A stretch of 64,000 bases of DNA from Sutcliffiella horikoshii (GTDB lineage Bacteria > Bacillota > Bacilli > Bacillales > Bacillaceae_I), in NCBI GenBank assembly GCA_001636495.1, contig KV440964.1:698666-762665 (forward strand). The letters run 5' to 3'. Positions 1 through 64,000 of this stretch are shown here, piece by piece; the stretch's first letter is position 1, and each line of letters opens with the position of its first letter. Position numbers and translations under genes: made by a program. The notes below the pieces were generated by a model. It saw nothing but the letters and a program-made list of their open reading frames with translations. It had not been told where the DNA came from and made no database searches.

Positions 1-2
1 AG

Positions 3-50
3 GTAATGCCACTTGTACACCCTCAAGCGGAAGAGCTTGCCGAAGCATAA
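3..50 (+). CDS. C-terminal end of an upstream gene (partial)
   Basis: An open frame enters from the window edge and ends at the TAA at 48-50, leaving 15 residues that finish with LAEA. The next gene's ribosome site follows within about 25 bases, so the two may be co-transcribed. Too little is left to name the product, and the frame is inferred only from the stop and the spacing. Confidence 0.4.
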   Translation, partial: VMPLVHPQAEELAEA

Positions 51-88
51 CAACAACAGAAAACTTTTATAAAATGGAGGCAAACATC

Positions 89-1042
89 GTGGCAAAAATC
101 TATATTATTCATGAAAATAGCGAATGGACGACACATCTTACAAATAGATTGGAAGAATTGGAACTCCCTTTTGAAGAATGGCATTTAGACGAAGGGGTCG
201 TTCCATTGACCGAAGTGCCCCCTGAAGGTGTTTTTTATAATAGAATGAGCGCTTCTTCCCATACCCGAAATCACCGCTTTGCACCGGAACTGACGGGATC
301 GGTTTTGGCGTGGCTAGAACATCATGATCGAAAAGTGCTGAACGGCAGTCGTGCGCTTCAGCTGGAATTAAGCAAGGTCAACCAGTACACGGCACTTGAA
401 AAGGCTGGGGTAAAGACGCCAAAGACCATTGCCGCAGTGGGGAAATCACACATCTTGCAGGCTGCCAAACGAATAGGTTCGGACTCATTTATCACAAAGC
501 ATAATCGTGCTGGAAAAGGGCTGGGAGTACAATTGTTCCATTCAACAGCAGCGCTTGAAGAATACATTTATAGCCCTAATTTTGAGGAGCCAGTAGATGG
601 GATAACGCTTATTCAAGAGTACATCCAGGCACCAGAGCCGTTCATTACCCGCTGTGAATTCATCGGTGGGAAGTTTGTCTATGCGGTTCAAGTCGATACA
701 TCAGAAGGGTTTGAGCTATGCCCGGCCGATGCCTGCCAAATTGGTGACCTTTTCTGTCCGGTAGGGGAAGAGGTGGAAGAGAAGCCGAAATTCAGGATCG
801 TGGAAGGTTTCTCCGACCCGATCATAAAAAAATACGAAGAATTCCTGCAAGCTAACAACATTCAAGTAGCGGGCATTGAATTTATCCGCAATCGCAACGG
901 TGTCATTTATACCTATGATGTCAACACGAACACGAATTATAATGCAGACGCTGAAAAAGCCGCCGGCAAGTACGGCATGCTGGAGCTTGCGAAACTACTT
1001 GGAAAAGAGTTAGGGAGTCTAAAGGTAGCGGAAGTTCTTTAA
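89..1042 (+). CDS. RimK-like ATP-grasp ligase
   Basis: The protein of about 317 residues looks like a member of the RimK-type ATP-grasp family, which joins an acid to an amine through an acyl phosphate. The central part has the lysine- and glycine-rich nucleotide loop (KHNRAGKGLGVQ). The C-terminal third has the metal-binding signature DVNTNTNYNADAE near residues 277-289. GTG at 89 is preferred over ATG at 74, because the GGAGG at 76-80 lies inside the longer reading and sits 8 bases before the GTG. A strong terminator follows. The family assignment is good. The substrate (peptide tail, cofactor or small peptide) cannot be told from sequence. Confidence 0.75.
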   Translation: MAKIYIIHENSEWTTHLTNRLEELELPFEEWHLDEGVVPLTEVPPEGVFYNRMSASSHTRNHRFAPELTGSVLAWLEHHDRKVLNGSRALQLELSKVNQYTALEKAGVKTPKTIAAVGKSHILQAAKRIGSDSFITKHNRAGKGLGVQLFHSTAALEEYIYSPNFEEPVDGITLIQEYIQAPEPFITRCEFIGGKFVYAVQVDTSEGFELCPADACQIGDLFCPVGEEVEEKPKFRIVEGFSDPIIKKYEEFLQANNIQVAGIEFIRNRNGVIYTYDVNTNTNYNADAEKAAGKYGMLELAKLLGKELGSLKVAEVL

Positions 1043-1052
1043 AAAAGCATTC

Positions 1053-1101
1053 AAAAAAGCTATCCAGAAGTTCTGATAAGAACCCCCCGGATAGCTTTTT
1101 T
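1053..1101 (+). terminator. Rho-independent terminator
   Basis: A perfect stem (AAAAAGCTATCC with GGATAGCTTTTT) ends in a T-run, directly behind the ATP-grasp gene. Confidence 0.85.
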
Positions 1102-1117
1102 ATCGTGTTGTTAAAAA

Positions 1118-1250
1118 TGCTCTTTTCTCAAAGGTTGTTGCTATTCGCTTGTAAAAAGTCGATCTCTCCGTATACCAGGAAAAGAGCACGACAGCAACAG
1201 TAAAAACGGTCGTTGTAAAAATACGAAATAGCAACAAAGTTTACGAAAAC
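1118..1250 (+). repeat. Dispersed structured element, copy 1
   Basis: Starts with TGCTCTTTTC (1118-1127), whose exact complement GAAAAGAGCA is at 1179-1188. Between them lies TTGTTGCTAT, which can pair either with AGCAAC at 1193-1198 or, over all 10 bases, with ATAGCAACAA near 1229-1238. The arms therefore run a-b-a'-b', a pseudoknot order. The second copy is at 5926-6090. It lies between the ATP-grasp terminator and the 3' end of the convergent yjiH-like gene. Whether it acts as RNA or DNA is unknown. Confidence 0.7.
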
Positions 1251-1256
1251 AGCCTA

Positions 1257-2612
1257 TTAAAAGAAAAACAGATGCGCCATCAACGCGATGACAGGCAAGG
1301 TGATAAGGGTACGAAGGATGTAGATGACAAACATCTCCCAAAGGGAAACAGGCACTTTAGATCCCAGGATGACGCCCCCAACCTCAGATAGGTAGATCAG
1401 CTGCGTGACAGAGACTGCTGCCACAACGAAGCGAGTTAACTCGCTAGGAATTTCTGATGCCAAAATGGCTGGCAGGAACATGTCAGCGAACCCGACGATA
1501 AGTGACTTGGACGCCTCTGCAGCATCTGGAATTTGCAACAGTTCCAACAGTGGAATGAAAGGCATGCCAAGGTACACGAATAGTTTCGTATTTTCAGCTA
1601 GAATAAGTGCAATCGTACCGAATGTCATGACGATAGGTGCTACTCCCATCCACATATCAAGGACGTTGCGGCCGCCGTCTCGGAAGAACTTGCCGGCACT
1701 CTTATTTTTAGAGGCACGCTCCACCGCTTGGTTGTAACCCCATTTCAGAGGTGATTGACCTGATGGAATTAGTTCTTTTTCATCCTGTTCCTCGCCGTTA
1801 TAGTACGTATCCGGCTTTCTGGATAGAGGAGGGATACGCGGCATGAGGATTGCTGCTACAAAACCGGCCACACCAATGGTGATATAGAACGGGATGAACA
1901 TGTGGCCAAGGTCTACTTGAGAAATAACCACCAAACTGAACGTGATGGACACGATGGAGAAGGTGGTAGCAATGACCGCAGCCTCACGCTTTGTGTAATA
2001 CCCTTCTTCATATTGCTTACTTGTAAGAAGAACCCCGATGGTTCCATCTCCTAACCAAGATGCTAGGGCATCGATGGAAGAGCGGCCAGGTAACTTAAAC
2101 AAAGGGCGCATAATTTTAGTAAGAAGTGCTCCAAAAAGCTCCAAAAGACCGAAGTTTAGTAATAACGGTAAAAATAGACCTGCAAAAAGGAAAACAGTCA
2201 ACAATACAGGCAGTAAATCATAAAGAATGACAGCACCTGTCACCTCGCTCCAAACCGCTTCCGGGCCGATTTCAAACAAGGTCATGATGGCAAAGATCAT
2301 GGCAAGTACCCTCACGACTGTCCAGAAAATGGAGACATTCAACAAGGTATTAAAGAAACCGTCTTTTTGTGTGAATGAAGGCTTGGCGATTTTGGTAACG
2401 ACCGTAGCGATCGCTGTGACGGCGATGATAGTGGTCATGATGGCAGGGATGGTATCCCCAAGAAAATTCCCTAAAATTTCTGCAAGAATGGCGATTGGAA
2501 TCGTTAATTTTTCATTATACATAACAGGGAACATAAACAATAAGATCCCGATAAGTGAAGGAATAATAAATTTAAGTTTATCCGTAGTTCTGAAAGATGC
2601 ACTGTTTTTCAA
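1257..2612 (-). CDS. YjiH-family nucleoside-recognition (Gate) membrane protein
   Basis: A 451-residue, very hydrophobic protein with roughly ten membrane segments and the gate-domain texture of the YjiH / nucleoside-recognition family (for example WLGDGTIGVLLTSKQY near residue 186 and a second hydrophobic gate repeat in the C-terminal half). Family members are presumed transporters or channels, also seen in sporulation proteins such as SpoIIIM-like Gate proteins; the substrate is unknown. The TTG start has AAGGAG a few bases upstream. It converges with the ATP-grasp gene across a structured repeat. The family is fairly sure and the function is open. Confidence 0.75.
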   Translation of the reverse strand: MKNSASFRTTDKLKFIIPSLIGILLFMFPVMYNEKLTIPIAILAEILGNFLGDTIPAIMTTIIAVTAIATVVTKIAKPSFTQKDGFFNTLLNVSIFWTVVRVLAMIFAIMTLFEIGPEAVWSEVTGAVILYDLLPVLLTVFLFAGLFLPLLLNFGLLELFGALLTKIMRPLFKLPGRSSIDALASWLGDGTIGVLLTSKQYEEGYYTKREAAVIATTFSIVSITFSLVVISQVDLGHMFIPFYITIGVAGFVAAILMPRIPPLSRKPDTYYNGEEQDEKELIPSGQSPLKWGYNQAVERASKNKSAGKFFRDGGRNVLDMWMGVAPIVMTFGTIALILAENTKLFVYLGMPFIPLLELLQIPDAAEASKSLIVGFADMFLPAILASEIPSELTRFVVAAVSVTQLIYLSEVGGVILGSKVPVSLWEMFVIYILRTLITLPVIALMAHLFFF

Positions 2613-2757
2613 TGTAATAGTCTCCTTATGCGTAAATATGCAACGTTAGTCATTTTAATACATTTTTAAAACTTTTCAAAGGTAGTTACTGGAATTAGGT
2701 ATTTCCCACTCATTGTGATACCCCGAACATAATGGATGCAAACCTTATATATCATGC

Positions 2758-3789
2758 TTAATTAGCAAAATCGAGAATCTCCAACTCTTTGTTTTTCCTA
2801 AGGTCAATAAAGTGGTCATCCACCTTGATGATCGGTAAATGTGGTTCATCTGAGTGGATGAAGATAATCTCGGCTTGCTGCCCGTTATTCAAGACAACTT
2901 CTTCACGCAGATGATTGGAAAGGACATATCTCACAAATGGATAGACAATTGCAGGATTCAATCTATTATAATTTGCCTCCTGTATTAGAATTTTAGTAGT
3001 GGTAAATATATTTTGCTTTGGACGATAGCTCCGTTCCGATGAAAGTGCGTCATACATATCCGCCACAGATAAGATTTGAACGAAATAAGGAATCTTGGAA
3101 TGCTTGATCCCGGTCGGGTAACCGCTTCCATCCAAACGTTCGTGATGCAGCAAGGCACCTTGCAGGATATGGGGATCGATTGTCCGGTTCTTTTTTAACA
3201 ATTCATACCCATAGGTGGTATGTTTTTGGATTTCCATCCATTCCTTCTCCGTCAGGCGTGCTGGCTTCTGCAAAATCGTTTTGTCGATGAGCAGCTTTCC
3301 GACATCATGAAACAATCCCATCTGACCGAGCAGGCTGATGCTGCTTTTATCGAGCCCCTGCAGCTTTCCAATCAAGGAGGAATAGATTCCCACATTCAAG
3401 CTGTGGGTATAGGTATAGTTGTCATAGCTTTTCACTTGTTCTATGTACCGGATGAAAACGGGATCGTCCACCAGCTTATCCACTAACGGAGTCAACATCT
3501 GCTGGATATCTTCCAAAGGAGGCAAGCTATCCTGCTCCAGATTGGCGAAAATGGATTGGAAGGCATCAATACTCTTTTCATACATATTTTTCACATGCTG
3601 AAAATACTCTTTGGACAAATGATGGGGCTCGTCCACTACAAAGGCTTGGTCGAAATAATAAGCATGTTTTTGAAGGCTTTCCACATGCTTTGCATTCACA
3701 ACTGTCCCTTTTTTTAACAAAAGATTCCCCGATAAAGAGTAAATATCATTTTTTAAGATTTTCCCTATATGATTGGAGGAAATTTTCAT
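2758..3789 (-). CDS. HD-GYP domain cyclic-di-GMP phosphodiesterase-like protein
   Basis: A 343-residue cytoplasmic protein. Residues 120-300 are an HD-GYP domain: H129, the HD pair at 161-162 (FHDVGK), HHE at 215-217 and the signature GSGYP at 221-225. HD-GYP enzymes hydrolyse cyclic di-GMP or related dinucleotides. The N-terminal 110 residues have no recognisable receiver or PAS domain, so the input signal is unknown. The metal-binding residues look complete, which suggests an active enzyme. The ATG start follows a GAGG ribosome site. It is transcribed alone, divergent from the HAD phosphatase gene. Confidence 0.85.
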   Translation of the reverse strand: MKISSNHIGKILKNDIYSLSGNLLLKKGTVVNAKHVESLQKHAYYFDQAFVVDEPHHLSKEYFQHVKNMYEKSIDAFQSIFANLEQDSLPPLEDIQQMLTPLVDKLVDDPVFIRYIEQVKSYDNYTYTHSLNVGIYSSLIGKLQGLDKSSISLLGQMGLFHDVGKLLIDKTILQKPARLTEKEWMEIQKHTTYGYELLKKNRTIDPHILQGALLHHERLDGSGYPTGIKHSKIPYFVQILSVADMYDALSSERSYRPKQNIFTTTKILIQEANYNRLNPAIVYPFVRYVLSNHLREEVVLNNGQQAEIIFIHSDEPHLPIIKVDDHFIDLRKNKELEILDFAN

Positions 3790-3979
3790 AGAGTTCTACC
3801 TCACCTAATCCGTTTAATACCTTTATTATAAGGGATTTTCTATTTTTAAAATAGGATTAATTACACTTTTCTAAATTTTTAGGAAAGTATTATCGCAGTA
3901 TAATGTTTGAAATGAGAAGAAAGATTAACTAGGATAAGGGATAGACCAAATATAAATAGACATAAGAAGGTGAAATCAC

Positions 3980-4852
3980 TTGGTAAAATGTATAGCCATA
4001 GATATGGATGGAACATTATTGAACAATAACCATGTAGTAAGTGAAGAAAACGCGGATGCGATCAAGCTTGCCAAGAACAATGGAGTGGAAGTGGTCATTG
4101 CCACTGGAAGAGCCTACTCCGAGGCCAAGGATGTCCTGGCGGAAGCGGGAATACATACCCCGATTATTTGCGTAAATGGAGCGGAAGCGCGCACGCCGGA
4201 AGGGGAAATTGTCGCCACAAATCCGATTGAAATTAGTCTTGGAAGAGAGCTTGCTCGAATTTTGGACAAGCATGATGTCTACTTTGAAATCTATACCCAA
4301 AACGGGACATTCTCGAAAGATTATGACAAGGCGATAGCAACCATTATGGATGTTTTCATGTCAGCGAGTGACGAAAATGATTATGACAAAGTTTTAAAGG
4401 CTGCCCAAGAAAGAATGGAAGAAGGGAATGTAAAAATGGTTGATAGCTTTGAACCTATTTTGCAAGATGAGGGGAAAGTTATCTATAAACTCCTTGCCTT
4501 CTCCATGAAAAAAGAAAATCTGGAAGCGGCACGTTCTGAACTGCTGGAACTTGGCACGGTTGCCGTAAGTTCGTCTGGTAAGGACAACTTGGAGATTACA
4601 AGTGTGGACGCTCAAAAAGGGATTGCCCTGACTACTTTCACCTCAGAGCGAGGAATATCCATGGAAGACACGATGGCCATCGGGGACAACTACAATGACG
4701 TGTCCATGTTCGAGCGTGTCGGCAGAGCGGTTGCGATGAAAAATGCACCAGATGGCGTAAAGGAAAAAGCGCATATGATTACGGATACGAATGTCAACAG
4801 CGGTGTTGCCAAGGCGATTATTGATGCGATGGCGAAGAGTGAAGTTGGTTAG
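3980..4852 (+). CDS. Cof-type HAD-IIB family phosphatase
   Basis: The 290-residue enzyme has HAD motif I at residues 8-14 (DMDGTLL), a threonine motif II (VIATGR) and motif IV around 235-240 (GDNYND), with the C2B cap between them. Length and motifs match the YwtE/YitU/YkrA group of sugar-phosphate or flavin-precursor phosphatases. In B. subtilis some of these dephosphorylate the pyrimidine intermediate of riboflavin synthesis, but sequence alone does not choose the substrate here. The TTG start is placed by the AGAAGGTG ribosome site 7-8 bases upstream. A perfect terminator follows. Confidence 0.85.
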   Translation: MVKCIAIDMDGTLLNNNHVVSEENADAIKLAKNNGVEVVIATGRAYSEAKDVLAEAGIHTPIICVNGAEARTPEGEIVATNPIEISLGRELARILDKHDVYFEIYTQNGTFSKDYDKAIATIMDVFMSASDENDYDKVLKAAQERMEEGNVKMVDSFEPILQDEGKVIYKLLAFSMKKENLEAARSELLELGTVAVSSSGKDNLEITSVDAQKGIALTTFTSERGISMEDTMAIGDNYNDVSMFERVGRAVAMKNAPDGVKEKAHMITDTNVNSGVAKAIIDAMAKSEVG

Positions 4853-4864
4853 GCAGGAATAATC

Positions 4865-4908
4865 AATAAAACCGGGGGCTTTAATTAGGCTACCCGGTTT
4901 TATTATTT
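4865..4908 (+). terminator. Rho-independent terminator
   Basis: AATAAAACCGGG pairs perfectly with CCCGGTTTTATT, directly after the HAD phosphatase gene. Confidence 0.85.
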
Positions 4909-4935
4909 CTACCAAAACATCCCAAAAATCCACCA

Positions 4936-4965
4936 TTGAGCCACCGGCCTTCCATCCCTTATAAT
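4936..4965 (+). promoter_or_regulatory. Candidate sigma-A promoter for the nitrilase gene
   Basis: TTGAGC, an 18-base spacer and a perfect TATAAT at 4960-4965. Its position supports the downstream ATG at 5038 as the true start rather than the longer open frame that begins at 4936. Confidence 0.55.
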
Positions 4966-5037
4966 AGACTAGTTGCAACCTTAGAGTTTCGATTAACTAA
5001 AGAACAATTTACATATATACAAGGGGGTCCCGCTGCC

Positions 5038-5919
5038 ATGAAGTTTCGTGCTTCTGCTGTGCAATATCCATTGCACACGATTTCAAGCTTTGACGAGTTT
5101 GCAAATCAAGTCATTCATTATGTGAAAACCGCCGCTGAATTTGATGCGGATTTTGTCCTGTTCCCTGAGTTTTTGACGACGCAACTGATATCTTTTCCGG
5201 TGGATGAAAGAGAGCAGACGATCCATGACCTGCCAAAGTACACGGAGCACTATCACCAGCTGTTCAGTGGGATTGCCATCCAGACCGGCATGCATATCAT
5301 CGGCGGTACACACATCATTGAAAAAGAAGGGAAACTTTATAACGCGGCACACCTCTTTTACCCAGATGGGCGGATTGCTACACAGGCAAAGCTGCACCTT
5401 ACACCAACAGAAGTGTATGAATGGGGTCTGACCCCTGGTGAGGACCTGCAGATCTTCCATACAGATTTTGGAACCATCTCCATGTTGACCTGCTATGATA
5501 TCGAGTTCCCGGAAGCAGTCAGACTTGTAAAGGCGATGGGAGCGGATGTGGTGTTCTGCCCATCCTGCACAGATGACCGTCACGGCTTCCACCGTGTAAG
5601 ATACTCCTGTCATGCGCGTACGATTGAAAACCAGATTTATGTTGTGACAACAGGTACTATCGGATCCCTGCCGACCGTCGATTTCATGCGCGGGAACTTC
5701 GGACAAGCGGCCATCATCTCACCAAATGATGTACCATTTCCTCCAAAAGGCATTGTGGCAGAAGGGGAGCTTAACACCGATATGATCATTACAGGCGACC
5801 TAGATTTAACACTCCTGCACAAAGTAAGAGAAGCAGGGTCTGTGACAACATGGCGTGACCGACGCAACGACCTATACCCGGACTGGGAGAAGCTTGTCAA
5901 AGGCACGCTCACATATTAA
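5038..5919 (+). CDS. Nitrilase-superfamily carbon-nitrogen hydrolase (YhcX-like, hydrolase domain only)
   Basis: The 293-residue protein carries the full nitrilase-fold triad: Glu44 in LFPEF, Lys118 in AKLHLTP and Cys152 in LTCYDIEFPE. These enzymes hydrolyse nitriles or carbon-nitrogen amide bonds. The sequence resembles the C-terminal half of B. subtilis YhcX, where I recall a GNAT acetyltransferase domain fused in front; here that domain is absent. The ATG at 5038 has AAGGGGG about 10 bases upstream, and a promoter lies in the open frame before it. The substrate is unknown. Confidence 0.8.
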   Translation: MKFRASAVQYPLHTISSFDEFANQVIHYVKTAAEFDADFVLFPEFLTTQLISFPVDEREQTIHDLPKYTEHYHQLFSGIAIQTGMHIIGGTHIIEKEGKLYNAAHLFYPDGRIATQAKLHLTPTEVYEWGLTPGEDLQIFHTDFGTISMLTCYDIEFPEAVRLVKAMGADVVFCPSCTDDRHGFHRVRYSCHARTIENQIYVVTTGTIGSLPTVDFMRGNFGQAAIISPNDVPFPPKGIVAEGELNTDMIITGDLDLTLLHKVREAGSVTTWRDRRNDLYPDWEKLVKGTLTY

Positions 5920-5925
5920 TTGACA

Positions 5926-6090
5926 ATGCTCTTTTCTCAAAGATTGTTGTTATTCACTAGTAAATAGTCGGCATTTGGACTATTTACAGCTTTCAGATCT
6001 AATTATGGCGTGTAACTTATCCTGCACGCATAAGAAAAGAGCACGACAGCAACGATTATTTCGGTTGCTATAAAAATACGAAAATCATTG
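5926..6090 (+). repeat. Dispersed structured element, copy 2
   Basis: Shares with the 1118 copy the start TGCTCTTTTCTCAAAG, the middle GAAAAGAGCACGACAGCAAC and the tail TAAAAATACGAAAA; the loops between differ completely. AGCAAC near 6050 can also pair with GTTGCT near 6064-6069, a hairpin that replaces the pairing with the 5' arm. The element ends just before the promoter of the sucrose leader. Confidence 0.7.
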
Positions 6091-6116
6091 ACAAACAAAC
6101 AAATCTGTCATACCTT
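6088..6116 (+). promoter_or_regulatory. Candidate promoter of the sucrose EIIA gene
   Basis: A consensus TTGACA at 6088-6093 and a weak TACCTT 17 bases later. The predicted start near 6123 would put the whole antiterminator target in the transcript. The -10 match is poor, so this is tentative. Confidence 0.4.
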
Positions 6117-6142
6117 ATTATCATAATAAAATACACACATAT

Positions 6143-6216
6143 AGGATTGTGACTGGTAATGCAGGCAAGACCTAATACGCTTTCTCCGACATTAGAGGAG
6201 CGTATTGGGTCTTTTT
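6143..6216 (+). promoter_or_regulatory. RAT antiterminator target with overlapping terminator (leader 1)
   Basis: The ribonucleic antiterminator box runs 6143-6173, with the conserved cores GGATTGTGACTGG and GCAGGCAAGACC typical of SacT/SacY/LicT targets. Its 3' end overlaps the left arm of a terminator (AAGACCTAATACGC with GCGTATTGGGTCTT, then a T-run). Without active antiterminator the transcript should stop before the EIIA gene. The box is identical to that at 7771. Confidence 0.93.
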
Positions 6217-6260
6217 CTATTTCAGCACAATTCAGACATTTCATTTAGGAGGAAAATCAT

Positions 6261-6770
6261 ATGTCATTTTTCAAAAAGCTGTTCGGCGGTAAAGAAGAAA
6301 CTAAAACAGAAGAGGTGTTAGTAGCACCAATCACAGGGGAAATCATCCCGCTTGAAGAAGTGCCAGACCCTGTATTCGCTCAAAAAATGATGGGAGACGG
6401 CATCGCGATTGAACCAACAGAAGGAACGGTAGTTTCCCCTGTAAACGGAGAAATCGTGCAATTCTTCCCAACCAAGCACGCGATCGGTATTAAGTCCGAA
6501 ACGGGTGTGGAAGTACTGATCCACGTTGGATTAGAAACGGTTGGCATGAAAGGCGAGGGCTTTGAAGGGCTTGTCGAAGTTGGCGACAAAGTCAAAGTCG
6601 GCACTCCACTATTAACATTTGATATCGACCTGATCAACGAAAAAGCAAAAAGCATCGTAACACCTGTTATCCTCACAAATGGGGATATCATTGATACAGT
6701 GACAAAACATGCTGTCAAAACAGCAACTAAAGGTGAAACAGCATTGGTGGATTGGAATATAAAAGCTTAA
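6261..6770 (+). CDS. ptsA: PTS glucose-type EIIA component
   Basis: A 169-residue stand-alone EIIA of the glucose/sucrose family. The phosphorylated histidine is His88 in VLIHVGLETV, and the partner His73 is in TKHAIGIKS. It passes phosphate from HPr to a membrane EIIB. The EIIBC encoded at 7895 lacks its own EIIA domain, so this protein very probably serves it. An AGGAGG ribosome site precedes the ATG. It is controlled by the RAT leader directly upstream, so it should be induced with the sucrose genes. The gene name is a guess by analogy. Confidence 0.88.
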   Translation: MSFFKKLFGGKEETKTEEVLVAPITGEIIPLEEVPDPVFAQKMMGDGIAIEPTEGTVVSPVNGEIVQFFPTKHAIGIKSETGVEVLIHVGLETVGMKGEGFEGLVEVGDKVKVGTPLLTFDIDLINEKAKSIVTPVILTNGDIIDTVTKHAVKTATKGETALVDWNIKA

Positions 6771-6840
6771 TTTTCCCGAGGACGCCCCTATTTTCCTTAT
6801 TCACACCAAGTTACTGCTTTGTATAGCCTTTCGAATTGGT

Positions 6841-6846
6841 TATAAT
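6841..6846 (+). promoter_or_regulatory. -10 box of the antiterminator gene promoter
   Basis: A perfect TATAAT sits 40 bases before the TTG start, with only a weak -35 (TTTGTA at 6818-6823). No RAT lies between it and the gene, so the antiterminator should be made even without sugar. Confidence 0.45.
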
Positions 6847-6885
6847 AAGAGGTAAATAGGGCGGTAAAATTGGGGAGAGACGAGA

Positions 6886-7710
6886 TTGAAAATAAGTAAA
6901 GTGTTAAACAATAACTCGGTCGTCGTGAAAGAGGACGAACAGGAAAAGATTGTGATGGGTCTTGGTGTTGGCTTTCAGAAACGAAAAAACGACCTTGTGG
7001 ACCGGAGCAAAATTGAGAAGATCTTTGTCATGAAAGAGGAAAATGACAAGTTTCAGGAACTGCTTTCCACCCTTCCTGTCGAGCATATTGATGTGGCCGA
7101 GGAAATCATCAGCTATGCGGAAGGCAAGCTGATGGTCCCATTGAGCAACCATATCCATATCTCCTTAACCGATCACCTCTCTTTTGCGATAGAGCGTCTG
7201 GATAAAGGCTACACTATACAGAATAAATTGCTGAATGAAATCCGGGTCCTGTACAAGCCAGAATTTGAAATTGGCCAATGGGCACAGCAATTAATCCAAG
7301 AGCGTCTTGGCGTGGATATTCCGGATGATGAAGTCGGACATATCGCTCTTCATCTTCATACGGCCAAGATGGGTTCAAAAAGCATGGAGAACACCATGCA
7401 ACTGGCTTCCATCATCCGCGATGCGATTGAGATTATTGAGAAAGAGTTTGATATGACGATTGAAGAGACTTCCATCAACTATCAACGCTTGCTCACACAT
7501 CTTAGATTTGCAATCAACCGTGTCGAAGAAGGGGAACCTTTTCACTCAATGGACCCTGAAATGCTAGAATTACTCCAGATGAAGTTTGGAAAAGCATTCG
7601 GGACCGCGCAAAAGATTTCAGATTTTCTGCTCGCAGAATATGACATCAACTTCCCTCTATCGGAAGTAGGATACATCACGCTCCATATCCAACGATTGAC
7701 AGATAAGTAA
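6886..7710 (+). CDS. BglG/SacT-family transcription antiterminator
   Basis: A 274-residue PRD antiterminator. Residues 1-55 form the RNA-binding CAT domain (KVLNNNSVVV, GLGVGFQKRK), followed by two PTS regulation domains of about 105 residues each with their conserved histidines (for example HIALHLH and YITLHIQ). Such proteins bind a RAT hairpin and block the overlapping terminator, and are themselves switched by PTS phosphorylation. Two identical RATs flank this gene (6143 and 7771), both before PTS genes, which makes it their likely regulator. The TTG start has GGGGAG 6-10 bases upstream. It is closest in role to SacT/LicT. Confidence 0.92.
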   Translation: MKISKVLNNNSVVVKEDEQEKIVMGLGVGFQKRKNDLVDRSKIEKIFVMKEENDKFQELLSTLPVEHIDVAEEIISYAEGKLMVPLSNHIHISLTDHLSFAIERLDKGYTIQNKLLNEIRVLYKPEFEIGQWAQQLIQERLGVDIPDDEVGHIALHLHTAKMGSKSMENTMQLASIIRDAIEIIEKEFDMTIEETSINYQRLLTHLRFAINRVEEGEPFHSMDPEMLELLQMKFGKAFGTAQKISDFLLAEYDINFPLSEVGYITLHIQRLTDK

Positions 7711-7747
7711 AGAGGGATTCATTTTATCAAACTGGTTAAAATGTAAC

Positions 7748-7761
7748 CGTATTCGCTAACA
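7748..7761 (+). promoter_or_regulatory. Degenerate cre-like site / inverted repeat
   Basis: CGTATTCGCTAACA differs from the CcpA cre consensus at two defined positions. It is half of a longer imperfect palindrome, TGTAACCG...CGCTAACA (7743-7761), just upstream of the second RAT. Carbon catabolite repression of the sucrose transporter is plausible but not shown. Confidence 0.35.
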
Positions 7762-7770
7762 TGTATATAC

Positions 7771-7858
7771 AGGATTGTGACTGGTAATGCAGGCAAGACC
7801 TAAAACAAGTAAGGACATAGGGACCACTCTATCTTCTTACAAGTTTTAGGTCTTTTAT
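7771..7858 (+). promoter_or_regulatory. RAT antiterminator target with overlapping terminator (leader 2)
   Basis: The antiterminator box at 7771-7801 is identical to the one at 6143. The overlapping terminator pairs AAGACCTAAAAC (from 7796) with GTTTTAGGTCTT (to about 7853), followed by TTTATTTT. It controls the EIIBC-fructokinase-hydrolase genes. Confidence 0.93.
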
Positions 7859-7894
7859 TTTGAAAAAAAATAATAGGAAAATGAGGTGCTCATC

Positions 7895-9280
7895 ATGAAT
7901 TATAAAAAGATAGCCAAAGATCTGATCCCTCTGCTTGGAGGAGAGGACAATGTCATCAGTGCCACACACTGTGCCACTCGTCTGAGACTTGTCTTGAAAG
8001 ATGACGATAAAGCAACAGCCAACCGCGACAAAATAGAAGAGCTTGATGGAGTGAAAGGGGCCTTTGCAAGCTCCGGACAGTTCCAGGTCATCTTCGGGAC
8101 AGGCATCGTCAATAAAGTCTATGCTGAATTTGCAGAAGAAGTGGGCCTTAAAGAGAAGGACACGCAAGATCACGGGGAAGCGGCGAAAAAGAAAATGAAT
8201 CCGTTCGCCCGTTTCGCAAGAACATTATCCAACATTTTCGTACCGATCATCCCTGCCATCGTGGCAAGTGGTCTCTTGATGGGACTCCTGGGAATGGTAA
8301 CAACATTCGGCTGGGTCGCTGACGACAGCTCGTTTGTACAAATGCTAAACATGTTCTCTAGTGCAGCTTTCATCATCCTGCCAATCCTGCTCGGCTATAG
8401 TGCCGCAAAAGAATTCGGGGGAAATCCGTTCCTTGGTGCGGTTATCGGGGGAATCATGACACACCCTGATTTGCTGAATCCATGGGGACTTGCGGAAGCG
8501 CAACCAGATTACATGAATTTCATGGGCCTTGATGTTGCCTTAATTGGTTACCAAGGAACCGTTGTACCTGTCCTTCTTGCCGTATTTGTGATGAGCATCA
8601 TAGAAAAAAATCTACGCAAAATTGTACCAAGCGCTGTAGATTTACTTGTAACACCATTTGTGACCGTCATTTTGACTGGATTTATCACGCTTCTTGCCAT
8701 CGGACCTTTAGGAAATGCCATCGGTTCCGGTATCACAGTTGTTCTGAACTTTGTTTATGATTATGGCAGTGTTTTTGCCGGACTTATTTTCGGTGGAATG
8801 TACTCGCTGATCGTTATTACAGGAGTCCACCACAGCTTCCATGCAATTGAAGCGGGACTCCTTGCAGAATTAGGCTTCAACTATCTGTTGCCAATCTGGT
8901 CCATGGCCAATGTGGCACAAGGTGGAGCAGGTCTTGCCGTATACTTCCTTGCCAAGCGTGCAAAGACGAAAGAACTTGCCCTGCCTGCATCCCTTTCTGC
9001 ATTCCTGGGGATTACAGAACCAGTTATCTTTGGGGTAAACTTGAGATATCGTAAACCATTTATCGGAGCGGCAATCGGGGGTGCGTTAGGTGGAGCCTAT
9101 GTCGTATTGACCAATGTAGTGGCCAACGCGTATGGTCTGACAGGCATCCCGATGATTGCCATTCTTGTTGAGTTCGGAACGGTCAATGTCGTCAACTACC
9201 TCATCGGCTTTGCAATTGCGGTAGTCGGTGCCTTTGTTGCGACATGGATCATGGGCATTAAGGAAGAAGATGTAAAGTAA
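7895..9280 (+). CDS. sacP: Sucrose-specific PTS EIIBC component
   Basis: About 461 residues. The EIIB domain occupies residues 1-90, with the phosphorylated Cys26 in THCATRLRL. The remainder is the EIIC membrane domain with about ten segments and the GITEPVIFGVN loop typical of the glucose-sucrose superfamily. It imports sucrose as sucrose-6-phosphate. There is no C-terminal EIIA, which fits the separate EIIA gene upstream. ATG at 7895 is chosen because GAGGTG lies just before it; the longer GTG start at 7886 overlaps that ribosome site. The fructokinase and GH32 hydrolase downstream support sucrose rather than trehalose. Confidence 0.88.
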   Translation: MNYKKIAKDLIPLLGGEDNVISATHCATRLRLVLKDDDKATANRDKIEELDGVKGAFASSGQFQVIFGTGIVNKVYAEFAEEVGLKEKDTQDHGEAAKKKMNPFARFARTLSNIFVPIIPAIVASGLLMGLLGMVTTFGWVADDSSFVQMLNMFSSAAFIILPILLGYSAAKEFGGNPFLGAVIGGIMTHPDLLNPWGLAEAQPDYMNFMGLDVALIGYQGTVVPVLLAVFVMSIIEKNLRKIVPSAVDLLVTPFVTVILTGFITLLAIGPLGNAIGSGITVVLNFVYDYGSVFAGLIFGGMYSLIVITGVHHSFHAIEAGLLAELGFNYLLPIWSMANVAQGGAGLAVYFLAKRAKTKELALPASLSAFLGITEPVIFGVNLRYRKPFIGAAIGGALGGAYVVLTNVVANAYGLTGIPMIAILVEFGTVNVVNYLIGFAIAVVGAFVATWIMGIKEEDVK

Positions 9281-9290
9281 TTTAAAGTAT

Positions 9291-9376
9291 CTCCCCTGTT
9301 GACTGAAGTGCAAGGTGTGAGGCTCAAGCATCGCCCCGCGGAAAGCGAACACCTGAAACGGAAGGAAACAGGGAGT
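9291..9376 (+). repeat. Palindromic repeat family R, copy 1 (short form)
   Basis: The outer arms CTCCCCTGTT and AACAGGGAG survive, as does the block CCCCGCGGAAAGCGAACACC. The centre has been lost, apparently by deletion between two GAG motifs. It lies between sacP and the fructokinase gene, so it is probably transcribed within the operon. Confidence 0.75.
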
Positions 9377-9413
9377 TAACCGGATACCAACTGATTTAAA
9401 GGAGGGGCCACCC

Positions 9414-10358
9414 ATGAAAAAAGGAATCATCTCACTAGGAGAAGCGCTGATAGACTTCATTCCGCTTGATCCTGACAACATCACCTATCAAAAAAGCCCA
9501 GGAGGAGCCCCTGCCAACGTGGCAGTCGGTGTAGCACGTCTTCAGACAAAGTCCACCTTCATCGGCAAAGTCGGAAACGATGTGCTGGGAAGATTCCTGC
9601 ATAAAACACTTTCAGACTACGGCGTCAACACAGACTCTATGCTGTTGACAGAAGACGTTCGCACAGGTGTCGTATTTGTCACATTAGAAGACGGGGAGCG
9701 CAGCTTTGACTTCTACATTAACCCAAGTGCGGACCGTTTCTTAACAGAAGAAGAGATAGATGAGAAGCTTTTTGAAGAAAATAAAATACTCCATTTCGGC
9801 TCCATCTCCCTTATCAGCGAGCCTTCCAGGAGTGCCACGATAAGAGCGGTTCAGCTTGCGAAGGAAAAAGGCATGACGGTATCTTATGACCCGAATCTCC
9901 GACTTGGCCTTTGGGAAAGCGAGGAAGCGGCGAAAGAGCAAATCATTTCCATGCTTTCTTATGCAGATATTTTAAAAATATCAGAAGAAGAACTAGAGTT
10001 TATGACAGGAGAGAAGGATATCGAAAAAGGAGTGGCAAAGCTTGCTAACTACGAAATTCCTCTTCTACTCGTGACACTTGGTTCAGAAGGTAGCTATGTA
10101 TTTACGAAAGACGGGTACCAACATGTACCTGCCCGCAAGGTGGAAACGGTGGATACAACAGGAGCGGGTGATGCATTTGTATCCGGGATTCTCTATAAAG
10201 CGAACGAATGGGAAGGCGATATCCGTAGCCTCCCACTTGCAGGTGCAGTGGAAATGGCGACTTTTGCAAGTGTCTCCGGCTCCCTTGCCGCTTCGGAAAA
10301 GGGTGCGATGACCGCACTCCCTACGTTAGATCAGGTTCAATCCATACTAGCAAAATAA
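9414..10358 (+). CDS. Fructokinase (PfkB family)
   Basis: A 314-residue sugar kinase with the PfkB signatures GGAPANVAVG near residue 26 and DTTGAGDAF at 247-255; Asp253 is the catalytic base. It phosphorylates the fructose freed from sucrose-6-phosphate to fructose-6-phosphate. The gene has GGAGG 8-9 bases before its ATG and lies between the sucrose transporter and the hydrolase, which fits a ScrK-like role. A TIR-bounded repeat element begins directly after its stop codon. Confidence 0.9.
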   Translation: MKKGIISLGEALIDFIPLDPDNITYQKSPGGAPANVAVGVARLQTKSTFIGKVGNDVLGRFLHKTLSDYGVNTDSMLLTEDVRTGVVFVTLEDGERSFDFYINPSADRFLTEEEIDEKLFEENKILHFGSISLISEPSRSATIRAVQLAKEKGMTVSYDPNLRLGLWESEEAAKEQIISMLSYADILKISEEELEFMTGEKDIEKGVAKLANYEIPLLLVTLGSEGSYVFTKDGYQHVPARKVETVDTTGAGDAFVSGILYKANEWEGDIRSLPLAGAVEMATFASVSGSLAASEKGAMTALPTLDQVQSILAK

Positions 10359-10580
10359 GAGGCCGCTGAAAAACCTAAAAACTTATCTTTTTTATGGTTT
10401 CTAGCTGTTGATTGGAGCAATAGGCGAAGACTCCAGCGGGGGGATAGCGGCAATCTTGAGACCCCGCAGGGCGTAGCCTGAGGAGGCTCAAGGTCGCCCT
10501 CTGGATAAGCGAAGCCGTTTGCGGAAATCAACAGCGGTGTTAATCATATTATTAAAGTTCGTTACTTTTTCAGTGGCCTC
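10359..10580 (+). mobile_element. 222-bp MITE-like element enclosing R copy 2
   Basis: Bounded by 15-bp inverted repeats, GAGGCCGCTGAAAAA (10359-10373) and TTTTTCAGTGGCCTC (10566-10580), with one mismatch. The interior holds a complete R-family palindrome (10401-10538). There is no coding capacity and no clear target duplication. The left 150 bases recur at 21644. The element lies inside the sucrose operon between fructokinase and hydrolase. Confidence 0.7.
10401..10538 (+). repeat. Palindromic repeat family R, copy 2
   Basis: Class B copy: AGCTGTTGATT and AATCAACAGC form the outer arms. The inner arms CTTGAGACC and GGCTCAAGG identify the CTTGAG/CTCAAG class. Confidence 0.85.
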
Positions 10581-10603
10581 CAAAATAAAGGAGTTTTTCT
10601 TTT

Positions 10604-12049
10604 ATGACGGAAAGAGAGCAAGAGCTTATTAGACTTGCAGAGGAAGAAGTGGAGAAAAATAAAGAGCTGGTGGAGCGTGATCCGTACCGTTTGCGCTACC
10701 ACTTGATGCCACCTGTCGGATTATTGAACGATCCAAATGGATTTATCCAATGGAATGGCACCTACCACCTTTTTTATCAGTGGATGCCATTCAAGACAGG
10801 TCATGGTGCAAAATTTTGGGGGCACTATTCTTCAAAGGACCTTGTGAACTGGAAGCATGAACCTATTGCCCTTGCTCCAAGCGAATGGTTCGAGAAAAAC
10901 GGCTGTTATTCTGGCAGCGCTGTGGAACATGACGGGAAAATGATCCTCTTTTACACCGGTAATGTGAAAGACGAGGATGGAAATCGCGAGACCTATCAGT
11001 GTATGGCGGTTTCGGAAGATGGTGTAACGTTTGATAAAAAAGGACCTGTTGTCGAGCTGCCGGAAGGGTACACCGCTCATTTCCGAGATCCTAAGGTGTG
11101 GAAGAAGGATTCGCACTGGTATATGGTCGTCGGTGCGCAAAGTGAAGACCTGACTGGCAAAGTCGCGCTTCTGAAGTCTGCTGATCTAAAAGACTGGAAG
11201 CACCTTGGCGCCATTGCAGGATCTGGCCTGAACGGACTGGGAGACTTTGGTTACATGTGGGAATGCCCAGATTTGTTTGAACTTGATGAGGTCGATATTC
11301 TCGTGGCATCCCCCCAAGGCCTCAAGCCGGAGGGCATGAAGTACCATAACGTTTACCAGGCAGGTTATTTTGTTGGAAAGCTTGATTACGAGCAGGCCAA
11401 ATTTGAACACGGTGAATTCGTGGAACTGGATCGCGGATTTGAATTCTACGCACCGCAAACTACTTTGGATGATAAGGGCCGCCGCTTGATGGTCGGCTGG
11501 ATGGGGGTTCCTGAGCAGGATGAGGATAAACATCCGACCATTGCCCATAAGTGGATTCATGCGCTGACATTACCGCGCGTGTTGAAATGGGTGAATGGAA
11601 AATTACTGCAGGTACCGGCCGAGGAACTAGCTCAATTGAGACAGGTAAGTATGGTCGAGCTTTCGGATATGCAACTATCTGAGGATAATGCCGGACTTGC
11701 CATGGAAGAGGAGAGAGCGTTTGAGATGAGCTTTTCTTTTGGGAGGGATGTGACCTCCTTTGAGCTTGCCCTGGGTGATGCCGCCCAGCTGACTTATGAT
11801 GACTCTTCAAGTGTGTTTTCTCTTCATCGCAAGAGCTTTGTGACAGGAGAGTGGGAAACCAGGAGCTGTAAGCTAGAGGCCTTAACGGAGCTGCGTGCAT
11901 TTGTGGATACTTCCTCCATCGAAGTGTTCTTGAATGGTGGGGAAGAGGTATTTACGGCGCGGGTATTCCCTGGATGCGATTCTGCTGCGGGGAAAGTTTT
12001 GCTTTCCGGGAGCGGCACGGTGGAAAAAGTGTCTGTCTGGGAGTTGTGA
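10604..12049 (+). CDS. sacA: Sucrose-6-phosphate hydrolase (GH32)
   Basis: The 481-residue enzyme has the three glycoside hydrolase 32 motifs: NDPNG with nucleophile Asp43, RDP at 161-163, and WECPD with acid/base Glu220. The five-bladed propeller is followed by a C-terminal beta-sandwich from about residue 350. It splits sucrose-6-phosphate to glucose-6-phosphate and fructose inside the cell; no signal peptide is present. It ends the sucrose operon and a terminator follows about 125 bases later. The ribosome site AAGGAG is 10-12 bases before the ATG. Confidence 0.93.
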   Translation: MTEREQELIRLAEEEVEKNKELVERDPYRLRYHLMPPVGLLNDPNGFIQWNGTYHLFYQWMPFKTGHGAKFWGHYSSKDLVNWKHEPIALAPSEWFEKNGCYSGSAVEHDGKMILFYTGNVKDEDGNRETYQCMAVSEDGVTFDKKGPVVELPEGYTAHFRDPKVWKKDSHWYMVVGAQSEDLTGKVALLKSADLKDWKHLGAIAGSGLNGLGDFGYMWECPDLFELDEVDILVASPQGLKPEGMKYHNVYQAGYFVGKLDYEQAKFEHGEFVELDRGFEFYAPQTTLDDKGRRLMVGWMGVPEQDEDKHPTIAHKWIHALTLPRVLKWVNGKLLQVPAEELAQLRQVSMVELSDMQLSEDNAGLAMEEERAFEMSFSFGRDVTSFELALGDAAQLTYDDSSSVFSLHRKSFVTGEWETRSCKLEALTELRAFVDTSSIEVFLNGGEEVFTARVFPGCDSAAGKVLLSGSGTVEKVSVWEL

Positions 12050-12172
12050 ACTTAGAGATGGTGTGGCACAGCACGAAAATGTCCTCATCACTCATCCCGA
12101 TCACTTAGGAACCAGAAAACCTACCTCCAACGAAAAAGTTATGTATGAGGTACCCTCTATAAGGAATGCTAA

Positions 12173-12211
12173 AGAGAAGCCAAGAATCATTTAAACGGCT
12201 TCTCTTTTTTT
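12173..12211 (+). terminator. Rho-independent terminator of the sucrose operon
   Basis: AGAGAAGCC pairs with GGCTTCTCT, followed by a run of seven T. Confidence 0.85.
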
Positions 12212-12268
12212 ACTGCATTGCTAGGCCAAAGGACCCGCATGATACACCAAAGGAGGCGCATACAAACA

Positions 12269-12742
12269 ATGGAATTGGTGATCTATCTTATACTCACTTG
12301 GTTTATCGCAACCTACTTCCTTTTCCAAAAGAAGCCCCTTCTCATGATAGAAAATTTAATGCTGTTTCTATTCTTCTTATTTGTCAACAAGTGTGTCCTT
12401 ACCATGATAAGCATGAACATGAGCTTAATCATGTACAGCAAGGAACCTCATCTATTCCTCTGCTTTTGGTTGCAGCGCAACATAATATTCCCTTTGGTCC
12501 TGCTAATTTTCGTTAACGGGGTTTTCCAGAGATCCATGATCACAAAAGTGGTGGCGGGAGTGTTCACTTTGATTATCATTTTGTTAAGTGAGGCGCTGGC
12601 AATCCATTTTTCCGTCATTCATTATCATATGTGGTCATTTTTCATCTCATTTGTGGTGGCTGCACTTTATCTTTTGGCTGCATTGGGAATCTCGACAATC
12701 TATCGTCGACTTTTAGTAAAAGATGGGATGGTGAACACCTGA
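12269..12742 (+). CDS. Small multi-pass membrane protein
   Basis: About 157 residues with four to five hydrophobic segments and a short basic C-terminus. I do not recognise a catalytic motif; size and layout recall the CBO0543-like proteins common in spore-forming Firmicutes, but this is a weak resemblance. ATG at 12269 follows AGGAGG at 12251-12256; the longer open frame from 12218 overlaps the preceding terminator region and is unlikely. Its stop is one base from the start of the next membrane protein gene, so the two are probably translated together. Confidence 0.6.
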   Translation: MELVIYLILTWFIATYFLFQKKPLLMIENLMLFLFFLFVNKCVLTMISMNMSLIMYSKEPHLFLCFWLQRNIIFPLVLLIFVNGVFQRSMITKVVAGVFTLIIILLSEALAIHFSVIHYHMWSFFISFVVAALYLLAALGISTIYRRLLVKDGMVNT

Positions 12743-12743
12743 A

Positions 12744-13274
12744 ATGGAACCCACTCCAACGATTAACTACGATTATTATTTCAACTCGAATGAATGGTTT
12801 ATCATCATTTCCTTGCTCGCGGGCTATGCACTTATTTTCTTTTTACCGAAAAGGTTCCCGTTATCGCTCACTCTTTTGTTTCTCATTATCGGAATCAATA
12901 GCGGCATTGTTTTTGATCACACCATCAGCATCCCGCCTTTTGACTTTTACGATGTGAACGACAGCTCATATTTTGAACTGTTCGATTTCCTGTCCTATAT
13001 CCAGTACGGTCCGTTTGGATACCTTTTTTTCTATCTTCATAGCTACCTCAAAATAAAGGGCTATTTCAACATGCTCTATATTGTCATGTGGTCGATCATT
13101 GCCATGTTCACAGAGGGGATTGCTGCATACCTGGGGGTTTTTCATTACAAGGAAGGCTATGTATTCTACTTCTCGTTCCCTTTTTATTTTTATATCCAGA
13201 GCATTACATTGGTGCTCTATCTTTACATCATGAAGGTCACCAAGATTCCACAAAAATACCCTCCACACCAATGA
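12744..13274 (+). CDS. Small multi-pass membrane protein, partner of the preceding gene
   Basis: A 176-residue, aromatic-rich membrane protein with about five hydrophobic segments. It starts one base after the stop of the upstream membrane protein gene and seems to depend on translational coupling, since no separate strong ribosome site is visible. Gene pairs of this type occur in Bacillus genomes without known function. Its last codons overlap the left arm of a hairpin that acts as terminator for the opposite strand. Function unknown. Confidence 0.6.
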   Translation: MEPTPTINYDYYFNSNEWFIIISLLAGYALIFFLPKRFPLSLTLLFLIIGINSGIVFDHTISIPPFDFYDVNDSSYFELFDFLSYIQYGPFGYLFFYLHSYLKIKGYFNMLYIVMWSIIAMFTEGIAAYLGVFHYKEGYVFYFSFPFYFYIQSITLVLYLYIMKVTKIPQKYPPHQ

Positions 13275-13288
13275 TTGCGTGTGGAGGG
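13248..13288 (-). terminator. Terminator of the atoE-like gene
   Basis: CCCTCCACAC/GTGTGGAGGG forms a 10-bp stem. Read on the minus strand it is followed by TATTTTTG. It overlaps the 3' end of the convergent membrane protein gene. Confidence 0.7.
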
Positions 13289-13320
13289 TATAAGACTGTA
13301 CCCGGCACGTGCCCGGTCCC

Positions 13321-14646
13321 TTATAAAAGTAAGAATGCCAGAGAAATAATAGTACCACTCACAAATAGAACAATGACACAAAAGCCCATGATGTCCTTCG
13401 CTTTTAAGCCGGCAATTGCAAGAGCTGGCAAGGCCCAGAATGGCTGGATGAGGTTCGTCCATGCATCCCCCCATGAAACAGCAAGTGCTGTCTTGGCAAT
13501 GGAAACATTCATCGCTTGTGCGGCTTCTAACATGACAGGAGCTTGAACGCTCCATTGTCCGCCTCCTGAAGGGACAAAGAAGTTCACAATTCCTGCACTA
13601 AGGAAAGCGAAGAAATGGAATGTGTGCTCATTGGAAATGTTGACGAACGCTTCCGACATGACAGCTGCAAGCCCAGATAGAGTCATCATACCCATGATTC
13701 CTGCATAGAACGGGAACTGGATGATAATTCCGCTTGCCCCTTTCACTGCATTTGTGACAGCTTCAAGGAAGTTCTTCGGACGCCAGTGGAACAAGATTCC
13801 CAGGAATAAGAATAGGAAGTTAACAATATCAAGATTAAGTTTAAACCCATTATCTGCAAAATAGTAGAATAGGAATAGAAGACCCATAACAGATACCGTT
13901 AGTGATAGAATCCAGCTGTTCTCCAGGCGCTCGGCTGGTGTCATGGCCGATTTCTCCAGGGTTGCCGCCTGCAGGCTTGATGCATCATCTAACAGGGCTG
14001 GATCGACCGTGACGGTTTCGTCCTTAGATGGCATCATGAAACGGTTCAATAATGGCAGTGTCACAAAAAGGGCTGCCAGGATGATCAAGTTAAAAGGAGA
14101 GAAAATTGTCTGATCCGTTGAAATGACCCCGATCAATCCTTCTGAAAAATGTCCCTCTGTTGCGATGGTGAGGGGAATGGAACCGGAAAACCCACCATGC
14201 CAGACAATAAATCCGCTGTAAGCGCTTGCAATTAAAAGCCTGTAATCTACACTTTGAACTCGTTTTGCAAGCTCTTTTGCAAATAATGCTCCGATAACAA
14301 GACCGAAGCCCCAGTTAATCCAGCTAGCAATAATGGAAACAATGGTTACGATAATAATCGCACTACCCGGAGATTTAGCTGTAGATGCCAATGCGCCAAG
14401 GAATCTCTTGAAAATGGCGCTGCTTGCTAGTACGTACCCTGTAACGAGCACAAGTACCATCTGCATAGAAAAGGCGAGCAGAGCCCAGAAACCACTGCCC
14501 CAATGCTGTACCATATCAGTAGGACCACTATCGGTAAAAATGAGGCCAAGGCCGAATACCACAAGTGTCAAGATGATAACAAACAAGAATGGATCCGGTA
14601 AATAACGCTGCATAAGACGATTGAAAAATGAAATGATTCCCTTCAC
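13321..14646 (-). CDS. AtoE-family short-chain fatty acid transporter
   Basis: A 441-residue protein with about eleven membrane segments, similar in length and sequence texture to the E. coli AtoE / TIGR00366 family (for example PSGGGQWSVQAP near residue 365 and SWGDAWTNLIQPFWALP near 393). Family members are proposed to take up acetoacetate or other short-chain fatty acids. The GTG start has GGGGGGAG just upstream. There are no coenzyme-A transferase genes next to it, unlike the E. coli ato operon. The beta-oxidation genes lie 42 kb away. Confidence 0.82.
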   Translation of the reverse strand: MKGIISFFNRLMQRYLPDPFLFVIILTLVVFGLGLIFTDSGPTDMVQHWGSGFWALLAFSMQMVLVLVTGYVLASSAIFKRFLGALASTAKSPGSAIIIVTIVSIIASWINWGFGLVIGALFAKELAKRVQSVDYRLLIASAYSGFIVWHGGFSGSIPLTIATEGHFSEGLIGVISTDQTIFSPFNLIILAALFVTLPLLNRFMMPSKDETVTVDPALLDDASSLQAATLEKSAMTPAERLENSWILSLTVSVMGLLFLFYYFADNGFKLNLDIVNFLFLFLGILFHWRPKNFLEAVTNAVKGASGIIIQFPFYAGIMGMMTLSGLAAVMSEAFVNISNEHTFHFFAFLSAGIVNFFVPSGGGQWSVQAPVMLEAAQAMNVSIAKTALAVSWGDAWTNLIQPFWALPALAIAGLKAKDIMGFCVIVLFVSGTIISLAFLLL

Positions 14647-14751
14647 AATACTCCCCCCAATAAAGTTTTTTGTCGAAATTTATCCCATCCCTCCTTTACA
14701 TTTCTATACTAATAGTTATATTCCTGCTTTTTTGAGGGCAGTCCAGGAAAT

Positions 14752-14784
14752 ACAAAAAATACACCCCCTGTATAAAGAGGGTGT
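14752..14784 (-). terminator. Terminator of the BCCT transporter gene
   Basis: ACACCC(C)C pairs with GAGGGTGT. Read on the minus strand, ATTTTTTG follows. R copy 3 lies between the gene and this terminator and would be in the 3' untranslated RNA. Confidence 0.7.
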
Positions 14785-14787
14785 AAC

Positions 14788-14918
14788 ACTGTTGATTTCC
14801 GTTCTAGGCGCTTCGCTTTCCTGCGGGCGGTCCGGGAGCCTCCTCGGCTTGCCCCTGCGGGGTCTCCCCTGTCCCTTCCTCCCGCGGGAGTCTGCGCGCC
14901 TTCCACTACATTCAACAT
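14788..14918 (-). repeat. Palindromic repeat family R, copy 3
   Basis: Class A copy on the minus strand: GGGAGACCCC pairs with GGCTCCCGG in the inner stem. The outer arms are near CTGTTGAT and the degraded ATTCAACA. Confidence 0.85.
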
Positions 14919-14947
14919 AGTTTCTGCATTTATGGAGAATATATCTA

Positions 14948-16450
14948 TCACATCTTTTTACTTCTGTTCAACCCCGGTTCCCGCCTTAATGATTGAAAGA
15001 GGGAGTAACAGATCCCAATTAAAATGACCGTAAACGGCAGCGCCGAAACCAGTGATGCTGTCTGTAGGCCCTCGAGCCCACTGGCTAATAATAGGACTGC
15101 GGCAATCGCGGCCATCAGGGTTCCCCAAATAACACGTAAGAAAAGAGGGGGATTCAGACTTCCACCAGATGTCATCGTCCCTAGAATATAGGTAGCAGAA
15201 TCTGCAGAAGTAATCAAAAACGTAAAGATGAGTAGAATGGACAGCAGCGATAATATAAACGTAAATGGCAGCTGTGCAAAGGTTGCGAATAGGGCAGAGG
15301 TGATATCATTATCCACTGCCTGGGCAATCTCGGTTCCACCAAAAAGATCAAAGTGCAAAGCGGTTCCGCCAAAAACGGCAATCCAGAACAAGGCGATGAC
15401 AGGAGGGACAATCAGTACCCCGAACACAAACTCCCGGATGGTTCGACCCCTGGAAACCCTGGCAATGAACGCTCCTACAAATGGTGACCAGGCGATGGCC
15501 CATGCCCAATAGAAAATCGTCCAATCACGCACCCACGTTCCTCCTTGATAAGGGGTAAGTCGTAAGCTCGTATTGAAGAAACTCGATATATAATCACCAA
15601 TCCCTAGCGTGAAAGTATTCAGAATAAAAACTGTTGGACCAGCAATGAACACAAACGCCATTAAAAGGAGAGCCAGTGTCAGGTTAAGATTACTTAAGTA
15701 CTTTATTCCACGCTCAATCCCGGTGGTAGTAGAAGTGAGGTAAAGTACCAACAGGACCGCAATGATGATTAGCTGTATCGTCCCGTTATTGGGAATGCCA
15801 AACACCACATTCAATCCCCCATTGATTTGAAGAATACCAAGACCAAGGGAGGTGGCAACCCCCATCACTGTCGCAATAACTGCAAGAATATCAATCGGTT
15901 TTCGTATGTATTCACGTTTCTTCTCTCCGATAATCGGTTTCAATGTCGTAGAGATAAGCCCGTTCTCTTTTTTTCGGAATTGAAAATATCCGATGGCCAA
16001 GCCCACAATGGTAAAGACCGACCACTGACTTACACCCCAATGGAAAAACGAATACTGCATCGCAACCCGTGCAGCGTCTTCCCCTATGGCCTCCACCGTT
16101 TCCCGGGGCGGGGTAAAGAAATGGCTCATCGGCTCGGCGATTCCCCAGAACACAAGCCCGACACCAAATCCCGCACTGAACAACATCCCGACCCATGTGA
16201 AAAACGGGAACTCAGGGCGATCCTCATCACTTCCAAGCCGAACCCTACCATATTTCGTCATGGCAATGACTACACAAAATAAAACAAAAAATAATACCGC
16301 CAATAAATAAAACCAACCGAATGCATAAGTGGTAAAATTGAAAATTTCCGTTGCAACGTCAGCAAAGGCCTTTGGTGCAACCGCTCCAATTACCACCAAT
16401 AATGCCACCACGATGGCGGAAAACCAAAACACAATATCTAGCTTTTTCAC
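14948..16450 (-). CDS. BCCT-family transporter (betaine/carnitine/choline type)
   Basis: About 500 residues and twelve membrane segments. The BCCT signature is clear: FYWAWAIAWSPFVGAFIARVS holds the tryptophan-rich segment and GMLFSAGFGVGLVFWG the glycine-rich one. These sodium- or proton-coupled carriers take up glycine betaine and related solutes; OpuD of B. subtilis is the closest functional model. GTG at 16450 is chosen because GGAGAG lies 8 bases upstream; the TTG two codons earlier would be too close. An osmoprotection role is likely but the substrate is not fixed by sequence. Confidence 0.85.
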   Translation of the reverse strand: MKKLDIVFWFSAIVVALLVVIGAVAPKAFADVATEIFNFTTYAFGWFYLLAVLFFVLFCVVIAMTKYGRVRLGSDEDRPEFPFFTWVGMLFSAGFGVGLVFWGIAEPMSHFFTPPRETVEAIGEDAARVAMQYSFFHWGVSQWSVFTIVGLAIGYFQFRKKENGLISTTLKPIIGEKKREYIRKPIDILAVIATVMGVATSLGLGILQINGGLNVVFGIPNNGTIQLIIIAVLLVLYLTSTTTGIERGIKYLSNLNLTLALLLMAFVFIAGPTVFILNTFTLGIGDYISSFFNTSLRLTPYQGGTWVRDWTIFYWAWAIAWSPFVGAFIARVSRGRTIREFVFGVLIVPPVIALFWIAVFGGTALHFDLFGGTEIAQAVDNDITSALFATFAQLPFTFILSLLSILLIFTFLITSADSATYILGTMTSGGSLNPPLFLRVIWGTLMAAIAAVLLLASGLEGLQTASLVSALPFTVILIGICYSLFQSLRREPGLNRSKKM

Positions 16451-16616
16451 CGTCAATTCTCTCCAATCTCTCTATAAAATGCTATTTTCGTAATAAGTTC
16501 AATATTTTACTTTTCCCTATCTAACTAGATTTACACTTTTTATTGACAGAGTGGTTGTCTTTCCAGTATGTTTAAATAAAAAGTGAGTAATCACTCATTA
16601 TAAAAAGTCTATAATT

Positions 16617-16745
16617 CTGTTGATTTCCATTCCAGGCGCTTCGCTTTCCAGTGGGCGGTCCGGGAGCCTCCTCGGCAAGCCTGCGGGGTCTCCCCTGTCC
16701 CTTCCTCCCACAGGAGTCTTCGCGCCTTCCACTACAATCAACAAG
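16617..16745 (-). repeat. Palindromic repeat family R, copy 4
   Basis: Class A copy on the minus strand (inner stem GGGAGAC / GCTCCCGG). It is only 55 bases from copy 5 in the opposite orientation. The stretch 16451-16983 contains no gene and is largely these two repeats. Confidence 0.85.
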
Positions 16746-16799
16746 GTAATTACATTCATCGAAAAGGTAACTATAAACTATCTTAAAGAGATGACTTTC

Positions 16800-16931
16800 T
16801 AGCTGTGGATTGGAGCAAATGGCGAAGACTCCAGCGGGGGAGTAGCGACAATCTTGAGACCCGCAAGCGTTGTGAGGAGGCTCAAGGTCGCCCCGCGGAA
16901 AGCGTAGCCATTTGCGCAAAGGAACAGCGGA
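16800..16931 (+). repeat. Palindromic repeat family R, copy 5
   Basis: Class B copy (CTTGAGACC with GGCTCAAGG) on the plus strand. The outer arms AGCTGTGGATTGG and GGAACAGCGG are partly degraded. It ends about 50 bases before the ABC transporter gene. Confidence 0.85.
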
Positions 16932-16983
16932 GGTTAACCAATCCACTAAAATTTTTTAGCCATAAAAAGAGAGGGGAAAAACA

Positions 16984-17709
16984 ATGTCCAATCAAGTCTG
17001 CAACGTATCGCAATTATCGATTTCATTTGGAAGAACAGAAGTATTAAAAAATATCAGCTTAACTATCGACAAGGGAGAGATTTTCGGTTTCTTGGGACCA
17101 TCGGGAGCGGGAAAGACGACTCTTGTGAAAGCAATCGCAGGTCTTCAAACCATTCATACAGGGGAGGTGGAGGTACTGAACGCTAAAATGCCCACCTTGT
17201 CACTCTCGGAAAGAATCGGGTATATGGCACAATCCGATGCCCTTTATCAGGATTTGACAGCGCAGGAAAATCTTCAGTTTTTTGCATCTCTTTATAAGAT
17301 GAAGACCACAGTAAGAAAAAATAGAATCCAAGAAGTGATGGAACTGGTCAATCTGCAGGAGCACCTTCATAAGCCTGTTCAGCAATTCTCAGGAGGGATG
17401 AAACGCAGACTCTCCCTAGCGATTTCTCTTCTCCATAACCCGGAAATCCTCATCCTGGATGAACCTACTGTGGGAATTGATCCGTTGCTTAGAAAGTCCA
17501 TTTGGCAAGAACTGAGGGAACTTAGCAGGCAGGGCACCACCGTACTTGTTACCACACATGTCATGGATGAAGCGCAAAAATGCGACCGCCTTGCCATGAT
17601 CAGAGAGGGAGAGCTACTTGCAGTGGGAAGTACAGAAGAACTGGAAAGGGCGACGGGTACGACTAATATGGAAGACGCGTTCCTGAAACTTGGAGGTGCA
17701 ACAGTATGA
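16984..17709 (+). CDS. ABC exporter ATP-binding protein
   Basis: The 241-residue nucleotide-binding subunit has Walker A (GPSGAGKTT near residue 39), the Q-loop (MAQSDALYQD), the signature SGGMKRRLS and Walker B (ILILDEPTVGIDP) followed by the H-loop (VTTHVMDEA). The form is that of DrrA/YhaQ-type exporters working with ABC-2 permeases. The stop overlaps the ATG of the permease gene (ATGA), and a TetR regulator follows, which points to a regulated drug or toxin efflux system. Confidence 0.93.
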   Translation: MSNQVCNVSQLSISFGRTEVLKNISLTIDKGEIFGFLGPSGAGKTTLVKAIAGLQTIHTGEVEVLNAKMPTLSLSERIGYMAQSDALYQDLTAQENLQFFASLYKMKTTVRKNRIQEVMELVNLQEHLHKPVQQFSGGMKRRLSLAISLLHNPEILILDEPTVGIDPLLRKSIWQELRELSRQGTTVLVTTHVMDEAQKCDRLAMIREGELLAVGSTEELERATGTTNMEDAFLKLGGATV

Positions 17710-18428
17710 GAGTCACTGCTGTAATCATTCGTATTTTACGTCAGTTTGTTCGGGATAAAAGAACGCTAGGCCTAATGATTGTCGCTCCTATGCTTATCTT
17801 GGCCCTGATGAATGTGGTGTTTGCAGAGGAAGTGTTTGATAATATTGCTCCCTTTCTTATCGTATTCTTCGTTTTCTTTTTCGTCTTTTTGATTGCAGGG
17901 GTGTCTTTTCTCCGAGAAAGGACCAGTGGGACGCTCGAACGGCTGATGGCTACGCCAATCAAGAGATGGGAACTTGTCATCGGATATGTTGCCGGCTTTG
18001 GAATATTTACGCTCATCCAATCCAGCATCATTGTCCTGTTTACCATCTATATTTTGGACATTCAGATGGTAGGAAGTATTTTCTACATCCTAATTGTCAC
18101 CTTCACTACAGCAATTACAGCGTTGACACTGGGAACCTTGTTATCTGCATTTGCCCGTAACGAGCTGCAGATGGTTCAATTTATTCCGCTTGTTGTCGTT
18201 CCGCAAGTCTTCTTTTCAGGCCTGTTTTCCATTGAGGCCATGCCGAATTGGCTCCAGAAAGTCAGTTTGGTTATGCCTTTGACCTATGCAGGGGAAGCGA
18301 TGAAGGATATTATGATTAGAGGGAAGGGACTTGAAGAAATAGTCGGAAACGTTCTGTTGCTGTTTGGATTCTCCCTTCTGTTTATCCTTTTGAATATTAG
18401 AGCATTAAAAAAATATCGTCCGACTTAA
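17706..18428 (+). CDS. ABC-2 type exporter permease
   Basis: A 240-residue permease with six membrane segments and the ABC-2 motif region (RERTSGTLERLMATPIKRWE near residues 75-95, just before the second cluster of membrane segments). It overlaps the ATPase gene by four bases, so the two are translationally coupled. It would form the membrane pore of the exporter. The substrate is unknown, with drug or lipid efflux the usual role of this architecture. Confidence 0.9.
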   Translation: MRVTAVIIRILRQFVRDKRTLGLMIVAPMLILALMNVVFAEEVFDNIAPFLIVFFVFFFVFLIAGVSFLRERTSGTLERLMATPIKRWELVIGYVAGFGIFTLIQSSIIVLFTIYILDIQMVGSIFYILIVTFTTAITALTLGTLLSAFARNELQMVQFIPLVVVPQVFFSGLFSIEAMPNWLQKVSLVMPLTYAGEAMKDIMIRGKGLEEIVGNVLLLFGFSLLFILLNIRALKKYRPT

Positions 18429-18451
18429 GGCTAATGCGGAAAGGAGCAGGC

Positions 18452-19075
18452 ATGGACAATCAAGAAGAAAAGAAAATGAGTGAAAAACACCGAAAAATAC
18501 TGGAGGCGGCCATTGAAACATTTGCCGAGAAGGGGTATGCCGCCACCTCTACGAATGAAATTGCCAAAAAGGCGGGGGTAGCAGAGGGCACCATTTTCAG
18601 GCATTATAAAACGAAAAAAGAGTTGCTTCTTTCCATCGTATCTCCGACGGTGGCCAAATTTGTCGCACCGCATATGGCCAAATCGTTCTCCAAGGAAGTA
18701 CTAGAGGGAGAGTATGATAGCTACGAATCATTTCTTAGAAAACTAGCATACAACCGCTATGAGTTTATCAAACAGAATTTCCCGATTCTAAAAATCTTTA
18801 TCCAGGAAGTGGCGTTTCATGAAGAGTTTCAAAAGCCATATTTCACCCTCTTCAAAGAAGTAATCCTGCCTAACTTTACAAAAGTGGTGGTACACTTCCA
18901 AGAAAAAGGGGAGCTGAAACAGCTTCCGCCAGAAACAATCATCCGCTTGACGATTTCCACCATTGCAGGAACAATCTTTACGCAACGCTTCCTTGTTCAA
19001 GATCAGAATTTTGATCAAGAGCTGGAAGCGGCGATTTCCTTTTTGATGGATGGATTCAAGCCTCGCGATAAATAG
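18452..19075 (+). CDS. TetR/AcrR-family regulator (YhgD-like)
   Basis: About 207 residues. The N-terminal 55 hold the TetR helix-turn-helix (ATSTNEIAKKAGVAEGTIFR), and the rest is a helical ligand-binding domain. It follows the ABC exporter genes by 23 bases on the same strand, and is most likely their local repressor, induced by the exported compound. ATG at 18452 is preferred because AAGGAG lies 5-10 bases upstream; the earlier ATG at 18434 would include the ribosome site. No obvious palindrome upstream of 16984 could be separated from the R repeats there. Confidence 0.88.
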   Translation: MDNQEEKKMSEKHRKILEAAIETFAEKGYAATSTNEIAKKAGVAEGTIFRHYKTKKELLLSIVSPTVAKFVAPHMAKSFSKEVLEGEYDSYESFLRKLAYNRYEFIKQNFPILKIFIQEVAFHEEFQKPYFTLFKEVILPNFTKVVVHFQEKGELKQLPPETIIRLTISTIAGTIFTQRFLVQDQNFDQELEAAISFLMDGFKPRDK

Positions 19076-19149
19076 TACGAGCAGTAAAAGTGGAAATATA
19101 ATTCCCCTCCTGTGTACAATGGGAAAAAGACTATTGGAGGGGAAGCAAC

Positions 19150-19899
19150 ATGAATCAGACCATTGAAACCATTCTTTCACATCGTTCGGTCCGTAAATTT
19201 GAAGACAGACCTTTAACAAACGAACAAATAAAAACAATCGTTAAAAGTGCCCAAGCAGCGTCAACCTCAAGCTTCATCCAAGCCTATTCCATTATTGGAG
19301 TAAAAGATAAGGATAAGAAAAAACGGTTGGCGGAGCTTGCAGGAAACCAGCCCTATGTGGAAGATAATGGCCACTTCTTTGTTTTTTGCGCGGATTTTCG
19401 TCGTCACGCACTCATCGGAGAAATGGAAGCTACAGATGTCACAGAATCCATCGAAAGCACTGAGAAGTTCATGGTAGCTGTCATCGATGCCTCCCTTGCG
19501 GCACAGAATGCTTCTGTTGCTGCCGAGTCCATGGACCTTGGTATCTGCTATATTGGCGGAATCCGTACCAATATCCAAGAGGTTGCAGAGCTATTGGGGA
19601 TGCCTGCCAACACCATTCCTTTGTTTGGCCTTGCAGTAGGCTATCCCGCCCAAGATACCGCGGTGAAGCCACGTTTACCTCTGGAGCACATCTACCACGA
19701 AGAGGTCTATCAGCAGGATGAACAGGCATATAAGAAGCAACTCGAAGACTACAACAAGGAGATCTCCGCCTATTATCATGAGCGTACGAAGGGAAAGCGT
19801 TCCGATACATGGACAAGCCAGATGGCCGGCATGCTGAAAGAGCCGAAGCGCAAGCATATGAAAGAATTCGTGGAACGAAAAGGGTTTGCAAAAAGATAA
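19150..19899 (+). CDS. nfrA: NfrA-like oxygen-insensitive NADPH nitroreductase
   Basis: The 249-residue flavoprotein matches the NfsA/FRP nitroreductase family: an N-terminal HRSVRKFEDRPL flavin-phosphate motif and an AAESMDLGICYIGGIR segment near residue 124. It reduces nitro compounds, quinones or flavins with NADPH, and in B. subtilis NfrA is a stress-induced enzyme. A TTGGAGGGG ribosome site precedes the ATG. It stands alone with a terminator shared with the convergent vanZ-like gene. Confidence 0.88.
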   Translation: MNQTIETILSHRSVRKFEDRPLTNEQIKTIVKSAQAASTSSFIQAYSIIGVKDKDKKKRLAELAGNQPYVEDNGHFFVFCADFRRHALIGEMEATDVTESIESTEKFMVAVIDASLAAQNASVAAESMDLGICYIGGIRTNIQEVAELLGMPANTIPLFGLAVGYPAQDTAVKPRLPLEHIYHEEVYQQDEQAYKKQLEDYNKEISAYYHERTKGKRSDTWTSQMAGMLKEPKRKHMKEFVERKGFAKR

Positions 19900-19918
19900 G
19901 GTCATAGTGTTCAAATAG

Positions 19919-19956
19919 AAAGGCCGCCCCGATGGTGAGAACGGGGCGGCCTTTTT
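19919..19956. terminator. Bidirectional terminator
   Basis: AAAGGCCGCCCCG pairs with CGGGGCGGCCTTT, with T-runs on both sides. It serves nfrA and the convergent vanZ-like gene. Confidence 0.85.
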
Positions 19957-19965
19957 ATATGGAAA

Positions 19966-20544
19966 CTACCTGACCTCTACAATTCTACGAACCAAGGGAA
20001 CTAAGCCATACCCTATATAAAACCCCAACACATTCAAAATTAGGTCATCAATATCCAGGCTGCCTCTATTGGTAAGGAGCTGGGTGATTTCAATGCATGA
20101 AATTAGTGCAAAAGGAAGGAACACTCTAATCAAGAAACTCCTAGTCCAAAATGCAAGTAAAACACCAAAGGGCACAAACAATCCTACATTAGCAGCCAAG
20201 TTATAGAAAGAAACAAACCAATCTGCATTGCCCGAAAGGTAAAGGGAAATAGTTTTAAAAGGAACAAGATTGCTGTTATCATAGGTCGCCTCACTAGGTC
20301 TGATGAATAAAAGGATCACTAGGGAAACGGTATAGAAAATAAAGCCCACAAGTAGAAAGGGGCGTCTTATTCTTACTTGCTGTTTGGTTAAAAATAAATA
20401 GATGCTTAGGTTCACAACAAACATGCAAAAAAAGAGCACTACCAAAACAACGGGATGTAAGTAGGTAGTGAGCGTGCTGGTTAAGGGAATGAAAATCGTA
20501 AAAATTGCGATGCTGATTAGGGAAGGAATGAGTATTTTTTTCAA
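19966..20544 (-). CDS. VanZ-family membrane protein
   Basis: About 192 residues with five membrane segments and the VanZ pattern: NLVPFKT, then an NVGLFVPFG segment, and EITQLLTNRGSLDIDDLILN near the C-terminus. VanZ proteins are small membrane proteins, some giving low-level glycopeptide resistance and most of unknown role. TTG at 20544 is preferred, as GGAGGT lies 9 bases upstream; the longer frame contains that site. It lies downstream of the SRPBCC gene on the same strand. Confidence 0.8.
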   Translation of the reverse strand: MKKILIPSLISIAIFTIFIPLTSTLTTYLHPVVLVVLFFCMFVVNLSIYLFLTKQQVRIRRPFLLVGFIFYTVSLVILLFIRPSEATYDNSNLVPFKTISLYLSGNADWFVSFYNLAANVGLFVPFGVLLAFWTRSFLIRVFLPFALISCIEITQLLTNRGSLDIDDLILNVLGFYIGYGLVPLVRRIVEVR

Positions 20545-20593
20545 GTATGTGCTACCTCCGCTCAAAGAAAAAACCGGGTCGTATCCCGCCCGA

Positions 20594-21064
20594 TTAGTCT
20601 TCCTTTACCGTTTCTTCTTCAACGGCGGTTCCTTCTAACAACTTTTTCAATTGGGAAAGATGGTCGCCGTCTTCTTTTTGCAAGATTTTTCTAATGATGG
20701 GTTTGGTGAGTTTCATGACGAAGCCTGAAGTGTGAATGTCCCCTTGAAAGTGAACCTTCGTACCACCATCCACAGTAGGTTTGAAGTCATAGTGGTATAT
20801 AACCTTGAGCCCATTTGTTTCACTCTGGACCACATAACGCTCGTTCGGTAAGAATTCGATAAACTCGATGATAGAAGAAGCTTGCCGTCCGCGAATTTCA
20901 CGCGTTTCCTTAAACTTAGTACCTACTTGCATTGGACCTTCTGTCAACTTTTCAATAGCTACAACGTTTTGCATGATGTCAGTAGCGTTGTTCATATTGG
21001 CCGCATAAGAAAAAACCTCTTCTAAGGGCTTAGAAATAATGACGGAATCCTGGATATCTGGCAA
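20594..21064 (-). CDS. SRPBCC (START/polyketide cyclase-like) protein
   Basis: About 156 residues with the SRPBCC fold pattern: a first strand (DSVIISKPLEEVFSYA), a long middle sheet and a C-terminal helix. Such proteins bind hydrophobic ligands in a deep cavity; no ligand can be named. TTG at 21064 is chosen since AGAGGAG lies 7-8 bases upstream; the ATG at 21082 lies before that site. The acidic tail (EEETVKED) is probably unstructured. Confidence 0.75.
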   Translation of the reverse strand: MPDIQDSVIISKPLEEVFSYAANMNNATDIMQNVVAIEKLTEGPMQVGTKFKETREIRGRQASSIIEFIEFLPNERYVVQSETNGLKVIYHYDFKPTVDGGTKVHFQGDIHTSGFVMKLTKPIIRKILQKEDGDHLSQLKKLLEGTAVEEETVKED

Positions 21065-21150
21065 GGTAATTGCTCCTCTCATAAACCATGTCTTTTAATT
21101 TAATAATAGCACAGAAAAAGGAAGGACTAGTCAGAATTTGAAAAAGGGAA

Positions 21151-21176
21151 GTTTAAAAAGTTCTTGATACGGAAAT
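21151..21176 (+). promoter_or_regulatory. Candidate sigma-B promoter
   Basis: GTTTAA, 14 bases, then GGAAAT: a near match to the general-stress sigma-B consensus (GTTTAA / GGGWAW). It lies about 50 bases before a gene whose family is stress-induced. Confidence 0.6.
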
Positions 21177-21224
21177 ATACACAGTAACAAGTTGAACTAA
21201 TAAAAATTTGAGGAGGAAAACATT

Positions 21225-21482
21225 ATGTTAGGATTATTAATTACCCTTTTAATAGCAATCGTAATTGGAATGATCGGTAGTGCCATCGCACCTGGTAGAA
21301 TGCCTGGGGGAATCTTGGGAGCAATGCTGGCAGGTTTAGTTGGCGCTTGGATTGGTCACGGCTTATTCGGTTCTTTAGGACCTGTTATTGCTGACTTTGC
21401 CATCATCCCAGCAATCATTGGTGCCGCAATCTTCGTATTCTTGTTAACACTGATCTCCAGAGGAATGAGAAGTGCAACATAA
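21225..21482 (+). CDS. GlsB/YeaQ/YmgE-family stress membrane protein
   Basis: An 85-residue protein with three glycine-rich membrane segments and the family pattern GMIGSAIAPGRMPGG followed by GLVGAWIGHGLFG. Homologues, once called transglycosylase-associated proteins, are induced by general stress in several bacteria; their biochemical role is not known. A GAGGAGG ribosome site precedes the ATG, and a sigma-B-like promoter lies upstream. A terminator follows. Confidence 0.88.
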   Translation: MLGLLITLLIAIVIGMIGSAIAPGRMPGGILGAMLAGLVGAWIGHGLFGSLGPVIADFAIIPAIIGAAIFVFLLTLISRGMRSAT

Positions 21483-21495
21483 TAGTAGAAAAATA

Positions 21496-21528
21496 AAAAG
21501 AGGTAGCCGATTGATTCCGGCTACCTTT
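21496..21528 (+). terminator. Rho-independent terminator
   Basis: AAAAGAGGTAGCCG with CGGCTACCTTTT, directly after the YeaQ-like gene. Confidence 0.8.
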
Positions 21529-21571
21529 TGATTTGTACATAAAACCAGTATAGCAACTATAACGCTATTAC

Positions 21572-21818
21572 CTTGTTGATTGTAGTGGAAGGCACGAAGA
21601 CTTCTGCGGGAGGAAGGGACAAGGGAGACCCCGCAGGCGAAGAGAGGCCACTGAAAAACCTAAAACTTATCTTTTTTATGGTTTCTAGCTGTTGATTGGA
21701 GCAATAGGCGAAGACTCCAGCGGGGGGATAGCGACAATCTTGAGACCCCGCAGGGCGTAGCCCGAGGAGGCTCAAGGTCGCCCCGCGGAAAGCGAAGTGC
21801 CTGAACGGAAATCAACTG
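21572..21818 (+). repeat. Palindromic repeat family R, copy 6 (chimeric)
   Basis: A class A left arm (21572-21643) is interrupted by the left part of the element also seen at 10359 (GAGGCCACTGAAAAA at 21644), which includes a class B palindrome. The outer end (GTGCCTGAACGGAAATCAAC) returns to the class A type. This looks like insertion or recombination between two family members. The stretch 21483-21870 holds no gene. Confidence 0.75.
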
Positions 21819-21834
21819 CTTGGCGAAATACAAA

Positions 21835-21864
21835 GAAAGAGGCAGCCTTATAGGCTACCTCTTC
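21835..21864 (-). terminator. Terminator of htpX
   Basis: AGAGGtAGCC pairs with GGCtGCCTCT on the minus strand, with a modest T-rich tail. Confidence 0.6.
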
Positions 21865-21870
21865 TTATAA

Positions 21871-22752
21871 TTATTTCGCTTCCAAACGGCGGATACGCTC
21901 ATTTAAATCAGGGTGAGTAGAGAATAAAGAGCTCTTTCTCTTCCCGTTGATTTTAAGGGATGCAATCGCAGTATCCTTCTCTTCCGTTACACGGTTTGTG
22001 TAAGCCTGAAGGGAACGCAATGCATGAACCATTTTGTCCTTACCTGCAAGGTCAGCGCCTCCACGGTCTGCGTGGAACTCACGATAACGGGAGAAGGCGA
22101 ATACGACAATGCTTCCAAGAATCGAGAATGCGATCTGGAACACGATGATGGCAATGAAATGCACAATCGGTGCCATTTCTTCTTTTACAAAACGGGACGC
22201 GATAAATGCAGCGATACGTGCCAAGAATACAACAAATGTATTCACCACACCTTGTAATAAAGTCATGGTTACCATATCACCATTGGCAATGTGGGCAACC
22301 TCATGGGCGATAACACCTTCAACGGCAGCATCGTCCATCTCTTGTAATAAACCAGAGGAAACAGCAACTAATGAACGGTTCTTAGAAGGACCCGTTGCAA
22401 ATGCGTTCACTTCTGGGGAATGGTAGATTCCAACTTCCGGCATTTTAGTAATACCAGCAGCGCGGGACATGCGGTGAACCATATCAACAATTTGACGCTC
22501 TTGTGAATTCATCGGACCATCCGGATCGATGATCTTCACGTTCATCATTTTCTTTGCCATCCAACGGGACATTAATAAGGAAATGAAAGAACCTGTGAAA
22601 CCGATGATGGCACTGAATATGAGAAGTGCGCCGAAGTCAATTCCGCCTGATTCGTTAATATAGTTTCCAGCACCAGTCACCATAAAGATGATGGAAATCG
22701 TCGTTAAGACTAGTACGTTCGTAAGAATAAAAAAGAATATGCGTTTTGCCAT
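21871..22752 (-). CDS. htpX: HtpX membrane zinc metalloprotease
   Basis: A 293-residue M48 protease with two N-terminal membrane segments (residues 5-25 and 40-60), the zinc motif HEVAH at 150-154 inside [13 protein letters not shown], two further membrane segments, and the third-ligand region EFHADRGG. It faces the cytoplasm and degrades damaged membrane proteins. Length and motifs are complete. A GGAGGAG ribosome site precedes the ATG. It stands alone, divergent from the DUF1836 gene. Confidence 0.93.
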
Positions 22753-22921
22753 GTTTCTCCTCCTGATTGTTTTGAGGTCTTATGAACCTCTATCTCTCTT
22801 GCTTTCATTATAGATTGAAATGTATATTTTTTCAACGAAAGTGTCTGACGTAATTTGACGAAACGGTCTTGCCATTTTACTATAAATGCATGAATGACGG
22901 ATGAAGAGGGTGTGTTTGGCC

Positions 22922-23566
22922 ATGGGGAAAGAGTGGACCAGGATGGAGATGGCGGAGTTTCTGGGCAAGATGGCACAAGGATTGAGTTCTGTTGAAAATA
23001 GACAGGATATGCCGAAAAGTTTCCAGAATCTTTTCGAAAAAAAAGGTAAAGAGGATATCGGACTGACAATGTCCAATATTGTCTGGCTTGGCAACCAGCT
23101 GGAGAGCGCGAATTATTCTGAGCCGGCTCTGAAAAATTGGGTGAAACGGGAGATAAAGGAATATATCGGTGGCCCACAGATCGGACGCAAATATTCCATC
23201 CAGCAGGCGGCCCTGCTATTTATCGTAAAAGACCTCAAGGTGCTCCTTGATTTCGAAGCGATCCGGAAGATACTTGGTTCCATTTTTAATAATCCTGTGA
23301 AACGGGAAGATGACATCATTAGCCCGATTCAATTCTACAAAGCATACTCGCGTTTATATGAGCGATTAGTAAACCAGACGGAATTACTATCGGAACAGAT
23401 AATTAAAGCGGAAATCCAGTACTTTCTGTTAAAAGAGGAATCATATTCAGCAGAGGAAAAGGGCAAGATATTTGCTGCCCTGATGGTGGCAATCCTTGCT
23501 GTCCGGACCAATTTTCTTAAAGCGTGGGCGAAACGGTATGTGATGGATGAAAAAGGAAAAGAATAA
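22922..23566 (+). CDS. DUF1836 protein
   Basis: About 214 residues, soluble. The middle part (QIGRKYSIQQAALLFIVK and on to ILGSIFNNP) resembles the DUF1836 family, whose N-terminal half looks like a MerR-type helix-turn-helix. No catalytic residues are apparent, and a regulatory role is a guess. The start is either ATG at 22922 or TTG at 22916; AGAGGG at 22905-22910 serves both, so the start is uncertain by two codons. Confidence 0.65.
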   Translation: MGKEWTRMEMAEFLGKMAQGLSSVENRQDMPKSFQNLFEKKGKEDIGLTMSNIVWLGNQLESANYSEPALKNWVKREIKEYIGGPQIGRKYSIQQAALLFIVKDLKVLLDFEAIRKILGSIFNNPVKREDDIISPIQFYKAYSRLYERLVNQTELLSEQIIKAEIQYFLLKEESYSAEEKGKIFAALMVAILAVRTNFLKAWAKRYVMDEKGKE

Positions 23567-23587
23567 AGGGGAGAAAAGTTTAAAATA

Positions 23588-23602
23588 TGTAAACGCTTCA
23601 CT
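23588..23602 (+). promoter_or_regulatory. Weak cre-like sequence before gndA
   Basis: TGTAAACGCTTCA is close to the CcpA cre core but one base short. A TATAAT at 23617-23622 follows. No clear -35 was found. Confidence 0.25.
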
Positions 23603-23716
23603 GCCGACACTTAGGTTATAATAGGTGTAAAGCTTGATTCCACTTGACTTTCTATGGTATTTTCAATTGGGACTATTGCGAAACAAATTACCTTGAAGAA
23701 GGGAAGTTTTTATATT

Positions 23717-25126
23717 ATGGCAAAGCAACAAATCGGTGTAATCGGTTTGGCGGTTATGGGGAAAAACCTGGCAATGAACATTGAAAGCAGAGGCTATTCC
23801 GTTTCCGTATTCAACCGTTCTCCGGAAAAAACCGAAGAATTTTTGCAAGAAACAGAGGGAAGAAATTTCAAAGGTACATACAGCATCGAAGAGTTTGTAC
23901 AATCTTTAGAATCTCCTCGCAAAATTTTACTTATGGTAAAAGCAGGCGGACCAACGGATGCAACGATTGACTCGTTAAAACCGTATCTTGATAAAGGTGA
24001 CATCCTGATTGACGGCGGAAACACACTTTACACAGATACAATCCGACGTAATAAAGAGCTTGGCGAACTTGGCTTGAACTTCATCGGTACAGGCGTATCC
24101 GGTGGGGAAGAGGGAGCGTTGAAAGGTCCTTCCATCATGCCTGGCGGACAGAAAGAAGCTTATGAACTAGTAGAAGATATTCTGAAGAGCATTTCCGCAA
24201 AAGTAGAAGGCGACGCTTGCTGCACATACATCGGTCCGGACGGTGCCGGCCATTATGTGAAAATGGTGCATAACGGGATTGAGTACGGTGATATGCAACT
24301 GATCAGTGAAGCATACTTCTTATTGAAGAATGTTCTTGGTTTATCCGCACAAGAGCTTCATGAAGTTTTCTCTGAGTGGAATAAAGGCGAACTGGACAGC
24401 TACCTGATCGAAATCACTGCAGACATCTTCACAAAAGTGGACGAAGAAACAGGTAAGCCGCTTGTGGATGTCATCTTAGATACTGCTGGACAAAAAGGAA
24501 CTGGTAAATGGACAAGTAAGAGCGCATTAGACTTGGGCGTTCCACTTCCAATTATCACAGAATCCGTATTCGCACGTTTCATCTCCGCTATGAAAGAGGA
24601 ACGCGTGAAAGCAAGCGGCATCCTTCGCGGACCAGAAGCAGTTGGGTTTACTGGAGACAAGGAAGCATTCATCGAGAGCGTTCGTAAAGCACTATATATG
24701 AGCAAAATCTGCTCTTACGCACAAGGATTTGCACAATTGCGTGCAGCATCAGAAGAGTACGGCTGGGACCTTAAATACGGCGAGATCGCAATGATTTTCC
24801 GTGGCGGTTGCATCATCCGTGCACAATTCTTGCAAAAGATCAAAGAAGCATACGATCGTGAAGCAGGCCTTGCAAACCTATTGCTTGACCCTTACTTCAA
24901 AGAGATCGTGGAAAGCTACCAAGGCGGCCTTCGTGAAATCCTTGGCGTTGCAATCCAGCACGGCGTACCTGTGCCATCCTTCTCAAGCGCGTTGGCATAC
25001 TATGACAGCTACCGCTCTGAGACGTTGCCTGCCAACCTGATCCAGGCGCAGCGTGACTACTTCGGTGCTCACACGTATCAGCGTGTGGACAAGGAAGGTA
25101 TCTTCCATACGGAATGGATGAAGTAA
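23717..25126 (+). CDS. gndA: 6-phosphogluconate dehydrogenase, decarboxylating
   Basis: A 469-residue enzyme with the N-terminal dinucleotide fold ([12 protein letters not shown] from residue 10), the [11 protein letters not shown] substrate loop and the [13 protein letters not shown] active-site segment near residue 180. It oxidises 6-phosphogluconate to ribulose-5-phosphate and carbon dioxide with NADP. ATG at 23717 follows AAGGGA; the open frame extends 21 codons upstream but has no better start. The glucose-6-phosphate dehydrogenase gene lies 2.5 kb away on the other strand, so both oxidative pentose-phosphate enzymes are here. Confidence 0.95.
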
Positions 25127-25137
25127 GTTTAAAATTG

Positions 25138-25197
25138 GACCAGGACCAATCCATGGTTCCCGCTTGATGCGGGGGCTGTGGGTTGGTTTTTTTTTGA
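25138..25197 (+). terminator. Terminator of gndA
   Basis: A long imperfect stem (CCAATCCATGG...CCCGC with GCGGG...GGGTTGG) followed by nine T. Confidence 0.75.
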
Positions 25198-25231
25198 GTG
25201 GTGGGGTCTGGCTTTTGGAGGTTAGTTGGTT

Positions 25232-25345
25232 ACAATGGATATATTTAATTAACAATGGATAAGTGTCCGGTTACAATGGATATCTGCAATTAACAATGGA
25301 TAAATGACCAGTTACAATGGATATATTCATTTTACAATGGATAAA
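25232..25345. repeat. Phased short-repeat array 1 (core ACAATGGATA)
   Basis: The core ACAATGGATA occurs six times, at 25232, 25252, 25273, 25293, 25314 and 25334, with spacings of 20, 21, 20, 21, 20 bases. The units alternate between ACAATGGATAT and ACAATGGATAA, so a 41-bp dimer is repeated three times. The array lies between the gndA terminator and the 3' end of the convergent cyclase gene. The stretch 25127-25458 has no gene. Confidence 0.9.
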
Positions 25346-25458
25346 CGGCATTCCGCGAAATATTGTTGTACACAAACCCCAAAAATCCCACCAATCCACA
25401 CAAAAAACCACCCTACCCCAACTTTCCCGGGGCAGAGTGGCCAAAAATATCACCAAAC

Positions 25459-26073
25459 TTACTTCATATCCATCAAAACAATACGTGCTGGTGAAGCATC
25501 CACACCGCTCAGCTTCAACGGCGCTGCACACATGATGTACTCGCCTTCTGCGATATCCTTCAGGCGTAAGCCTTCAATAATGATCACGCCACTCGCAAAA
25601 AGTGTCTTGTGTGTCGGGTGGCCTTCCTGGCTGCGCTCGATGCCAAGTGCATCCACACCAACGCCGCTCACGCCGATCTCAGCCAAGTAGTTCGCAGCGT
25701 CTTCCGCCACGAACACAAAATCAAAGTTAAACTCTTCATCAAAAGAGTTTTTCGTTTTAAATAAAAGGAAATCGTCCTTCTTTATATCTAGGTCTTTGAT
25801 ATCCTCCACAGTAATCCGGTCCTCAACAGCTGTCAGGTCGAACACTTTACATGGACCGACGAGCTTGTCCAACGGCAACGTCTCGATGGTTTCCCCATCC
25901 ACCACCATGTGAAGAGGTGCGTCCACATGTGTGCCAGTGTGAACATCCAGCTCCAGGCGGGTTTCTGTTACATAACCGTTCGTGTTGGTCGTTTGTTTCG
26001 GTTGTTTTTCCGGTTTATTTTTATAAACAGGCATTCCCGTGAAAATCGGGGAAGATACGTCATATACTTTCAT
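25459..26073 (-). CDS. Cyclase-family metal hydrolase (kynurenine formamidase-like)
   Basis: A 204-residue protein with the cyclase-family metal motif HTGTHVDAPLH at residues 45-55 and the second conserved region DALGIERSQEGHPTHKTL. Known members include arylformamidase, which opens N-formylkynurenine, and isatin hydrolase. No tryptophan-degradation genes are nearby, so the substrate is open. The ATG start follows AAGGAG. It lies downstream of zwf on the same strand, about 95 bases away. Confidence 0.85.
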   Translation of the reverse strand: MKVYDVSSPIFTGMPVYKNKPEKQPKQTTNTNGYVTETRLELDVHTGTHVDAPLHMVVDGETIETLPLDKLVGPCKVFDLTAVEDRITVEDIKDLDIKKDDFLLFKTKNSFDEEFNFDFVFVAEDAANYLAEIGVSGVGVDALGIERSQEGHPTHKTLFASGVIIIEGLRLKDIAEGEYIMCAAPLKLSGVDASPARIVLMDMK

Positions 26074-26168
26074 GTGTAAAAAACTCCTTTCGAATTTGGC
26101 TCGTGCAAGAGCAACCGCAACCGCAACCGCTCAAGAGTCAAGCGGGCCTGTACGCCTCCAGCCTACAC

Positions 26169-27647
26169 CTATAGTGGCCACCAATGGAAGCCGTCTTTAT
26201 GAAGCAGTTCATCCGCCTGCTTCGGACCCATGGAACCTGATTCGTAGTTCGGGAAGTCGAACGATCTTGTGTTTTCCCAGGCTTTCGAGATCTCATCGAT
26301 AAAGCTCCAGGATAGTGCCACTTCATCCCAATGCGTGAAGTTGGTCATATCACCGCGCATCGCATCATAGATAAGGCGCTCGTAAGCTTCCGGTGTATTG
26401 ATGCCGTCGATGCAGTTATTCGTATAATCAAGCTTGATTGGTGTCGTTGTAATGTCCTTACCCGATTTCTTGGCATTTAAATGCAGGGTGATGCCCTCTT
26501 CCGGCTGGATGTTGATCACAAGAAGGTTCGGGTCCACCTTTTCCCCGCGGTTGTAGTACAGGTTCATTGGGATATCCTTGAATTGCACGACCACTTTCGT
26601 CGACTTCTCGCTCATTCTTTTTCCGGTACGGATGTAGATCGGTACCCCTGCCCAGCGGAAGTTATCGATCAGAAGCTTCCCGGCAACATACGTTTCCGTA
26701 TTGGAATTGGTATCGATAGAGTTTTCGTCGCGGTAGCTCTGTACCTGGTTGCCATCTGCCATTCCTGAACCATATTGACCGCGGACAAAATAATCCTCCA
26801 CATCATCTGGGCCGATTTTGCGCATGGCACGAAGCACCTTCACCTTTTCGCTGCGAATCTCTTCAGGATTCAGCTTAATTGGAGGCTCCATCGCAAGCAG
26901 CGCCACCATCTGTAGCATATGGTTCTGCACCATATCTCTCAATGCACCGGAGCTTTCGTAGTAGCGTCCGCGGTCTTCCACGCCCAACACTTCACTGGAC
27001 GTAATCTGGATATTGGAGATGTAACGGTTATTCCATAGCGGTTCGAAAAGAGCGTTGGCAAAGCGGATTACCTCGATGTTCTGCACCATTTCTTTTCCAA
27101 GATAATGGTCAATACGGTAGATTTCCGACTCATCAAAGGCTTCCCGGATTTCTGCATTCAAATCTTTTGCAGAAGGAAGGTTATGACCGAACGGCTTTTC
27201 GATGACAAGACGCTTCCAGCCGTCGGTTTCCGTCAACCCTTCCGATTTCAGATTAGAAGCGATTGTACCGAAGAATTCTGGCGCCATCGCTAGGTAGAAT
27301 ATTCTGTTCCCATTTGTCTCATAATCGGAATCCAAATCACCTAGTAAACCTTTCAGTTGCTGAAAGGATTCACTGCTTGTTACATCAAAAGGATGATAAT
27401 AGAAGTGGGAGCTGAATTCCTCAACATTCCCGTCCCCATTTGCCACCTCATTAACAGAAGCAGACACGTTCGAACGGAACTCCTCATTGGATAGCGGACG
27501 TCTTGCAACGCCGACAACCGCAAAGTTTTTGGAGATGCTGCCGTTTTTATAGAGACGATAGATCGAAGGATAGAGCTTACGTTTCGCTAGATCTCCTGTT
27601 GCACCAAAAATGACAATCAAGGAAGTCGGATTTTCTTTTTTATTCAC
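26169..27647 (-). CDS. zwf: Glucose-6-phosphate 1-dehydrogenase
   Basis: A 492-residue enzyme with the NADP-binding motif FGATGDLAKRKLYPS (residues 14-28) and the substrate motif YRIDHYLGKE carrying the catalytic histidine near residue 178. It makes 6-phosphogluconolactone from glucose-6-phosphate, the first step of the oxidative pentose-phosphate route that GndA continues. The full family length is present. A GAGG-type site precedes the ATG. Confidence 0.96.
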   Translation of the reverse strand: MNKKENPTSLIVIFGATGDLAKRKLYPSIYRLYKNGSISKNFAVVGVARRPLSNEEFRSNVSASVNEVANGDGNVEEFSSHFYYHPFDVTSSESFQQLKGLLGDLDSDYETNGNRIFYLAMAPEFFGTIASNLKSEGLTETDGWKRLVIEKPFGHNLPSAKDLNAEIREAFDESEIYRIDHYLGKEMVQNIEVIRFANALFEPLWNNRYISNIQITSSEVLGVEDRGRYYESSGALRDMVQNHMLQMVALLAMEPPIKLNPEEIRSEKVKVLRAMRKIGPDDVEDYFVRGQYGSGMADGNQVQSYRDENSIDTNSNTETYVAGKLLIDNFRWAGVPIYIRTGKRMSEKSTKVVVQFKDIPMNLYYNRGEKVDPNLLVINIQPEEGITLHLNAKKSGKDITTTPIKLDYTNNCIDGINTPEAYERLIYDAMRGDMTNFTHWDEVALSWSFIDEISKAWENTRSFDFPNYESGSMGPKQADELLHKDGFHWWPL

Positions 27648-27708
27648 AGATAAGAACCTCGCTTTATGTACTAGTCTCGAAAGAATGTGCTATCACAATC
27701 GTTTGATT

Positions 27709-27738
27709 ATGATAAACAATTATGTAAATAAGTAACAA
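27709..27738 (-). promoter_or_regulatory. Candidate zwf promoter
   Basis: On the minus strand, TTGTTA (27738-27733), an 18-base spacer and TATCAT (27714-27709). The leader would be about 55 bases. The rest of 27648-28014 shows no convincing gene or repeat. Confidence 0.4.
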
Positions 27739-28014
27739 TTTCACTTAAATAGTATGAAACATTATGGAAAAGTACTACCCAAATATTTTATATGGAAGTG
27801 GGTAGGAATTCAATATATTAATGAAGGTCTTTCTCAGGAACAAGAATCTTTACGTTCCACTATAACACATCCAGCCATCAATTCCTGAATGATAGGCTCG
27901 TCGTTAGTATGAAAAAATACAGGCAAAACCATGCATCCACAAAACTTCCCAACCCCAAAAAGAATTCCAATATGATAAAGTAGAAATGACGGAAAGGAAC
28001 GGAGGGTCATGCAA

Positions 28015-28686
28015 GTGAGAAATCTAAAGGGTGAATGGAAGTCTTTGTTGGAAAAGGAAGCCTCCAAGGACTATTACATAAGGTTAATGGACTTTCTCGA
28101 CCATGAATATGCCTCTAGTAGCGTCTACCCGCAAAAAGAGGCCATTTTTTCGGCGTTCCAGATGACAAGCTATGAGGACGTGAAGGTTGTCATCATCGGA
28201 CAAGACCCTTATCATGGCAAAGATCAGGCCCACGGTATGAGTTTTTCGGTGCAAAAGGGGATGCGGGTACCTCCATCTTTGAAAAATATCTACAAGGAAC
28301 TGCAGGAAGACCTGGGGATAGCCCCTGTCCAGCACGGATTTTTAATGGAGTGGGCTGTTCAAGGTGTGTTATTATTAAATACGGTTTTAACAGTCAGGGA
28401 ACGGGAACCGAACTCCCATAAAGGGAAAGGCTGGGAGCGCTTTACAGATGAAGTGATACAGATGTTGAATGTCAGGGAAAAACCTGTGATATTCCTCCTT
28501 TGGGGCAAGCATGCCGAACAGAAGGAAGACATGATAACAAACAGCCATCACTACATCATCAAAAGCCCTCACCCTAGTCCATTTTCCGCACGAAAAGGAT
28601 TTTTTGGAAGCAGGCCCTTTTCTAAAGTGAATGACATATTGGCTGAAATGGGCGAGGAAGCGATCGATTGGCGATTAACACCATAG
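28015..28686 (+). CDS. ung: Uracil-DNA glycosylase
   Basis: About 223 residues with family-1 UDG motifs: the water-activating GQDPYHG at 62-68 (Asp64) and HPSPFSA near residue 187. It removes uracil from DNA as the first step of base excision repair. GTG at 28015 is chosen because GGAGG at 28001-28005 is 9 bases upstream; the ATG at 28009 would leave only 3. The position near ywdI and ywdK matches the B. subtilis ywd region. Confidence 0.95.
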
Positions 28687-28724
28687 AAATGAAAAAACAA
28701 GATTAGTTAGAGGAAGTGCACGAC

Positions 28725-29531
28725 ATGCAAACGTGGAAAACAACAATACAACATATAGTCGGACACCGGTATTTTATGAATGCCGTCATGTTCGTCATCC
28801 TATTGAATGCGATTTTGATAGGGGTGGAAACCTACCCGGACCTAAGAGCGGACTATTACGATATTATCCATGGGTTTGAAGTTTTCTTTTTATGGTTCTT
28901 TACCATAGAGATCATTCTGAGAATGTTGGCGGAAAAAAAGATTCACCACTTCTTTCGCAGCAAGTGGAATCTCTTTGACTTTTTCATTGTGGCAGGTGTT
29001 CTCTTATTCAGCGGAACGTACTTCATTTCCGCGATTCGGATCCTGAGGGTATTCCGGGTCCTGCGCGCCATTACAGTCGTTCCATCCTTGCAAAGGCTTG
29101 TGACGGCATTCCTGAAGACGATCCCGTCCTTGGGCACCATCATGATGCTATTATCTTTAGTATTCTATATTTTCGCCGTATTGGGTGTCATGTTCTTCGG
29201 TGAAATCTCACCGGAATATTTCGGGTCGCTCCACCTGGCCCTTGTGACACTATTCCAAGTGATTACGCTCGAATCATGGGCAAGCGGAATCTTCCGTCCC
29301 ATTTTTGCTGAAAGTCCTTTGTCTTGGGTCTACTTTGTTTCCTTCATCCTTGTTGGAACTTTCATCGTACTGAACCTGATTGTCGGGGAAATCCTCAACA
29401 ACATCCAAGAAGCGAAGGAAGAAGAATTGAAGGAAGAGAAGATGGAAGTCAGTAAAAAAGAGCTGGCAAAAATCACCGACGAAATTGCCGAGTTGAAGCA
29501 ACTGTTGATAAACAAAGAGAAACACAATGGA
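28725..29531 (+). CDS. NaChBac-type voltage-gated sodium channel
   Basis: A 269-residue six-segment channel subunit. S4 has arginines at every third position (R105, R108, R111, R114 in SAIRILRVFRVLRA). The pore loop carries the filter TLESWAS (181-187) that defines bacterial sodium channels of the NaChBac/NavBp group, and a C-terminal coiled coil (EEELKEEKMEVSKKELAK) would hold the tetramer. In alkaliphilic Bacillus this channel brings in sodium for pH homeostasis, motility and chemotaxis. ATG at 28725 follows GAGGAAG. A chemoreceptor gene follows, and a terminator separates them. Confidence 0.92.
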
Positions 29532-29548
29532 TGATGATTTTTATGAAG

Positions 29549-29582
29549 AACACGGAGGCAAATAGCGCTCCGTGTTTTTTTC
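29549..29582 (+). terminator. Rho-independent terminator
   Basis: AACACGGAG with CTCCGTGTT and a T-run, after the sodium channel gene. Confidence 0.85.
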
Positions 29583-29604
29583 TAAAATAAAATCATAGCA
29601 ATAC

Positions 29605-29632
29605 TAAAGACCTAGAGTGATTATGCCGAAAA
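29605..29632 (+). promoter_or_regulatory. Candidate sigma-D promoter of the chemoreceptor gene
   Basis: TAAA, 16 bases, then GCCGAAAA, close to the motility sigma factor consensus (TAAA / GCCGATAT). It lies 83 bases before a methyl-accepting chemotaxis gene, a usual target. Confidence 0.65.
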
Positions 29633-29667
29633 TAGAAGAAAGAGAACAACGTGAGAATCGATTCTTG

Positions 29668-29681
29668 TGCAAACGGTTTCA
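29668..29681 (+). promoter_or_regulatory. cre-like site
   Basis: TGCAAACGGTTTCA matches the CcpA consensus at all but one defined position. It lies between the sigma-D-like promoter and the chemoreceptor start, where binding would block transcription. Confidence 0.4.
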
Positions 29682-29714
29682 TGTTAGAAGGTAGTTTTAC
29701 TAGGGGGAAGAAGA

Positions 29715-31415
29715 ATGGGGAGCATGAGGAAAAGGTTATTCGTATTAATTTGTTTGATCGGGGGTATCGGTCTTGCTGCTTCCATAGTGATATGGGTGAA
29801 TGGCATTCAGGTGCAAAAAGGGGTCAATGAGCTGGATGAGATCACCAAGCTGAATGAAAGTTATTTTGAGCTGGTGCAATCCTATCAGAGCACCTTAGCA
29901 GATATGTATTTTGTCGTATCAAATGGATACTCCAAAGCGCATATTACAAAAATTGAAGAAAATCTGGTGCAAACCGAAGAGAAGCTACAAGATTTCGAGC
30001 CTTATTTTGCGGAATTTGAAGAATTAGGTCAGTGGAAGCAGTATTTTGTTGTTTCACATGAAACATTGTCAAAACAATTCGACACTATCAGCGATGTTTC
30101 CAACGCAGCCAACATGGATCGACTGCGCATTACGACATCGGAAGACTTGGCAAAAGCACGGAATCAGATAGAGCGGGCGAATGATGGTGGCATGGAGTTC
30201 TTACAGGCATACAATGATGAAAATAGACAAGTCGTCCAGGCTAAAGTTTCCGCTACGGAACGTTGGACCTTGTTGACACTTGCCATTCTTGTGGTAGTGC
30301 CAATCCTTGCGTTGTTATCGTTCCGAAAGGCTTTCAACAAAGGTGTCAATCAGGTGCTGCGACGGGTGAACGCCTACCAGGAAGGGGACTTTCTGCATAA
30401 AGCTCCTCCATCCGTGCGAAAAGATGAATTCGGTCAAATAGAGGATGCTCTGACAACGATGGGAAGAAACATTGAGCAGCTGATGAAGGGAAGTATTGGC
30501 GCGAACCAACGCCTACAGGTTGTGATGCAGGAGCTGTTGGTTGTAGCCGAAGATAACCTGAAAGAATCGGCTGGAATCAAGCGACGATCCGAGCAGGCAA
30601 CCGAAAAAGTATCTATGCAGTACGAGGGGACGACTGCCATATCTGCGGTCACCGAGCAGGCGTCGGCCAGTACGCAAGAGATATACAGCATCGTGGATGA
30701 AATGAAGCGCAACCTGGAGAGCATGGAGGCACTATCGAAAAGAGGGGCAGAATCGCTTCAGCAGATGGTAACCATCATGCATCAATCCTCAGCAGAAACA
30801 GAAACAATCGTAGAAAGATTTTCAAAAATAAAAGAAGATATTGATGAAGCAAACAGCTTCCTTAAAGGCATAACGGAAATCACGACACAGACCAATCTGC
30901 TTGCCCTTAATGCCTCGATTGAAGCGGCACGTGCGGGAGAGGCAGGAAAAGGATTTGCTGTAGTGGCAGAAGAGATTCGCAAGCTCTCCGGACAGACCGA
31001 TCTCTTTTCCAAACAAATCAACAGCATCACCGGCCGCATTCAGGAAGACACGAATGAAGTACTAAAAGAATTTCAACTATTCAAGGAAACAATTGAGCAG
31101 ACAAACGAAAAAAATGAAGCATCTGCAAGCCTGTTCCAGGAAATCGCCACAAATAGTGGAACGCTGTTGGAACAGGGAACCCACATTACCGTCACGATGG
31201 AAGAGATCAGCATGGGTGTTAATGAAATCGTCCATTCTGTGAATGATTTGGTCGCTTCCTCTTCTGACCTGACGCAGGAAATGGTCGAGGTTGTGAAGGC
31301 GGCCGATCATCAAGTGGACCTTTCCAACAACATGAGACGAACCGTCGATACGGTGAAAGAGACCGCTGAAGACCTGGCCGCAAGCATCGCCTCCATAAAC
31401 ATGAATAAATCGTGA
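29715..31415 (+). CDS. Methyl-accepting chemotaxis protein
   Basis: 566 residues. A membrane segment at about 8-28 is followed by a helical extracellular domain (30-182) of four-helix-bundle type, a second membrane segment at 185-203, a HAMP domain to about 260 and a cytoplasmic signalling coiled coil. The hairpin tip is [20 protein letters not shown] at 391-410, and [16 protein letters not shown] follows. The ligand is unknown. Its neighbour is the sodium channel gene; in B. pseudofirmus a chemoreceptor co-localises with the homologous channel, so a functional pair is possible. Confidence 0.93.
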
Positions 31416-31423
31416 ACAAACAG

Positions 31424-31453
31424 CCTGTGGAGTGGATTCTCCGCAGGTTTTTT
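31424..31453 (+). terminator. Rho-independent terminator
   Basis: CCTGtGGAG pairs with CTCCgCAGG (loop TGGATT region), followed by TTTTTT. Confidence 0.8.
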
Positions 31454-31526
31454 ATGTTACGGGAGGGTGGAAAATGGTAGAATGAAAAATGGACAAAGCT
31501 TGTACGGGAAAAGGGAGGGGGAAAGG

Positions 31527-31730
31527 ATGGCTGTGCAGATAAACTGCTTGAAATGCAAGCATTACTATGTCACATGGGATGCAAAGTTTCCGAAAGGCTG
31601 CCGAGCATTCGGTTTTAAAACGAACCAGGTGCCTTCCGTTGCTGTCCTTCGCTCTTCCGGAAGCCCGTGCTTAAAGTTCGACCCAAAAGATTCACCAATA
31701 AAACCCGGCCAGAACGGGTACTATGTGTAA
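31527..31730 (+). CDS. Small four-cysteine protein, possible zinc-binding
   Basis: 67 residues with Cys7-x2-Cys10, Cys25 and Cys48, a pattern that could hold one zinc ion. I do not recognise a function. Such short proteins are sometimes labelled uracil-DNA glycosylase in databases, but none of the UDG motifs is present. ATG at 31527 follows AGGGAGGGGG. It is 13 bases from the next gene, so the two are probably one transcript. Confidence 0.7.
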   Translation: MAVQINCLKCKHYYVTWDAKFPKGCRAFGFKTNQVPSVAVLRSSGSPCLKFDPKDSPIKPGQNGYYV

Positions 31731-31743
31731 AAGGAGCTTCTTT

Positions 31744-32265
31744 ATGAAAAAAATAAATTATTTGCCGTGGATCATTGGCATTTCCATCGCAGTCAATGCA
31801 GTGGTAGTAGTACTGTTCTTCCTGCCACAATATGAAGGACTGGCCCACGTCGACTTGACCTTCCTGCCAATGATGAATGCAATCTTTAACAGCTTCACCT
31901 TCGTCTTTTTAGTGTGTGCCCTTATTGCAATCAAGAAGAAAAATATTACCGTGCACCGTCGTTTCATTTTGGCGGCATTCTCGTCCACGGCCTTGTTCTT
32001 GGTTACATATGTGACGTACCACTCCCTAACAGAGTCCACGCCGTTCGGCGGAGAAGGCATCATCCGTTCGATTTACTTTTTCATTCTGTTGACTCATATC
32101 GTGTTGGCAGTCGTGATTGTGCCGCTTGCGTTATATTCTTTGGCAACAGGCCTTAGCATGCAAAAGGAACGCCACCGCAAAATCGCACGCTGGACAATGC
32201 CATTGTGGTTATATGTGAGCTTGACCGGAGTTATTGTGTATTTGATGATATCGCCGTATTACTAA
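31744..32265 (+). CDS. DUF420 membrane protein (YozB/CtaM-like)
   Basis: A 173-residue protein with five membrane segments and conserved histidines at VHRRFI, VTYHSL and LLTHIV plus the ERHRKIARWT loop, typical of DUF420. The CtaM homologue in Staphylococcus is needed for active aa3-type cytochrome oxidase, so an assembly role in respiration is likely. ATG at 31744 follows AAAGGAG. Confidence is high for the family and moderate for the role. Confidence 0.82.
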   Translation: MKKINYLPWIIGISIAVNAVVVVLFFLPQYEGLAHVDLTFLPMMNAIFNSFTFVFLVCALIAIKKKNITVHRRFILAAFSSTALFLVTYVTYHSLTESTPFGGEGIIRSIYFFILLTHIVLAVVIVPLALYSLATGLSMQKERHRKIARWTMPLWLYVSLTGVIVYLMISPYY

Positions 32266-32336
32266 AGATTTTTAGTGGGTGCAGAGATCAACAGCGGCGT
32301 ATAACCCGCCAAACAGAAAAGGAGGGATGAGGAAGC

Positions 32337-32687
32337 ATGAGCATTACACTGGATAAGGTCCTAGAACGCCTGGAGTCGGAGCTGGAAAGAGCCATGGACA
32401 CGGGAAATGTACAGAAAAAGCGCGAGCACCTGGCTGCGATGAAATCCTTATGTGAGCTGGCACTGGATGTGGATGTTGAAGGAGCGGACCTTGATCATGC
32501 TCGCGGCGGAAGGGTAAGTGCCCCGGCGGCAATTCCTGCTGCCCGCACGAGTCACCAAGCACCAATACCCTACCAACAAGCAGCACCAATCTACACACCA
32601 CCAACCCAATCGCCACCAATCGCAAACGTCCCATCCAAGCCAATCAAAGAAGACGACGCAAACGGCGACTCCCTCTTTGACTTTTAA
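32337..32687 (+). CDS. ywdI: YwdI-family protein
   Basis: A 116-residue protein with a helical N-terminal half (residues 1-45, charged and amphipathic) and a proline/glutamine/alanine-rich, probably disordered C-terminal half ending in DSLFDF. The N-terminal pattern and its place between ung and ywdK match B. subtilis YwdI. The function is unknown. The acidic-aromatic tail looks like a short linear binding motif, but no partner is known. Confidence 0.7.
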   Translation: MSITLDKVLERLESELERAMDTGNVQKKREHLAAMKSLCELALDVDVEGADLDHARGGRVSAPAAIPAARTSHQAPIPYQQAAPIYTPPTQSPPIANVPSKPIKEDDANGDSLFDF

Positions 32688-32697
32688 AGAGGGGTCA

Positions 32698-32722
32698 TAA
32701 AGAGGGGTCAGACCCCTCTTTA
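32698..32722. repeat. GGGGTCAGACCCC palindrome, copy A
   Basis: A 25-bp palindrome from TAAAGAGGGGTC to GACCCCTCTTTA. A second half-unit (AAAGAGGGGTC) stands just before it at 32686. It probably also terminates the ywdI transcript. Confidence 0.75.
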
Positions 32723-32775
32723 GTTAACTAAAGAATTGGCTTTGTTAAAGTTAGTTGTTGGCTATGACCTGTTTC

Positions 32776-32908
32776 AAGCTGGTGATTGGAGCAAAAGGCG
32801 TAGACTCCAGCGGGAGAGCAGCGACAATCTTGAGACCCGCAAGTGTTGCGAGGAGGCTCAAGGTCGCCCCGCGGAAAGCGAAGCCTATTGCGGAAATCAA
32901 CAGCGACG
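32776..32908 (+). repeat. Palindromic repeat family R, copy 7
   Basis: Class B copy (CTTGAGACC / GGCTCAAGG). The stretch 32688-33029 has no gene and consists mainly of this repeat and the palindrome before it. A tail-like remnant (GATCAACAGCGGCG) also lies near 32287-32300. Confidence 0.85.
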
Positions 32909-33029
32909 TTTAACAGAGCAAAAAAATTAAGGAGTGTCGCTATTCTTCCACACACCACAACTTACCATACTAAAAACGGCGCGGTAACTTAAACTATAAA
33001 CACCCCAGTAAGTAATGGAGGTGTTTTAC

Positions 33030-33329
33030 ATGCCTGGTGGTACAGACGGATCGATGTACGGATTAATGGCGGCGTACGTTAGCACTAATTTTGACACGTC
33101 GACAAAACTAGCCCACGATCGTTATGAAGTTTATGTAAATGGTGACTTTGTTGGGCAAAAGAACTTGCTCTCCACTAGAGAAGATGTCACAAGTGTCAAT
33201 GAATTCTTACATTCACATGGATATAATGACTTTTTGTCTAACATAGATGGTGATCATTATCATATACAAACGGAAAAAAAAGAACGGGAGCTAAAGCAAG
33301 CTCTTCAGATTTATCTTCATTCTAGATAA
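33030..33329 (+). CDS. Hypothetical protein
   Basis: A 99-residue soluble protein with no motif I recognise. The N-terminus is glycine-rich (MPGGTDGSMYGLMAAYV), the middle alternates polar and hydrophobic residues like a small beta-sheet, and the C-terminus is a charged helix. GGAGGTG lies 7-9 bases before ATG 33030; the earlier in-frame ATG at 33015 overlaps that site. The ribosome site and base composition support a real gene. Confidence 0.6.
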   Translation: MPGGTDGSMYGLMAAYVSTNFDTSTKLAHDRYEVYVNGDFVGQKNLLSTREDVTSVNEFLHSHGYNDFLSNIDGDHYHIQTEKKERELKQALQIYLHSR

Positions 33330-33450
33330 TTTCGACAAAATGCTCTTACTGCTTTCTTTGACGAGGCGGTAGGGGCGTTTTTGTTTGCTTAAATTTTAAA
33401 AAACATAAAACACGACGGACGGTTAGCAGTATAAAAACGGAATGTTAAGA

Positions 33451-33658
33451 ATGAAGGCCTGTGTGAGGAAGAAATAGTGTGGGCGGGGTCTTCATAGGCG
33501 GTATGAAGACCTGTGTGAGGTAGAAATAGTGTGAGTGAGGTCTTCATAGGCGGTATGAAGACCTGTGTGAGAAAGAAATAGAGTGAGTGAGGTCTTCATA
33601 GGCGGTATGAAGACCTGTGTGAGGTAGAAATAGAGTGGGCGAGGTCTTCATAGATGGT
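33451..33658. repeat. Tandem array of four 52-bp units
   Basis: Units start at 33451, 33503, 33555 and 33607, an exact 52-bp period. Each unit has the inverted repeat ATGAAGACC...GGTCTTCAT (the first unit has GGCC) around a GTGTGAG-rich centre, so each could form a hairpin with a 9-bp stem. The array lies in the gene-free stretch 33330-33717. There is no long open frame through it. Confidence 0.9.
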
Positions 33659-33717
33659 ATTACCCCTACTCTGGAGCGATCTATTTATCTAAAAAGAAAA
33701 GGGAGGAAGTGAACATT

Positions 33718-33804
33718 ATGTGTACTTCCGTTTCGTTTTACGAGTTGAGTTTCAGTGTCCTACTTGGTCCGCGGTGGCTAATACTATATAATTCATTATA
33801 TTGA
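33718..33804 (+). CDS. Possible 28-residue small protein
   Basis: A short frame starts at ATG 33718 with a very good ribosome site (AGGGAGGAAGTG, 6-base spacer) and ends at TGA 33802-33804. The peptide begins MCTSVSFYEL and has a hydrophobic C-terminal half. It ends 38 bases before the ywdK-like gene and may be a leader peptide. It could equally be a chance frame. Confidence 0.3.
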   Translation: MCTSVSFYELSFSVLLGPRWLILYNSLY

Positions 33805-33842
33805 AGAAACACAACAGACCTTTTGAAAGGTGGAAAACGGAC

Positions 33843-34211
33843 ATGAATTTATTTATCATACTTGCAGCAATAAACGCATTTTTGGCAGTGGCTCTTGGGG
33901 CATTTGGAGCCCACGGACTCGAAGGAAGAGTATCCGAGAGAATGATTGAGATCTGGAAAACCGGTGTTACGTACCAAATGTTCCATGCAGGCGGACTTTT
34001 CGTCGTCGCACTTCTCATGGACCGCTTCAGCAGCACAGGTTTATTAAACGGAGCAGGCTGGTCCTTCCTTATCGGGATCATCCTATTCTCCGGAAGCCTG
34101 TACATCCTCACCCTATCCGGCGTCAAAATACTCGGAGCCATTACCCCACTAGGTGGCGTAGCCTTCCTCATCGGATGGGTGCTCATTATAGTGGCCGCGG
34201 TTAAGGGCTAA
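33843..34211 (+). CDS. ywdK: DUF423 membrane protein (YwdK)
   Basis: A 122-residue protein with four membrane segments and the family motif LGAFGAHGLEGR near residues 18-29, followed by TGVTYQMFHA. DUF423 proteins are widespread and of unknown function. ATG at 33843 follows AAAGGTGG. The place between ywdI and gerQ is that of B. subtilis ywdK. Confidence 0.85.
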   Translation: MNLFIILAAINAFLAVALGAFGAHGLEGRVSERMIEIWKTGVTYQMFHAGGLFVVALLMDRFSSTGLLNGAGWSFLIGIILFSGSLYILTLSGVKILGAITPLGGVAFLIGWVLIIVAAVKG

Positions 34212-34249
34212 GCGGTTAGAGATTGTTTAGTGATTTTTAGTTTTAAAGA

Positions 34250-34327
34250 GGTAAAGAAGTAAAGAGGGGTCTGACCCGCTATGCGTTAATGCGTTAACAC
34301 ATAGCATCGTCAAACCCCTCTTTTTTA
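34250..34327. repeat. GGGGTCTGAC palindrome, copy B, acting as terminator
   Basis: AAAGAGGGGTCTGAC (from 34261) pairs with GTCAAACCCCTCTTT (to 34323), with an inner stem GCTATG/CATAGC and a T-run. It ends the ywdK transcript and overlaps the stop codon of the convergent gerQ. Confidence 0.8.
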
Positions 34328-34864
34328 TCTTGGTTGGAATTGGCTGAGGCCTTGGCCGCCGCTGTTGAATGGGTATTCGTAGTCGAGTTCTTCGTCGAAT
34401 GTGATGTAGTCTAGGTAGACCATCAGGAGCAGATAGCGTTTGCCTGTTTGCGGGTCGCTTAGGATGATGTGATCGCGCCCAGCTGCTTCGATGATTCCCT
34501 TGAATATTTTGGCATTCCATTCCCGGTTGTTCTCAAATGTCATGTACACAGTTGCCAGCTTACCTCGATTTAAGCGAAGAATATTTTCAATATAGGATTG
34601 CTCTAATGGAAGCATACCCGGCACGTCAGGAGCACTTTGCTGGCCACCAGATTGAAATTGGGTAGGATAAGAAGGTATGCCCGTTTGCTGACCTGCAACT
34701 TGTTGCTGTTGAGGTTGCTGTTGCAATTGTTGCATCGGAAAACCTCCACCTCCACCTCCGCCATACCACTGTTGCCCATAGTTTCTGTAATAGGATGAGT
34801 AAGGATCTGCTCCGTACCCCGCAGAATATGGGGCACCTGCTGCCTGTGAAAACTGTTGATTCAT
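34325..34864 (-). CDS. gerQ: Spore coat protein GerQ
   Basis: 179 residues. The first 80 are low in complexity, rich in Gly, Tyr, Gln and Pro (a Gly8-like run, then long Gln stretches). Residues 85-170 form the conserved GerQ domain (GKLATVYMTFENN, HIILSDPQTGKRYLLL). GerQ is a coat protein cross-linked by transglutaminase and needed for the cortex-lytic enzyme CwlJ during germination. The glutamine-rich start fits cross-linking. The ATG follows GAGGG. Its position next to ywdK and hemQ matches B. subtilis. Confidence 0.92.
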   Translation of the reverse strand: MNQQFSQAAGAPYSAGYGADPYSSYYRNYGQQWYGGGGGGGFPMQQLQQQPQQQQVAGQQTGIPSYPTQFQSGGQQSAPDVPGMLPLEQSYIENILRLNRGKLATVYMTFENNREWNAKIFKGIIEAAGRDHIILSDPQTGKRYLLLMVYLDYITFDEELDYEYPFNSGGQGLSQFQPR

Positions 34865-35066
34865 CTGTCATTCCCTCCTCAAAAACTTTTATCTGCATCT
34901 GGTGAGAAATAACGCCCATCTCCAAGCCTCAAACTCATTCCTTTGGCTGGAAAGGGTGCTAAGATTCAAATGATTAAGTCGCACTACTTGATTGTATGAA
35001 AATCAAAGAAGGAATATGACAGGGGGAGATGGAGTGGGGGAGGGCTTGTTATAATAAAACCCTAAA

Positions 35067-35120
35067 GCAAAAAACGCCAAGCCACCAAACTGGAAATCCA
35101 GCCGGGCGACTTGACGTCAA
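35067..35120 (-). terminator. Terminator of hemQ
   Basis: On the minus strand AAGTCGCC...GGCTGG pairs with CCAG...GGTGGCTT (with G-U pairs), followed by a T-run. Confidence 0.65.
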
Positions 35121-35136
35121 CTTACCGTTCTTTATT

Positions 35137-35880
35137 TTACACGTGCAAGAAAGAATAAACGCGATCTTCTTCTAGCAGATTACCTACATAGAACGCACCA
35201 AACTCACCAAAACGCGCACTTACTTCATCAAAGCGCATTTCATACACAAGCTTCTTGAACTGAAGCGCTTCGTCCGCAAATAAAGTTACACCCCACTCGT
35301 AATCGTCGAAACCGACAGATCCAGTGATGACTTGCTTCACTTTTCCTGCATACTGACGGCCGATCATTCCATGGCTGCGCATCATGCGGCGACGGTCTTC
35401 CATCGGCAACATGTACCAGTTATCTTCCCCGTTGCGACGCTTGTCCATCGGGTAGAAGCAGACATGCTTCGCTTTTGGAAGTTCCGGGTATAGTCTAGCA
35501 AGGATTTGCGGGTTCTCGTAAGGGTCCTCGCCTTCCGGTAAATAGTTGCTAAGCTCCACAATCGACACATAAGAGTGCACAGGAATTGTGTATTGAGCCA
35601 AAGTTGTCTTATTAAATTCGTTCTCGATATCATTCAATTCTTCCAACGTTGGACGAAGGAGCATCATCATGAAGTCCGCTTTTTGTCCCACGATGGAGTA
35701 CAACGCATGGCTTCCGTTTTTTTCTAACTGAACTGTGTTCCATTTCTCCACAAGTCCAAGGAATTCATTAATAGCCGTTTGGCGTTCTTCGCTAGAAAGA
35801 GTCTTCCAAAGGGCCCAATCTACCGTACGAAAATCATGGAGGCAATACCAGCCGTCCAATGTTTGAGCTGCTTCACTCAT
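35137..35880 (-). CDS. hemQ: Coproheme decarboxylase
   Basis: A 247-residue chlorite-dismutase-family enzyme that converts coproheme to protoheme, the last step of the coproporphyrin-dependent haem route of Gram-positives. Tyr143 in CFYPMDKRR fits the radical-forming tyrosine and His170 in RRMMRSHG the haem ligand of known HemQ proteins. ATG at 35880 ([11 protein letters not shown]) is chosen over the GTG three codons earlier, which lies in the GAGGAG ribosome site. The pta gene is divergent from it, as in B. subtilis (ywfI-ywfJ). Confidence 0.94.
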
Positions 35881-36059
35881 TGCAATCACTCCTCAATAAG
35901 ATTGTCTATGTACCCTTCCTTACTATATCACAGTTTTGCCATGACTTCCTGTAAGTAAAACTCCGAAATTGTGAAAGCTTCATGAATAGGATGGGGCAGC
36001 ACAGATACAATAGTAGGGCATAGATGGAGCAGTTTTTTTTGAAAATAAAGACTTTTTTC

Positions 36060-36073
36060 TGTAAGCGATAACA
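36060..36073 (+). promoter_or_regulatory. CcpA cre box upstream of pta
   Basis: TGTAAGCGATAACA fits every defined position of the cre consensus. It lies about 56 bases before the likely transcription start, the spacing at which CcpA activates pta in B. subtilis. Confidence 0.85.
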
Positions 36074-36087
36074 ATAGAGGGTATCGG

Positions 36088-36115
36088 TTGCTTTTCCATG
36101 TTGAAGGAGTATCCT
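36088..36115 (+). promoter_or_regulatory. Candidate pta promoter
   Basis: TTGCTT, a 16-base spacer and TATCCT, about 44 bases before the GTG start. Confidence 0.5.
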
Positions 36116-36158
36116 AAAAAGTAGAAGCGAAAATAAAGCGGATTAAGGAGTGACCTTT

Positions 36159-37133
36159 GTGAGCGATTTATTTGAAACATTAAAAGACAAAGTAGCAGGA
36201 AAAGATATAAAGATTGTATTCCCAGAAGGCAGTGACGAGCGTGTGTTAACGGCCGTTGCGCGTCTGGCTGCAGAAAACATGGTTCAACCAATCGTGGTTG
36301 GAGACCTAGACGAAATCAACGGACTGGCTTCCGAGTTAAAATTAACACTGGACGGCGTGGAAATTTACGACCCAAAAACATACGAAAACATGGACGAGCT
36401 TGTGGCGTCTTTCGTGGAGCGTCGTAAAGGAAAAGCAACAGAAGAGGATGCACGCAAAATCTTGTTGAACCCGAACTACTTCGGCACCATGCTTGTACAC
36501 GTGAACCGTGCGCAAGGACTTGTAAGTGGCGCGGCGCATTCAACAGCGGACACCGTGCGTCCGGCATTACAAATCATCAAAACAAAAGAAGGCGTACGCA
36601 AGACTTCTGGTGTGTTCATTATGGTTCGTAACGATGAGAAATATGTATTCGCGGACTGCGCGATCAACATTTCTCCAGACAGCAACGACTTGGCGGAAAT
36701 TGCAGTGGAAAGTGCGGCAACAGCGAAAATGTTCGGTATCGAGCCCAAAGTAGCGATGCTAAGCTTTTCTACAAAAGGGTCAGCAAAATCTCCAGAAACA
36801 GAGCGTGTAGTAGAAGCTGCCCGCATTGCATCAGAACGTGCACCTGAACTTGTGGTGGACGGAGAGTTCCAATTTGATGCAGCATTTGTCCCATCTGTAG
36901 CGGAAAAGAAAGCACCAGGTTCTAAAATTCAAGGGGACGCAAACGTATTCGTATTTCCAAGCCTGGAAGCAGGAAACATCGGCTACAAAATCGCCCAACG
37001 CCTAGGAAACTTCGAAGCAGTAGGACCAATCCTACAAGGCCTCAACAAACCAGTGAACGACCTATCCCGCGGCTGCAGCGTAGAAGACGTCTACAAGCTT
37101 GCGCTGATCACGGCAGGACAAACAGTGAACTGA
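36159..37133 (+). CDS. pta: Phosphate acetyltransferase
   Basis: A 324-residue enzyme that exchanges acetyl-CoA and acetyl phosphate, the first step of acetate overflow. The short form lacks the N-terminal regulatory domains of E. coli Pta, as usual in Bacillus. Conserved parts include KIVFPEGSDERV and the SAKSPETERV loop. GTG at 36159 has AAGGAG 9 bases upstream; the earlier GTG at 36150 overlaps it. The cre box upstream implies activation by CcpA on glucose. A perfect terminator follows. Confidence 0.95.
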   Translation: MSDLFETLKDKVAGKDIKIVFPEGSDERVLTAVARLAAENMVQPIVVGDLDEINGLASELKLTLDGVEIYDPKTYENMDELVASFVERRKGKATEEDARKILLNPNYFGTMLVHVNRAQGLVSGAAHSTADTVRPALQIIKTKEGVRKTSGVFIMVRNDEKYVFADCAINISPDSNDLAEIAVESAATAKMFGIEPKVAMLSFSTKGSAKSPETERVVEAARIASERAPELVVDGEFQFDAAFVPSVAEKKAPGSKIQGDANVFVFPSLEAGNIGYKIAQRLGNFEAVGPILQGLNKPVNDLSRGCSVEDVYKLALITAGQTVN

Positions 37134-37162
37134 AATATAAAGATCTATAATGGTATCTAAGT

Positions 37163-37200
37163 AAAAGAGGTATGTGCCGCAATAGCACATACCTCTTTTT
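37163..37200 (+). terminator. Terminator of pta
   Basis: AAAAGAGGTATGTGC with GCACATACCTCTTTT, a 15-bp perfect stem. Confidence 0.9.
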
Positions 37201-37231
37201 ATTATTCGACGTCGAAAGGGAAAATCCTTTG

Positions 37232-37244
37232 GGGGTCTGACCCC
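37232..37244. repeat. GGGGTCTGACCCC palindrome, copy C
   Basis: The bare 13-bp core abuts the stop codon of the small minus-strand gene. Confidence 0.6.
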
Positions 37245-37454
37245 TTATGGACTTTCCTCTTCCATCTCGTTAATCCTCTGAGTGTTTGCGGCCACAATTA
37301 GTTCTAAACGCTGGAGGCGTTCTTCTAGGTAACGGATGTAGATGTCTCTGTCAAAGGTGTTACCAAGGACGTTTCTAGCTCCTCTTCTTGATGAGCAGGA
37401 GCTGCAGCCGCAGGACGGCCCACATTGATTATGTTGTGAATAATAAATTCCCAT
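37245..37454 (-). CDS. Small cysteine-rich coiled-coil protein
   Basis: 69 residues. The N-terminal third is cysteine- and serine-rich (CGPSCGCSSCSS), and the C-terminal half is a clear amphipathic helix (YLEERLQRLELIVAANTQRI). GGAGG precedes the ATG. No family is recognised. The Cys-cluster plus helix layout and the nearby gerQ, rsfA and Cys-rich repeat protein genes make a spore-surface role conceivable, but this is inference only. Confidence 0.65.
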   Translation of the reverse strand: MGIYYSQHNQCGPSCGCSSCSSRRGARNVLGNTFDRDIYIRYLEERLQRLELIVAANTQRINEMEEESP

Positions 37455-37577
37455 TGTTTTTCCTCCGTTCTAAAATAGTTACCTATCTTTACATTATTCA
37501 ATCAACCCTAAATCTGTTAAAAGAACGGAGAGAAAAATAGGAAGTCGTTTTAGTCTGCCTGAACGTATCGACTAAGC

Positions 37578-37606
37578 TTTCCATCCTCTTTTTCATGTAT
37601 TATAAT
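37578..37606 (+). promoter_or_regulatory. Candidate lipL promoter
   Basis: TTTCCA, a 17-base spacer and a perfect TATAAT at 37601-37606. Confidence 0.55.
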
Positions 37607-37654
37607 GCAAAGGACACAACAGTACGGATAAAGTAGAGGAGTTTATAACCAACC

Positions 37655-38509
37655 ATGACAGATCAAAACTTATCGTCGGCGCTAGAACTGTTGAAACAAC
37701 CAAGCTGGCGTATTATAGACCAATCATCATTAGGAACCAATTTTCACGCTCTCCAATCTTTTGCAATGGACGACACGCTCTGTACATCTGTTGGAAAGGG
37801 GCAAAGCGGAGCGGTTTGCCGGACATGGGTCCATCACAATACAATTGTCCTCGGCATTCAGGACACCCGGCTACCGCACCTACAAAAAGGGATCGACTAT
37901 CTGAACAATCAAGGCTATGAAGTCATCGTAAGAAACTCTGGCGGGCTTGCTGTCGTTCTTGATAGCGGAGTACTAAATATTTCACTCGTGTTCCCTGAAG
38001 GCGAAAAGGCCATCGATATAAACAGGGGATATGATGCGATGTGGGAACTAATTAAGCATATGTTTCGCGATATACCTCACCTGATTGAAGCTAAGGAAAT
38101 AGTAGGTTCTTATTGTCCAGGGAGCTATGACCTTAGTATTCGAGATAAAAAATTCGCCGGGATTTCCCAACGTAGAATCCGAGGTGGAATAGCCGTTCAA
38201 ATCTACCTTTGCGTAAATAAAAGTGGTTCAGAACGTGCAAAAATAATAGGAGAATTTTACAAGCTTTCCCTACAAGGAGAACAAACAAAATTCGCCTTTC
38301 CCACGATAGAGCCAGATGTGATGGCTTCCTTATCTGATCTGACAGGCCAACCTATCACCGTACAAGATGTGATGTTGCGTTTGCTGACATCGTTAAAAGA
38401 AACAAGCGGCACTATTTTCGCGAACACCTTACAAGCGGACGAATTAGAACTGTACAAGCATTACTATGATCGAATAGTGGAAAGAAATGAAAAAGTACTT
38501 GGGAGCTAG
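37655..38509 (+). CDS. lipL: Octanoyl-[GcvH]:protein N-octanoyltransferase
   Basis: A 284-residue amidotransferase of the biotin/lipoate ligase fold that moves octanoyl groups from GcvH to E2 subunits in lipoate synthesis. The acyl-accepting cysteine is Cys154 in [11 protein letters not shown]. The lysine in [11 protein letters not shown] and the [11 protein letters not shown] loop are also as expected. Length and position after pta match B. subtilis ywfL. The ribosome site AGAGGAG precedes the ATG. A strong terminator follows. Confidence 0.93.
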
Positions 38510-38520
38510 TGATACCTGAG

Positions 38521-38561
38521 CCAGGCATATCGTGTTTATACACGTTATGCCTGGTTTTTTT
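38521..38561 (+). terminator. Terminator of lipL
   Basis: CCAGGCATA with TATGCCTGG, an inner CGTG/CACG stem, and a run of T. Confidence 0.9.
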
Positions 38562-38632
38562 GCACCTATATAGGTAGTCATTAATAACCTATCAATAGAA
38601 ACAGTGTGAAAACACATAAAGAAGGTGTGTAA

Positions 38633-40135
38633 ATGAGCTGTAAGTGTTGCAAGAAAAAGAAGTGTTGCTGTAAACCTAAGCCAAAACCAAAACAATGTAA
38701 TATTCACTTGTTTGTTCATGCGGTGGTGACTTGTGAGGACACCATCGAAGGGATTGTAGAATGTGACGGAAGGCCAGTAGAGGGTGCCAGGGTGGTAATT
38801 TCTGTTGAGCCTGCAGGAATAATGGTCACACCAAACCCAGTTTTTACAGATGAAAGAGGAAACTTTCAAACGACCATTATTATACCGGATGATACACCAG
38901 AAACACCGGCTACTATCACTGCCACGACTTCCATAAACGATCAATTACTTTCCACTTCATTGGATTTTATCGCAGTATGTGAGGAGTCTTGTGAAATTAC
39001 TTTATTCCCTGATGGGACGCGCATTATCTGTGACGGTTTTATAGATGGAAGGGTCACCTGCGGAGGCGTTCCTATAGAGGGAGTTGAAGTTTTTCTTGAT
39101 AGTAGTGACCACACTATTGTTATTTTTAATGAAAACGGCCTGCCGGTTCAGAGTGTTTTCACTGACTCAACGGGTGTCTATATGGCGGGAGTATCCGTTC
39201 CACCTGGTACACCCGAGACCACCGTTACAATAACAGCCACAACCACTGTAGGATCAGAGACCGTATCCGCTGAAATTGAAGTGGATGTAGTTTGTGATGA
39301 ACCTTGTCAGCTGACCCTCAATGTCCCGCCATTTATCGATTGCTCGGCGACACTGACAGGAAATATAAGTTGCAACGACGTGCCGCAACCAGGTGCATTG
39401 ATATTCTTTGAGAGTTACCCTGCCATTGTAAGGTTTGAGCCGAATCCAGCAACTTCTGATGCAAACGGCAACTTCACCGTAGATGCGATAGTGAATGAAG
39501 GTATCGAAAACATGAATGTTATGATCACCGCCAGAACAACCGTAGATACCCGGCCGATTGTCTTCCATGTTTCTTCGACGGTAGAGTGTCTTCCGGAGGA
39601 ACAGTGTCCATGTAAATTCAGGTTAGGTATACAAGGGAATCGGGCAACCGCGATTGTACAATTATTTGAGCCGAGTGGTCAAACCACATTACCGGGATTT
39701 ATAAATGTCACCGTTGTTCAATGTTTTACTGGGGGACCGAACTGTAACCCTGCTGTAGATAACTTCAATATCTCTTTTACGGGGTCCGGGGGACAGACCA
39801 TCAACTTCGTCCAAGGGAGAAGAGTAGAGATCTTCTGTGAAAATAACAATACGACAGCAAGGGTTGTGGGAATGGCTTCAGCAAGTGGCAATCAGATTGA
39901 CGGAGTGTTTGAAGTAATCATTGAATTGAGCATTCTCGGTGCCAGTAATCAAGGCTTATGGACCATCATTGCCTCGGATAACCTTGGAACAGTTTTCTTC
40001 ACCACATTCACCGCCACCCTAAGCCCAGTCACCTCCATCAGCAACTGCGGTGTCCTTGGAGTGCCAAGAGCGCTTGACCCTCCAGCCTGCAACAAATGCA
40101 AAAAACATCCCCCTAAATGTGGATGCAAAAAATAA
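38633..40135 (+). CDS. Cys/Lys-capped protein with three Ig-like repeats
   Basis: A 500-residue protein with no signal peptide. The first 20 residues are almost only Cys, Lys and Pro (CKCCKKKKCCCK), and the last 15 are similar (CNKCKKHPPKCGCKK). Between them are three repeats of about 95 residues (roughly 23-118, 120-218, 222-318), each with paired cysteines, a GxVxCxGxPVxGA-like start and a TPETPATITATT-like end, which resemble bacterial Ig-like/carboxypeptidase-regulatory folds. A distinct beta-rich domain follows (325-485). I do not recognise the whole protein. Sitting among sporulation genes, it could be a disulfide-linked spore-surface protein; that is inference. Confidence 0.75.
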   Translation: MSCKCCKKKKCCCKPKPKPKQCNIHLFVHAVVTCEDTIEGIVECDGRPVEGARVVISVEPAGIMVTPNPVFTDERGNFQTTIIIPDDTPETPATITATTSINDQLLSTSLDFIAVCEESCEITLFPDGTRIICDGFIDGRVTCGGVPIEGVEVFLDSSDHTIVIFNENGLPVQSVFTDSTGVYMAGVSVPPGTPETTVTITATTTVGSETVSAEIEVDVVCDEPCQLTLNVPPFIDCSATLTGNISCNDVPQPGALIFFESYPAIVRFEPNPATSDANGNFTVDAIVNEGIENMNVMITARTTVDTRPIVFHVSSTVECLPEEQCPCKFRLGIQGNRATAIVQLFEPSGQTTLPGFINVTVVQCFTGGPNCNPAVDNFNISFTGSGGQTINFVQGRRVEIFCENNNTTARVVGMASASGNQIDGVFEVIIELSILGASNQGLWTIIASDNLGTVFFTTFTATLSPVTSISNCGVLGVPRALDPPACNKCKKHPPKCGCKK

Positions 40136-40160
40136 AAAGGGTGTCTGCACACTCTTTAAT

Positions 40161-40225
40161 GCATTGAAGAGGGGTCAGACCCCTCTTCAATGCTTTAAAG
40201 CAAGTGGGGTCAGACCCCTTTTTCT
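40161..40225. repeat. GGGGTCAGACCCC palindromes, copy D (double)
   Basis: A 33-bp palindrome GCATTGAAGAGGGGTC...GACCCCTCTTCAATGC (40161-40193) is followed by GTGGGGTCAGACCCCTTTTT. It lies between the convergent Ig-repeat protein gene and rsfA and could end both transcripts. Confidence 0.85.
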
Positions 40226-40233
40226 TTTTATCT

Positions 40234-41025
40234 TTATTCCGCCAGTTTCTCCAGGTTGCCGTTGCGGTCCATCATGAATTTGGATGGGACGTGTTCTTCT
40301 TCGTCGAATAGGACGAGTTTGCGGGCGCGGTTCATGATTTTCATGAGTGTTTCGTAGTCTTCTTGAACTGTGACCTGCTCGTCTTGGAGCTTTTGGACAC
40401 GTTTTTCGAGCTCGTTATTCGCACGCGACAATTCGGCATTTTCTTTTACTAATCTCTCATTTTCCTGTTGTAGAGCGCTAGTATGGACGTTTGAGTGTTT
40501 CATGGTTTGTAAGAAACCAATCACCTGCTCCATCGATAGAGCGGCTCCATTCCCGCTGCCACTGCCATACGTAGAAAATGCTGGCTGCGACTTCAGCTCT
40601 GCTGCTCTTCTTTCCACCCTCGTTTGAGGGGCTGTCGCAGGCTGCTGGGACGGTTGCTGTGGTGCAAATGCTCCATATGCTTCAAACGATTCCGAGGACG
40701 GCTGTTCCTCCATCTGCTCCAACACAAACGGCAATTCCTCATTCACCACTGTTTCAGGTGGGGTGTACAATAGCTTCTTCGTAGGCTGGCCAAGGGCACG
40801 CTGACGTTGCTTTCGCTGCTTTTTCGCTAGTTGTAGCGCCTTCTCATAATCATGGCGGACGACCGCGTTCCAGCGGAATCCACATGCAGCGGATGTGCGG
40901 TTCAGCTTGTCGCCGACCTCCTCAAAGGCATTCAGCTGTGTGCTTCCTTCACGGACATGGCGCAGGACGGTTTCTGCCAACAACAAATCATTCTCTTCGG
41001 ACCAAGCATCTTGACGATCTTTCAT
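40234..41025 (-). CDS. rsfA: Prespore-specific regulator RsfA
   Basis: About 263 residues. The N-terminal 65 are a Myb/SANT-like DNA-binding region ([38 protein letters not shown]), the middle is Gln/Pro-rich, and about residues 190-240 form a strong coiled coil. RsfA tunes sigma-F-dependent genes in the forespore. ATG at 41025 follows AAGGGAG; the longer frame includes that site. The position before ywfO matches B. subtilis ywfN. Confidence 0.9.
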
Positions 41026-41260
41026 ATATAATCCAACTCCCTTATTCAATCATCGTTCTGTCTATATTTTTGACGGAGAAAAAAATATTTATACATATTC
41101 ATAGAAAAAATTACTAGATTGTTATCTGTCGCTATTTTCGCCTCAAATCTCCTAGAAACGAACTTGCATTGTCCATGGATTCCCTGTAAAATACCTTTTA
41201 GCTAATGAACGATAAAGTGATTCCATTCACTTTTTAATAAGAAAGGGCTGTGTAAACACC

Positions 41261-41485
41261 ATGGCAAATGAGTTTCGCATTTGTGATGACTGCGACGCAA
41301 CCAACGTGAAAACCTTGATTCCGAAACTGAAAAAAGTGGATGAGGGAGCATGTGTGGAAGTAGGCTGTCAATCCTATTGCGGGCCGGGAAGAAAGAAGTC
41401 GTTTGCATTCGTAAACAACCGTCCTGTCTCCGCCCCAACAGAAGATGAACTAATTGAAAAAATAGAGAAAAAGTTAAAGAAATAA
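41261..41485 (+). CDS. DUF1450 (YuzB-like) small protein
   Basis: 74 residues with cysteines in two pairs (CDDC near residues 8-11, and [13 protein letters not shown]), the DUF1450 pattern, and a charged C-terminal helix. The cysteines may bind a metal or form a thiol centre; no function is established. AAGAAAGGG lies upstream of the ATG. A terminator follows. Confidence 0.8.
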
Positions 41486-41521
41486 AAAATCGCCTCTGTA
41501 TCCCTGCAAAGGTGATTTTTT
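41484..41521 (+). terminator. Rho-independent terminator
   Basis: AAAAATCGCCT pairs with AGGTGATTTTT (one G-U pair), followed by T. Confidence 0.75.
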
Positions 41522-41583
41522 ATTCGCCTTTTCTAGGAAACAAGACTAAGCCGCAACGAAGTAGGGTAAACGCTTAGAAGGAG

Positions 41584-41705
41584 TTTCCCTGTTAGTCGGA
41601 GTGCAGGGTGTTCGACTCGGGAGGGAGATAGAGGTAGACTTGAGACCCCACAGGCGAAGCCGAGGAGGCTCAAGCACCGCCCCTCGGAAAGCGAACAACC
41701 AAAAC
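41584..41705 (+). repeat. Palindromic repeat family R, copy 8
   Basis: CTTGAGACCCC pairs with GAGGCTCAAG. The left end is TTTCCCTGTTAG, but the right outer arm is degraded. It lies between the DUF1450 gene and ywfO. Confidence 0.8.
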
Positions 41706-41780
41706 CACCTTTTCTTGTAAAATATTTACGATATAATAGAGTTAGATAAATATTATGCCGAAAATAAAGAGGTCAGCCAA

Positions 41781-43079
41781 ATGAGTTATGCTACGGAAAA
41801 ACTGAGTGAAGAAAAGGTGTTTAAAGATCCTGTGCACAGATATGTCCATGTGCGCGACAGGGTCGTTTGGGATTTAATCGGGACAAGGGAATTTCAGCGT
41901 TTGCGCCGAATCCGCCAGCTTGGGACCACCTTTTTGACGTTTCATGGTGCCGAACACAGTCGTCTCAACCATTCATTGGGAGTATACGAGATTGTTCGCC
42001 GCATCATTGATGACGGATTTGAGGGAAGACAGGACTGGAATCCAGATGATCGCCTGTTATGCTTGTGCGCAGCCTTACTGCACGACCTGGGGCATGGTCC
42101 TTTTTCACATTCCTTTGAAAAGGTGTTCCACCTAGATCATGAAGATTTTACCCAAGCCATTATTCTCGGGGATACCGAAGTAAACGCCGTCCTTAAAAAA
42201 GTCCATAAGGATTTTCCGAAAGATGTGGCTGAGGTTATCGCCAAAACGTATAAAAATAAATTAGTGGTTAGCATGATTTCTAGTCAGATAGATGCTGACA
42301 GAATGGACTACCTGCAGCGTGACGCCTATTTTACCGGAGTCAGCTATGGTCATTTCGATATGGAGCGAATTCTTCGCGTCATGCGCCCGAGAGAAGATCA
42401 GGTTGTCATTAAATCAAGCGGAATGCATGCGGTGGAAGATTATATCATGAGCCGCTATCAGATGTATTGGCAGGTTTATTTTCACCCTGTAACACGAAGT
42501 GCAGAAGTAATTTTGACAAAGATTTTGCACCGTGCCAAACAATTACACCAAGAATATTACACATTTAAATATCATCCTGTTCATTTTTACTCTCTTTTTG
42601 AGGAAGAAATTTCAGTAGAGGATTACATAAAACTTGATGAAGCAGTGGTTATGTACTATTTCCAATCCTGGCAGGAAGAAGAAGATTCGATATTAAGTGA
42701 CTTATGTCGACGATTCATGAACAGGAATTTGTTTAAATACGTCGAATTTAATCCTAATAAGCAAATGATGGACTTGATGGAACTCACAAGTCTCTTTAAA
42801 AAGGCGGGCATCGACCCTGCTTACTATCTAGTGGTGGACTCCTCCTCCGACCTGCCGTACGACTTCTATCGTCCGGGAGAAGAAGAGGAGCGCCTTCCGA
42901 TTCACCTGCTTATGCCAAACGGGGATGTGCGTGAGCTTTCTAGGGAATCTGAAATTGTGGATGCCATTTCCGGCAAAAGAAGAACCGATCACAAGCTTTA
43001 TTTTCCACAAGACATACTAGATGATCTATCGACCAAGAAGGCGGCAAAGAAAAAAATCAGAGAGATACTTGGAATATAG
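41781..43079 (+). CDS. ywfO: HD-domain phosphohydrolase YwfO
   Basis: A 432-residue protein. The HD domain spans about 45-200 with H66 in HGAEHSRLNHSLGVYE and the HD pair in LLHDLGHGPFSHSFE, then D in SSQIDADRMDYLQRDA, the layout of dGTPase/SAMHD-like enzymes. YwfO-type proteins are thought to act on nucleotides. The second half is helical and less characterised. AGAGGTCAG precedes the ATG. The ywgA gene follows by about 33 bases, as in B. subtilis. Confidence 0.9.
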   Translation: MSYATEKLSEEKVFKDPVHRYVHVRDRVVWDLIGTREFQRLRRIRQLGTTFLTFHGAEHSRLNHSLGVYEIVRRIIDDGFEGRQDWNPDDRLLCLCAALLHDLGHGPFSHSFEKVFHLDHEDFTQAIILGDTEVNAVLKKVHKDFPKDVAEVIAKTYKNKLVVSMISSQIDADRMDYLQRDAYFTGVSYGHFDMERILRVMRPREDQVVIKSSGMHAVEDYIMSRYQMYWQVYFHPVTRSAEVILTKILHRAKQLHQEYYTFKYHPVHFYSLFEEEISVEDYIKLDEAVVMYYFQSWQEEEDSILSDLCRRFMNRNLFKYVEFNPNKQMMDLMELTSLFKKAGIDPAYYLVVDSSSDLPYDFYRPGEEEERLPIHLLMPNGDVRELSRESEIVDAISGKRRTDHKLYFPQDILDDLSTKKAAKKKIREILGI

Positions 43080-43112
43080 GCAACGGCTAAGGTTAGGAGA
43101 TGAAAGGGTTTG

Positions 43113-43616
43113 TTGACAGATCACGCAAAATTAATGAAGGTGTTTGCATCCGCAGGAGAAGTCATCGGGAGAAAGAAACTGCAGAAAATGGTGTATATCG
43201 CAAAAAAGCTGAACTACCCATTTTATGAAAAGTACAATTTCCATTTTTACGGACCATATTCAGAAGAAGTGACACTAAGGGTGGAAGAACTTTGCAATCT
43301 CGGGTTCTTAAGTGAGCTGAAAGAGAACAAAGGCGGCTACTCCCAATACCGCTACACCTTGACCGAAAATGGAGAAGAGTTCCTGACACACTACGACCTG
43401 GAAATGCCGCACCTGAACGAATGCATGACCCAGATGAACGAACAGAGCTCCCGCTTTTTAGAGCTCGTGTCCACGGTGCTGTTCTTCGAGAACCTGCCAC
43501 GCGAAGAGGTAAAAGAAAAAGTCTTCACCTTGAAAAGCAAGCAGCGCTACACGGCGGAAGAAGTGGACGAGGCGTACGAGTACATTGAGAATTTACGTGC
43601 ATGTATAAAACAATGA
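43113..43616 (+). CDS. ywgA: YwgA-family protein
   Basis: About 167 residues, soluble and largely helical. The segment GRKKLQKMVYIAKKLNYPF followed by YEKYNFHFYGPYSEEV is the signature of YwgA proteins and recalls the PanA/GepA/SocA-like antitoxin fold (Q-x-x-YxAx..GPY). The role is unknown. The start is TTG at 43110 or 43113; AGGAGATG at 43095-43102 fits the second better. It is co-transcribed with ywfO. Confidence 0.78.
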   Translation: MTDHAKLMKVFASAGEVIGRKKLQKMVYIAKKLNYPFYEKYNFHFYGPYSEEVTLRVEELCNLGFLSELKENKGGYSQYRYTLTENGEEFLTHYDLEMPHLNECMTQMNEQSSRFLELVSTVLFFENLPREEVKEKVFTLKSKQRYTAEEVDEAYEYIENLRACIKQ

Positions 43617-43675
43617 TAATGGACGGACTAGGACTGAGGCTCGCGTGAGTTTTGTGAGCAGCCGGTCGCATAAAT

Positions 43676-43717
43676 AAAAGCCCAAGAGGATGGTTGGATC
43701 CTTTAGGGCTTTTTATT
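43676..43717 (+). terminator. Rho-independent terminator
   Basis: AAAAGCCC...GAGGAT pairs with ATCCTT...GGGCTTTT. It ends the ywfO-ywgA transcript. Confidence 0.8.
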
Positions 43718-43779
43718 TTTATAAGTGAGGGGCGATGGGTGGAGGATGCATACGTAGTGGATGGTCAAATTGTACCATT

Positions 43780-43875
43780 GTCACAATAACTGCGAAAAAA
43801 GTTACAATCAACGCTTGAAAAGTCACAATCCCACTCGTAAAAGTTACAATAACCTCTCAAAAAGTCACAATAACT
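43780..43875. repeat. Phased short-repeat array 2 (core GTYACAAT)
   Basis: GTCACAAT and GTTACAAT alternate at 43780, 43801, 43822, 43843 and 43864, exactly 21 bases apart. Each of the first four units ends in a run of four to six A, so the A-tracts are also in phase with two helical turns. The stretch 43718-44005 has no gene. Confidence 0.9.
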
Positions 43876-44005
43876 TAAACTCCTACGAAATCCACCGTTA
43901 ATTTCGTCTGAAACTCCCCCGATCGCCATATAAAAACGCTTAGCCGCTCCCCTAAAAGGGAATGATACCTACAAAAAGCCCATAAAAAAGAGGAGTAACA
44001 TACAT

Positions 44006-45292
44006 ATGGAGAAATGGACCCTTAGAGCACGGAAGGAAATCTGGTTTGTGCCGAGCCTGTACGCACTGGCGAGTATCATCCTTACGGCAATTATCATATC
44101 AATCGATACCGTTTTTGCCGATTCCGTACAAAACTACCTTCCCAAAATCTTTTTCACAAACGTGGATCTCAGCACGACCATTCTCAGCTCGATCGCAACG
44201 GCCATCCTCACGATGACCACGATCTCCTTTTCCACCATCATGGTCGTACTCACCACCTATTCGACCCAGTTCTCCCCAAGGACCTTGCAGGACTTTATGA
44301 CAGAAAAGACCACCTTGCGTGTGCTGGGTGTGTTTGTCGGTTCTTTTATCTACACGGTCTCGTCGTTGCTATTCATGAAGGATTGGCTCGATGATCAACG
44401 TGTGCTTGCTTCAGGTGTTGGGGTAATCCTAGCAGTCATCTGTGTCGGTTATTTCGTATTCTTCATCCATCATGTGGCAAGGTCCATCCAGGTAAGCAAG
44501 CTGATCGAACGGCTGATGAAGGAGGGCCTGATTTCCCTTAAAAAGAAAAAGCTTCTCTATAAGGCGGAAAAAATCACTTTTGGGACGTTAGAAACGCCGG
44601 AAGAGGCGGACTACGCTGAAAAAATAGAACTCAGCCCGGAAGCGACAGGCTATGTCCAAGTAATCGATATGGAAGGACTCGCAACCAAGGCGAAAAAGAA
44701 TGGATTTCATATCGTTTTTTCAAAACGCATTGGTGACTTTGTGACCGAACGCAGCGTGATTGCCGAGGTTTATTTTACAAAAAAGACGTCCAAGGAACTT
44801 GATCTGACTTCTTACATCGAGGTCGGGGAGGAGCGGACGCAGTTGCAGGATGCCGAGTTTGCCCTGCAAAAACTCGCCGAAGTGGCACTGCGTGCGATAT
44901 CTCCGGGCATCAATGACCCCAACACCGCCAACAATTGCATCCGCTATATGAGCCGGCTGCTGATAGAATTCGGTGAGGTTGATGCGGAGGCAATTTCGTA
45001 TTTGGATGACAACAAAGAACAGCGCGTCACCATCCCACAGCGGACATTCGAGGAAATCCTATATACAGCCTTCTACCAGATTCGCATTTATGGAGAAAAG
45101 GACATTTCAGTGGTCCTCACGATGCTGGAATGCTTAATCCTGACAGCGGAGGGAAGTATAAAGGAGGTCCGGGACAAAATTAAGGAAATGTATGAGTTTT
45201 TGGTGGGGAGCATCAAAGAAGAATATTTTGAGCCGCTAGATATTAAAAAAATCGAGGAGAAAAAGGCGATTTTAGATGAGTGGTTAAAATAA
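44006..45292 (+). CDS. DUF2254 membrane protein
   Basis: A 428-residue protein. Four membrane segments lie in the first 160 residues (about 17-37, 55-85, 105-125, 133-155) and a soluble C-terminal part of about 270 residues follows. The motif ISPGINDPNTANNCIRYMSR near residue 297 is typical of DUF2254. The function is unknown; predicted structures of the family recall a channel or transporter. AAAGAGGAG precedes the ATG. It is not part of the B. subtilis backbone as I recall it. Confidence 0.75.
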   Translation: MEKWTLRARKEIWFVPSLYALASIILTAIIISIDTVFADSVQNYLPKIFFTNVDLSTTILSSIATAILTMTTISFSTIMVVLTTYSTQFSPRTLQDFMTEKTTLRVLGVFVGSFIYTVSSLLFMKDWLDDQRVLASGVGVILAVICVGYFVFFIHHVARSIQVSKLIERLMKEGLISLKKKKLLYKAEKITFGTLETPEEADYAEKIELSPEATGYVQVIDMEGLATKAKKNGFHIVFSKRIGDFVTERSVIAEVYFTKKTSKELDLTSYIEVGEERTQLQDAEFALQKLAEVALRAISPGINDPNTANNCIRYMSRLLIEFGEVDAEAISYLDDNKEQRVTIPQRTFEEILYTAFYQIRIYGEKDISVVLTMLECLILTAEGSIKEVRDKIKEMYEFLVGSIKEEYFEPLDIKKIEEKKAILDEWLK

Positions 45293-45318
45293 TTCGAATT
45301 GTAGATTGTGAGAGGTTC

Positions 45319-45512
45319 TTAGCTGGTGATTGGAGCAAATGGCGAAGACTCCTTGAAAATGTGAGCATTTTCTGCGTGCGATGTATCGCTTTCGTAGCCT
45401 TCCTTGTCCTGCGGGGAAGTAGCGACAATCTTGAGACCCCGCAGGGCGCAGCCCGAGGAGGCTCAAGGTCGCCCCGCGGAAAGCGAAGCCATTTGCGGAA
45501 ATCAACAGCGGT
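45319..45512 (+). repeat. Palindromic repeat family R, copy 9 (long form)
   Basis: A class B copy whose left half holds an extra block of about 64 bases (45353-45416), with its own hairpin GAAAATG/CATTTTC and the string CCTTGTCCTGCGGGG. The rest matches copies 2 and 7. Confidence 0.85.
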
Positions 45513-45524
45513 GTACATGTCCTC

Positions 45525-45710
45525 TTATTGGTCGCTTAAACGCTTTCCGCCGACTGCATAATGGCCCTTTGTCATCTCTTCAATAAACACGACAATCTTC
45601 TCTTCCGGGGCACCAGTCGTTTCGCTGACAGCTGTGGTCACCTTTTCTACCAACGCTTTTTTCTGTTCCTCGCTGCGGCCTTCTAACATTTTTACCGTTA
45701 CATATGGCAT
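45525..45710 (-). CDS. ywhB: 4-oxalocrotonate tautomerase-family enzyme (YwhB)
   Basis: A 61-residue tautomerase. The N-terminal proline after Met removal (MPYVTVKMLEGR) is the catalytic base, and an arginine at position 12 and the C-terminal GGKRLSDQ are conserved in this family. B. subtilis YwhB is a tautomerase of unknown natural substrate. A GGAGCGAG ribosome site precedes the ATG. It is divergent from ywhD. Confidence 0.88.
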   Translation of the reverse strand: MPYVTVKMLEGRSEEQKKALVEKVTTAVSETTGAPEEKIVVFIEEMTKGHYAVGGKRLSDQ

Positions 45711-45846
45711 AATATGCTCGCTCCTTTAAGCTTCTATTGTTTTTCCATCTCACATAAATTATTGTATAATGAAAAGAAAAGCGCAAGCGGCAGGAACGGA
45801 TAACCCACTGCAGCGCAGATACATACATGGTTAGGGGGCAAGAAAG

Positions 45847-46362
45847 ATGGATCAGGAAAAGAAAAAGAAACCGATCGGCTTTAATATTATAAAAAATGAC
45901 CCGACTGATGGGCATGGTGGATTCGGTATCGGGGCGCTCAGCCTGGATAATGTGTCACCTGTTTTCGTGGATGTCGAGGGCGGAGAAGCATTTGTGGACA
46001 TCGGTGCAATGCATGCGCGCAGCACGGTGGAGCGCGGTATCAAGTTCCTTCCAAACAAGGAGGATGTTCCAAACGGAAAACCGTTCTGGCTTGTGTGGGT
46101 TACGATTGACCGCAAGCAGGAGGGACCGTACTATGCCGGTGTGACGGCATGCGAAATGACGGTGGACCGTGAGATCCGAAGAGGCTATAAGTCCCTTCCA
46201 GAGCACGTCAACAAAATGGATAAATCCATGAAACGCCACATTATGGTGGAACACATGGATGACCGTTCCAAAGCTATCTTGCAAAACTATCTGGAATCAC
46301 ATGACAAAGGAATGTGGGAGCGAGCTTCCGAGGATCTGAAAAAAGGATTGGCTACCAACTGA
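45847..46362 (+). CDS. ywhD: YwhD-family protein
   Basis: A 171-residue soluble protein matching YwhD in length, start (MDQEKKKKPIGFNIIKND) and place next to ywhB and pbpG. Features include GHGGFGIGALSLDNVSPVF and a central GAMHARSTVERGIKF segment. The function is unknown. The ATG follows AGGGGGCAAG. A strong bidirectional terminator separates it from pbpG. Confidence 0.82.
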   Translation: MDQEKKKKPIGFNIIKNDPTDGHGGFGIGALSLDNVSPVFVDVEGGEAFVDIGAMHARSTVERGIKFLPNKEDVPNGKPFWLVWVTIDRKQEGPYYAGVTACEMTVDREIRRGYKSLPEHVNKMDKSMKRHIMVEHMDDRSKAILQNYLESHDKGMWERASEDLKKGLATN

Positions 46363-46493
46363 TTTGTCAAGGGCTTATCAAAAATAAAGTTGTGACATTT
46401 TTTTGAATGTTCGACTCTACCCACTTGAGTTATTACGACAAAAAAAGTAAACTTAACCTACATGTGTAGAACACATGGAAAGCTAGGACACCT

Positions 46494-46523
46494 AAAACCC
46501 CCGGGAGACATCCCGGGGGTTTT
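46494..46523. terminator. Bidirectional terminator
   Basis: AAAACCCCCGGGA with TCCCGGGGGTTTT, loop of four bases, between convergent ywhD and pbpG. Confidence 0.9.
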
Positions 46524-46540
46524 AACTTTTTTAGGATAGT

Positions 46541-48610
46541 TTACATCCAAGGAACAAACTTTTTCCACCACTGCTTAGGGGCTTCCTCTTTTGGCACTTC
46601 ATCCGGCATAGTTTCTTCTCCCGAATCCTTCAAATGCGCCATGCAGTATTCCGTCGGCTCGGTTCCTTTTACATAATAGCTTAAACGAGAAACCGGACAG
46701 TCGCTTGTGGCAAGTAGCCCGCTTTGCGGATTGACTTGCACCCCCACGACGCCTTCTGTTGGAGCGAACGCCACCACCGATTTATTGTCGAGTGCGCGCT
46801 CCATGAATCCAGCCCAAAGATTTTTTGCATAATGCTTTTCCGCCCACAGGGTGATGGACTGATCGCGGTCATAACCTGTCCAGACGGCACTTACAAGTTG
46901 CGGAGTGTAGCCAATCATCCAGCTGTCCGTTTCGGTTGAGCCTGACTTTCCCGCGTAAGGTCTTGTCAGCTGATCACGTATTGTATTTCCGGTTACCGCC
47001 ATATATCCGTTCAAGGCCGGATCAAACATGCCTGTCATCATGTGGTTCAGAACAAACGTTACATCCGGGTCCAACAGCTGCTTCGTTTCTTTTTCCCGTT
47101 CAAAAAGCACCTCGCCGCGGTAATTGACCACTTTTTCGATGAACACTGGCTTGACCGCTTTTCCTCCATTGGCAAAAACACTATAAGCATTTGCCATGTC
47201 CAGTACTCGGACAGGGGAGGTCCCAAGCGCAAGTGACGGTACGTCCTTGATCTGCGAGCCGATCCCAAGCTCTTTTGCCTGCTTGGTCAGTTCTTTCTCA
47301 CCAAGTAAAAGGTGCGTTTTCACGGCATATATATTGTCTGAAAGAGGTAGTGCCTGCATCATCGTCAGCGTATCGTTTGCATAGTAGTTATTGAAGTTAT
47401 GCGGTGTGTACGTTGATCGACCGTCATCCACCTGAAAAGTCGTCACTTCACTTCGAAAACCGGTGGAAGGGGTGAAACCCTGCTCCAATGCACGATAATA
47501 CAATAATGGCTTGAAGGTGGATCCCGGTTGTCTTTCGGCCTGCGTCACCCGGTTGTACGGGCTCTCTTCATAATCCCTTCCCCCGACAAGTGCAAGCACC
47601 CTGCCTGTCTTCGGGTCCATCGATACAAATCCAACTTGCATCGCCGACTCCGGATTGAATGTTTTCTCCACTTCTTCCTCAGCGATGGCCTGAAGCTCGG
47701 GATCCAAGGTAGTGTATATGTGGAGCCCGCCCATTTCCAGCTCGTTCTGCAAGTTCAACTCATTTCTGATAACCGCCCGGACGGCATCTTGAAAATAAGG
47801 AGCCATAAATTCTTTCGGCAGATGTTCACGATTCCCGTATGTCAGCGGCTGAGCCAAAGCTTCCTCGACGGCTTCTTTGGTTAGGGAGCCATTTTCCACC
47901 ATGGAATTTAGGACCACTTGCTGCCTTTGGCTAGCCCGCTCGCTATCCACATAAGGGGAGAAGACCCCAGGACCTTTCGGAATTCCGGCTAGCATGCTCG
48001 CTTCTGCAAGCGTCAGCTCTTTTGCCGGTTTGTTAAAATAGTAATAGGACGCCGATTCGATCCCATAAGCGCCATGACCATAATAAATCGTATTCAAATA
48101 GCCTTCGAGTATCTCTTCTTTCGAATAATTGGCCTCTATTCTAATCGTGTAAAGCGCCTCTTCTATTTTCCGCTTCCACGTCTTATCGTGAACGAGAAAA
48201 AGATTACGCGCATACTGCTGGGAGATCGTGCTTGCACCCTGAACCTTCGCGCGCGCCTTAATATCGGCAAGAATTGCTCCGCCAATCCGCTTTGGATCAA
48301 AACCGTGATGCGTGAAAAAACGTCTGTCCTCCACGGCAATCGTGGCATCGATCAAATAGGGAGAAACATCCTCCAATGCAACCCAATAACGCTTTTCGCC
48401 ACTATGGGCCTCACCGATAATCGATCCGTCCTTGCTGTAGATAATCGAGGACTGCGTCACAGAAAGGGGAGGGGCACCCTTAGATTTTGCATAAATCCAC
48501 ACACCGCCGACCAAAAGGAAGAAAGAGATTGATAGGATGATTCCAACAAAAAACAAGGCGCGAACATATTTAATTACCTGCTGAAACCGGTCATTTGTAA
48601 TTAACTCCAT
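46541..48610 (-). CDS. pbpG: Class A penicillin-binding protein (PBP2D-like)
   Basis: A 689-residue bifunctional enzyme. One membrane segment lies at about 17-40. The glycosyltransferase domain has catalytic Glu94 in VEDRRFFTHHG. The transpeptidase domain has the active serine Ser364 in QPGSTFKP and the KSGSTETD motif near residue 580. It polymerises and cross-links peptidoglycan; B. subtilis pbpG acts in sporulation. ATG at 48610 follows AGGGGG at 9 bases. The longer open frame to 48790 reads through R copy 10 and is not real coding. Confidence 0.92.
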   Translation of the reverse strand: MELITNDRFQQVIKYVRALFFVGIILSISFFLLVGGVWIYAKSKGAPPLSVTQSSIIYSKDGSIIGEAHSGEKRYWVALEDVSPYLIDATIAVEDRRFFTHHGFDPKRIGGAILADIKARAKVQGASTISQQYARNLFLVHDKTWKRKIEEALYTIRIEANYSKEEILEGYLNTIYYGHGAYGIESASYYYFNKPAKELTLAEASMLAGIPKGPGVFSPYVDSERASQRQQVVLNSMVENGSLTKEAVEEALAQPLTYGNREHLPKEFMAPYFQDAVRAVIRNELNLQNELEMGGLHIYTTLDPELQAIAEEEVEKTFNPESAMQVGFVSMDPKTGRVLALVGGRDYEESPYNRVTQAERQPGSTFKPLLYYRALEQGFTPSTGFRSEVTTFQVDDGRSTYTPHNFNNYYANDTLTMMQALPLSDNIYAVKTHLLLGEKELTKQAKELGIGSQIKDVPSLALGTSPVRVLDMANAYSVFANGGKAVKPVFIEKVVNYRGEVLFEREKETKQLLDPDVTFVLNHMMTGMFDPALNGYMAVTGNTIRDQLTRPYAGKSGSTETDSWMIGYTPQLVSAVWTGYDRDQSITLWAEKHYAKNLWAGFMERALDNKSVVAFAPTEGVVGVQVNPQSGLLATSDCPVSRLSYYVKGTEPTEYCMAHLKDSGEETMPDEVPKEEAPKQWWKKFVPWM

Positions 48611-48664
48611 TTTTCTCAACCCCCTGTCTGTAAGCGTGAATATAGTAATATAAATAATTGCAAA

Positions 48665-48794
48665 CCCTTGTTGATTGTAGTGGAAGGCGCGCAGACTCCT
48701 GCGGGAGGAAGGGACATGGGAGACCCCGCAACGAAGTGAGGAGGCTCCCGGACCGCCCGCGGAAAGCGAAGCGCCTGGAACGGAAATCAACAGC
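48665..48794 (+). repeat. Palindromic repeat family R, copy 10
   Basis: Class A copy in nearly full form: TTGTTGATTG at the left, GGGAGACCCC / GGCTCCCGG inner stem, and GGAAATCAACAG at the right. Confidence 0.9.
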
Positions 48795-49113
48795 TATATA
48801 TAGAATCAAAATAATATAGTACATAAGAAGTTTTTATTTCCTAGTATGAAATTCTTTGAACCTTTTTAAACATTTATGAAAAAATAAAATTAATACTTGA
48901 ATTTTTGCTAGATTCATCTATACTTTTTTCTTGGTGATTAGAAAAGTGGAGGCGGTTTTTTGTGAGCTGCCAAAGCATGAAATCCCGATTAACCAATGTT
49001 TCATTTTTCATCGATAGGGAACGATAAAAACGAGCATTTTTAGCATAGAAACTCACAGCTTATGGCCGCAATAAAGATAGATCATTTTACTTTGGAAAGG
49101 AATGTTTTACAAA
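48795..49113. other. AT-rich divergent intergenic stretch
   Basis: About 320 bases between R copy 10 and speE. It must hold the speE promoter, but I see no box I would defend. GTGAGCTGCC near 48962 and CTCACAGC near 49051 could form a distant stem. No convincing gene is present. Confidence 0.4.
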
Positions 49114-49941
49114 ATGGAATTATGGTACACAGAATATCAAACAAAAAACTTCGGAATCACAGCGAAAATCAAACGCACTTTACATACAGAGCAGACGGAA
49201 TTCCAAAAGCTTGATATGGTAGAAACAGAAGAGTTCGGCAACATGCTTATTTTGGATGGCATGGTCATGACAACACAAAAGGACGAATTCGTTTATCACG
49301 AAATGGTGGCACACGTGCCTTTATTCACGCATCCAAACCCTGAAAACGTGTTGGTTGTAGGTGGAGGAGACGGCGGAGTAATCCGCGAAGTTTTGAAGCA
49401 CCCTAGCGTAAAAAAAGCGACGCTTGTGGAAATCGACGGAAAAGTAATCGAGTACTCCAAAAAATACCTTCCTGAAATCGCTGGCGAGCTTGAAAATGAG
49501 CGCGTAGAAGTGAAGGTTGGCGACGGATTCATGCATATCGCAGAAAGCGAAAACATTTATGATGTCATCATGGTAGACTCCACGGAGCCAGTAGGACCAG
49601 CTGTAAACCTATTTACAAAAGGCTTCTACGCAGGAATTTCCAAAGCGCTAAAAGAAGACGGCGTATTCGTGGCGCAAACGGACAACCCATGGTTCACACC
49701 GGAACTAATTACAACTGTACAACGCGACGTACGTGAAATCTTCCCGATTACACGCCTATATATCGCAAACATCCCAACATACCCAAGCGGCATGTGGACA
49801 TTCACCATCGGATCCAAAAAGCACGACCCACTGGAAGTAAGCGAAGACCGCTTCCACGAAATCGACACAAAATACTACACGAAAGAACTGCACAAAGCAG
49901 CATTCGCCCTGCCAAAATTCGTAGCGGATTTAGTGAAGTAA
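49114..49941 (+). CDS. speE: Spermidine synthase
   Basis: A 275-residue aminopropyltransferase. The decarboxylated-AdoMet site is marked by [16 protein letters not shown] (81-96), and the catalytic aspartate lies in [11 protein letters not shown] near residue 156. It makes spermidine from putrescine. ATG at 49114 (MELWYTEYQ) is preferred, with GGAAAGGAATG upstream; the frame starts four codons earlier. The agmatinase gene 313 bases downstream supplies the putrescine. Confidence 0.95.
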
Positions 49942-49954
49942 CGAGATAAAGAAC

Positions 49955-50009
49955 TAAAGAGGGGTCTGACCCTCAGCGCGTTAAAGCGCTAAGGGTCAGA
50001 CCCCTTAAA
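49955..50009. repeat. GGGGTCTGACCC palindrome, copy E
   Basis: AAAGAGGGGTCTGACCCTC pairs with GGGTCAGACCCCTTA across the central palindrome AGCGCGTTAAAGCGCT. It follows the speE stop and probably forms a terminator. Confidence 0.8.
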
Positions 50010-50063
50010 ATAAATAGTAAAAACGATGAGGGACGAAAGTGAGATCCGCCATATTGTGAGCTG

Positions 50064-50197
50064 CTTCCCCTGTTGATGGAAGTGTAGGGTGTGAGACTCC
50101 TACGGGAGGAAGGGACAAGGGAGACCCCGCAACGAAGTGAGGATGCTCCCGGACCGCCCGTGGAAAGCGAACACCCGCAACGGAAATCAACAGGAAG
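50064..50197 (+). repeat. Palindromic repeat family R, copy 11
   Basis: Class A copy. The outer arms CTTCCCCTGTTGAT and ATCAACAGGAAG pair well, and the inner arms are GGGAGACC and GCTCCCGG. It lies between speE and speB. Confidence 0.9.
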
Positions 50198-50254
50198 TCG
50201 ACTAGTTCACATCTTTCATGAAATTACCCCCTCACTCTAAGGAGGAAACCACCC

Positions 50255-51127
50255 ATGCGTTTTGATGAAGCATATTCAGGCAACGTATTTATTAAAAGCC
50301 ACCCAAGCTTTGAAGATAGCCAAGCCGTAATCTACGGCATGCCAATGGACTGGACAGTAAGCTACCGCCCAGGTTCCCGTTTCGGCCCGTCCCGTATCCG
50401 CGAAGTATCCATCGGACTAGAAGAGTACAGCCCGTACCTAGACCGCGAATTGGAAGAAGTAAAATACTTCGATGCAGGCGACATCCCATTGCCATTCGGT
50501 AACCCGCAAAAAAGCATCGAAATGATTGAAGAATACATCGACAGTCTTTTAGAAAAAGACAAGTTTCCACTTGGAATGGGTGGAGAGCACTTGGTATCTT
50601 GGCCTGTCATCAAGGCGATGCACAAAAAGTATCCGGACCTTGCCATCATCCACATGGACGCGCACACAGACCTTCGTGACGACTATGAAGGCGAGCCGCT
50701 TTCCCACTCCACACCGATTAAGAAAGCAGCAAACCTGATCGGACCAACGAATGTGTACTCATTCGGGATCCGTTCCGGCATGAAGGAAGAGTTCCAATGG
50801 GCGAAGGAAGTCGGTATGCACATCTCCAAATTCGAAGTGCTTGAACCGTTAAAAGAAATCCTTCCAACACTTGCAGGCCGTCCGGTTTACGTAACGATCG
50901 ACATCGACGTCCTTGACCCTGCACACGCACCAGGAACTGGAACCGTAGATTGCGGCGGCATCACATCCCGTGAATTGCTTGCATCCATCCATGCCATCGC
51001 AGGTTCTGATGTGAACGTAGTTGGAGCAGACCTTGTAGAAGTGGCGCCAATCTATGACACTTCCGAGCAAACTGCCAACACAGCGAGTAAACTGATCCGC
51101 GAAATGATTTTAGGTTGGGTAAAATAA
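50255..51127 (+). CDS. speB: Agmatinase
   Basis: A 290-residue ureohydrolase with the binuclear manganese ligands His112 (GGEHLVSWP), Asp135, His137 and Asp139 (HMDAHTDLRDD), and the two aspartates of TIDIDVLDPAHAPGTGT near residue 217. It splits agmatine to putrescine and urea. AAGGAGGAA precedes the ATG. Downstream of speE it completes the arginine-decarboxylase route to spermidine, as in B. subtilis. Confidence 0.95.
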   Translation: MRFDEAYSGNVFIKSHPSFEDSQAVIYGMPMDWTVSYRPGSRFGPSRIREVSIGLEEYSPYLDRELEEVKYFDAGDIPLPFGNPQKSIEMIEEYIDSLLEKDKFPLGMGGEHLVSWPVIKAMHKKYPDLAIIHMDAHTDLRDDYEGEPLSHSTPIKKAANLIGPTNVYSFGIRSGMKEEFQWAKEVGMHISKFEVLEPLKEILPTLAGRPVYVTIDIDVLDPAHAPGTGTVDCGGITSRELLASIHAIAGSDVNVVGADLVEVAPIYDTSEQTANTASKLIREMILGWVK

Positions 51128-51143
51128 TCGTCTAGTATTTTAT

Positions 51144-51192
51144 AGGCCCTGTTTTCTGAGTGCGAAAGTGCTTTGGATACGGGGCTGTTTTT
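51144..51192 (+). terminator. Probable terminator of speB
   Basis: AGGCCCTGT with AC-GGGGCT (imperfect), then TTTTTG. Confidence 0.5.
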
Positions 51193-51251
51193 GTGCTTAA
51201 TATAAGTGGAATTTAGTTGGATTTTGGAAAGAATTACTTTAGTTCTCTTCT

Positions 51252-51471
51252 AATCCCTTCACAAGATTGTGGAATCCCGTCATATCTAGTGAAAACCCCG
51301 TCACGATTCATTCTCTTTCACTAAGTTCTAGCCAAGGAAGAAGGGAAGAAGATCGTAATCCCGTCATAACGAGTGATAATCCCATCACAAATAAAGAAAA
51401 TCCCATCATAACTCCTCAGAATCCCTTCACAAGGACCCATAATCCCGGCACAAACCCAATTGCCCGTTTAC
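51252..51471. repeat. Phased short-repeat array 3 (core AATCCCNTCACAA)
   Basis: AATCCC (one AACCCC) starts at 51252, 51273, 51294, 51357, 51378, 51399, 51420 and 51441. All steps are 21 bases, and the one gap is exactly 63 (3 x 21). Each is followed by a T-C-A-Y-A-like tail. The stretch 51193-51663 has no gene. Confidence 0.9.
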
Positions 51472-51663
51472 AAATTAAAAATCCTTGTCCCTAACCTTCA
51501 TACAGCCTGCCGTGGACAATTTCTCCTCCCAAAATTCATCAAATTTCCCTCCCCAAACAACATCCTCTATTGAACTCCCACCACCACTTGTTTTATACTA
51601 TGAAGGTTATAGAAAAATCGACGCGAACGAGTAAGCGTTAAAGATAAAAGGATGTGGGGCCGG

Positions 51664-52119
51664 ATGGCAGACAATCAAAATCACTTAAAAATGCCGATAA
51701 AGGTGACGTTTCAGTCGGAAATAATTCATGCGGATAATGACAGGGAATTTGTTGTGTTTGGAGCAGATGGTCAATACTACATAAAAGGTGAATCAGAATA
51801 CATCGTCTTCTCAGAAGAGCTCGAAGGCAAGGAGAAGGTCGATTGTTTTTATAAAATTACAGACAAAGAAGTACGTCTGAAGCGCTCAGGTGACATCAAT
51901 ATGCTGCAATCCTTCCGTGCCGGTGAAACGACAGAGGGAAGCTACCAGGGCGTTGGCGCAGGGTTCCAGTTTGAAACGGAAACCGAAAAAGTAGTCATGA
52001 TGAAGGATCCCGAAAAGAAAAGAGGCTGCTTGCAGCTTGACTATAAATTGAAGGTTCAAGACCAGATAACCGGTCAATACTTGATAACAATCAACTACGA
52101 GGAGGAACAGGCAAGATGA
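51664..52119 (+). CDS. ywiB: DUF1934 beta-barrel protein (YwiB)
   Basis: 151 residues, predicted all-beta and lipocalin-like ([11 protein letters not shown]...). DUF1934 proteins such as B. subtilis YwiB precede argS. The function is unknown. ATG at 51664 is likely, with the ribosome site in AAAGGATGTGGGG; the ATG at 51652 overlaps it. The last codon overlaps the start of argS (ATGA), so the two are translationally coupled. Confidence 0.85.
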
Positions 52120-53786
52120 ATATAGTAGAACAAGTACAAGAACGCCTGAAAGCGGAAATCAAAGATTCCGTATTAAAAGCAGGCTTGGCATCAGAAGAGC
52201 AGATTCCGGATGTTGTCTTAGAAACACCAAAGGATAAAGCAAACGGGGACTATTCCACGAACATGGCGATGCAGCTTGCACGCGTTGCAAAAAAAGCGCC
52301 ACGCATGATAGCGGAAGAAATCGTGAAGAATTTCGACCAATCCAAAGCTTCCATCCAAAAAATCGATATCGCAGGACCTGGCTTCATCAATTTTTACATG
52401 GACAATGCCTACCTTACGGAGCTGATCCCAACGATCTTAAAGGAAGGGTCCAATTATGGTAGCACGAACGTCGGTAAAGGCGAGAAAATCAATGTCGAGT
52501 TCGTATCGGCAAATCCGACAGGTGACCTTCATCTTGGACATGCCCGTGGTGCGGCAGTAGGGGACTCCCTATGTAACGTACTGGACAAAGCAGGCTATGA
52601 AGTAACACGCGAATACTACATCAATGACGCTGGTAACCAAATCAACAATCTTGCACTTTCTGTTGAAGCGCGCTATTTTCAGGCACTTGGCACGGACATG
52701 GAAATGCCAGAGGACGGCTATCACGGAAAAGATATCATCGGGATCGGCCAGGCAATCGCAGATGAGTTCGGCGACCGTTTCGTCAACGAATCAGAAGAAG
52801 ACCGACGCAGCTTTTTCCGTGAATACGGCTTGAAGTATGAAATGAAAAAATTGCAACAGGACTTAGAAGAGTTCCGCGTCCGTTTTGACGTTTGGTATTC
52901 CGAAACATCCCTATACAACAACGGAAAAATTGACGAGGCACTCGCGACCCTTCGCGAACAAGGCCACATCTACGAAGAAGAGGGAGCAACTTGGTTCCGC
53001 TCCATGGAATTCGGCGATGACAAAAACCGTGTACTCATCAAAAATGACGGTTCTTACACTTATCTAACGCCGGACATCGCGTACCATCAGGACAAACTGA
53101 AACGCGGCCATGACAAGCTGATTAACATCTGGGGAGCAGACCACCACGGTTATATCCCTCGTATGAAGGCGGCAATTGAAGCTTTAGGTTACGGAAAAGA
53201 CGCACTGGAAGTGGAAATCATCCAGCTTGTCCACCTTTTCCAAAACGGAGAAAAAATGAAAATGAGCAAGCGTACCGGTAAAGCGGTGACGATGCGCGAC
53301 TTGATGGAAGAAGTGGGACTTGATGCCGTACGTTACTTCTTTGCAATGCGCTCAGGCGACACACATCTTGACTTCGACATGGACCTAGCAGTATCCCAAT
53401 CCAACGAAAACCCGGTATTCTACGCACAATACGCGCACGCACGTATTTGCAGCATGCTTCGCCAGGGTGAAGAGCAAGGCCTAAGCCTAGAAGGGGACTT
53501 TGCGCTTGAGCACATCTCCTCTGAAAAAGAAATCGATCTTTTGAAAAAGCTAGGCGAATACCCACTTGCGGTAGCAGAAGCGGCTGGAAAACGCATTCCG
53601 CACCGTATCACAAACTACACATTTGAACTGGCATCCGCGCTGCATAGCTTCTACAATGCGGAAAAAGTGCTTGATGCAGACAATCATGAAAAATCCAGAG
53701 CGCGTCTTGGATTAATGAAAGCCGTTCAGACCACATTGCAGGATGCACTGAAGCTGATCGGAGTTTCTGCACCGGAGAAGATGTAA
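52116..53786 (+). CDS. argS: Arginyl-tRNA synthetase
   Basis: A 556-residue class I synthetase. The Add1 domain is at the N-terminus, the HIGH motif appears as HLGH at 139-142, and [11 protein letters not shown] near residue 385 is the KMSKS loop. The anticodon-binding helical domain forms the C-terminal 120 residues. It charges tRNA-Arg. Its ATG overlaps the ywiB stop; GAGGAGGAA lies within the ywiB end. A strong terminator follows. Confidence 0.97.
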
Positions 53787-53803
53787 TGTAATTATTTAGG
53801 ATT

Positions 53804-53841
53804 AGCTCTCTACTTGAATTTAGAGTAGAGAGCTTTCTTTT
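53804..53841 (+). terminator. Terminator of ywiB-argS
   Basis: AGCTCTCTACT with AGTAGAGAGCT, then TTCTTTT. Confidence 0.88.
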
Positions 53842-53888
53842 GGTCAAAATAAACAACATAGACTATAACAACAAGGGAGTTTTCCACT

Positions 53889-54065
53889 ATGAAAGAAAGC
53901 TTACTAGCACTAGCAACAGGCATGGTCGTAGGATTCCTATTCGCCCTATTCCGCCTGCCAATCCCAGCACCACCCGTATTCTCCGGCATCGTCGGCATCG
54001 TCGGCATCTACCTAGGCTACCGCCTATTCACTTGGGTGGCGCCGATCTTTCAATCAAGTAATTAA
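53889..54065 (+). CDS. XapX-domain small membrane protein
   Basis: 58 residues starting MKESLLALATGMVVG, with two membrane segments and the GFLFALFRLPIPAPP turn typical of XapX-domain proteins, whose function is not known. The ATG follows AAGGGAG by about 10 bases, and the stop TAA is at 54063-54065. It is too short to stand out in length-limited gene finding but has good coding signals. Confidence 0.8.
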   Translation: MKESLLALATGMVVGFLFALFRLPIPAPPVFSGIVGIVGIYLGYRLFTWVAPIFQSSN

Positions 54066-54092
54066 AAGTAACTAAAAGTAACTAAAAAAAAG

Positions 54093-54147
54093 AAAAAAGG
54101 GGTCTGACCCTCACCGCTTTAAAGCGCTGAGGGTCAGACCCCTCTTT
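54093..54147. repeat. GGGGTCTGACCC palindrome, copy F
   Basis: AAAAAGGGGTCTGACCCTC pairs with GAGGGTCAGACCCCTCTTT around CGCTTTAAAGCG. It lies between the convergent XapX and uvsE genes and can end both. Confidence 0.85.
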
Positions 54148-54161
54148 AGCTCTTTACCTCA

Positions 54162-55115
54162 TCACCACTCCACCGCACCGCCACTAACTCGCTTCACACC
54201 CCGTATCTTAGCGATGTCTTCACACAGTTGCAATGCGGCTTCATCTTTACGCTTGGCTTCCACCATGAAATCGACATCTTGGCCCAGCCCAACCACAACC
54301 TTCAAAAACTCCATCAAAAACTGCGAATCCACATAGTCCGCGTGGTGCCTTAATTTCTTTTCCGAGATAGGGGAGGAGATATGTATCTTTGGAATGATCC
54401 CGATATCCTTCCAAGTCGCATACACCCGCGGCATCAGTTCTTCCCACGAAACAGAACTCGGATTGGCATACTCATGGTGATAATCGAACGCAAGCGGAAT
54501 CCCAAGCTCCTCGCACAACACCAAAGTCTCCTCCGTCGTATAGGTCTTATCATCATTCTCAAGCGTCATCCGCGCCCGGACCTCATCAGGAAGCGCGAAA
54601 ATATTTTCCCGGAACCGTTCAACCGCAAGCTCCTTATTCCCATAAGCACCACCAACATGGATATTGATGGTTCCCTCATTCTCCAAGCCCATCGCCTTCA
54701 ACATCTCATAATGGTAGACCATATCGATCACCGCATTCTCCGTTATATGAGGCTTATCACTCGTGAACAATGTGAACTGATTGGGGTGAAAGCTCGAACG
54801 CATCCCATATCGTTTCACTAAATCCCCGATTTCCTTGAACTCATCCGCAAACGGAGTAACAAAGTCCCACTTCACATCCGGATGGGTGGCAAGCGGGACG
54901 ATAGAGGAGGAAAAGCGAAACACTTGAATTTCATGAGCGATGCAGAAATAGATGGTACGCAGCGTGCTCCTCAAATTCTCACGCGTCACAGCCAACAACT
55001 TTTCTCGTCCCTCCTCAGCCGACAATTGCTTATAACGCGTATAAGTCAATGCCCGAGCAGGGGAGGCCTCCCACAACGTCCATGACTGTGATACAAATCC
55101 AAAACGAATCCTCAT
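54162..55115 (-). CDS. uvsE: UV-damage endonuclease
   Basis: About 317 residues with the UvsE TIM-barrel signatures: MRIRFGFVSQSW at the start, SSFHPNQFTLFTS, NIHVGGAYGNKE, LENDDKTY and DYHHEYANPS, which carry the metal-binding His, Glu and Asp residues. It nicks DNA 5' to UV photoproducts as an alternative to UvrABC. ATG at 55115 follows AAAGGAG; the frame starts ten codons earlier. It is 26 bases behind the phospholipase-D-like gene, so they likely share a transcript, as ywjE-ywjD do in B. subtilis. Confidence 0.93.
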   Translation of the reverse strand: MRIRFGFVSQSWTLWEASPARALTYTRYKQLSAEEGREKLLAVTRENLRSTLRTIYFCIAHEIQVFRFSSSIVPLATHPDVKWDFVTPFADEFKEIGDLVKRYGMRSSFHPNQFTLFTSDKPHITENAVIDMVYHYEMLKAMGLENEGTINIHVGGAYGNKELAVERFRENIFALPDEVRARMTLENDDKTYTTEETLVLCEELGIPLAFDYHHEYANPSSVSWEELMPRVYATWKDIGIIPKIHISSPISEKKLRHHADYVDSQFLMEFLKVVVGLGQDVDFMVEAKRKDEAALQLCEDIAKIRGVKRVSGGAVEW

Positions 55116-55141
55116 GCAACAACCTTCTCCTTTCAAAAAAA

Positions 55142-56347
55142 TCACATCAACGGGGAAAGAAACTTAGAAAGCTGTTCCTTGCTTTTATCAAAAATTGAAC
55201 GGTTCTGAATGAACTCCAATGTCAGCTTTTCAGAATTATGGATGTCCTTGTGGATCTCATCCACCGTTTTACGGACGAATTCCTTATCAAAAATCAAACA
55301 ATTTATTTCATTGTTCAAAAACAAACTCCGCTTATCAAAGTTAGCCGTCCCGATATCACAAGTGTGATCATCAATGACCATGACTTTTGCATGATAAAAG
55401 CCAAGGTAAAATCGGTATACTTCTGCACCTGCGCCAATGATTTTTTTAAAATAAGGGAAGGCTGCGTCCATCACCAAAGGGTGGTCGGCTTTCGCCGGCA
55501 CCAAAACCGTCACTTTCACACCACGGCCCAATGCGCCCAACAATTCCTCCAACAATGGATCACTCGGAATAAAATACGGGGTGCAAATAATGATCGACTT
55601 CTCCGCCCTCTGAAGCAGCGTAAGGAACGTTTCGCTCAAATGTCCACCATTTGTCGGAACAAGCTTATGCGTAATCGGCCCCTTTTCAGCAATGGGATAA
55701 TACGCATCTCCCCACTCACGGGCATCAAAGTCCCCAGCTTGCTCCCAGTTCTGGATAAACTGAGACTGCAAATCCTGGACACCCTCACCTTCAAGCTTCA
55801 GATGATAGTCACGCCACACACCAAACTCCGGGTCTTGCCCCAAATACTCTTTTCCAATATTAAAGCCGCCAACATACCCAATCTTTCCGTCCACCACCGT
55901 GATCTTGCGATGATTACGCTGATTAATGCTGAAGAAAAAGAAAGGAAAAGCGGGCTTATGATAAACCTCCACTTCAATCCCGTGCTGTTTCAGCTCTTTA
56001 ATTGTCTCTTTTTTTACATCAAACGATCCAAAATAATCAAGAAGCAGCCGTACCTCAAGGCCCTGATCCGCCTTATCCTTCAAAATGGACAAAAACTCTT
56101 TACTCGCATGATCGTCACGGACCATGTAAAAAAGGGAGTGAATATGATGGCTGGCCATGCGCATATCCTCAAAAAGGTCCTTATAAAGGAGGTTCCCATC
56201 CGCATAGAGAAGAATGTCCCCCTGCCTTTTGGGGAACGTCAACCGTTTGACCTCTTTTAAATGCTTCTTTCTGCCCAAATATAAGTCTAATGTCAGCCAA
56301 GCAATAACCAATCCGATCGCTAACAAAACGTACAACACTGCTTCCAT
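55142..56347 (-). CDS. ywjE: Phospholipase D-family cardiolipin synthase-like protein (YwjE)
   Basis: About 401 residues. One N-terminal membrane segment (5-25) is followed by two phospholipase-D HxK(x)4D motifs: HRKITVVDGKIGYVGG near residue 143 and YHAKVMVIDDHTCDIG near 309. Cardiolipin synthases join two phosphatidylglycerols at the membrane. B. subtilis has several, and YwjE is a sporulation-linked one. ATG at 56347 (MEAVLYVLL) follows GGGAGGG; the longer frame from 56398 includes that site. Confidence 0.88.
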   Translation of the reverse strand: MEAVLYVLLAIGLVIAWLTLDLYLGRKKHLKEVKRLTFPKRQGDILLYADGNLLYKDLFEDMRMASHHIHSLFYMVRDDHASKEFLSILKDKADQGLEVRLLLDYFGSFDVKKETIKELKQHGIEVEVYHKPAFPFFFFSINQRNHRKITVVDGKIGYVGGFNIGKEYLGQDPEFGVWRDYHLKLEGEGVQDLQSQFIQNWEQAGDFDAREWGDAYYPIAEKGPITHKLVPTNGGHLSETFLTLLQRAEKSIIICTPYFIPSDPLLEELLGALGRGVKVTVLVPAKADHPLVMDAAFPYFKKIIGAGAEVYRFYLGFYHAKVMVIDDHTCDIGTANFDKRSLFLNNEINCLIFDKEFVRKTVDEIHKDIHNSEKLTLEFIQNRSIFDKSKEQLSKFLSPLM

Positions 56348-56467
56348 GCTTTTCCCTCCCGCAAACACGTCCATATAGTTTTTACGTAACCGCGCCATCT
56401 TATCCTATAACTAATTACCCATACCCACATTCCCAGAAAATAAGCCACCAAAATTCAATTAAATATG

Positions 56468-56496
56468 TTGACTGAATGCTCATTCAGTTATAAGAT
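56468..56496 (+). promoter_or_regulatory. fadF promoter with FadR-like operator
   Basis: TTGACT (56468) and TAAGAT (56491) are 17 bases apart. The palindrome ACTGAATGCTCATTCAGT (56471-56488) fills the space between them. It resembles TetR-family FadR sites built on TGAATGA/TCATTCA, although the half-site spacing is shorter than the published 18-bp consensus as I recall it. Confidence 0.72.
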
Positions 56497-56614
56497 AAAG
56501 ATAAATTACTAAAGTTCTGAAAATTATATTCTTTCCAAACATTGAGGCTCTTTCGTTTGAAAAATCACGTAAACAGCCGACAGAAAAAAGGGGACACGAA
56601 GGGAGTGGGGAGAT

Positions 56615-58729
56615 GTGAGTAACGGTTTGTTAATTGCCAATTGGATTTTAACGATTATTGTAACCGCTTACGCATTATCGCTATTTGTTTACTTGATCAG
56701 AACGAGAATTCAGTTCATCAAGTTAGGGAAAAAAGTTGAATTCGACAACAAAGTAAAAGAACGATTAGACAAAGTGTGGGTCAACGTTTTTGGCCAGAAA
56801 AAATTATTGAAGGATAAGAAAAGTGGGATCATCCACGTCATGTTCTTCTACGGATTCCTGATGGTCCAGCTTGGGGCGCTTGACCTGATCATCAAGGGAC
56901 TTGTACCAGGTGCACGCTTGCCGCTCGGACCGCTATATCCGGCGTTCACTTTCTTCCAGGAACTTGTCACACTCATGATCCTGGTGGCGGTGGTATGGGC
57001 CTTCTACCGTCGTTATATTGAAAAACTTGTACGTCTGAAGAGAGGCTTTAAATCTGGTCTTGTTCTACTGTTTATCGGAGGCTTGATGCTTTCCGTCCTA
57101 TTTTCAAACGGTATGGGCATCATCTGGCATGATCATGGCCTTACTTGGAGTGAGCCCGTTGCATCCGTCTTCGCCTTCCTATTCGGCTGGATCAACGAAA
57201 CGGCAGCCATTGCATTGTTCTATATCGGCTGGTGGATTCACCTATTATTCCTATTAACATTCTTGGTCTATGTGCCACAATCCAAGCACGCGCATTTAAT
57301 TGCAGGACCTGCGAATGTATTTTTCCACCGTACAACCAACGCTGGAAAACTGGAAAAAATCGATTTTGAAGACGAAACACAAGAAACTTTCGGTGTTGGG
57401 AAAGTGGAAGACTTCACCCAGTACCAATTGATTGATATGTACGCCTGTGTCGAGTGCGGACGCTGTACCAATATGTGTCCGGCAACCGGAACAGGAAAAA
57501 TGCTGTCACCGATGGATTTGATTATAAAAATCCGTGATCATCTGACAGACAAGGGAGCGGCCATCACGTCCAAATCCCCTTGGGTACCGACTTACGCGTT
57601 CAATAACACGCAAGGAAATCAGCTTGCCATGGCGGCTGCTGGAAAAGGTGCACAAGAAAGCGCGGCAACGATCGAATACAGCCCGAGCTTGATCGGCGAT
57701 GTCATCACAGAAGAAGAGATTTGGGCATGTACGACCTGTCGTAACTGTGAAGACCAATGTCCAGTAATGAACGAGCATGTTGATAAAATCATCGACCTTC
57801 GCCGTTACCTAGTTCTGACAGAAGGAAAAATGGATGCCGATGCACAGCGCGCGATGACCAACATCGAACGCCAAGGAAATCCTTGGGGCCTTAACCGCAA
57901 AGAGCGCGAAAACTGGCGCGACGCAGCACCAGAAGTAAGCATTCCTACGGTAAAAGAAATGAAAAAAGCTGGCGAAGAATTTGAGTACCTGTTCTGGGTT
58001 GGGTCCATGGGATCTTTCGACAACCGTTCCCAGAAAATCGCCATCTCTTTTGCAAAATTAATGAACGAAGCTGGCGTGAAATTCGCGATTCTCGGCAACA
58101 AGGAGAAAAACTCCGGAGATACGCCACGCCGCCTAGGAAACGAATTCCTTTTCCAAGAGCTAGCAACGAGCAATATTGCGGAATTTGAGAAAAACGAAGT
58201 CAAGAAAATCGTCACCATCGACCCGCATGCCTATAACATTTTCAAAAACGAGTACCCGGATTTCGGCCTCGAAGCCGAAGTCTATCACCATACAGAAGTC
58301 TTAGCCGAACTTGTAAAAGAAGGCAAACTGACTCCAGTACACGAGGTAAAAGAGACCATCACGTACCACGATTCCTGCTACCTCGGCAGATACAACGAAG
58401 TCTACGAGCCACCGCGTGATATCTTAAAAGCGATCCCAGGCGTCAAAGTGGTCGAAATGAACCGCAGCCGCGAAACGGGCATGTGCTGTGGAGCCGGCGG
58501 AGGACTCATGTGGATGGAAGAAGACACAGGCACACGCGTCAACGTCGCCCGTACCGAACAAGCACTCGAAGTCGCACCAAGCGTCATCAGCTCCGGCTGT
58601 CCTTACTGCCTGACCATGCTATCTGACGGCACGAAAGCCAAGGTAGTAGAAGAAAACGTAGGCACCTACGACGTAGCAGAACTACTTGAACGCTCCGTCA
58701 TCGGCGAAAAACAAGAATTAGTATCCTAA
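56615..58729 (+). CDS. fadF: Membrane iron-sulfur oxidoreductase FadF
   Basis: A 704-residue protein. Five or six membrane segments in the first 240 residues resemble a NarI-like haem b domain. Two 4Fe-4S motifs follow (CVECGRCTNMCP near 285 and CTTCRNCEDQCP near 373), then two CCG-type domains (CYLGRYNEVYEPPR, and MCCGAGGGLMW near 628). It probably moves electrons from reduced electron-transfer flavoprotein to menaquinone during fatty-acid oxidation. GTG start, GGGAG 9 bases upstream. In B. subtilis the gene is under FadR, matching the operator here. Confidence 0.88.
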   Translation: MSNGLLIANWILTIIVTAYALSLFVYLIRTRIQFIKLGKKVEFDNKVKERLDKVWVNVFGQKKLLKDKKSGIIHVMFFYGFLMVQLGALDLIIKGLVPGARLPLGPLYPAFTFFQELVTLMILVAVVWAFYRRYIEKLVRLKRGFKSGLVLLFIGGLMLSVLFSNGMGIIWHDHGLTWSEPVASVFAFLFGWINETAAIALFYIGWWIHLLFLLTFLVYVPQSKHAHLIAGPANVFFHRTTNAGKLEKIDFEDETQETFGVGKVEDFTQYQLIDMYACVECGRCTNMCPATGTGKMLSPMDLIIKIRDHLTDKGAAITSKSPWVPTYAFNNTQGNQLAMAAAGKGAQESAATIEYSPSLIGDVITEEEIWACTTCRNCEDQCPVMNEHVDKIIDLRRYLVLTEGKMDADAQRAMTNIERQGNPWGLNRKERENWRDAAPEVSIPTVKEMKKAGEEFEYLFWVGSMGSFDNRSQKIAISFAKLMNEAGVKFAILGNKEKNSGDTPRRLGNEFLFQELATSNIAEFEKNEVKKIVTIDPHAYNIFKNEYPDFGLEAEVYHHTEVLAELVKEGKLTPVHEVKETITYHDSCYLGRYNEVYEPPRDILKAIPGVKVVEMNRSRETGMCCGAGGGLMWMEEDTGTRVNVARTEQALEVAPSVISSGCPYCLTMLSDGTKAKVVEENVGTYDVAELLERSVIGEKQELVS

Positions 58730-58747
58730 ACGGAAAATTGGTATAAC

Positions 58748-58880
58748 ACCGCTGTTGATTTACGCATCGGGCTTCGCTTTCCGCGGGGCGCCTGTGGAGC
58801 CTCCTCGGCAAGCCTGCGGGGTCTCCACTATGCGCTACCTCCCGCTGGAGTCTACGCCCTATGCTCCAATCATCAGCTAG
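58748..58880 (-). repeat. Palindromic repeat family R, copy 12
   Basis: Minus-strand copy of a third class: the inner arms are GTGGAG and CTCCAC, not GGGAG/CTCCC or CTTGAG/CTCAAG. The outer arms are CTGTTGAT / ATCATCAG. Confidence 0.88.
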
Positions 58881-58952
58881 GATATTTATAGAAAAATAGA
58901 TTCCGGCATACAAGGTGTACGTAGTTCTCTGCGTGCACCATATGCTTTTCAC

Positions 58953-58978
58953 CAAAACTGAGCGACCGTTCAGTTTTG
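58953..58978 (+). promoter_or_regulatory. TetR-type operator candidate upstream of the thiolase gene
   Basis: CAAAACTGA and TCAGTTTTG form a 9-bp inverted repeat around GCGACCGT. The inner ACTGA.CG..CG.TCAGT symmetry is like the operators of fatty-acid TetR regulators and shares ACTGA/TCAGT with the site before fadF. Confidence 0.55.
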
Positions 58979-58992
58979 ATGGAAGTAAAAAT

Positions 58993-59006
58993 TGTAAGCG
59001 GTAACA
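58993..59006 (+). promoter_or_regulatory. CcpA cre box
   Basis: TGTAAGCGGTAACA fits every defined position of the cre consensus. Just downstream of the operator-like palindrome, it suggests glucose repression of the beta-oxidation operon. Confidence 0.8.
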
Positions 59007-59030
59007 AAGTGTTTATAGGATTTCCCCTTA

Positions 59031-59109
59031 TTGATTGGAGTGTAGGGGGTGAGACTCCTACGGGAGGAAGGGACAGGGAAGACCCCGCAACGGAAATCAA
59101 TAAGGGAGT
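59031..59109 (+). repeat. Palindromic repeat family R, copy 13 (short form)
   Basis: The outer arms CCCCTTATTGATT and AATCAATAAGGG pair perfectly although both differ from other copies. The centre right of GACCCCGCAACG is deleted. Confidence 0.85.
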
Positions 59110-59135
59110 CAGAAAAACATCTTAATTATTAAAAT

Positions 59136-59271
59136 TTCCCTAGTTGCATGGAGAGCAAGGTGTGAGACTCCTGCGGGGGAGAAAAGGTTGGTTGAGACCC
59201 CGCAACGAAGTGAGGAGACTCAAGCACCTTCCCGCGGAAAGCGAACACCTGGAACGCAAAGCAACTGGGAG
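59136..59271 (+). repeat. Palindromic repeat family R, copy 14
   Basis: The outer arms TCCCTAGTTGC / GCAACTGGGA and the inner arms TTGAGACC / GACTCAAG are again paired but differ from copy 13 next to it. The stretch 58730-59319 has no gene. Confidence 0.85.
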
Positions 59272-59319
59272 TTAACGCAAACACTTTAATTTTTTCAAAT
59301 TAAAAGGAGGAAATTACCC

Positions 59320-60498
59320 ATGGGAAAAACAGTAATCGTTAGCGCAGTCCGCACACCAATCGGTCGATTCGCAGGAGGACTTAGCACCCTAACCGCATCA
59401 GACCTAGGAGCAACAGCCATCAAAGAAGCACTACAACGAGCAAACCTATCAGGCAACCAAGTAGGCGAAGTCATCATGGGCACCGTCCTACAAGGCGGCC
59501 AAGGCCAACTACCATCACGACAAGCCTCCCAAAAAGCAGGCCTCCCGTGGGAAGTGCGCACCGAAACCATCAACAAAGTATGCGCATCCGGCATGCGCAG
59601 CGTCACACTCGGCGACATCCTCATCCGCTCCGGTGAAGAAGAAGTCATCGTAGCAGGCGGAATGGAATCCATGAGCAATGCGCCATACATGCTCCCTAAA
59701 GCAAGATGGGGCCTTCGTATGGGAGATAGCACCGTGCAAGATTTGATGGTCCATGACGGTCTTACTTGCACATTCACAGGCGTTCACATGGGCACATACG
59801 GAAACAGTGTCGCAAAAGAAATGGAAATAACTCGTGAAGACCAGGACGCATGGGCATTCAGAAGTCATCAACGCGCGATTGAAGCAACCGAAAAAGGTAT
59901 TTTTGACGCGGAAATCGTTCCAGTTTCTGTCCCGCAGCGAAAAGGCGATCCAATCATCGTGAGCAAGGATGAGTCACCTCGTAAAGATACAACTCCTGAA
60001 AAGCTTGCGAGCTTAAGACCGGCATTTGACCATGACGGAACAATCACGGCAGGCAACGCGCCAGGCGTAAATGACGGAGCTAGTGCACTTGTGCTGATGA
60101 GCGAAGATCGTGCGGAAAAAGAAGGGAAAAAGGTGCTTGCAACCATCCTTGGTCATGCCTCCATCGCAGTGGAAGCAAAGGATTTCCCTAAGACTCCTGG
60201 ACTTGTCATCACGGAACTTTTAAAGAAAACAGGAACAAAGCTTGAAGACATTGATCTTTTTGAAATAAACGAAGCATTCGCGGCGGTCGCGTTGGCATCA
60301 GCCAACCTAGCAGGACTGGATCTCGAGAAAGTGAATGTAAACGGCGGTGCAGTAGCACTTGGACATCCAATCGGAGCAAGTGGGGCACGCATCATCGTTT
60401 CCTTGATCCACGAGCTGAAGCGTCGCGGCGGCGGACTTGGAATTGCCTCTATCTGCTCAGGCGGCGGACAGGGCGATGCCATTTTGATTCAAGTATAA
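59320..60498 (+). CDS. mmgA: Acetyl-CoA acetyltransferase (thiolase)
   Basis: A 392-residue thiolase with acyl-accepting Cys88 in [10 protein letters not shown], the His of [10 protein letters not shown] near residue 348 and the second Cys in CSGGGQGDA near 378. It cleaves acetoacetyl-CoA or longer 3-ketoacyl-CoA. AAAGGAGGAAAT precedes the ATG. It heads a run thiolase-hydroxyacyl-CoA dehydrogenase-acyl-CoA dehydrogenase equal in order to B. subtilis mmgABC. The name is by analogy. Confidence 0.93.
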
Positions 60499-60526
60499 GC
60501 AGAAACTTTTTAGGAGGAATCATAAC

Positions 60527-61381
60527 ATGACAATTCAAAAAGTAATGGTAATCGGCGCAGGACAAATGGGCTCAGGCATCGCGCAGGTTTGTGCGATGGC
60601 CGGCTATGACGTATATATGAACGACCTGAAACAGGATTTTCTGGATCGTGGGCTTGCGGGCATCACGAAAAATTTAAGCAGATCCGTGGAAAAAGGCCGC
60701 ATGACAGAGGACGAAAAAACGGCTGTTCTGTCCCGCCTGCAATCGACGACAACACTTGAAGATGCAAAACATGTCGACATCGTCATTGAAGCGGCAGTGG
60801 AAAACATGGACATCAAAAAGAAGATTTTCGCCGAGCTTGACCAGCATGCTCCGGCTCATGCCATTTTGGCAACCAATACATCTTCCCTTCCTATCACGGA
60901 AATCGCGGCAGCAACGGGCCGACCGGAAAAGGTGATCGGAATGCACTTCATGAATCCTGTTCCTGTCATGAAGCTTGTGGAGATCATCCGTGGCTTGCAG
61001 ACGGCAGACGAAGTGTACGGTGCAATTGAAGATATGACGAAAAAGCTTTCCAAAGTACCGGTGGAAGTGAACGACTTTCCAGGCTTCGTATCCAACCGCG
61101 TGTTGATGCCAATGATCAACGAAGCCATTTTCACCGTTTACGAAGGTGTGGCAACGCCGGAAGCGATCGATGAAGTCATGAAGCTTGGGATGAACCACCC
61201 GATGGGGCCGCTAACACTTGCCGATTTTATCGGACTCGACACATGCCTGTACATCATGGAAACCTTGCATGAAGGCTTTGGCGATGACAAATATCGCCCA
61301 TGTCCGTTGCTTCGCAAATATGTGAAAGCAGGCTGGCTGGGACGCAAGACGGGCCGAGGTTTTTATACGTACGAGACGTAA
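60527..61381 (+). CDS. mmgB: 3-hydroxybutyryl-CoA dehydrogenase
   Basis: A 284-residue enzyme with the NAD-binding motif [10 protein letters not shown] (10-19), the catalytic His-Glu pair ([17 protein letters not shown] near 140) and the C-terminal dimer domain ([16 protein letters not shown]). It oxidises 3-hydroxyacyl-CoA to the 3-keto form that the thiolase splits. AGGAGG is about 8 bases before the ATG, and the gap to the thiolase gene is 28 bases. Confidence 0.95.
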
Positions 61382-61432
61382 GGATGGCATGAGGGGAATT
61401 TTTTCTAGACAGCAGGAGAGGGGACAAATAGC

Positions 61433-62569
61433 ATGAATTTACGTTTTACAGAAGAGCAGGAAATGGTCCGGAAAATGGTGCGCGATTTCGCGGAAACCGA
61501 GATAGCACCTTATGTGGAAAAAATGGAAGAGGGCGAATTCCCTCGTGAGATTTTGCGAAAAATGGCGGACCTTGGCTTGATGGGGATGACAATTCCGGAA
61601 GAGTACGGCGGAGCGGGAATGGACTTTCCTTCCTACATCATCGCGATCAATGAGCTTTCCCGTGTGAGCGCGACAGTCGGTGTAATCCTTTCCGTGCACA
61701 CGTCAGTCGGGACGAATCCAATTCTTTATTTTGGCACAGAAGAACAGAAACAGAAATACGTCACAAAGCTTGCGTCCGGCGAGTACCTTGGCGCGTTCTG
61801 TTTGACCGAGCCGAGTGCGGGATCTGATGCAGGAAGCCTGAAAACGCGTGCGGTGAAGCAAGGTGACCACTATGTGCTGAACGGCGCGAAGGTGTTCATC
61901 ACAAACGGTGGGGAAGCGGACACATACATTGTCTTCGCATCCACGAATCCTGAGCTTGGATCCAAAGGGGTTTCCGCATTCATCGTCGAAAAGGACACGC
62001 CGGGATTTGTCATCGGAAAAGATGAGCACAAAATGGGCTTGCACGGTTCGAAAACGGTCCAGCTGACGTTTGAAGATGCGAAGGTCACTGTGGAGAACCT
62101 GCTTGGAGCAGAAGGAGAAGGCTTCAAAATTGCAATGGCGAATCTTGATGTCGGCCGTATCGGCATCGCGGCGCAGTCCCTTGGTATCGCAGAAGCAGCA
62201 GTGCAGGCGGCAACAGCCTATGCAAAAGAGCGAGTCCAGTTCGGCAAACCAATCGCTGCTCAGCAGGGTGTTTCTTTTAAACTGGCAGACATGGCGACGG
62301 CGGTGGAAGGTGCTAGATTGTTGACTTACCGTGCGGCCAACTTGCGAGCATTAGGCAAGCCTTGCGGAAAAGAAGCCTCCATGGCAAAACTTTTCGCATC
62401 ACAGACGGCAATGAACGTGGCAATCGAGGCGGTCCAGGTGTTCGGTGGTTACGGCTACACAAAGGATTATCCGGTGGAACGCTACTTCCGTGACGCGAAG
62501 GTTTGTGAGATTTACGAAGGAACGAGTGAGATTCAGAGAATGGTGATTGGGAAGCATTTGGTGAACTGA
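61433..62569 (+). CDS. mmgC: Acyl-CoA dehydrogenase
   Basis: A 378-residue flavoenzyme with ACAD signatures: [17 protein letters not shown], the flavin loop and the C-terminal [10 protein letters not shown], where Glu362 is the catalytic base of the short-chain group. It makes trans-2-enoyl-CoA and passes electrons to ETF and on to FadF. AGGAGAGGGGAC precedes the ATG. It is third in the operon. A close paralogue starts at 63049. Confidence 0.95.
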
Positions 62570-62675
62570 TGGACGGTTAGGTTTGGTGAATGAGTGGGGA
62601 TCGACGTTTGAGAATTGCGGCGAGTTGAATTTGGAGGATGAGACTGACTTAGAAATTAGGTGGCTCCTGTAAGAA

Positions 62676-62886
62676 TGTCCGAAGATTTGCGGAAGTTGTC
62701 CGAAGTTTTTCGATTCTTGTCCGAAGTTTTCGCAAAGTTGTCCAAAGATTCCACGAGATTGTCCGAACCAATTTTTCAAATGTCCAAACACACCATCAAA
62801 GTTGTCCGAACACGCTTATAGATTGTCCGAACCACCTCCAAAAGAATGCCAAAAGTGTCCGAAAGCCCTTTTCAAATGTCCGAACG
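62676..62886. repeat. Phased short-repeat array 4 (core TTGTCCGAA)
   Basis: TGTCCGAA or TGTCCAAA starts at 62676, 62697, 62718, 62739, 62760, 62781, 62803, 62824, 62856 and 62877; a degenerate unit (TGCCAAAA) is at 62847. The steps are 21 except one of 22 and one of 32. The array fills the gap between the two acyl-CoA dehydrogenase genes (62570-63048 has no gene). Confidence 0.92.
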
Positions 62887-62952
62887 GTTTTCAAGTGCAC
62901 TTCAAATAGCAAAAAAACGATGAAAAGTCGTTAAATTGACCATTAAATCAAA

Positions 62953-63022
62953 CAAACCACCGCGCCAGGACCCGCGATAAGCGAAGCCCGGAGCCTGGTG
63001 CAGAAAGCAACGGCGTCTAAAA
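62953..63022 (+). repeat. Decayed fragment of repeat family R
   Basis: ATAAGCGAAGCC and GCAGAAAGCAACGGCG resemble the right half of class B copies. The rest is not recognisable. Confidence 0.4.
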
Positions 63023-63048
63023 AAATAAATCATCGGGGGATGAAAAAT

Positions 63049-64000
63049 ATGAACTTTCAACTATCAGAAGAACATGAAATGATTCGCAAAATGGTAAGAG
63101 ATTTTGCTAAGAACGAAGTGGAACCGACTGCAGCTGAGCGAGACGAGGAAGAGCGCTTTGATATGGATATTTTCAAAAAGATGGCAGACCTTGGCTTAAC
63201 GGGAATCCCTTTTCCGGAAGAGTACGGCGGGATCGGCAGTGACTATCTGGCGTACTGCATCGCGGTTGAGGAGCTTTCACGAGTATGTGCATCCACAGGG
63301 GTAACTCTTTCTGCGCACACGTCCTTAGCTAGCTGGCCGATTTACAAGTACGGAACAGAAGAGCAGAAGCAGAAGTACTTGGTGCCACTTGCGCAAGGAA
63401 CGAGCATTGGCGGATACGGGCTGACAGAACCAGGATCCGGATCTGATGCGGGTGGGATGCGTACGACAGCGAAATTGGACGGCGATCATTATGTCCTGAA
63501 CGGTTCTAAAATTTTCATCACAAACGGCGGGATCGCGGACATCTATGTGGTGTTTGCGGTAACAGATCCGACAAGCAAGCATAAAGGCACGAGCGCGTTT
63601 ATCGTCGAAGCGGACTTCCCAGGATTTAGCGTTGGGAAAAAAGAGAAAAAACTAGGTATTCGTTCTTCACCAACGACGGAAATCATTTTCGAAGATTGCC
63701 GCGTACCGGTAGCGAACATGCTTGGTGCAGAAGGAGAAGGTTTTAAAGTGGCGATGACCACGCTTGATGGCGGACGTAATGGGATTGCTGCACAGGCTGT
63801 CGGGATTGCACAAGGTGCACTTGACGCTGCAACCAATTATGCAAAAGAGCGCGTTCAGTTCGGGAAGCCAATCGCTGCACAGCAGGGTGTTTCTTTTAAA
63901 CTGGCAGATATGGCGACAACGGTGGAAGCTTCCAGACTATTAACGTATCAGGCTGCGTGGAGAGAGTCCGAGGGCTTAAGTTATGGCTTGGAGTCTGCGA
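63049..64000 (+). CDS. Acyl-CoA dehydrogenase, 5' part (runs off the window)
   Basis: The first 317 codons of a second acyl-CoA dehydrogenase, open to the window end. [17 protein letters not shown] and the flavin-binding [20 protein letters not shown] loop are present; the catalytic glutamate lies beyond the edge. GGGGGATG is about 9 bases before ATG 63049. Part of it is nearly identical in DNA to the first dehydrogenase (63880-63908 with 62261-62289), so the two have exchanged sequence or duplicated recently. It may be the AcdA counterpart of the fad operon. Confidence 0.93.

Follow-up and report, generated by a model that had tools for sequence, protein, structure and literature searches.

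Arrays of short direct repeats in gaps between genes of Sutcliffiella horikoshii probably act as platforms of one-face sites for one or more putative host sequence-specific DNA-binding proteins; judging from sequence patterns, we put the probability of this reading at roughly 0.58. Of the three readings in the original prediction, phased protein binding has the strongest support, through constraint on the cores at three slots (S2, S3 and S4). The arrays belong to a published class, which is itself not new (Subirana and Messeguer 2021, PMC8161180) and which the prediction had taken to be without a name; the parts of that paper compared deal with tandem repeats in Bacillus whose size is constant (20-21 or 52 nt), whose sequence varies and whose function is enigmatic.

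Arrays of the window and their families

The window, the whole stretch of 64,000 nucleotides that was analysed, contains the following features.

25127..25458, no strand: gap around array 1, whose flanking genes face each other
25232..25343, plus strand: array 1, family F4, six ACAATGGATA units with spacings 20, 21, 20, 21 and 20
33449..33656, plus strand: 52-bp-type array of four units
43617..44005, no strand: slot S2, the gap of array 2
43780..43871, plus strand: array 2, family F2, five GTYACAAT units, every spacing 21
51128..51651, no strand: slot S3, the gap of array 3
51252..51306, plus strand: array 3, family F3, block 1, three AAYCCCNTCAYRW units at 21 bp
51357..51453, plus strand: array 3, family F3, block 2, five AATCCCNKCAYAA units at 21 bp, 63 bp past block 1 and in register with it
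62570..63048, no strand: slot S4, the gap of array 4
62676..62884, minus strand: array 4, family F1, ten TTYGGACA units in minus-strand reading, arranged as two units, a 32-bp step and eight units

Arrays 1 to 4 begin where they had been predicted and lie, as proposed, in gaps between genes, outside every gene called in this analysis. Array 3 has the eight units claimed for it when AACCCC at 51294 is included, yet not as one uniform run: the spacings (21, 21, 63, 21, 21, 21, 21) correspond to three units, a three-period gap and five units. On the forward strand, array 4 reads as ten TGTCCRAA units from 62676, with spacings of 21 (five times), 22, 21, 32 and 21. In the gap of array 1, the DNA left of the array is rich in G and T and the DNA right of it in A and C. 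By eye, array 2 lies downstream of a terminator-like hairpin, and the 52-bp array at 33449 is an addition to the four arrays originally noticed.

None of the four cores, at first described as unrelated, is a one-off: each is a family that recurs at several loci of the genome; we followed eight such families (F1-F8) in one genome, all outside protein genes. F4 has four further sampled loci, F1 has a 31-32-bp step at the equivalent place in 8 of 11 sampled arrays, and all six sampled F3 arrays have two blocks separated by a step of 62-63 or 83-84 bp. Between loci, spacers of the same index are more alike than spacers of different index in F1 (0.378 vs 0.314, p=0.001, 8 loci), F3 (0.324 vs 0.276, p=0.002, 6 loci) and F2 (0.562 vs 0.513, p=0.033, 4 loci). 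With this likeness and the recurrence of the families, the idea of a single mechanism that creates a new core each time is not supported.

The window has four arrays of at least four units in 49 gaps (13.7 kb), and 200 dinucleotide shuffles had none. In 968 gaps of the Sutcliffiella genome (1.664 Mb sampled of 4.26 Mb), we found 57 arrays of at least three units and 37 of at least four units with a 20-22 bp period, against means of 1.1 and 0.03 in 30 shuffles; the counts are far above chance level. The sampled arrays are dispersed over the 4.25-Mb contig. Over the first 864 kb, counting coding sequence as well, 42 arrays of at least three units fall at 20-22 bp, and other bands (three bp wide, clear of 20-22 bp and its double) have 2 to 14. 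The 52-bp-type arrays of at least three units number 29 in the 1.664 Mb, the one at 33449 among them. Across 71 argS loci, which are a single orthologous region in different Bacillaceae genera and thus not independent sites, noncoding arrays of at least four units number 14 at 19-20 bp, 52 at 20-21 bp, 21 at 21-22 bp, 18 at 51-52 bp and 17 at 52-53 bp; bands at twice the period (39-43 bp) have 4-8, and the remaining bands tried have 0-2. These band counts bear out the proposal that the spacing is kept across differing cores, here and in other Bacillaceae genera. The spacings of 97 arrays (168 at 20, 219 at 21 and 4 at 22) show tightness inside the 20-22 bp range, the only one that the array detector takes.

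Core constraint, slot exchange and genomic setting

At the three slots where constraint was measured, in alignments anchored on the window's own cores, most core positions are near-fixed between species and the spacers drift, which is new. In S4 (7 sequences, ten units), the pairwise difference within the core TGNCCRAA is 0.00 at positions 0, 1, 3, 6 and 7, 0.06 at position 4, and 0.33 and 0.40 at the variable positions 2 and 5, with 0.24 in the spacer and 0.30 in the flank. In S2 (6 sequences, five units), six of the eight core positions have 0.00 and two vary (0.40, 0.12), with 0.26 in the spacer and 0.27 in the flank; gapped pairs amount to 0.000 in the array vs 0.340 in the flanks. The three sequences of S3 differ by 0.067 in the core, 0.308 in the spacer and 0.273 in the flank. 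Variable positions within an otherwise fixed core look like those of a protein motif. The unit spacings of S4, including the 32-bp step, are identical in all six F1-carrying relatives; the exceptions are unread units, a 21-bp deletion in L053 and a 1-bp deletion in L057.

Array sites persist while their contents swap, 21-bp for 52-bp arrays included, and this exchange is also new. Among the eight other Sutcliffiella loci spanning S2, five have the orthologous array (L051, L052, L054, L055, L056), L058 has different arrays, and in L053 and L059 the array was not found. A 52-bp array replaces array 3 at S3 in L053-L056, and an F3 array takes the place of array 4 at S4 in L052. In a collection with one genome per species, F1, F2 and F3 are common to several Sutcliffiella genomes.

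Arrays occur in 14 of 64 convergent but only 5 of 101 divergent gaps (Fisher p=0.002; gaps holding 52-bp arrays only are excluded). The F2 core is found on both strands relative to neighbour genes of the same direction, thus array orientation is not tied to gene direction. We compared the 78 proteins adjoining arrays of at least four units with each other and found no recurring family beyond insertion sequences (IS) and two distant pairs.

In the Sutcliffiella genome, array-bearing gaps are G/T-rich on the left and A/C-rich on the right, and the skew extends into the fourfold-degenerate sites of adjoining genes, fading over about 1 kb. This strand-composition footprint in coding sequence is new and is shown for the Sutcliffiella genome only; it was not reproduced in other genera, where the 71 argS loci (one orthologous region repeated) have a coding skew excess of +0.009 to -0.168 over bins, and G020, with 7 array gaps in 400 kb, has -0.076, +0.050, +0.031, +0.099 and +0.030. 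The left-right skew of the gaps themselves is present in G020 (6/7) and absent in G016 (2/6) and G018 (0/1), where 21-bp arrays are few (6 gaps in 560 kb and 1 in 240 kb, respectively).

An IS3-like element lies in or against these arrays in all 19 copies found, in 5 of 16 genomes. The targeted families are F1 and F8, and in F1 the element enters the core at a single point and resembles a guest more than the source of the array. Such targeting is new, and among the titles and abstract openings of the literature found there is no report of IS insertion into such arrays.

Proposed protein platforms and alternative explanations

As platforms, the arrays would be cassettes of non-palindromic candidate sites to which one or more host proteins bind. 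Because sites recur after two helical turns (20, 20.5 or 21 bp), several protein copies would lie on one DNA face, where they may touch each other and build an ordered complex; we infer that a protein binds the arrays and assembles cooperatively. Several cassette families with different cores stand side by side in one genome, selection would hold core letters and spacing while spacers drift, and cassettes occupy a limited set of gaps, seldom divergent, where one can be replaced by another, the 52-bp (five-turn) class included. The cellular role would most likely be chromosome organisation or insulation between transcription units. Against this platform reading, eight core families in one genome require several proteins or one flexible recogniser. 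Irregular spacings (n=52) were rejected as proof of one-face phasing: 25 fall close to even multiples of 10.5 and 5 close to odd ones, and four of these five are F1's 32 bp. The odd-turn step is essentially an inherited F1 trait, and the case for one-face phasing depends chiefly on multiples of 21, a pattern that stepwise copying would also produce.

It is possible, if unlikely, that each family is a selfish or mobile miniature element with cores that serve a transposition or recombination enzyme encoded elsewhere, the gaps being merely places where insertion is harmless. Dispersed families with traces of common descent (the same-index spacers of F1, F3 and F2), slot occupancy that varies between species and the scarcity in divergent gaps all fit such elements. 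However, an unsystematic look at the arrays noticed no terminal inverted repeats or target duplications, core positions are fixed at orthologous sites beyond expectation for dead insertions, and the IS in F1 has the appearance of a guest. We consider it unlikely that the 21-bp and 52-bp classes are exchangeable versions of a single device which structures the chromosome and repeatedly makes the DNA on the approach to the array single-stranded, for example through stalled machinery or breaks that are then resected; the keto-rich strand would run toward the array on both sides, into the neighbouring genes, and repair would exchange arrays by gene conversion.

Neutral satellites, with 20-21 bp repeats made and cores homogenised by replication slippage or unequal exchange, are quite improbable. 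They agree with the description of the published class as tandem repeats in the compared portions of PMC8161180, with near-identical two-unit superrepeats in some arrays of other genera (L066, L103) and with the 21-bp deletion within the array of L053. Yet unit number and spacing at S2 and S4 are nearly constant over species with spacers diverged by 24-26%, degenerate core positions within an array are not homogenised, and the period is restricted to 20-21 and 52 bp, plus the double of 20-21.

Phased intrinsic bending, in which repeats curve the DNA axis and protein is unnecessary, is very improbable as the function of the arrays. A calculation with wedge values predicts, per 105 bp, a bend of 70 degrees for arrays (39), 55 for left flanks and 43 for array-free gaps (368), but any two-turn repeat sums bends in phase. 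Against their column-permuted selves (means 68 vs 55, mean rank 0.36), just 3 of 39 arrays stand out at p<0.05, which leaves this second original reading weakly supported. Action within transcripts is extremely improbable: transcription of 52-nt class repeats is reported for B. coagulans (PMC8161180 and PMC8625621, in the portions compared), but core orientation does not follow gene direction. Folded as RNA together with their flanks, arrays are no more stable than controls (49 arrays have a mean z of -0.76 and 45 control gaps one of -1.81, relative to full shuffles), and Rfam had no match in the window at the gathering threshold.

Relation to known repeats and meaning

CRISPR arrays have repeats of about 23-50 bp and unique spacers beside cas genes; the present arrays differ in their 8-17 bp cores, their 20-21 bp period and their dispersal over many loci. 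In plasmid centromeres and iterons, such as ParR/parC of pSK41, direct repeats of about 20 bp seat an oligomer, next to rep or par genes. The Sutcliffiella arrays likewise are direct repeats at about two helical turns, but are scattered over the chromosome in many copies, with several unrelated cores per genome. Like REP/BIME (Tobes and Pareja 2006, PMC1525189, as far as compared), they are dispersed extragenic repeats where particular IS land, here at F1 and F8. Unlike palindromic REP/BIME units, they are direct, non-palindromic and helix-phased; a 9-mer search with up to 1 mismatch gave only 13 inverted matches within 160 bp of 97 arrays. Repeats of a 2008 study, as described where PMC2884548 cites it, are alike in size and in tandem and dispersed occurrence.

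In the literature found, as far as its contents were compared, only papers by Subirana and Messeguer deal with such arrays. The repeats in the compared parts of PMC8161180 match ours in length, noncoding location, several families per genome and coexistence of both size classes, but Sutcliffiella units share only an 8-17 bp core and their spacers drift. The published definition there (20-21 nt, at least 4 repeats, most spacings within 1 nt) covers our arrays apart from the 63-bp gap of array 3 and the 32-bp step of array 4, and F1-F8 are several same-size families in one genome outside protein genes, as described there. For most arrays of a given species, a short characteristic sequence is described there as common to every repeat; in the Sutcliffiella genome each family has one core, but no single sequence unites all the families. 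The published arrays were detected with SATFIND and grouped into families with MALIG. Families are described as species-specific, unlike F1, F2 and F3, which cross genomes held as separate Sutcliffiella species; family sharing between two close species is reported there too. The layouts, slot exchange between classes, composition footprint and IS targeting were not found in the portions compared.

The constrained core letters point toward a protein partner and provide bait with which to find one. That 21-bp and 52-bp arrays can take each other's place in a slot links two classes whose relation is left open in the parts of PMC8161180 compared, and IS whose landing site follows the core offer an example from nature of changing target choice. 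In the strand-composition footprint, events at array sites leave a mark that was unexpected and can be measured.

Repeat arrays in the window and the genome

The 64-kb window spans positions 698,666 to 762,665 on the main contig (genome size 4.26 Mb), and its argS protein shares 95–97% identity with Sutcliffiella horikoshii and close strains. All four arrays of the original prediction are present, with the layout of the third and fourth corrected below.

Repeat arrays of the window (window coordinates)
From 25232: array 1, ~20.5-bp period, core family F4
From 43780: array 2, ~21-bp period, core family F2; its gap is slot S2
From 51252: array 3, ~21-bp period, core family F3, in two blocks of 3 and 5 units, 63 bp apart; slot S3
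From 62676: array 4, ~21-bp period, core family F1, with a 32-bp step before the last two units; slot S4
33449–33656: 52-bp repeat array whose units each contain two short arms in inverted orientation; 28 others of its class in the sampled genome

The genome was sampled in stretches totaling 1.664 Mb, window included, which gave 968 gaps (minimum length 60 bp, 298 kb in all); genes came from a simple codon-usage script, and gap borders, gene starts most of all, are approximate. Arrays with a 20–22 bp period exceed the shuffled level (57 with at least three units, shuffle mean 1.1), as do those at 51–53 bp (29, shuffle mean 0.6). In other Bacillaceae, across 71 loci of the argS region, noncoding arrays with four or more units number 14, 52, and 21 in bands at 19–22 bp and 18 and 17 in bands at 51–53 bp; double-period bands hold 4–8 arrays and the remaining bands 0–2. 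The observed arrays are real. One Bacillus timonensis locus (L066) has arrays of 19 and 11 units at 19495 and 20851 (GACGCAAA, 20 bp), which show a two-unit superrepeat.

The arrays were at first thought to match no named element, yet the accessible text of Subirana and Messeguer 2021 (PMC8161180) already describes Bacillus repeats of 20–21 nt and 52 nt, constant in size and variable in sequence, and the window arrays are members of this class as described there. The same text remarks that 20–21 nt equals two helix turns and proposes nucleoid proteins or small RNAs.

Among gaps of at least 200 bp, array-bearing and array-free (those with 52-bp arrays alone excluded), 21-bp-type arrays occur in 14/64 convergent, 30/272 tandem, and 5/101 divergent gaps (Fisher p: convergent versus divergent 0.002, convergent versus tandem 0.037, tandem versus divergent 0.11). 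On a non-random sample, arrays are denser toward the origin: sampled DNA no farther than 600 kb from dnaA (at 554 kb) amounts to 864 kb and contains 40 of the 57, and the remaining 800 kb contains 17. A position inside operons is possible for some arrays. Two, at 170505 and 173979 of the main contig, stand between apparent purine-biosynthesis operon neighbours, named by eye from protein starts.

Core families, slots, and constraint

Eight core families were traced across the genome sample.

Core families in the 1.664-Mb sample
F1: TTYGGNCA; 11 arrays, 8 of them with a 32-bp step (31 bp in one)
F2: ATTGTRAC; 10 clusters, two being F4 arrays (114118, 570926)
F3: AATCCCNTCAYAA; 6 two-block arrays
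F4: TATCCATTGTAA; 5 arrays; period 20–20.5 bp
F5: 4 arrays; 20 bp
F6: 3 arrays; 20 bp
F7: 1 array
F8: 2 arrays

Two of the three F1 arrays without that step are fragments adjoining an IS copy (1005643 and 3529388), and five of the eight F2 clusters outside F4 have five matches each. By eye, an ACTTTT-like stretch adjoins the core in the consensus of F1, F2, F5, and F6. Spacers of the same index are slightly more similar between loci than cross-index spacers, which suggests that entire cassettes were probably copied in the distant past, with later divergence.

Array sites can keep an array while its content changes, as with F1 versus F3 at S4 and F3 versus 52-bp steps at S3. At S4 the window has an F1 array. 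The left flank of this slot was found in eight other Sutcliffiella loci, of which six carry F1, L052 an F3 array, and L058 just two F1-like cores, 21 bp apart. At S3, an F3 array is found in the window, L051, and L052, and an array with 52-bp steps in L053–L056 (L053 and L055 also have one odd step); none was seen in L058 or L059. Slot S2 has an F2 array in the window and five other loci, other arrays in L058, and none seen in L053 or L059. The S2 arrays of L058 (Sutcliffiella rhizosphaerae, 3326–3900) are composite, a TATCGAAA block followed by an AATCTCYA block, and recur as ~300-bp units. Downstream of argS in other genera, 24/70 loci, near-relatives included, have an array of at least three units within 800 bp, some of which may overlap coding sequence; their cores are of several different kinds, and elsewhere in these loci arrays number 0.04 per 800 bp.

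Pairwise differences in core, spacer, and flank are 0.099, 0.238, and 0.297 at S4 (seven sequences), 0.065, 0.259, and 0.273 at S2 (six), and 0.067, 0.308, and 0.273 at S3 (three). Most core positions in these slots change little or not at all, and a few are as variable as spacers. Two indels were seen within the S4 and S2 arrays, a 21-bp deletion in L053 and a 1-bp deletion in L057; the remaining S4 spacings match among sequences, some degenerate units being unread. Phased protein binding, by a putative binder, is the best supported of the originally proposed readings.

Strand composition around the arrays

Within 120 bp on each side, G-C skew is +0.237 left and -0.168 right of 21-bp arrays: G is up, C and A are down, and T is slightly up on the left, with the mirror image on the right. 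Left skew exceeds right in 41/49 21-bp loci and 23/27 52-bp loci, versus 176/388 array-free control gaps split at the middle; the few divergent gaps were without this skew (3/5 and 2/4). In the argS region of other genera the counts are 26/33, 14/19, and 146/340, respectively, with right-flank skew near zero.

In the source genome, the footprint extends into coding sequence. At fourfold-degenerate sites around 76 array gaps, the left-minus-right G+T excess over context-matched controls (permutation p) is 0.100 at 0–150 bp (p 0.002), 0.075 at 150–300 bp (0.002), 0.053 at 300–600 bp (0.007), 0.015 at 600–1200 bp (0.13), and 0.012 at 1200–2400 bp (0.13). Up to 600 bp it is positive with both array types (p 0.002–0.025). 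Over this distance it is also positive in two disjoint sample parts, on each replichore, and when gaps are restricted to 300 bp or longer (p 0.002–0.124). The 52-bp loci at 1200–2400 bp (+0.038, p = 0.010) count against a clean decay, and the per-locus effect is modest (left above right in 47/76 array gaps versus 181/391 controls). For genes of at least 600 bp, successive bins to 600–1200 bp give +0.081, +0.019, +0.038, and +0.025 at 3′ ends (p 0.001, 0.17, 0.002, 0.024) and +0.045, +0.018, +0.020, and -0.010 at 5′ ends (p 0.039, 0.20, 0.11, 0.75). The data examined from other genera did not reproduce the coding footprint. Deamination of an exposed strand with its 3′ end toward the array would yield the skew pattern; alternatively, the arrays may have settled at places already skewed.

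An insertion element in array cores

A 1.42-kb element, presumably IS3-like from its layout, encodes HTH (PF01527) and integrase-core (PF00665) proteins. A search with its 25-base end, which would miss copies with more than 3 mismatches there, gave 7 copies in the source genome (G000) and 12 spread over four (G005, G006, G012, and G013) of the 15 further genus genomes searched (loci L196 and L180–L198). Every one of these 19 copies sits inside or directly beside a 21-bp array. The landing site tracks the array core, F1 in four genomes and F8 for a diverged relative in G005. Thirteen copies follow TT in register with an F1 core, and the distance from an F1 core start to the junction is exactly 23 bp in 12 of them and 45 bp in one; the far side, readable in seven, carries the remainder of the core. 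The four copies of the relative in G005 sit in F8-type cores, each with an F8 core start exactly 25 bp ahead of it, and two copies in G013 abut F1 arrays in opposite orientation, their far side beyond the locus. Four-bp target duplications occur in 10 of the 11 copies readable on both sides. Copies 16741 and 18206 of the source contig (L185, L189) stand ~46 bp apart with identical flanks and are probably one event, with a tandem duplication within an F1 array likely behind them. Because 62 of the 115 noncoding TTYGGNCA sites in the genome sample are already in pairs or arrays (chance of 7/7 = 0.013), a preference for arrays over lone cores in the source genome is only moderately supported.

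Core constraint, slot exchange, the composition footprint, and IS targeting, of which we found no report in the accessible text of PMC8161180 or the literature searched, are, within that literature, new beyond the published class.
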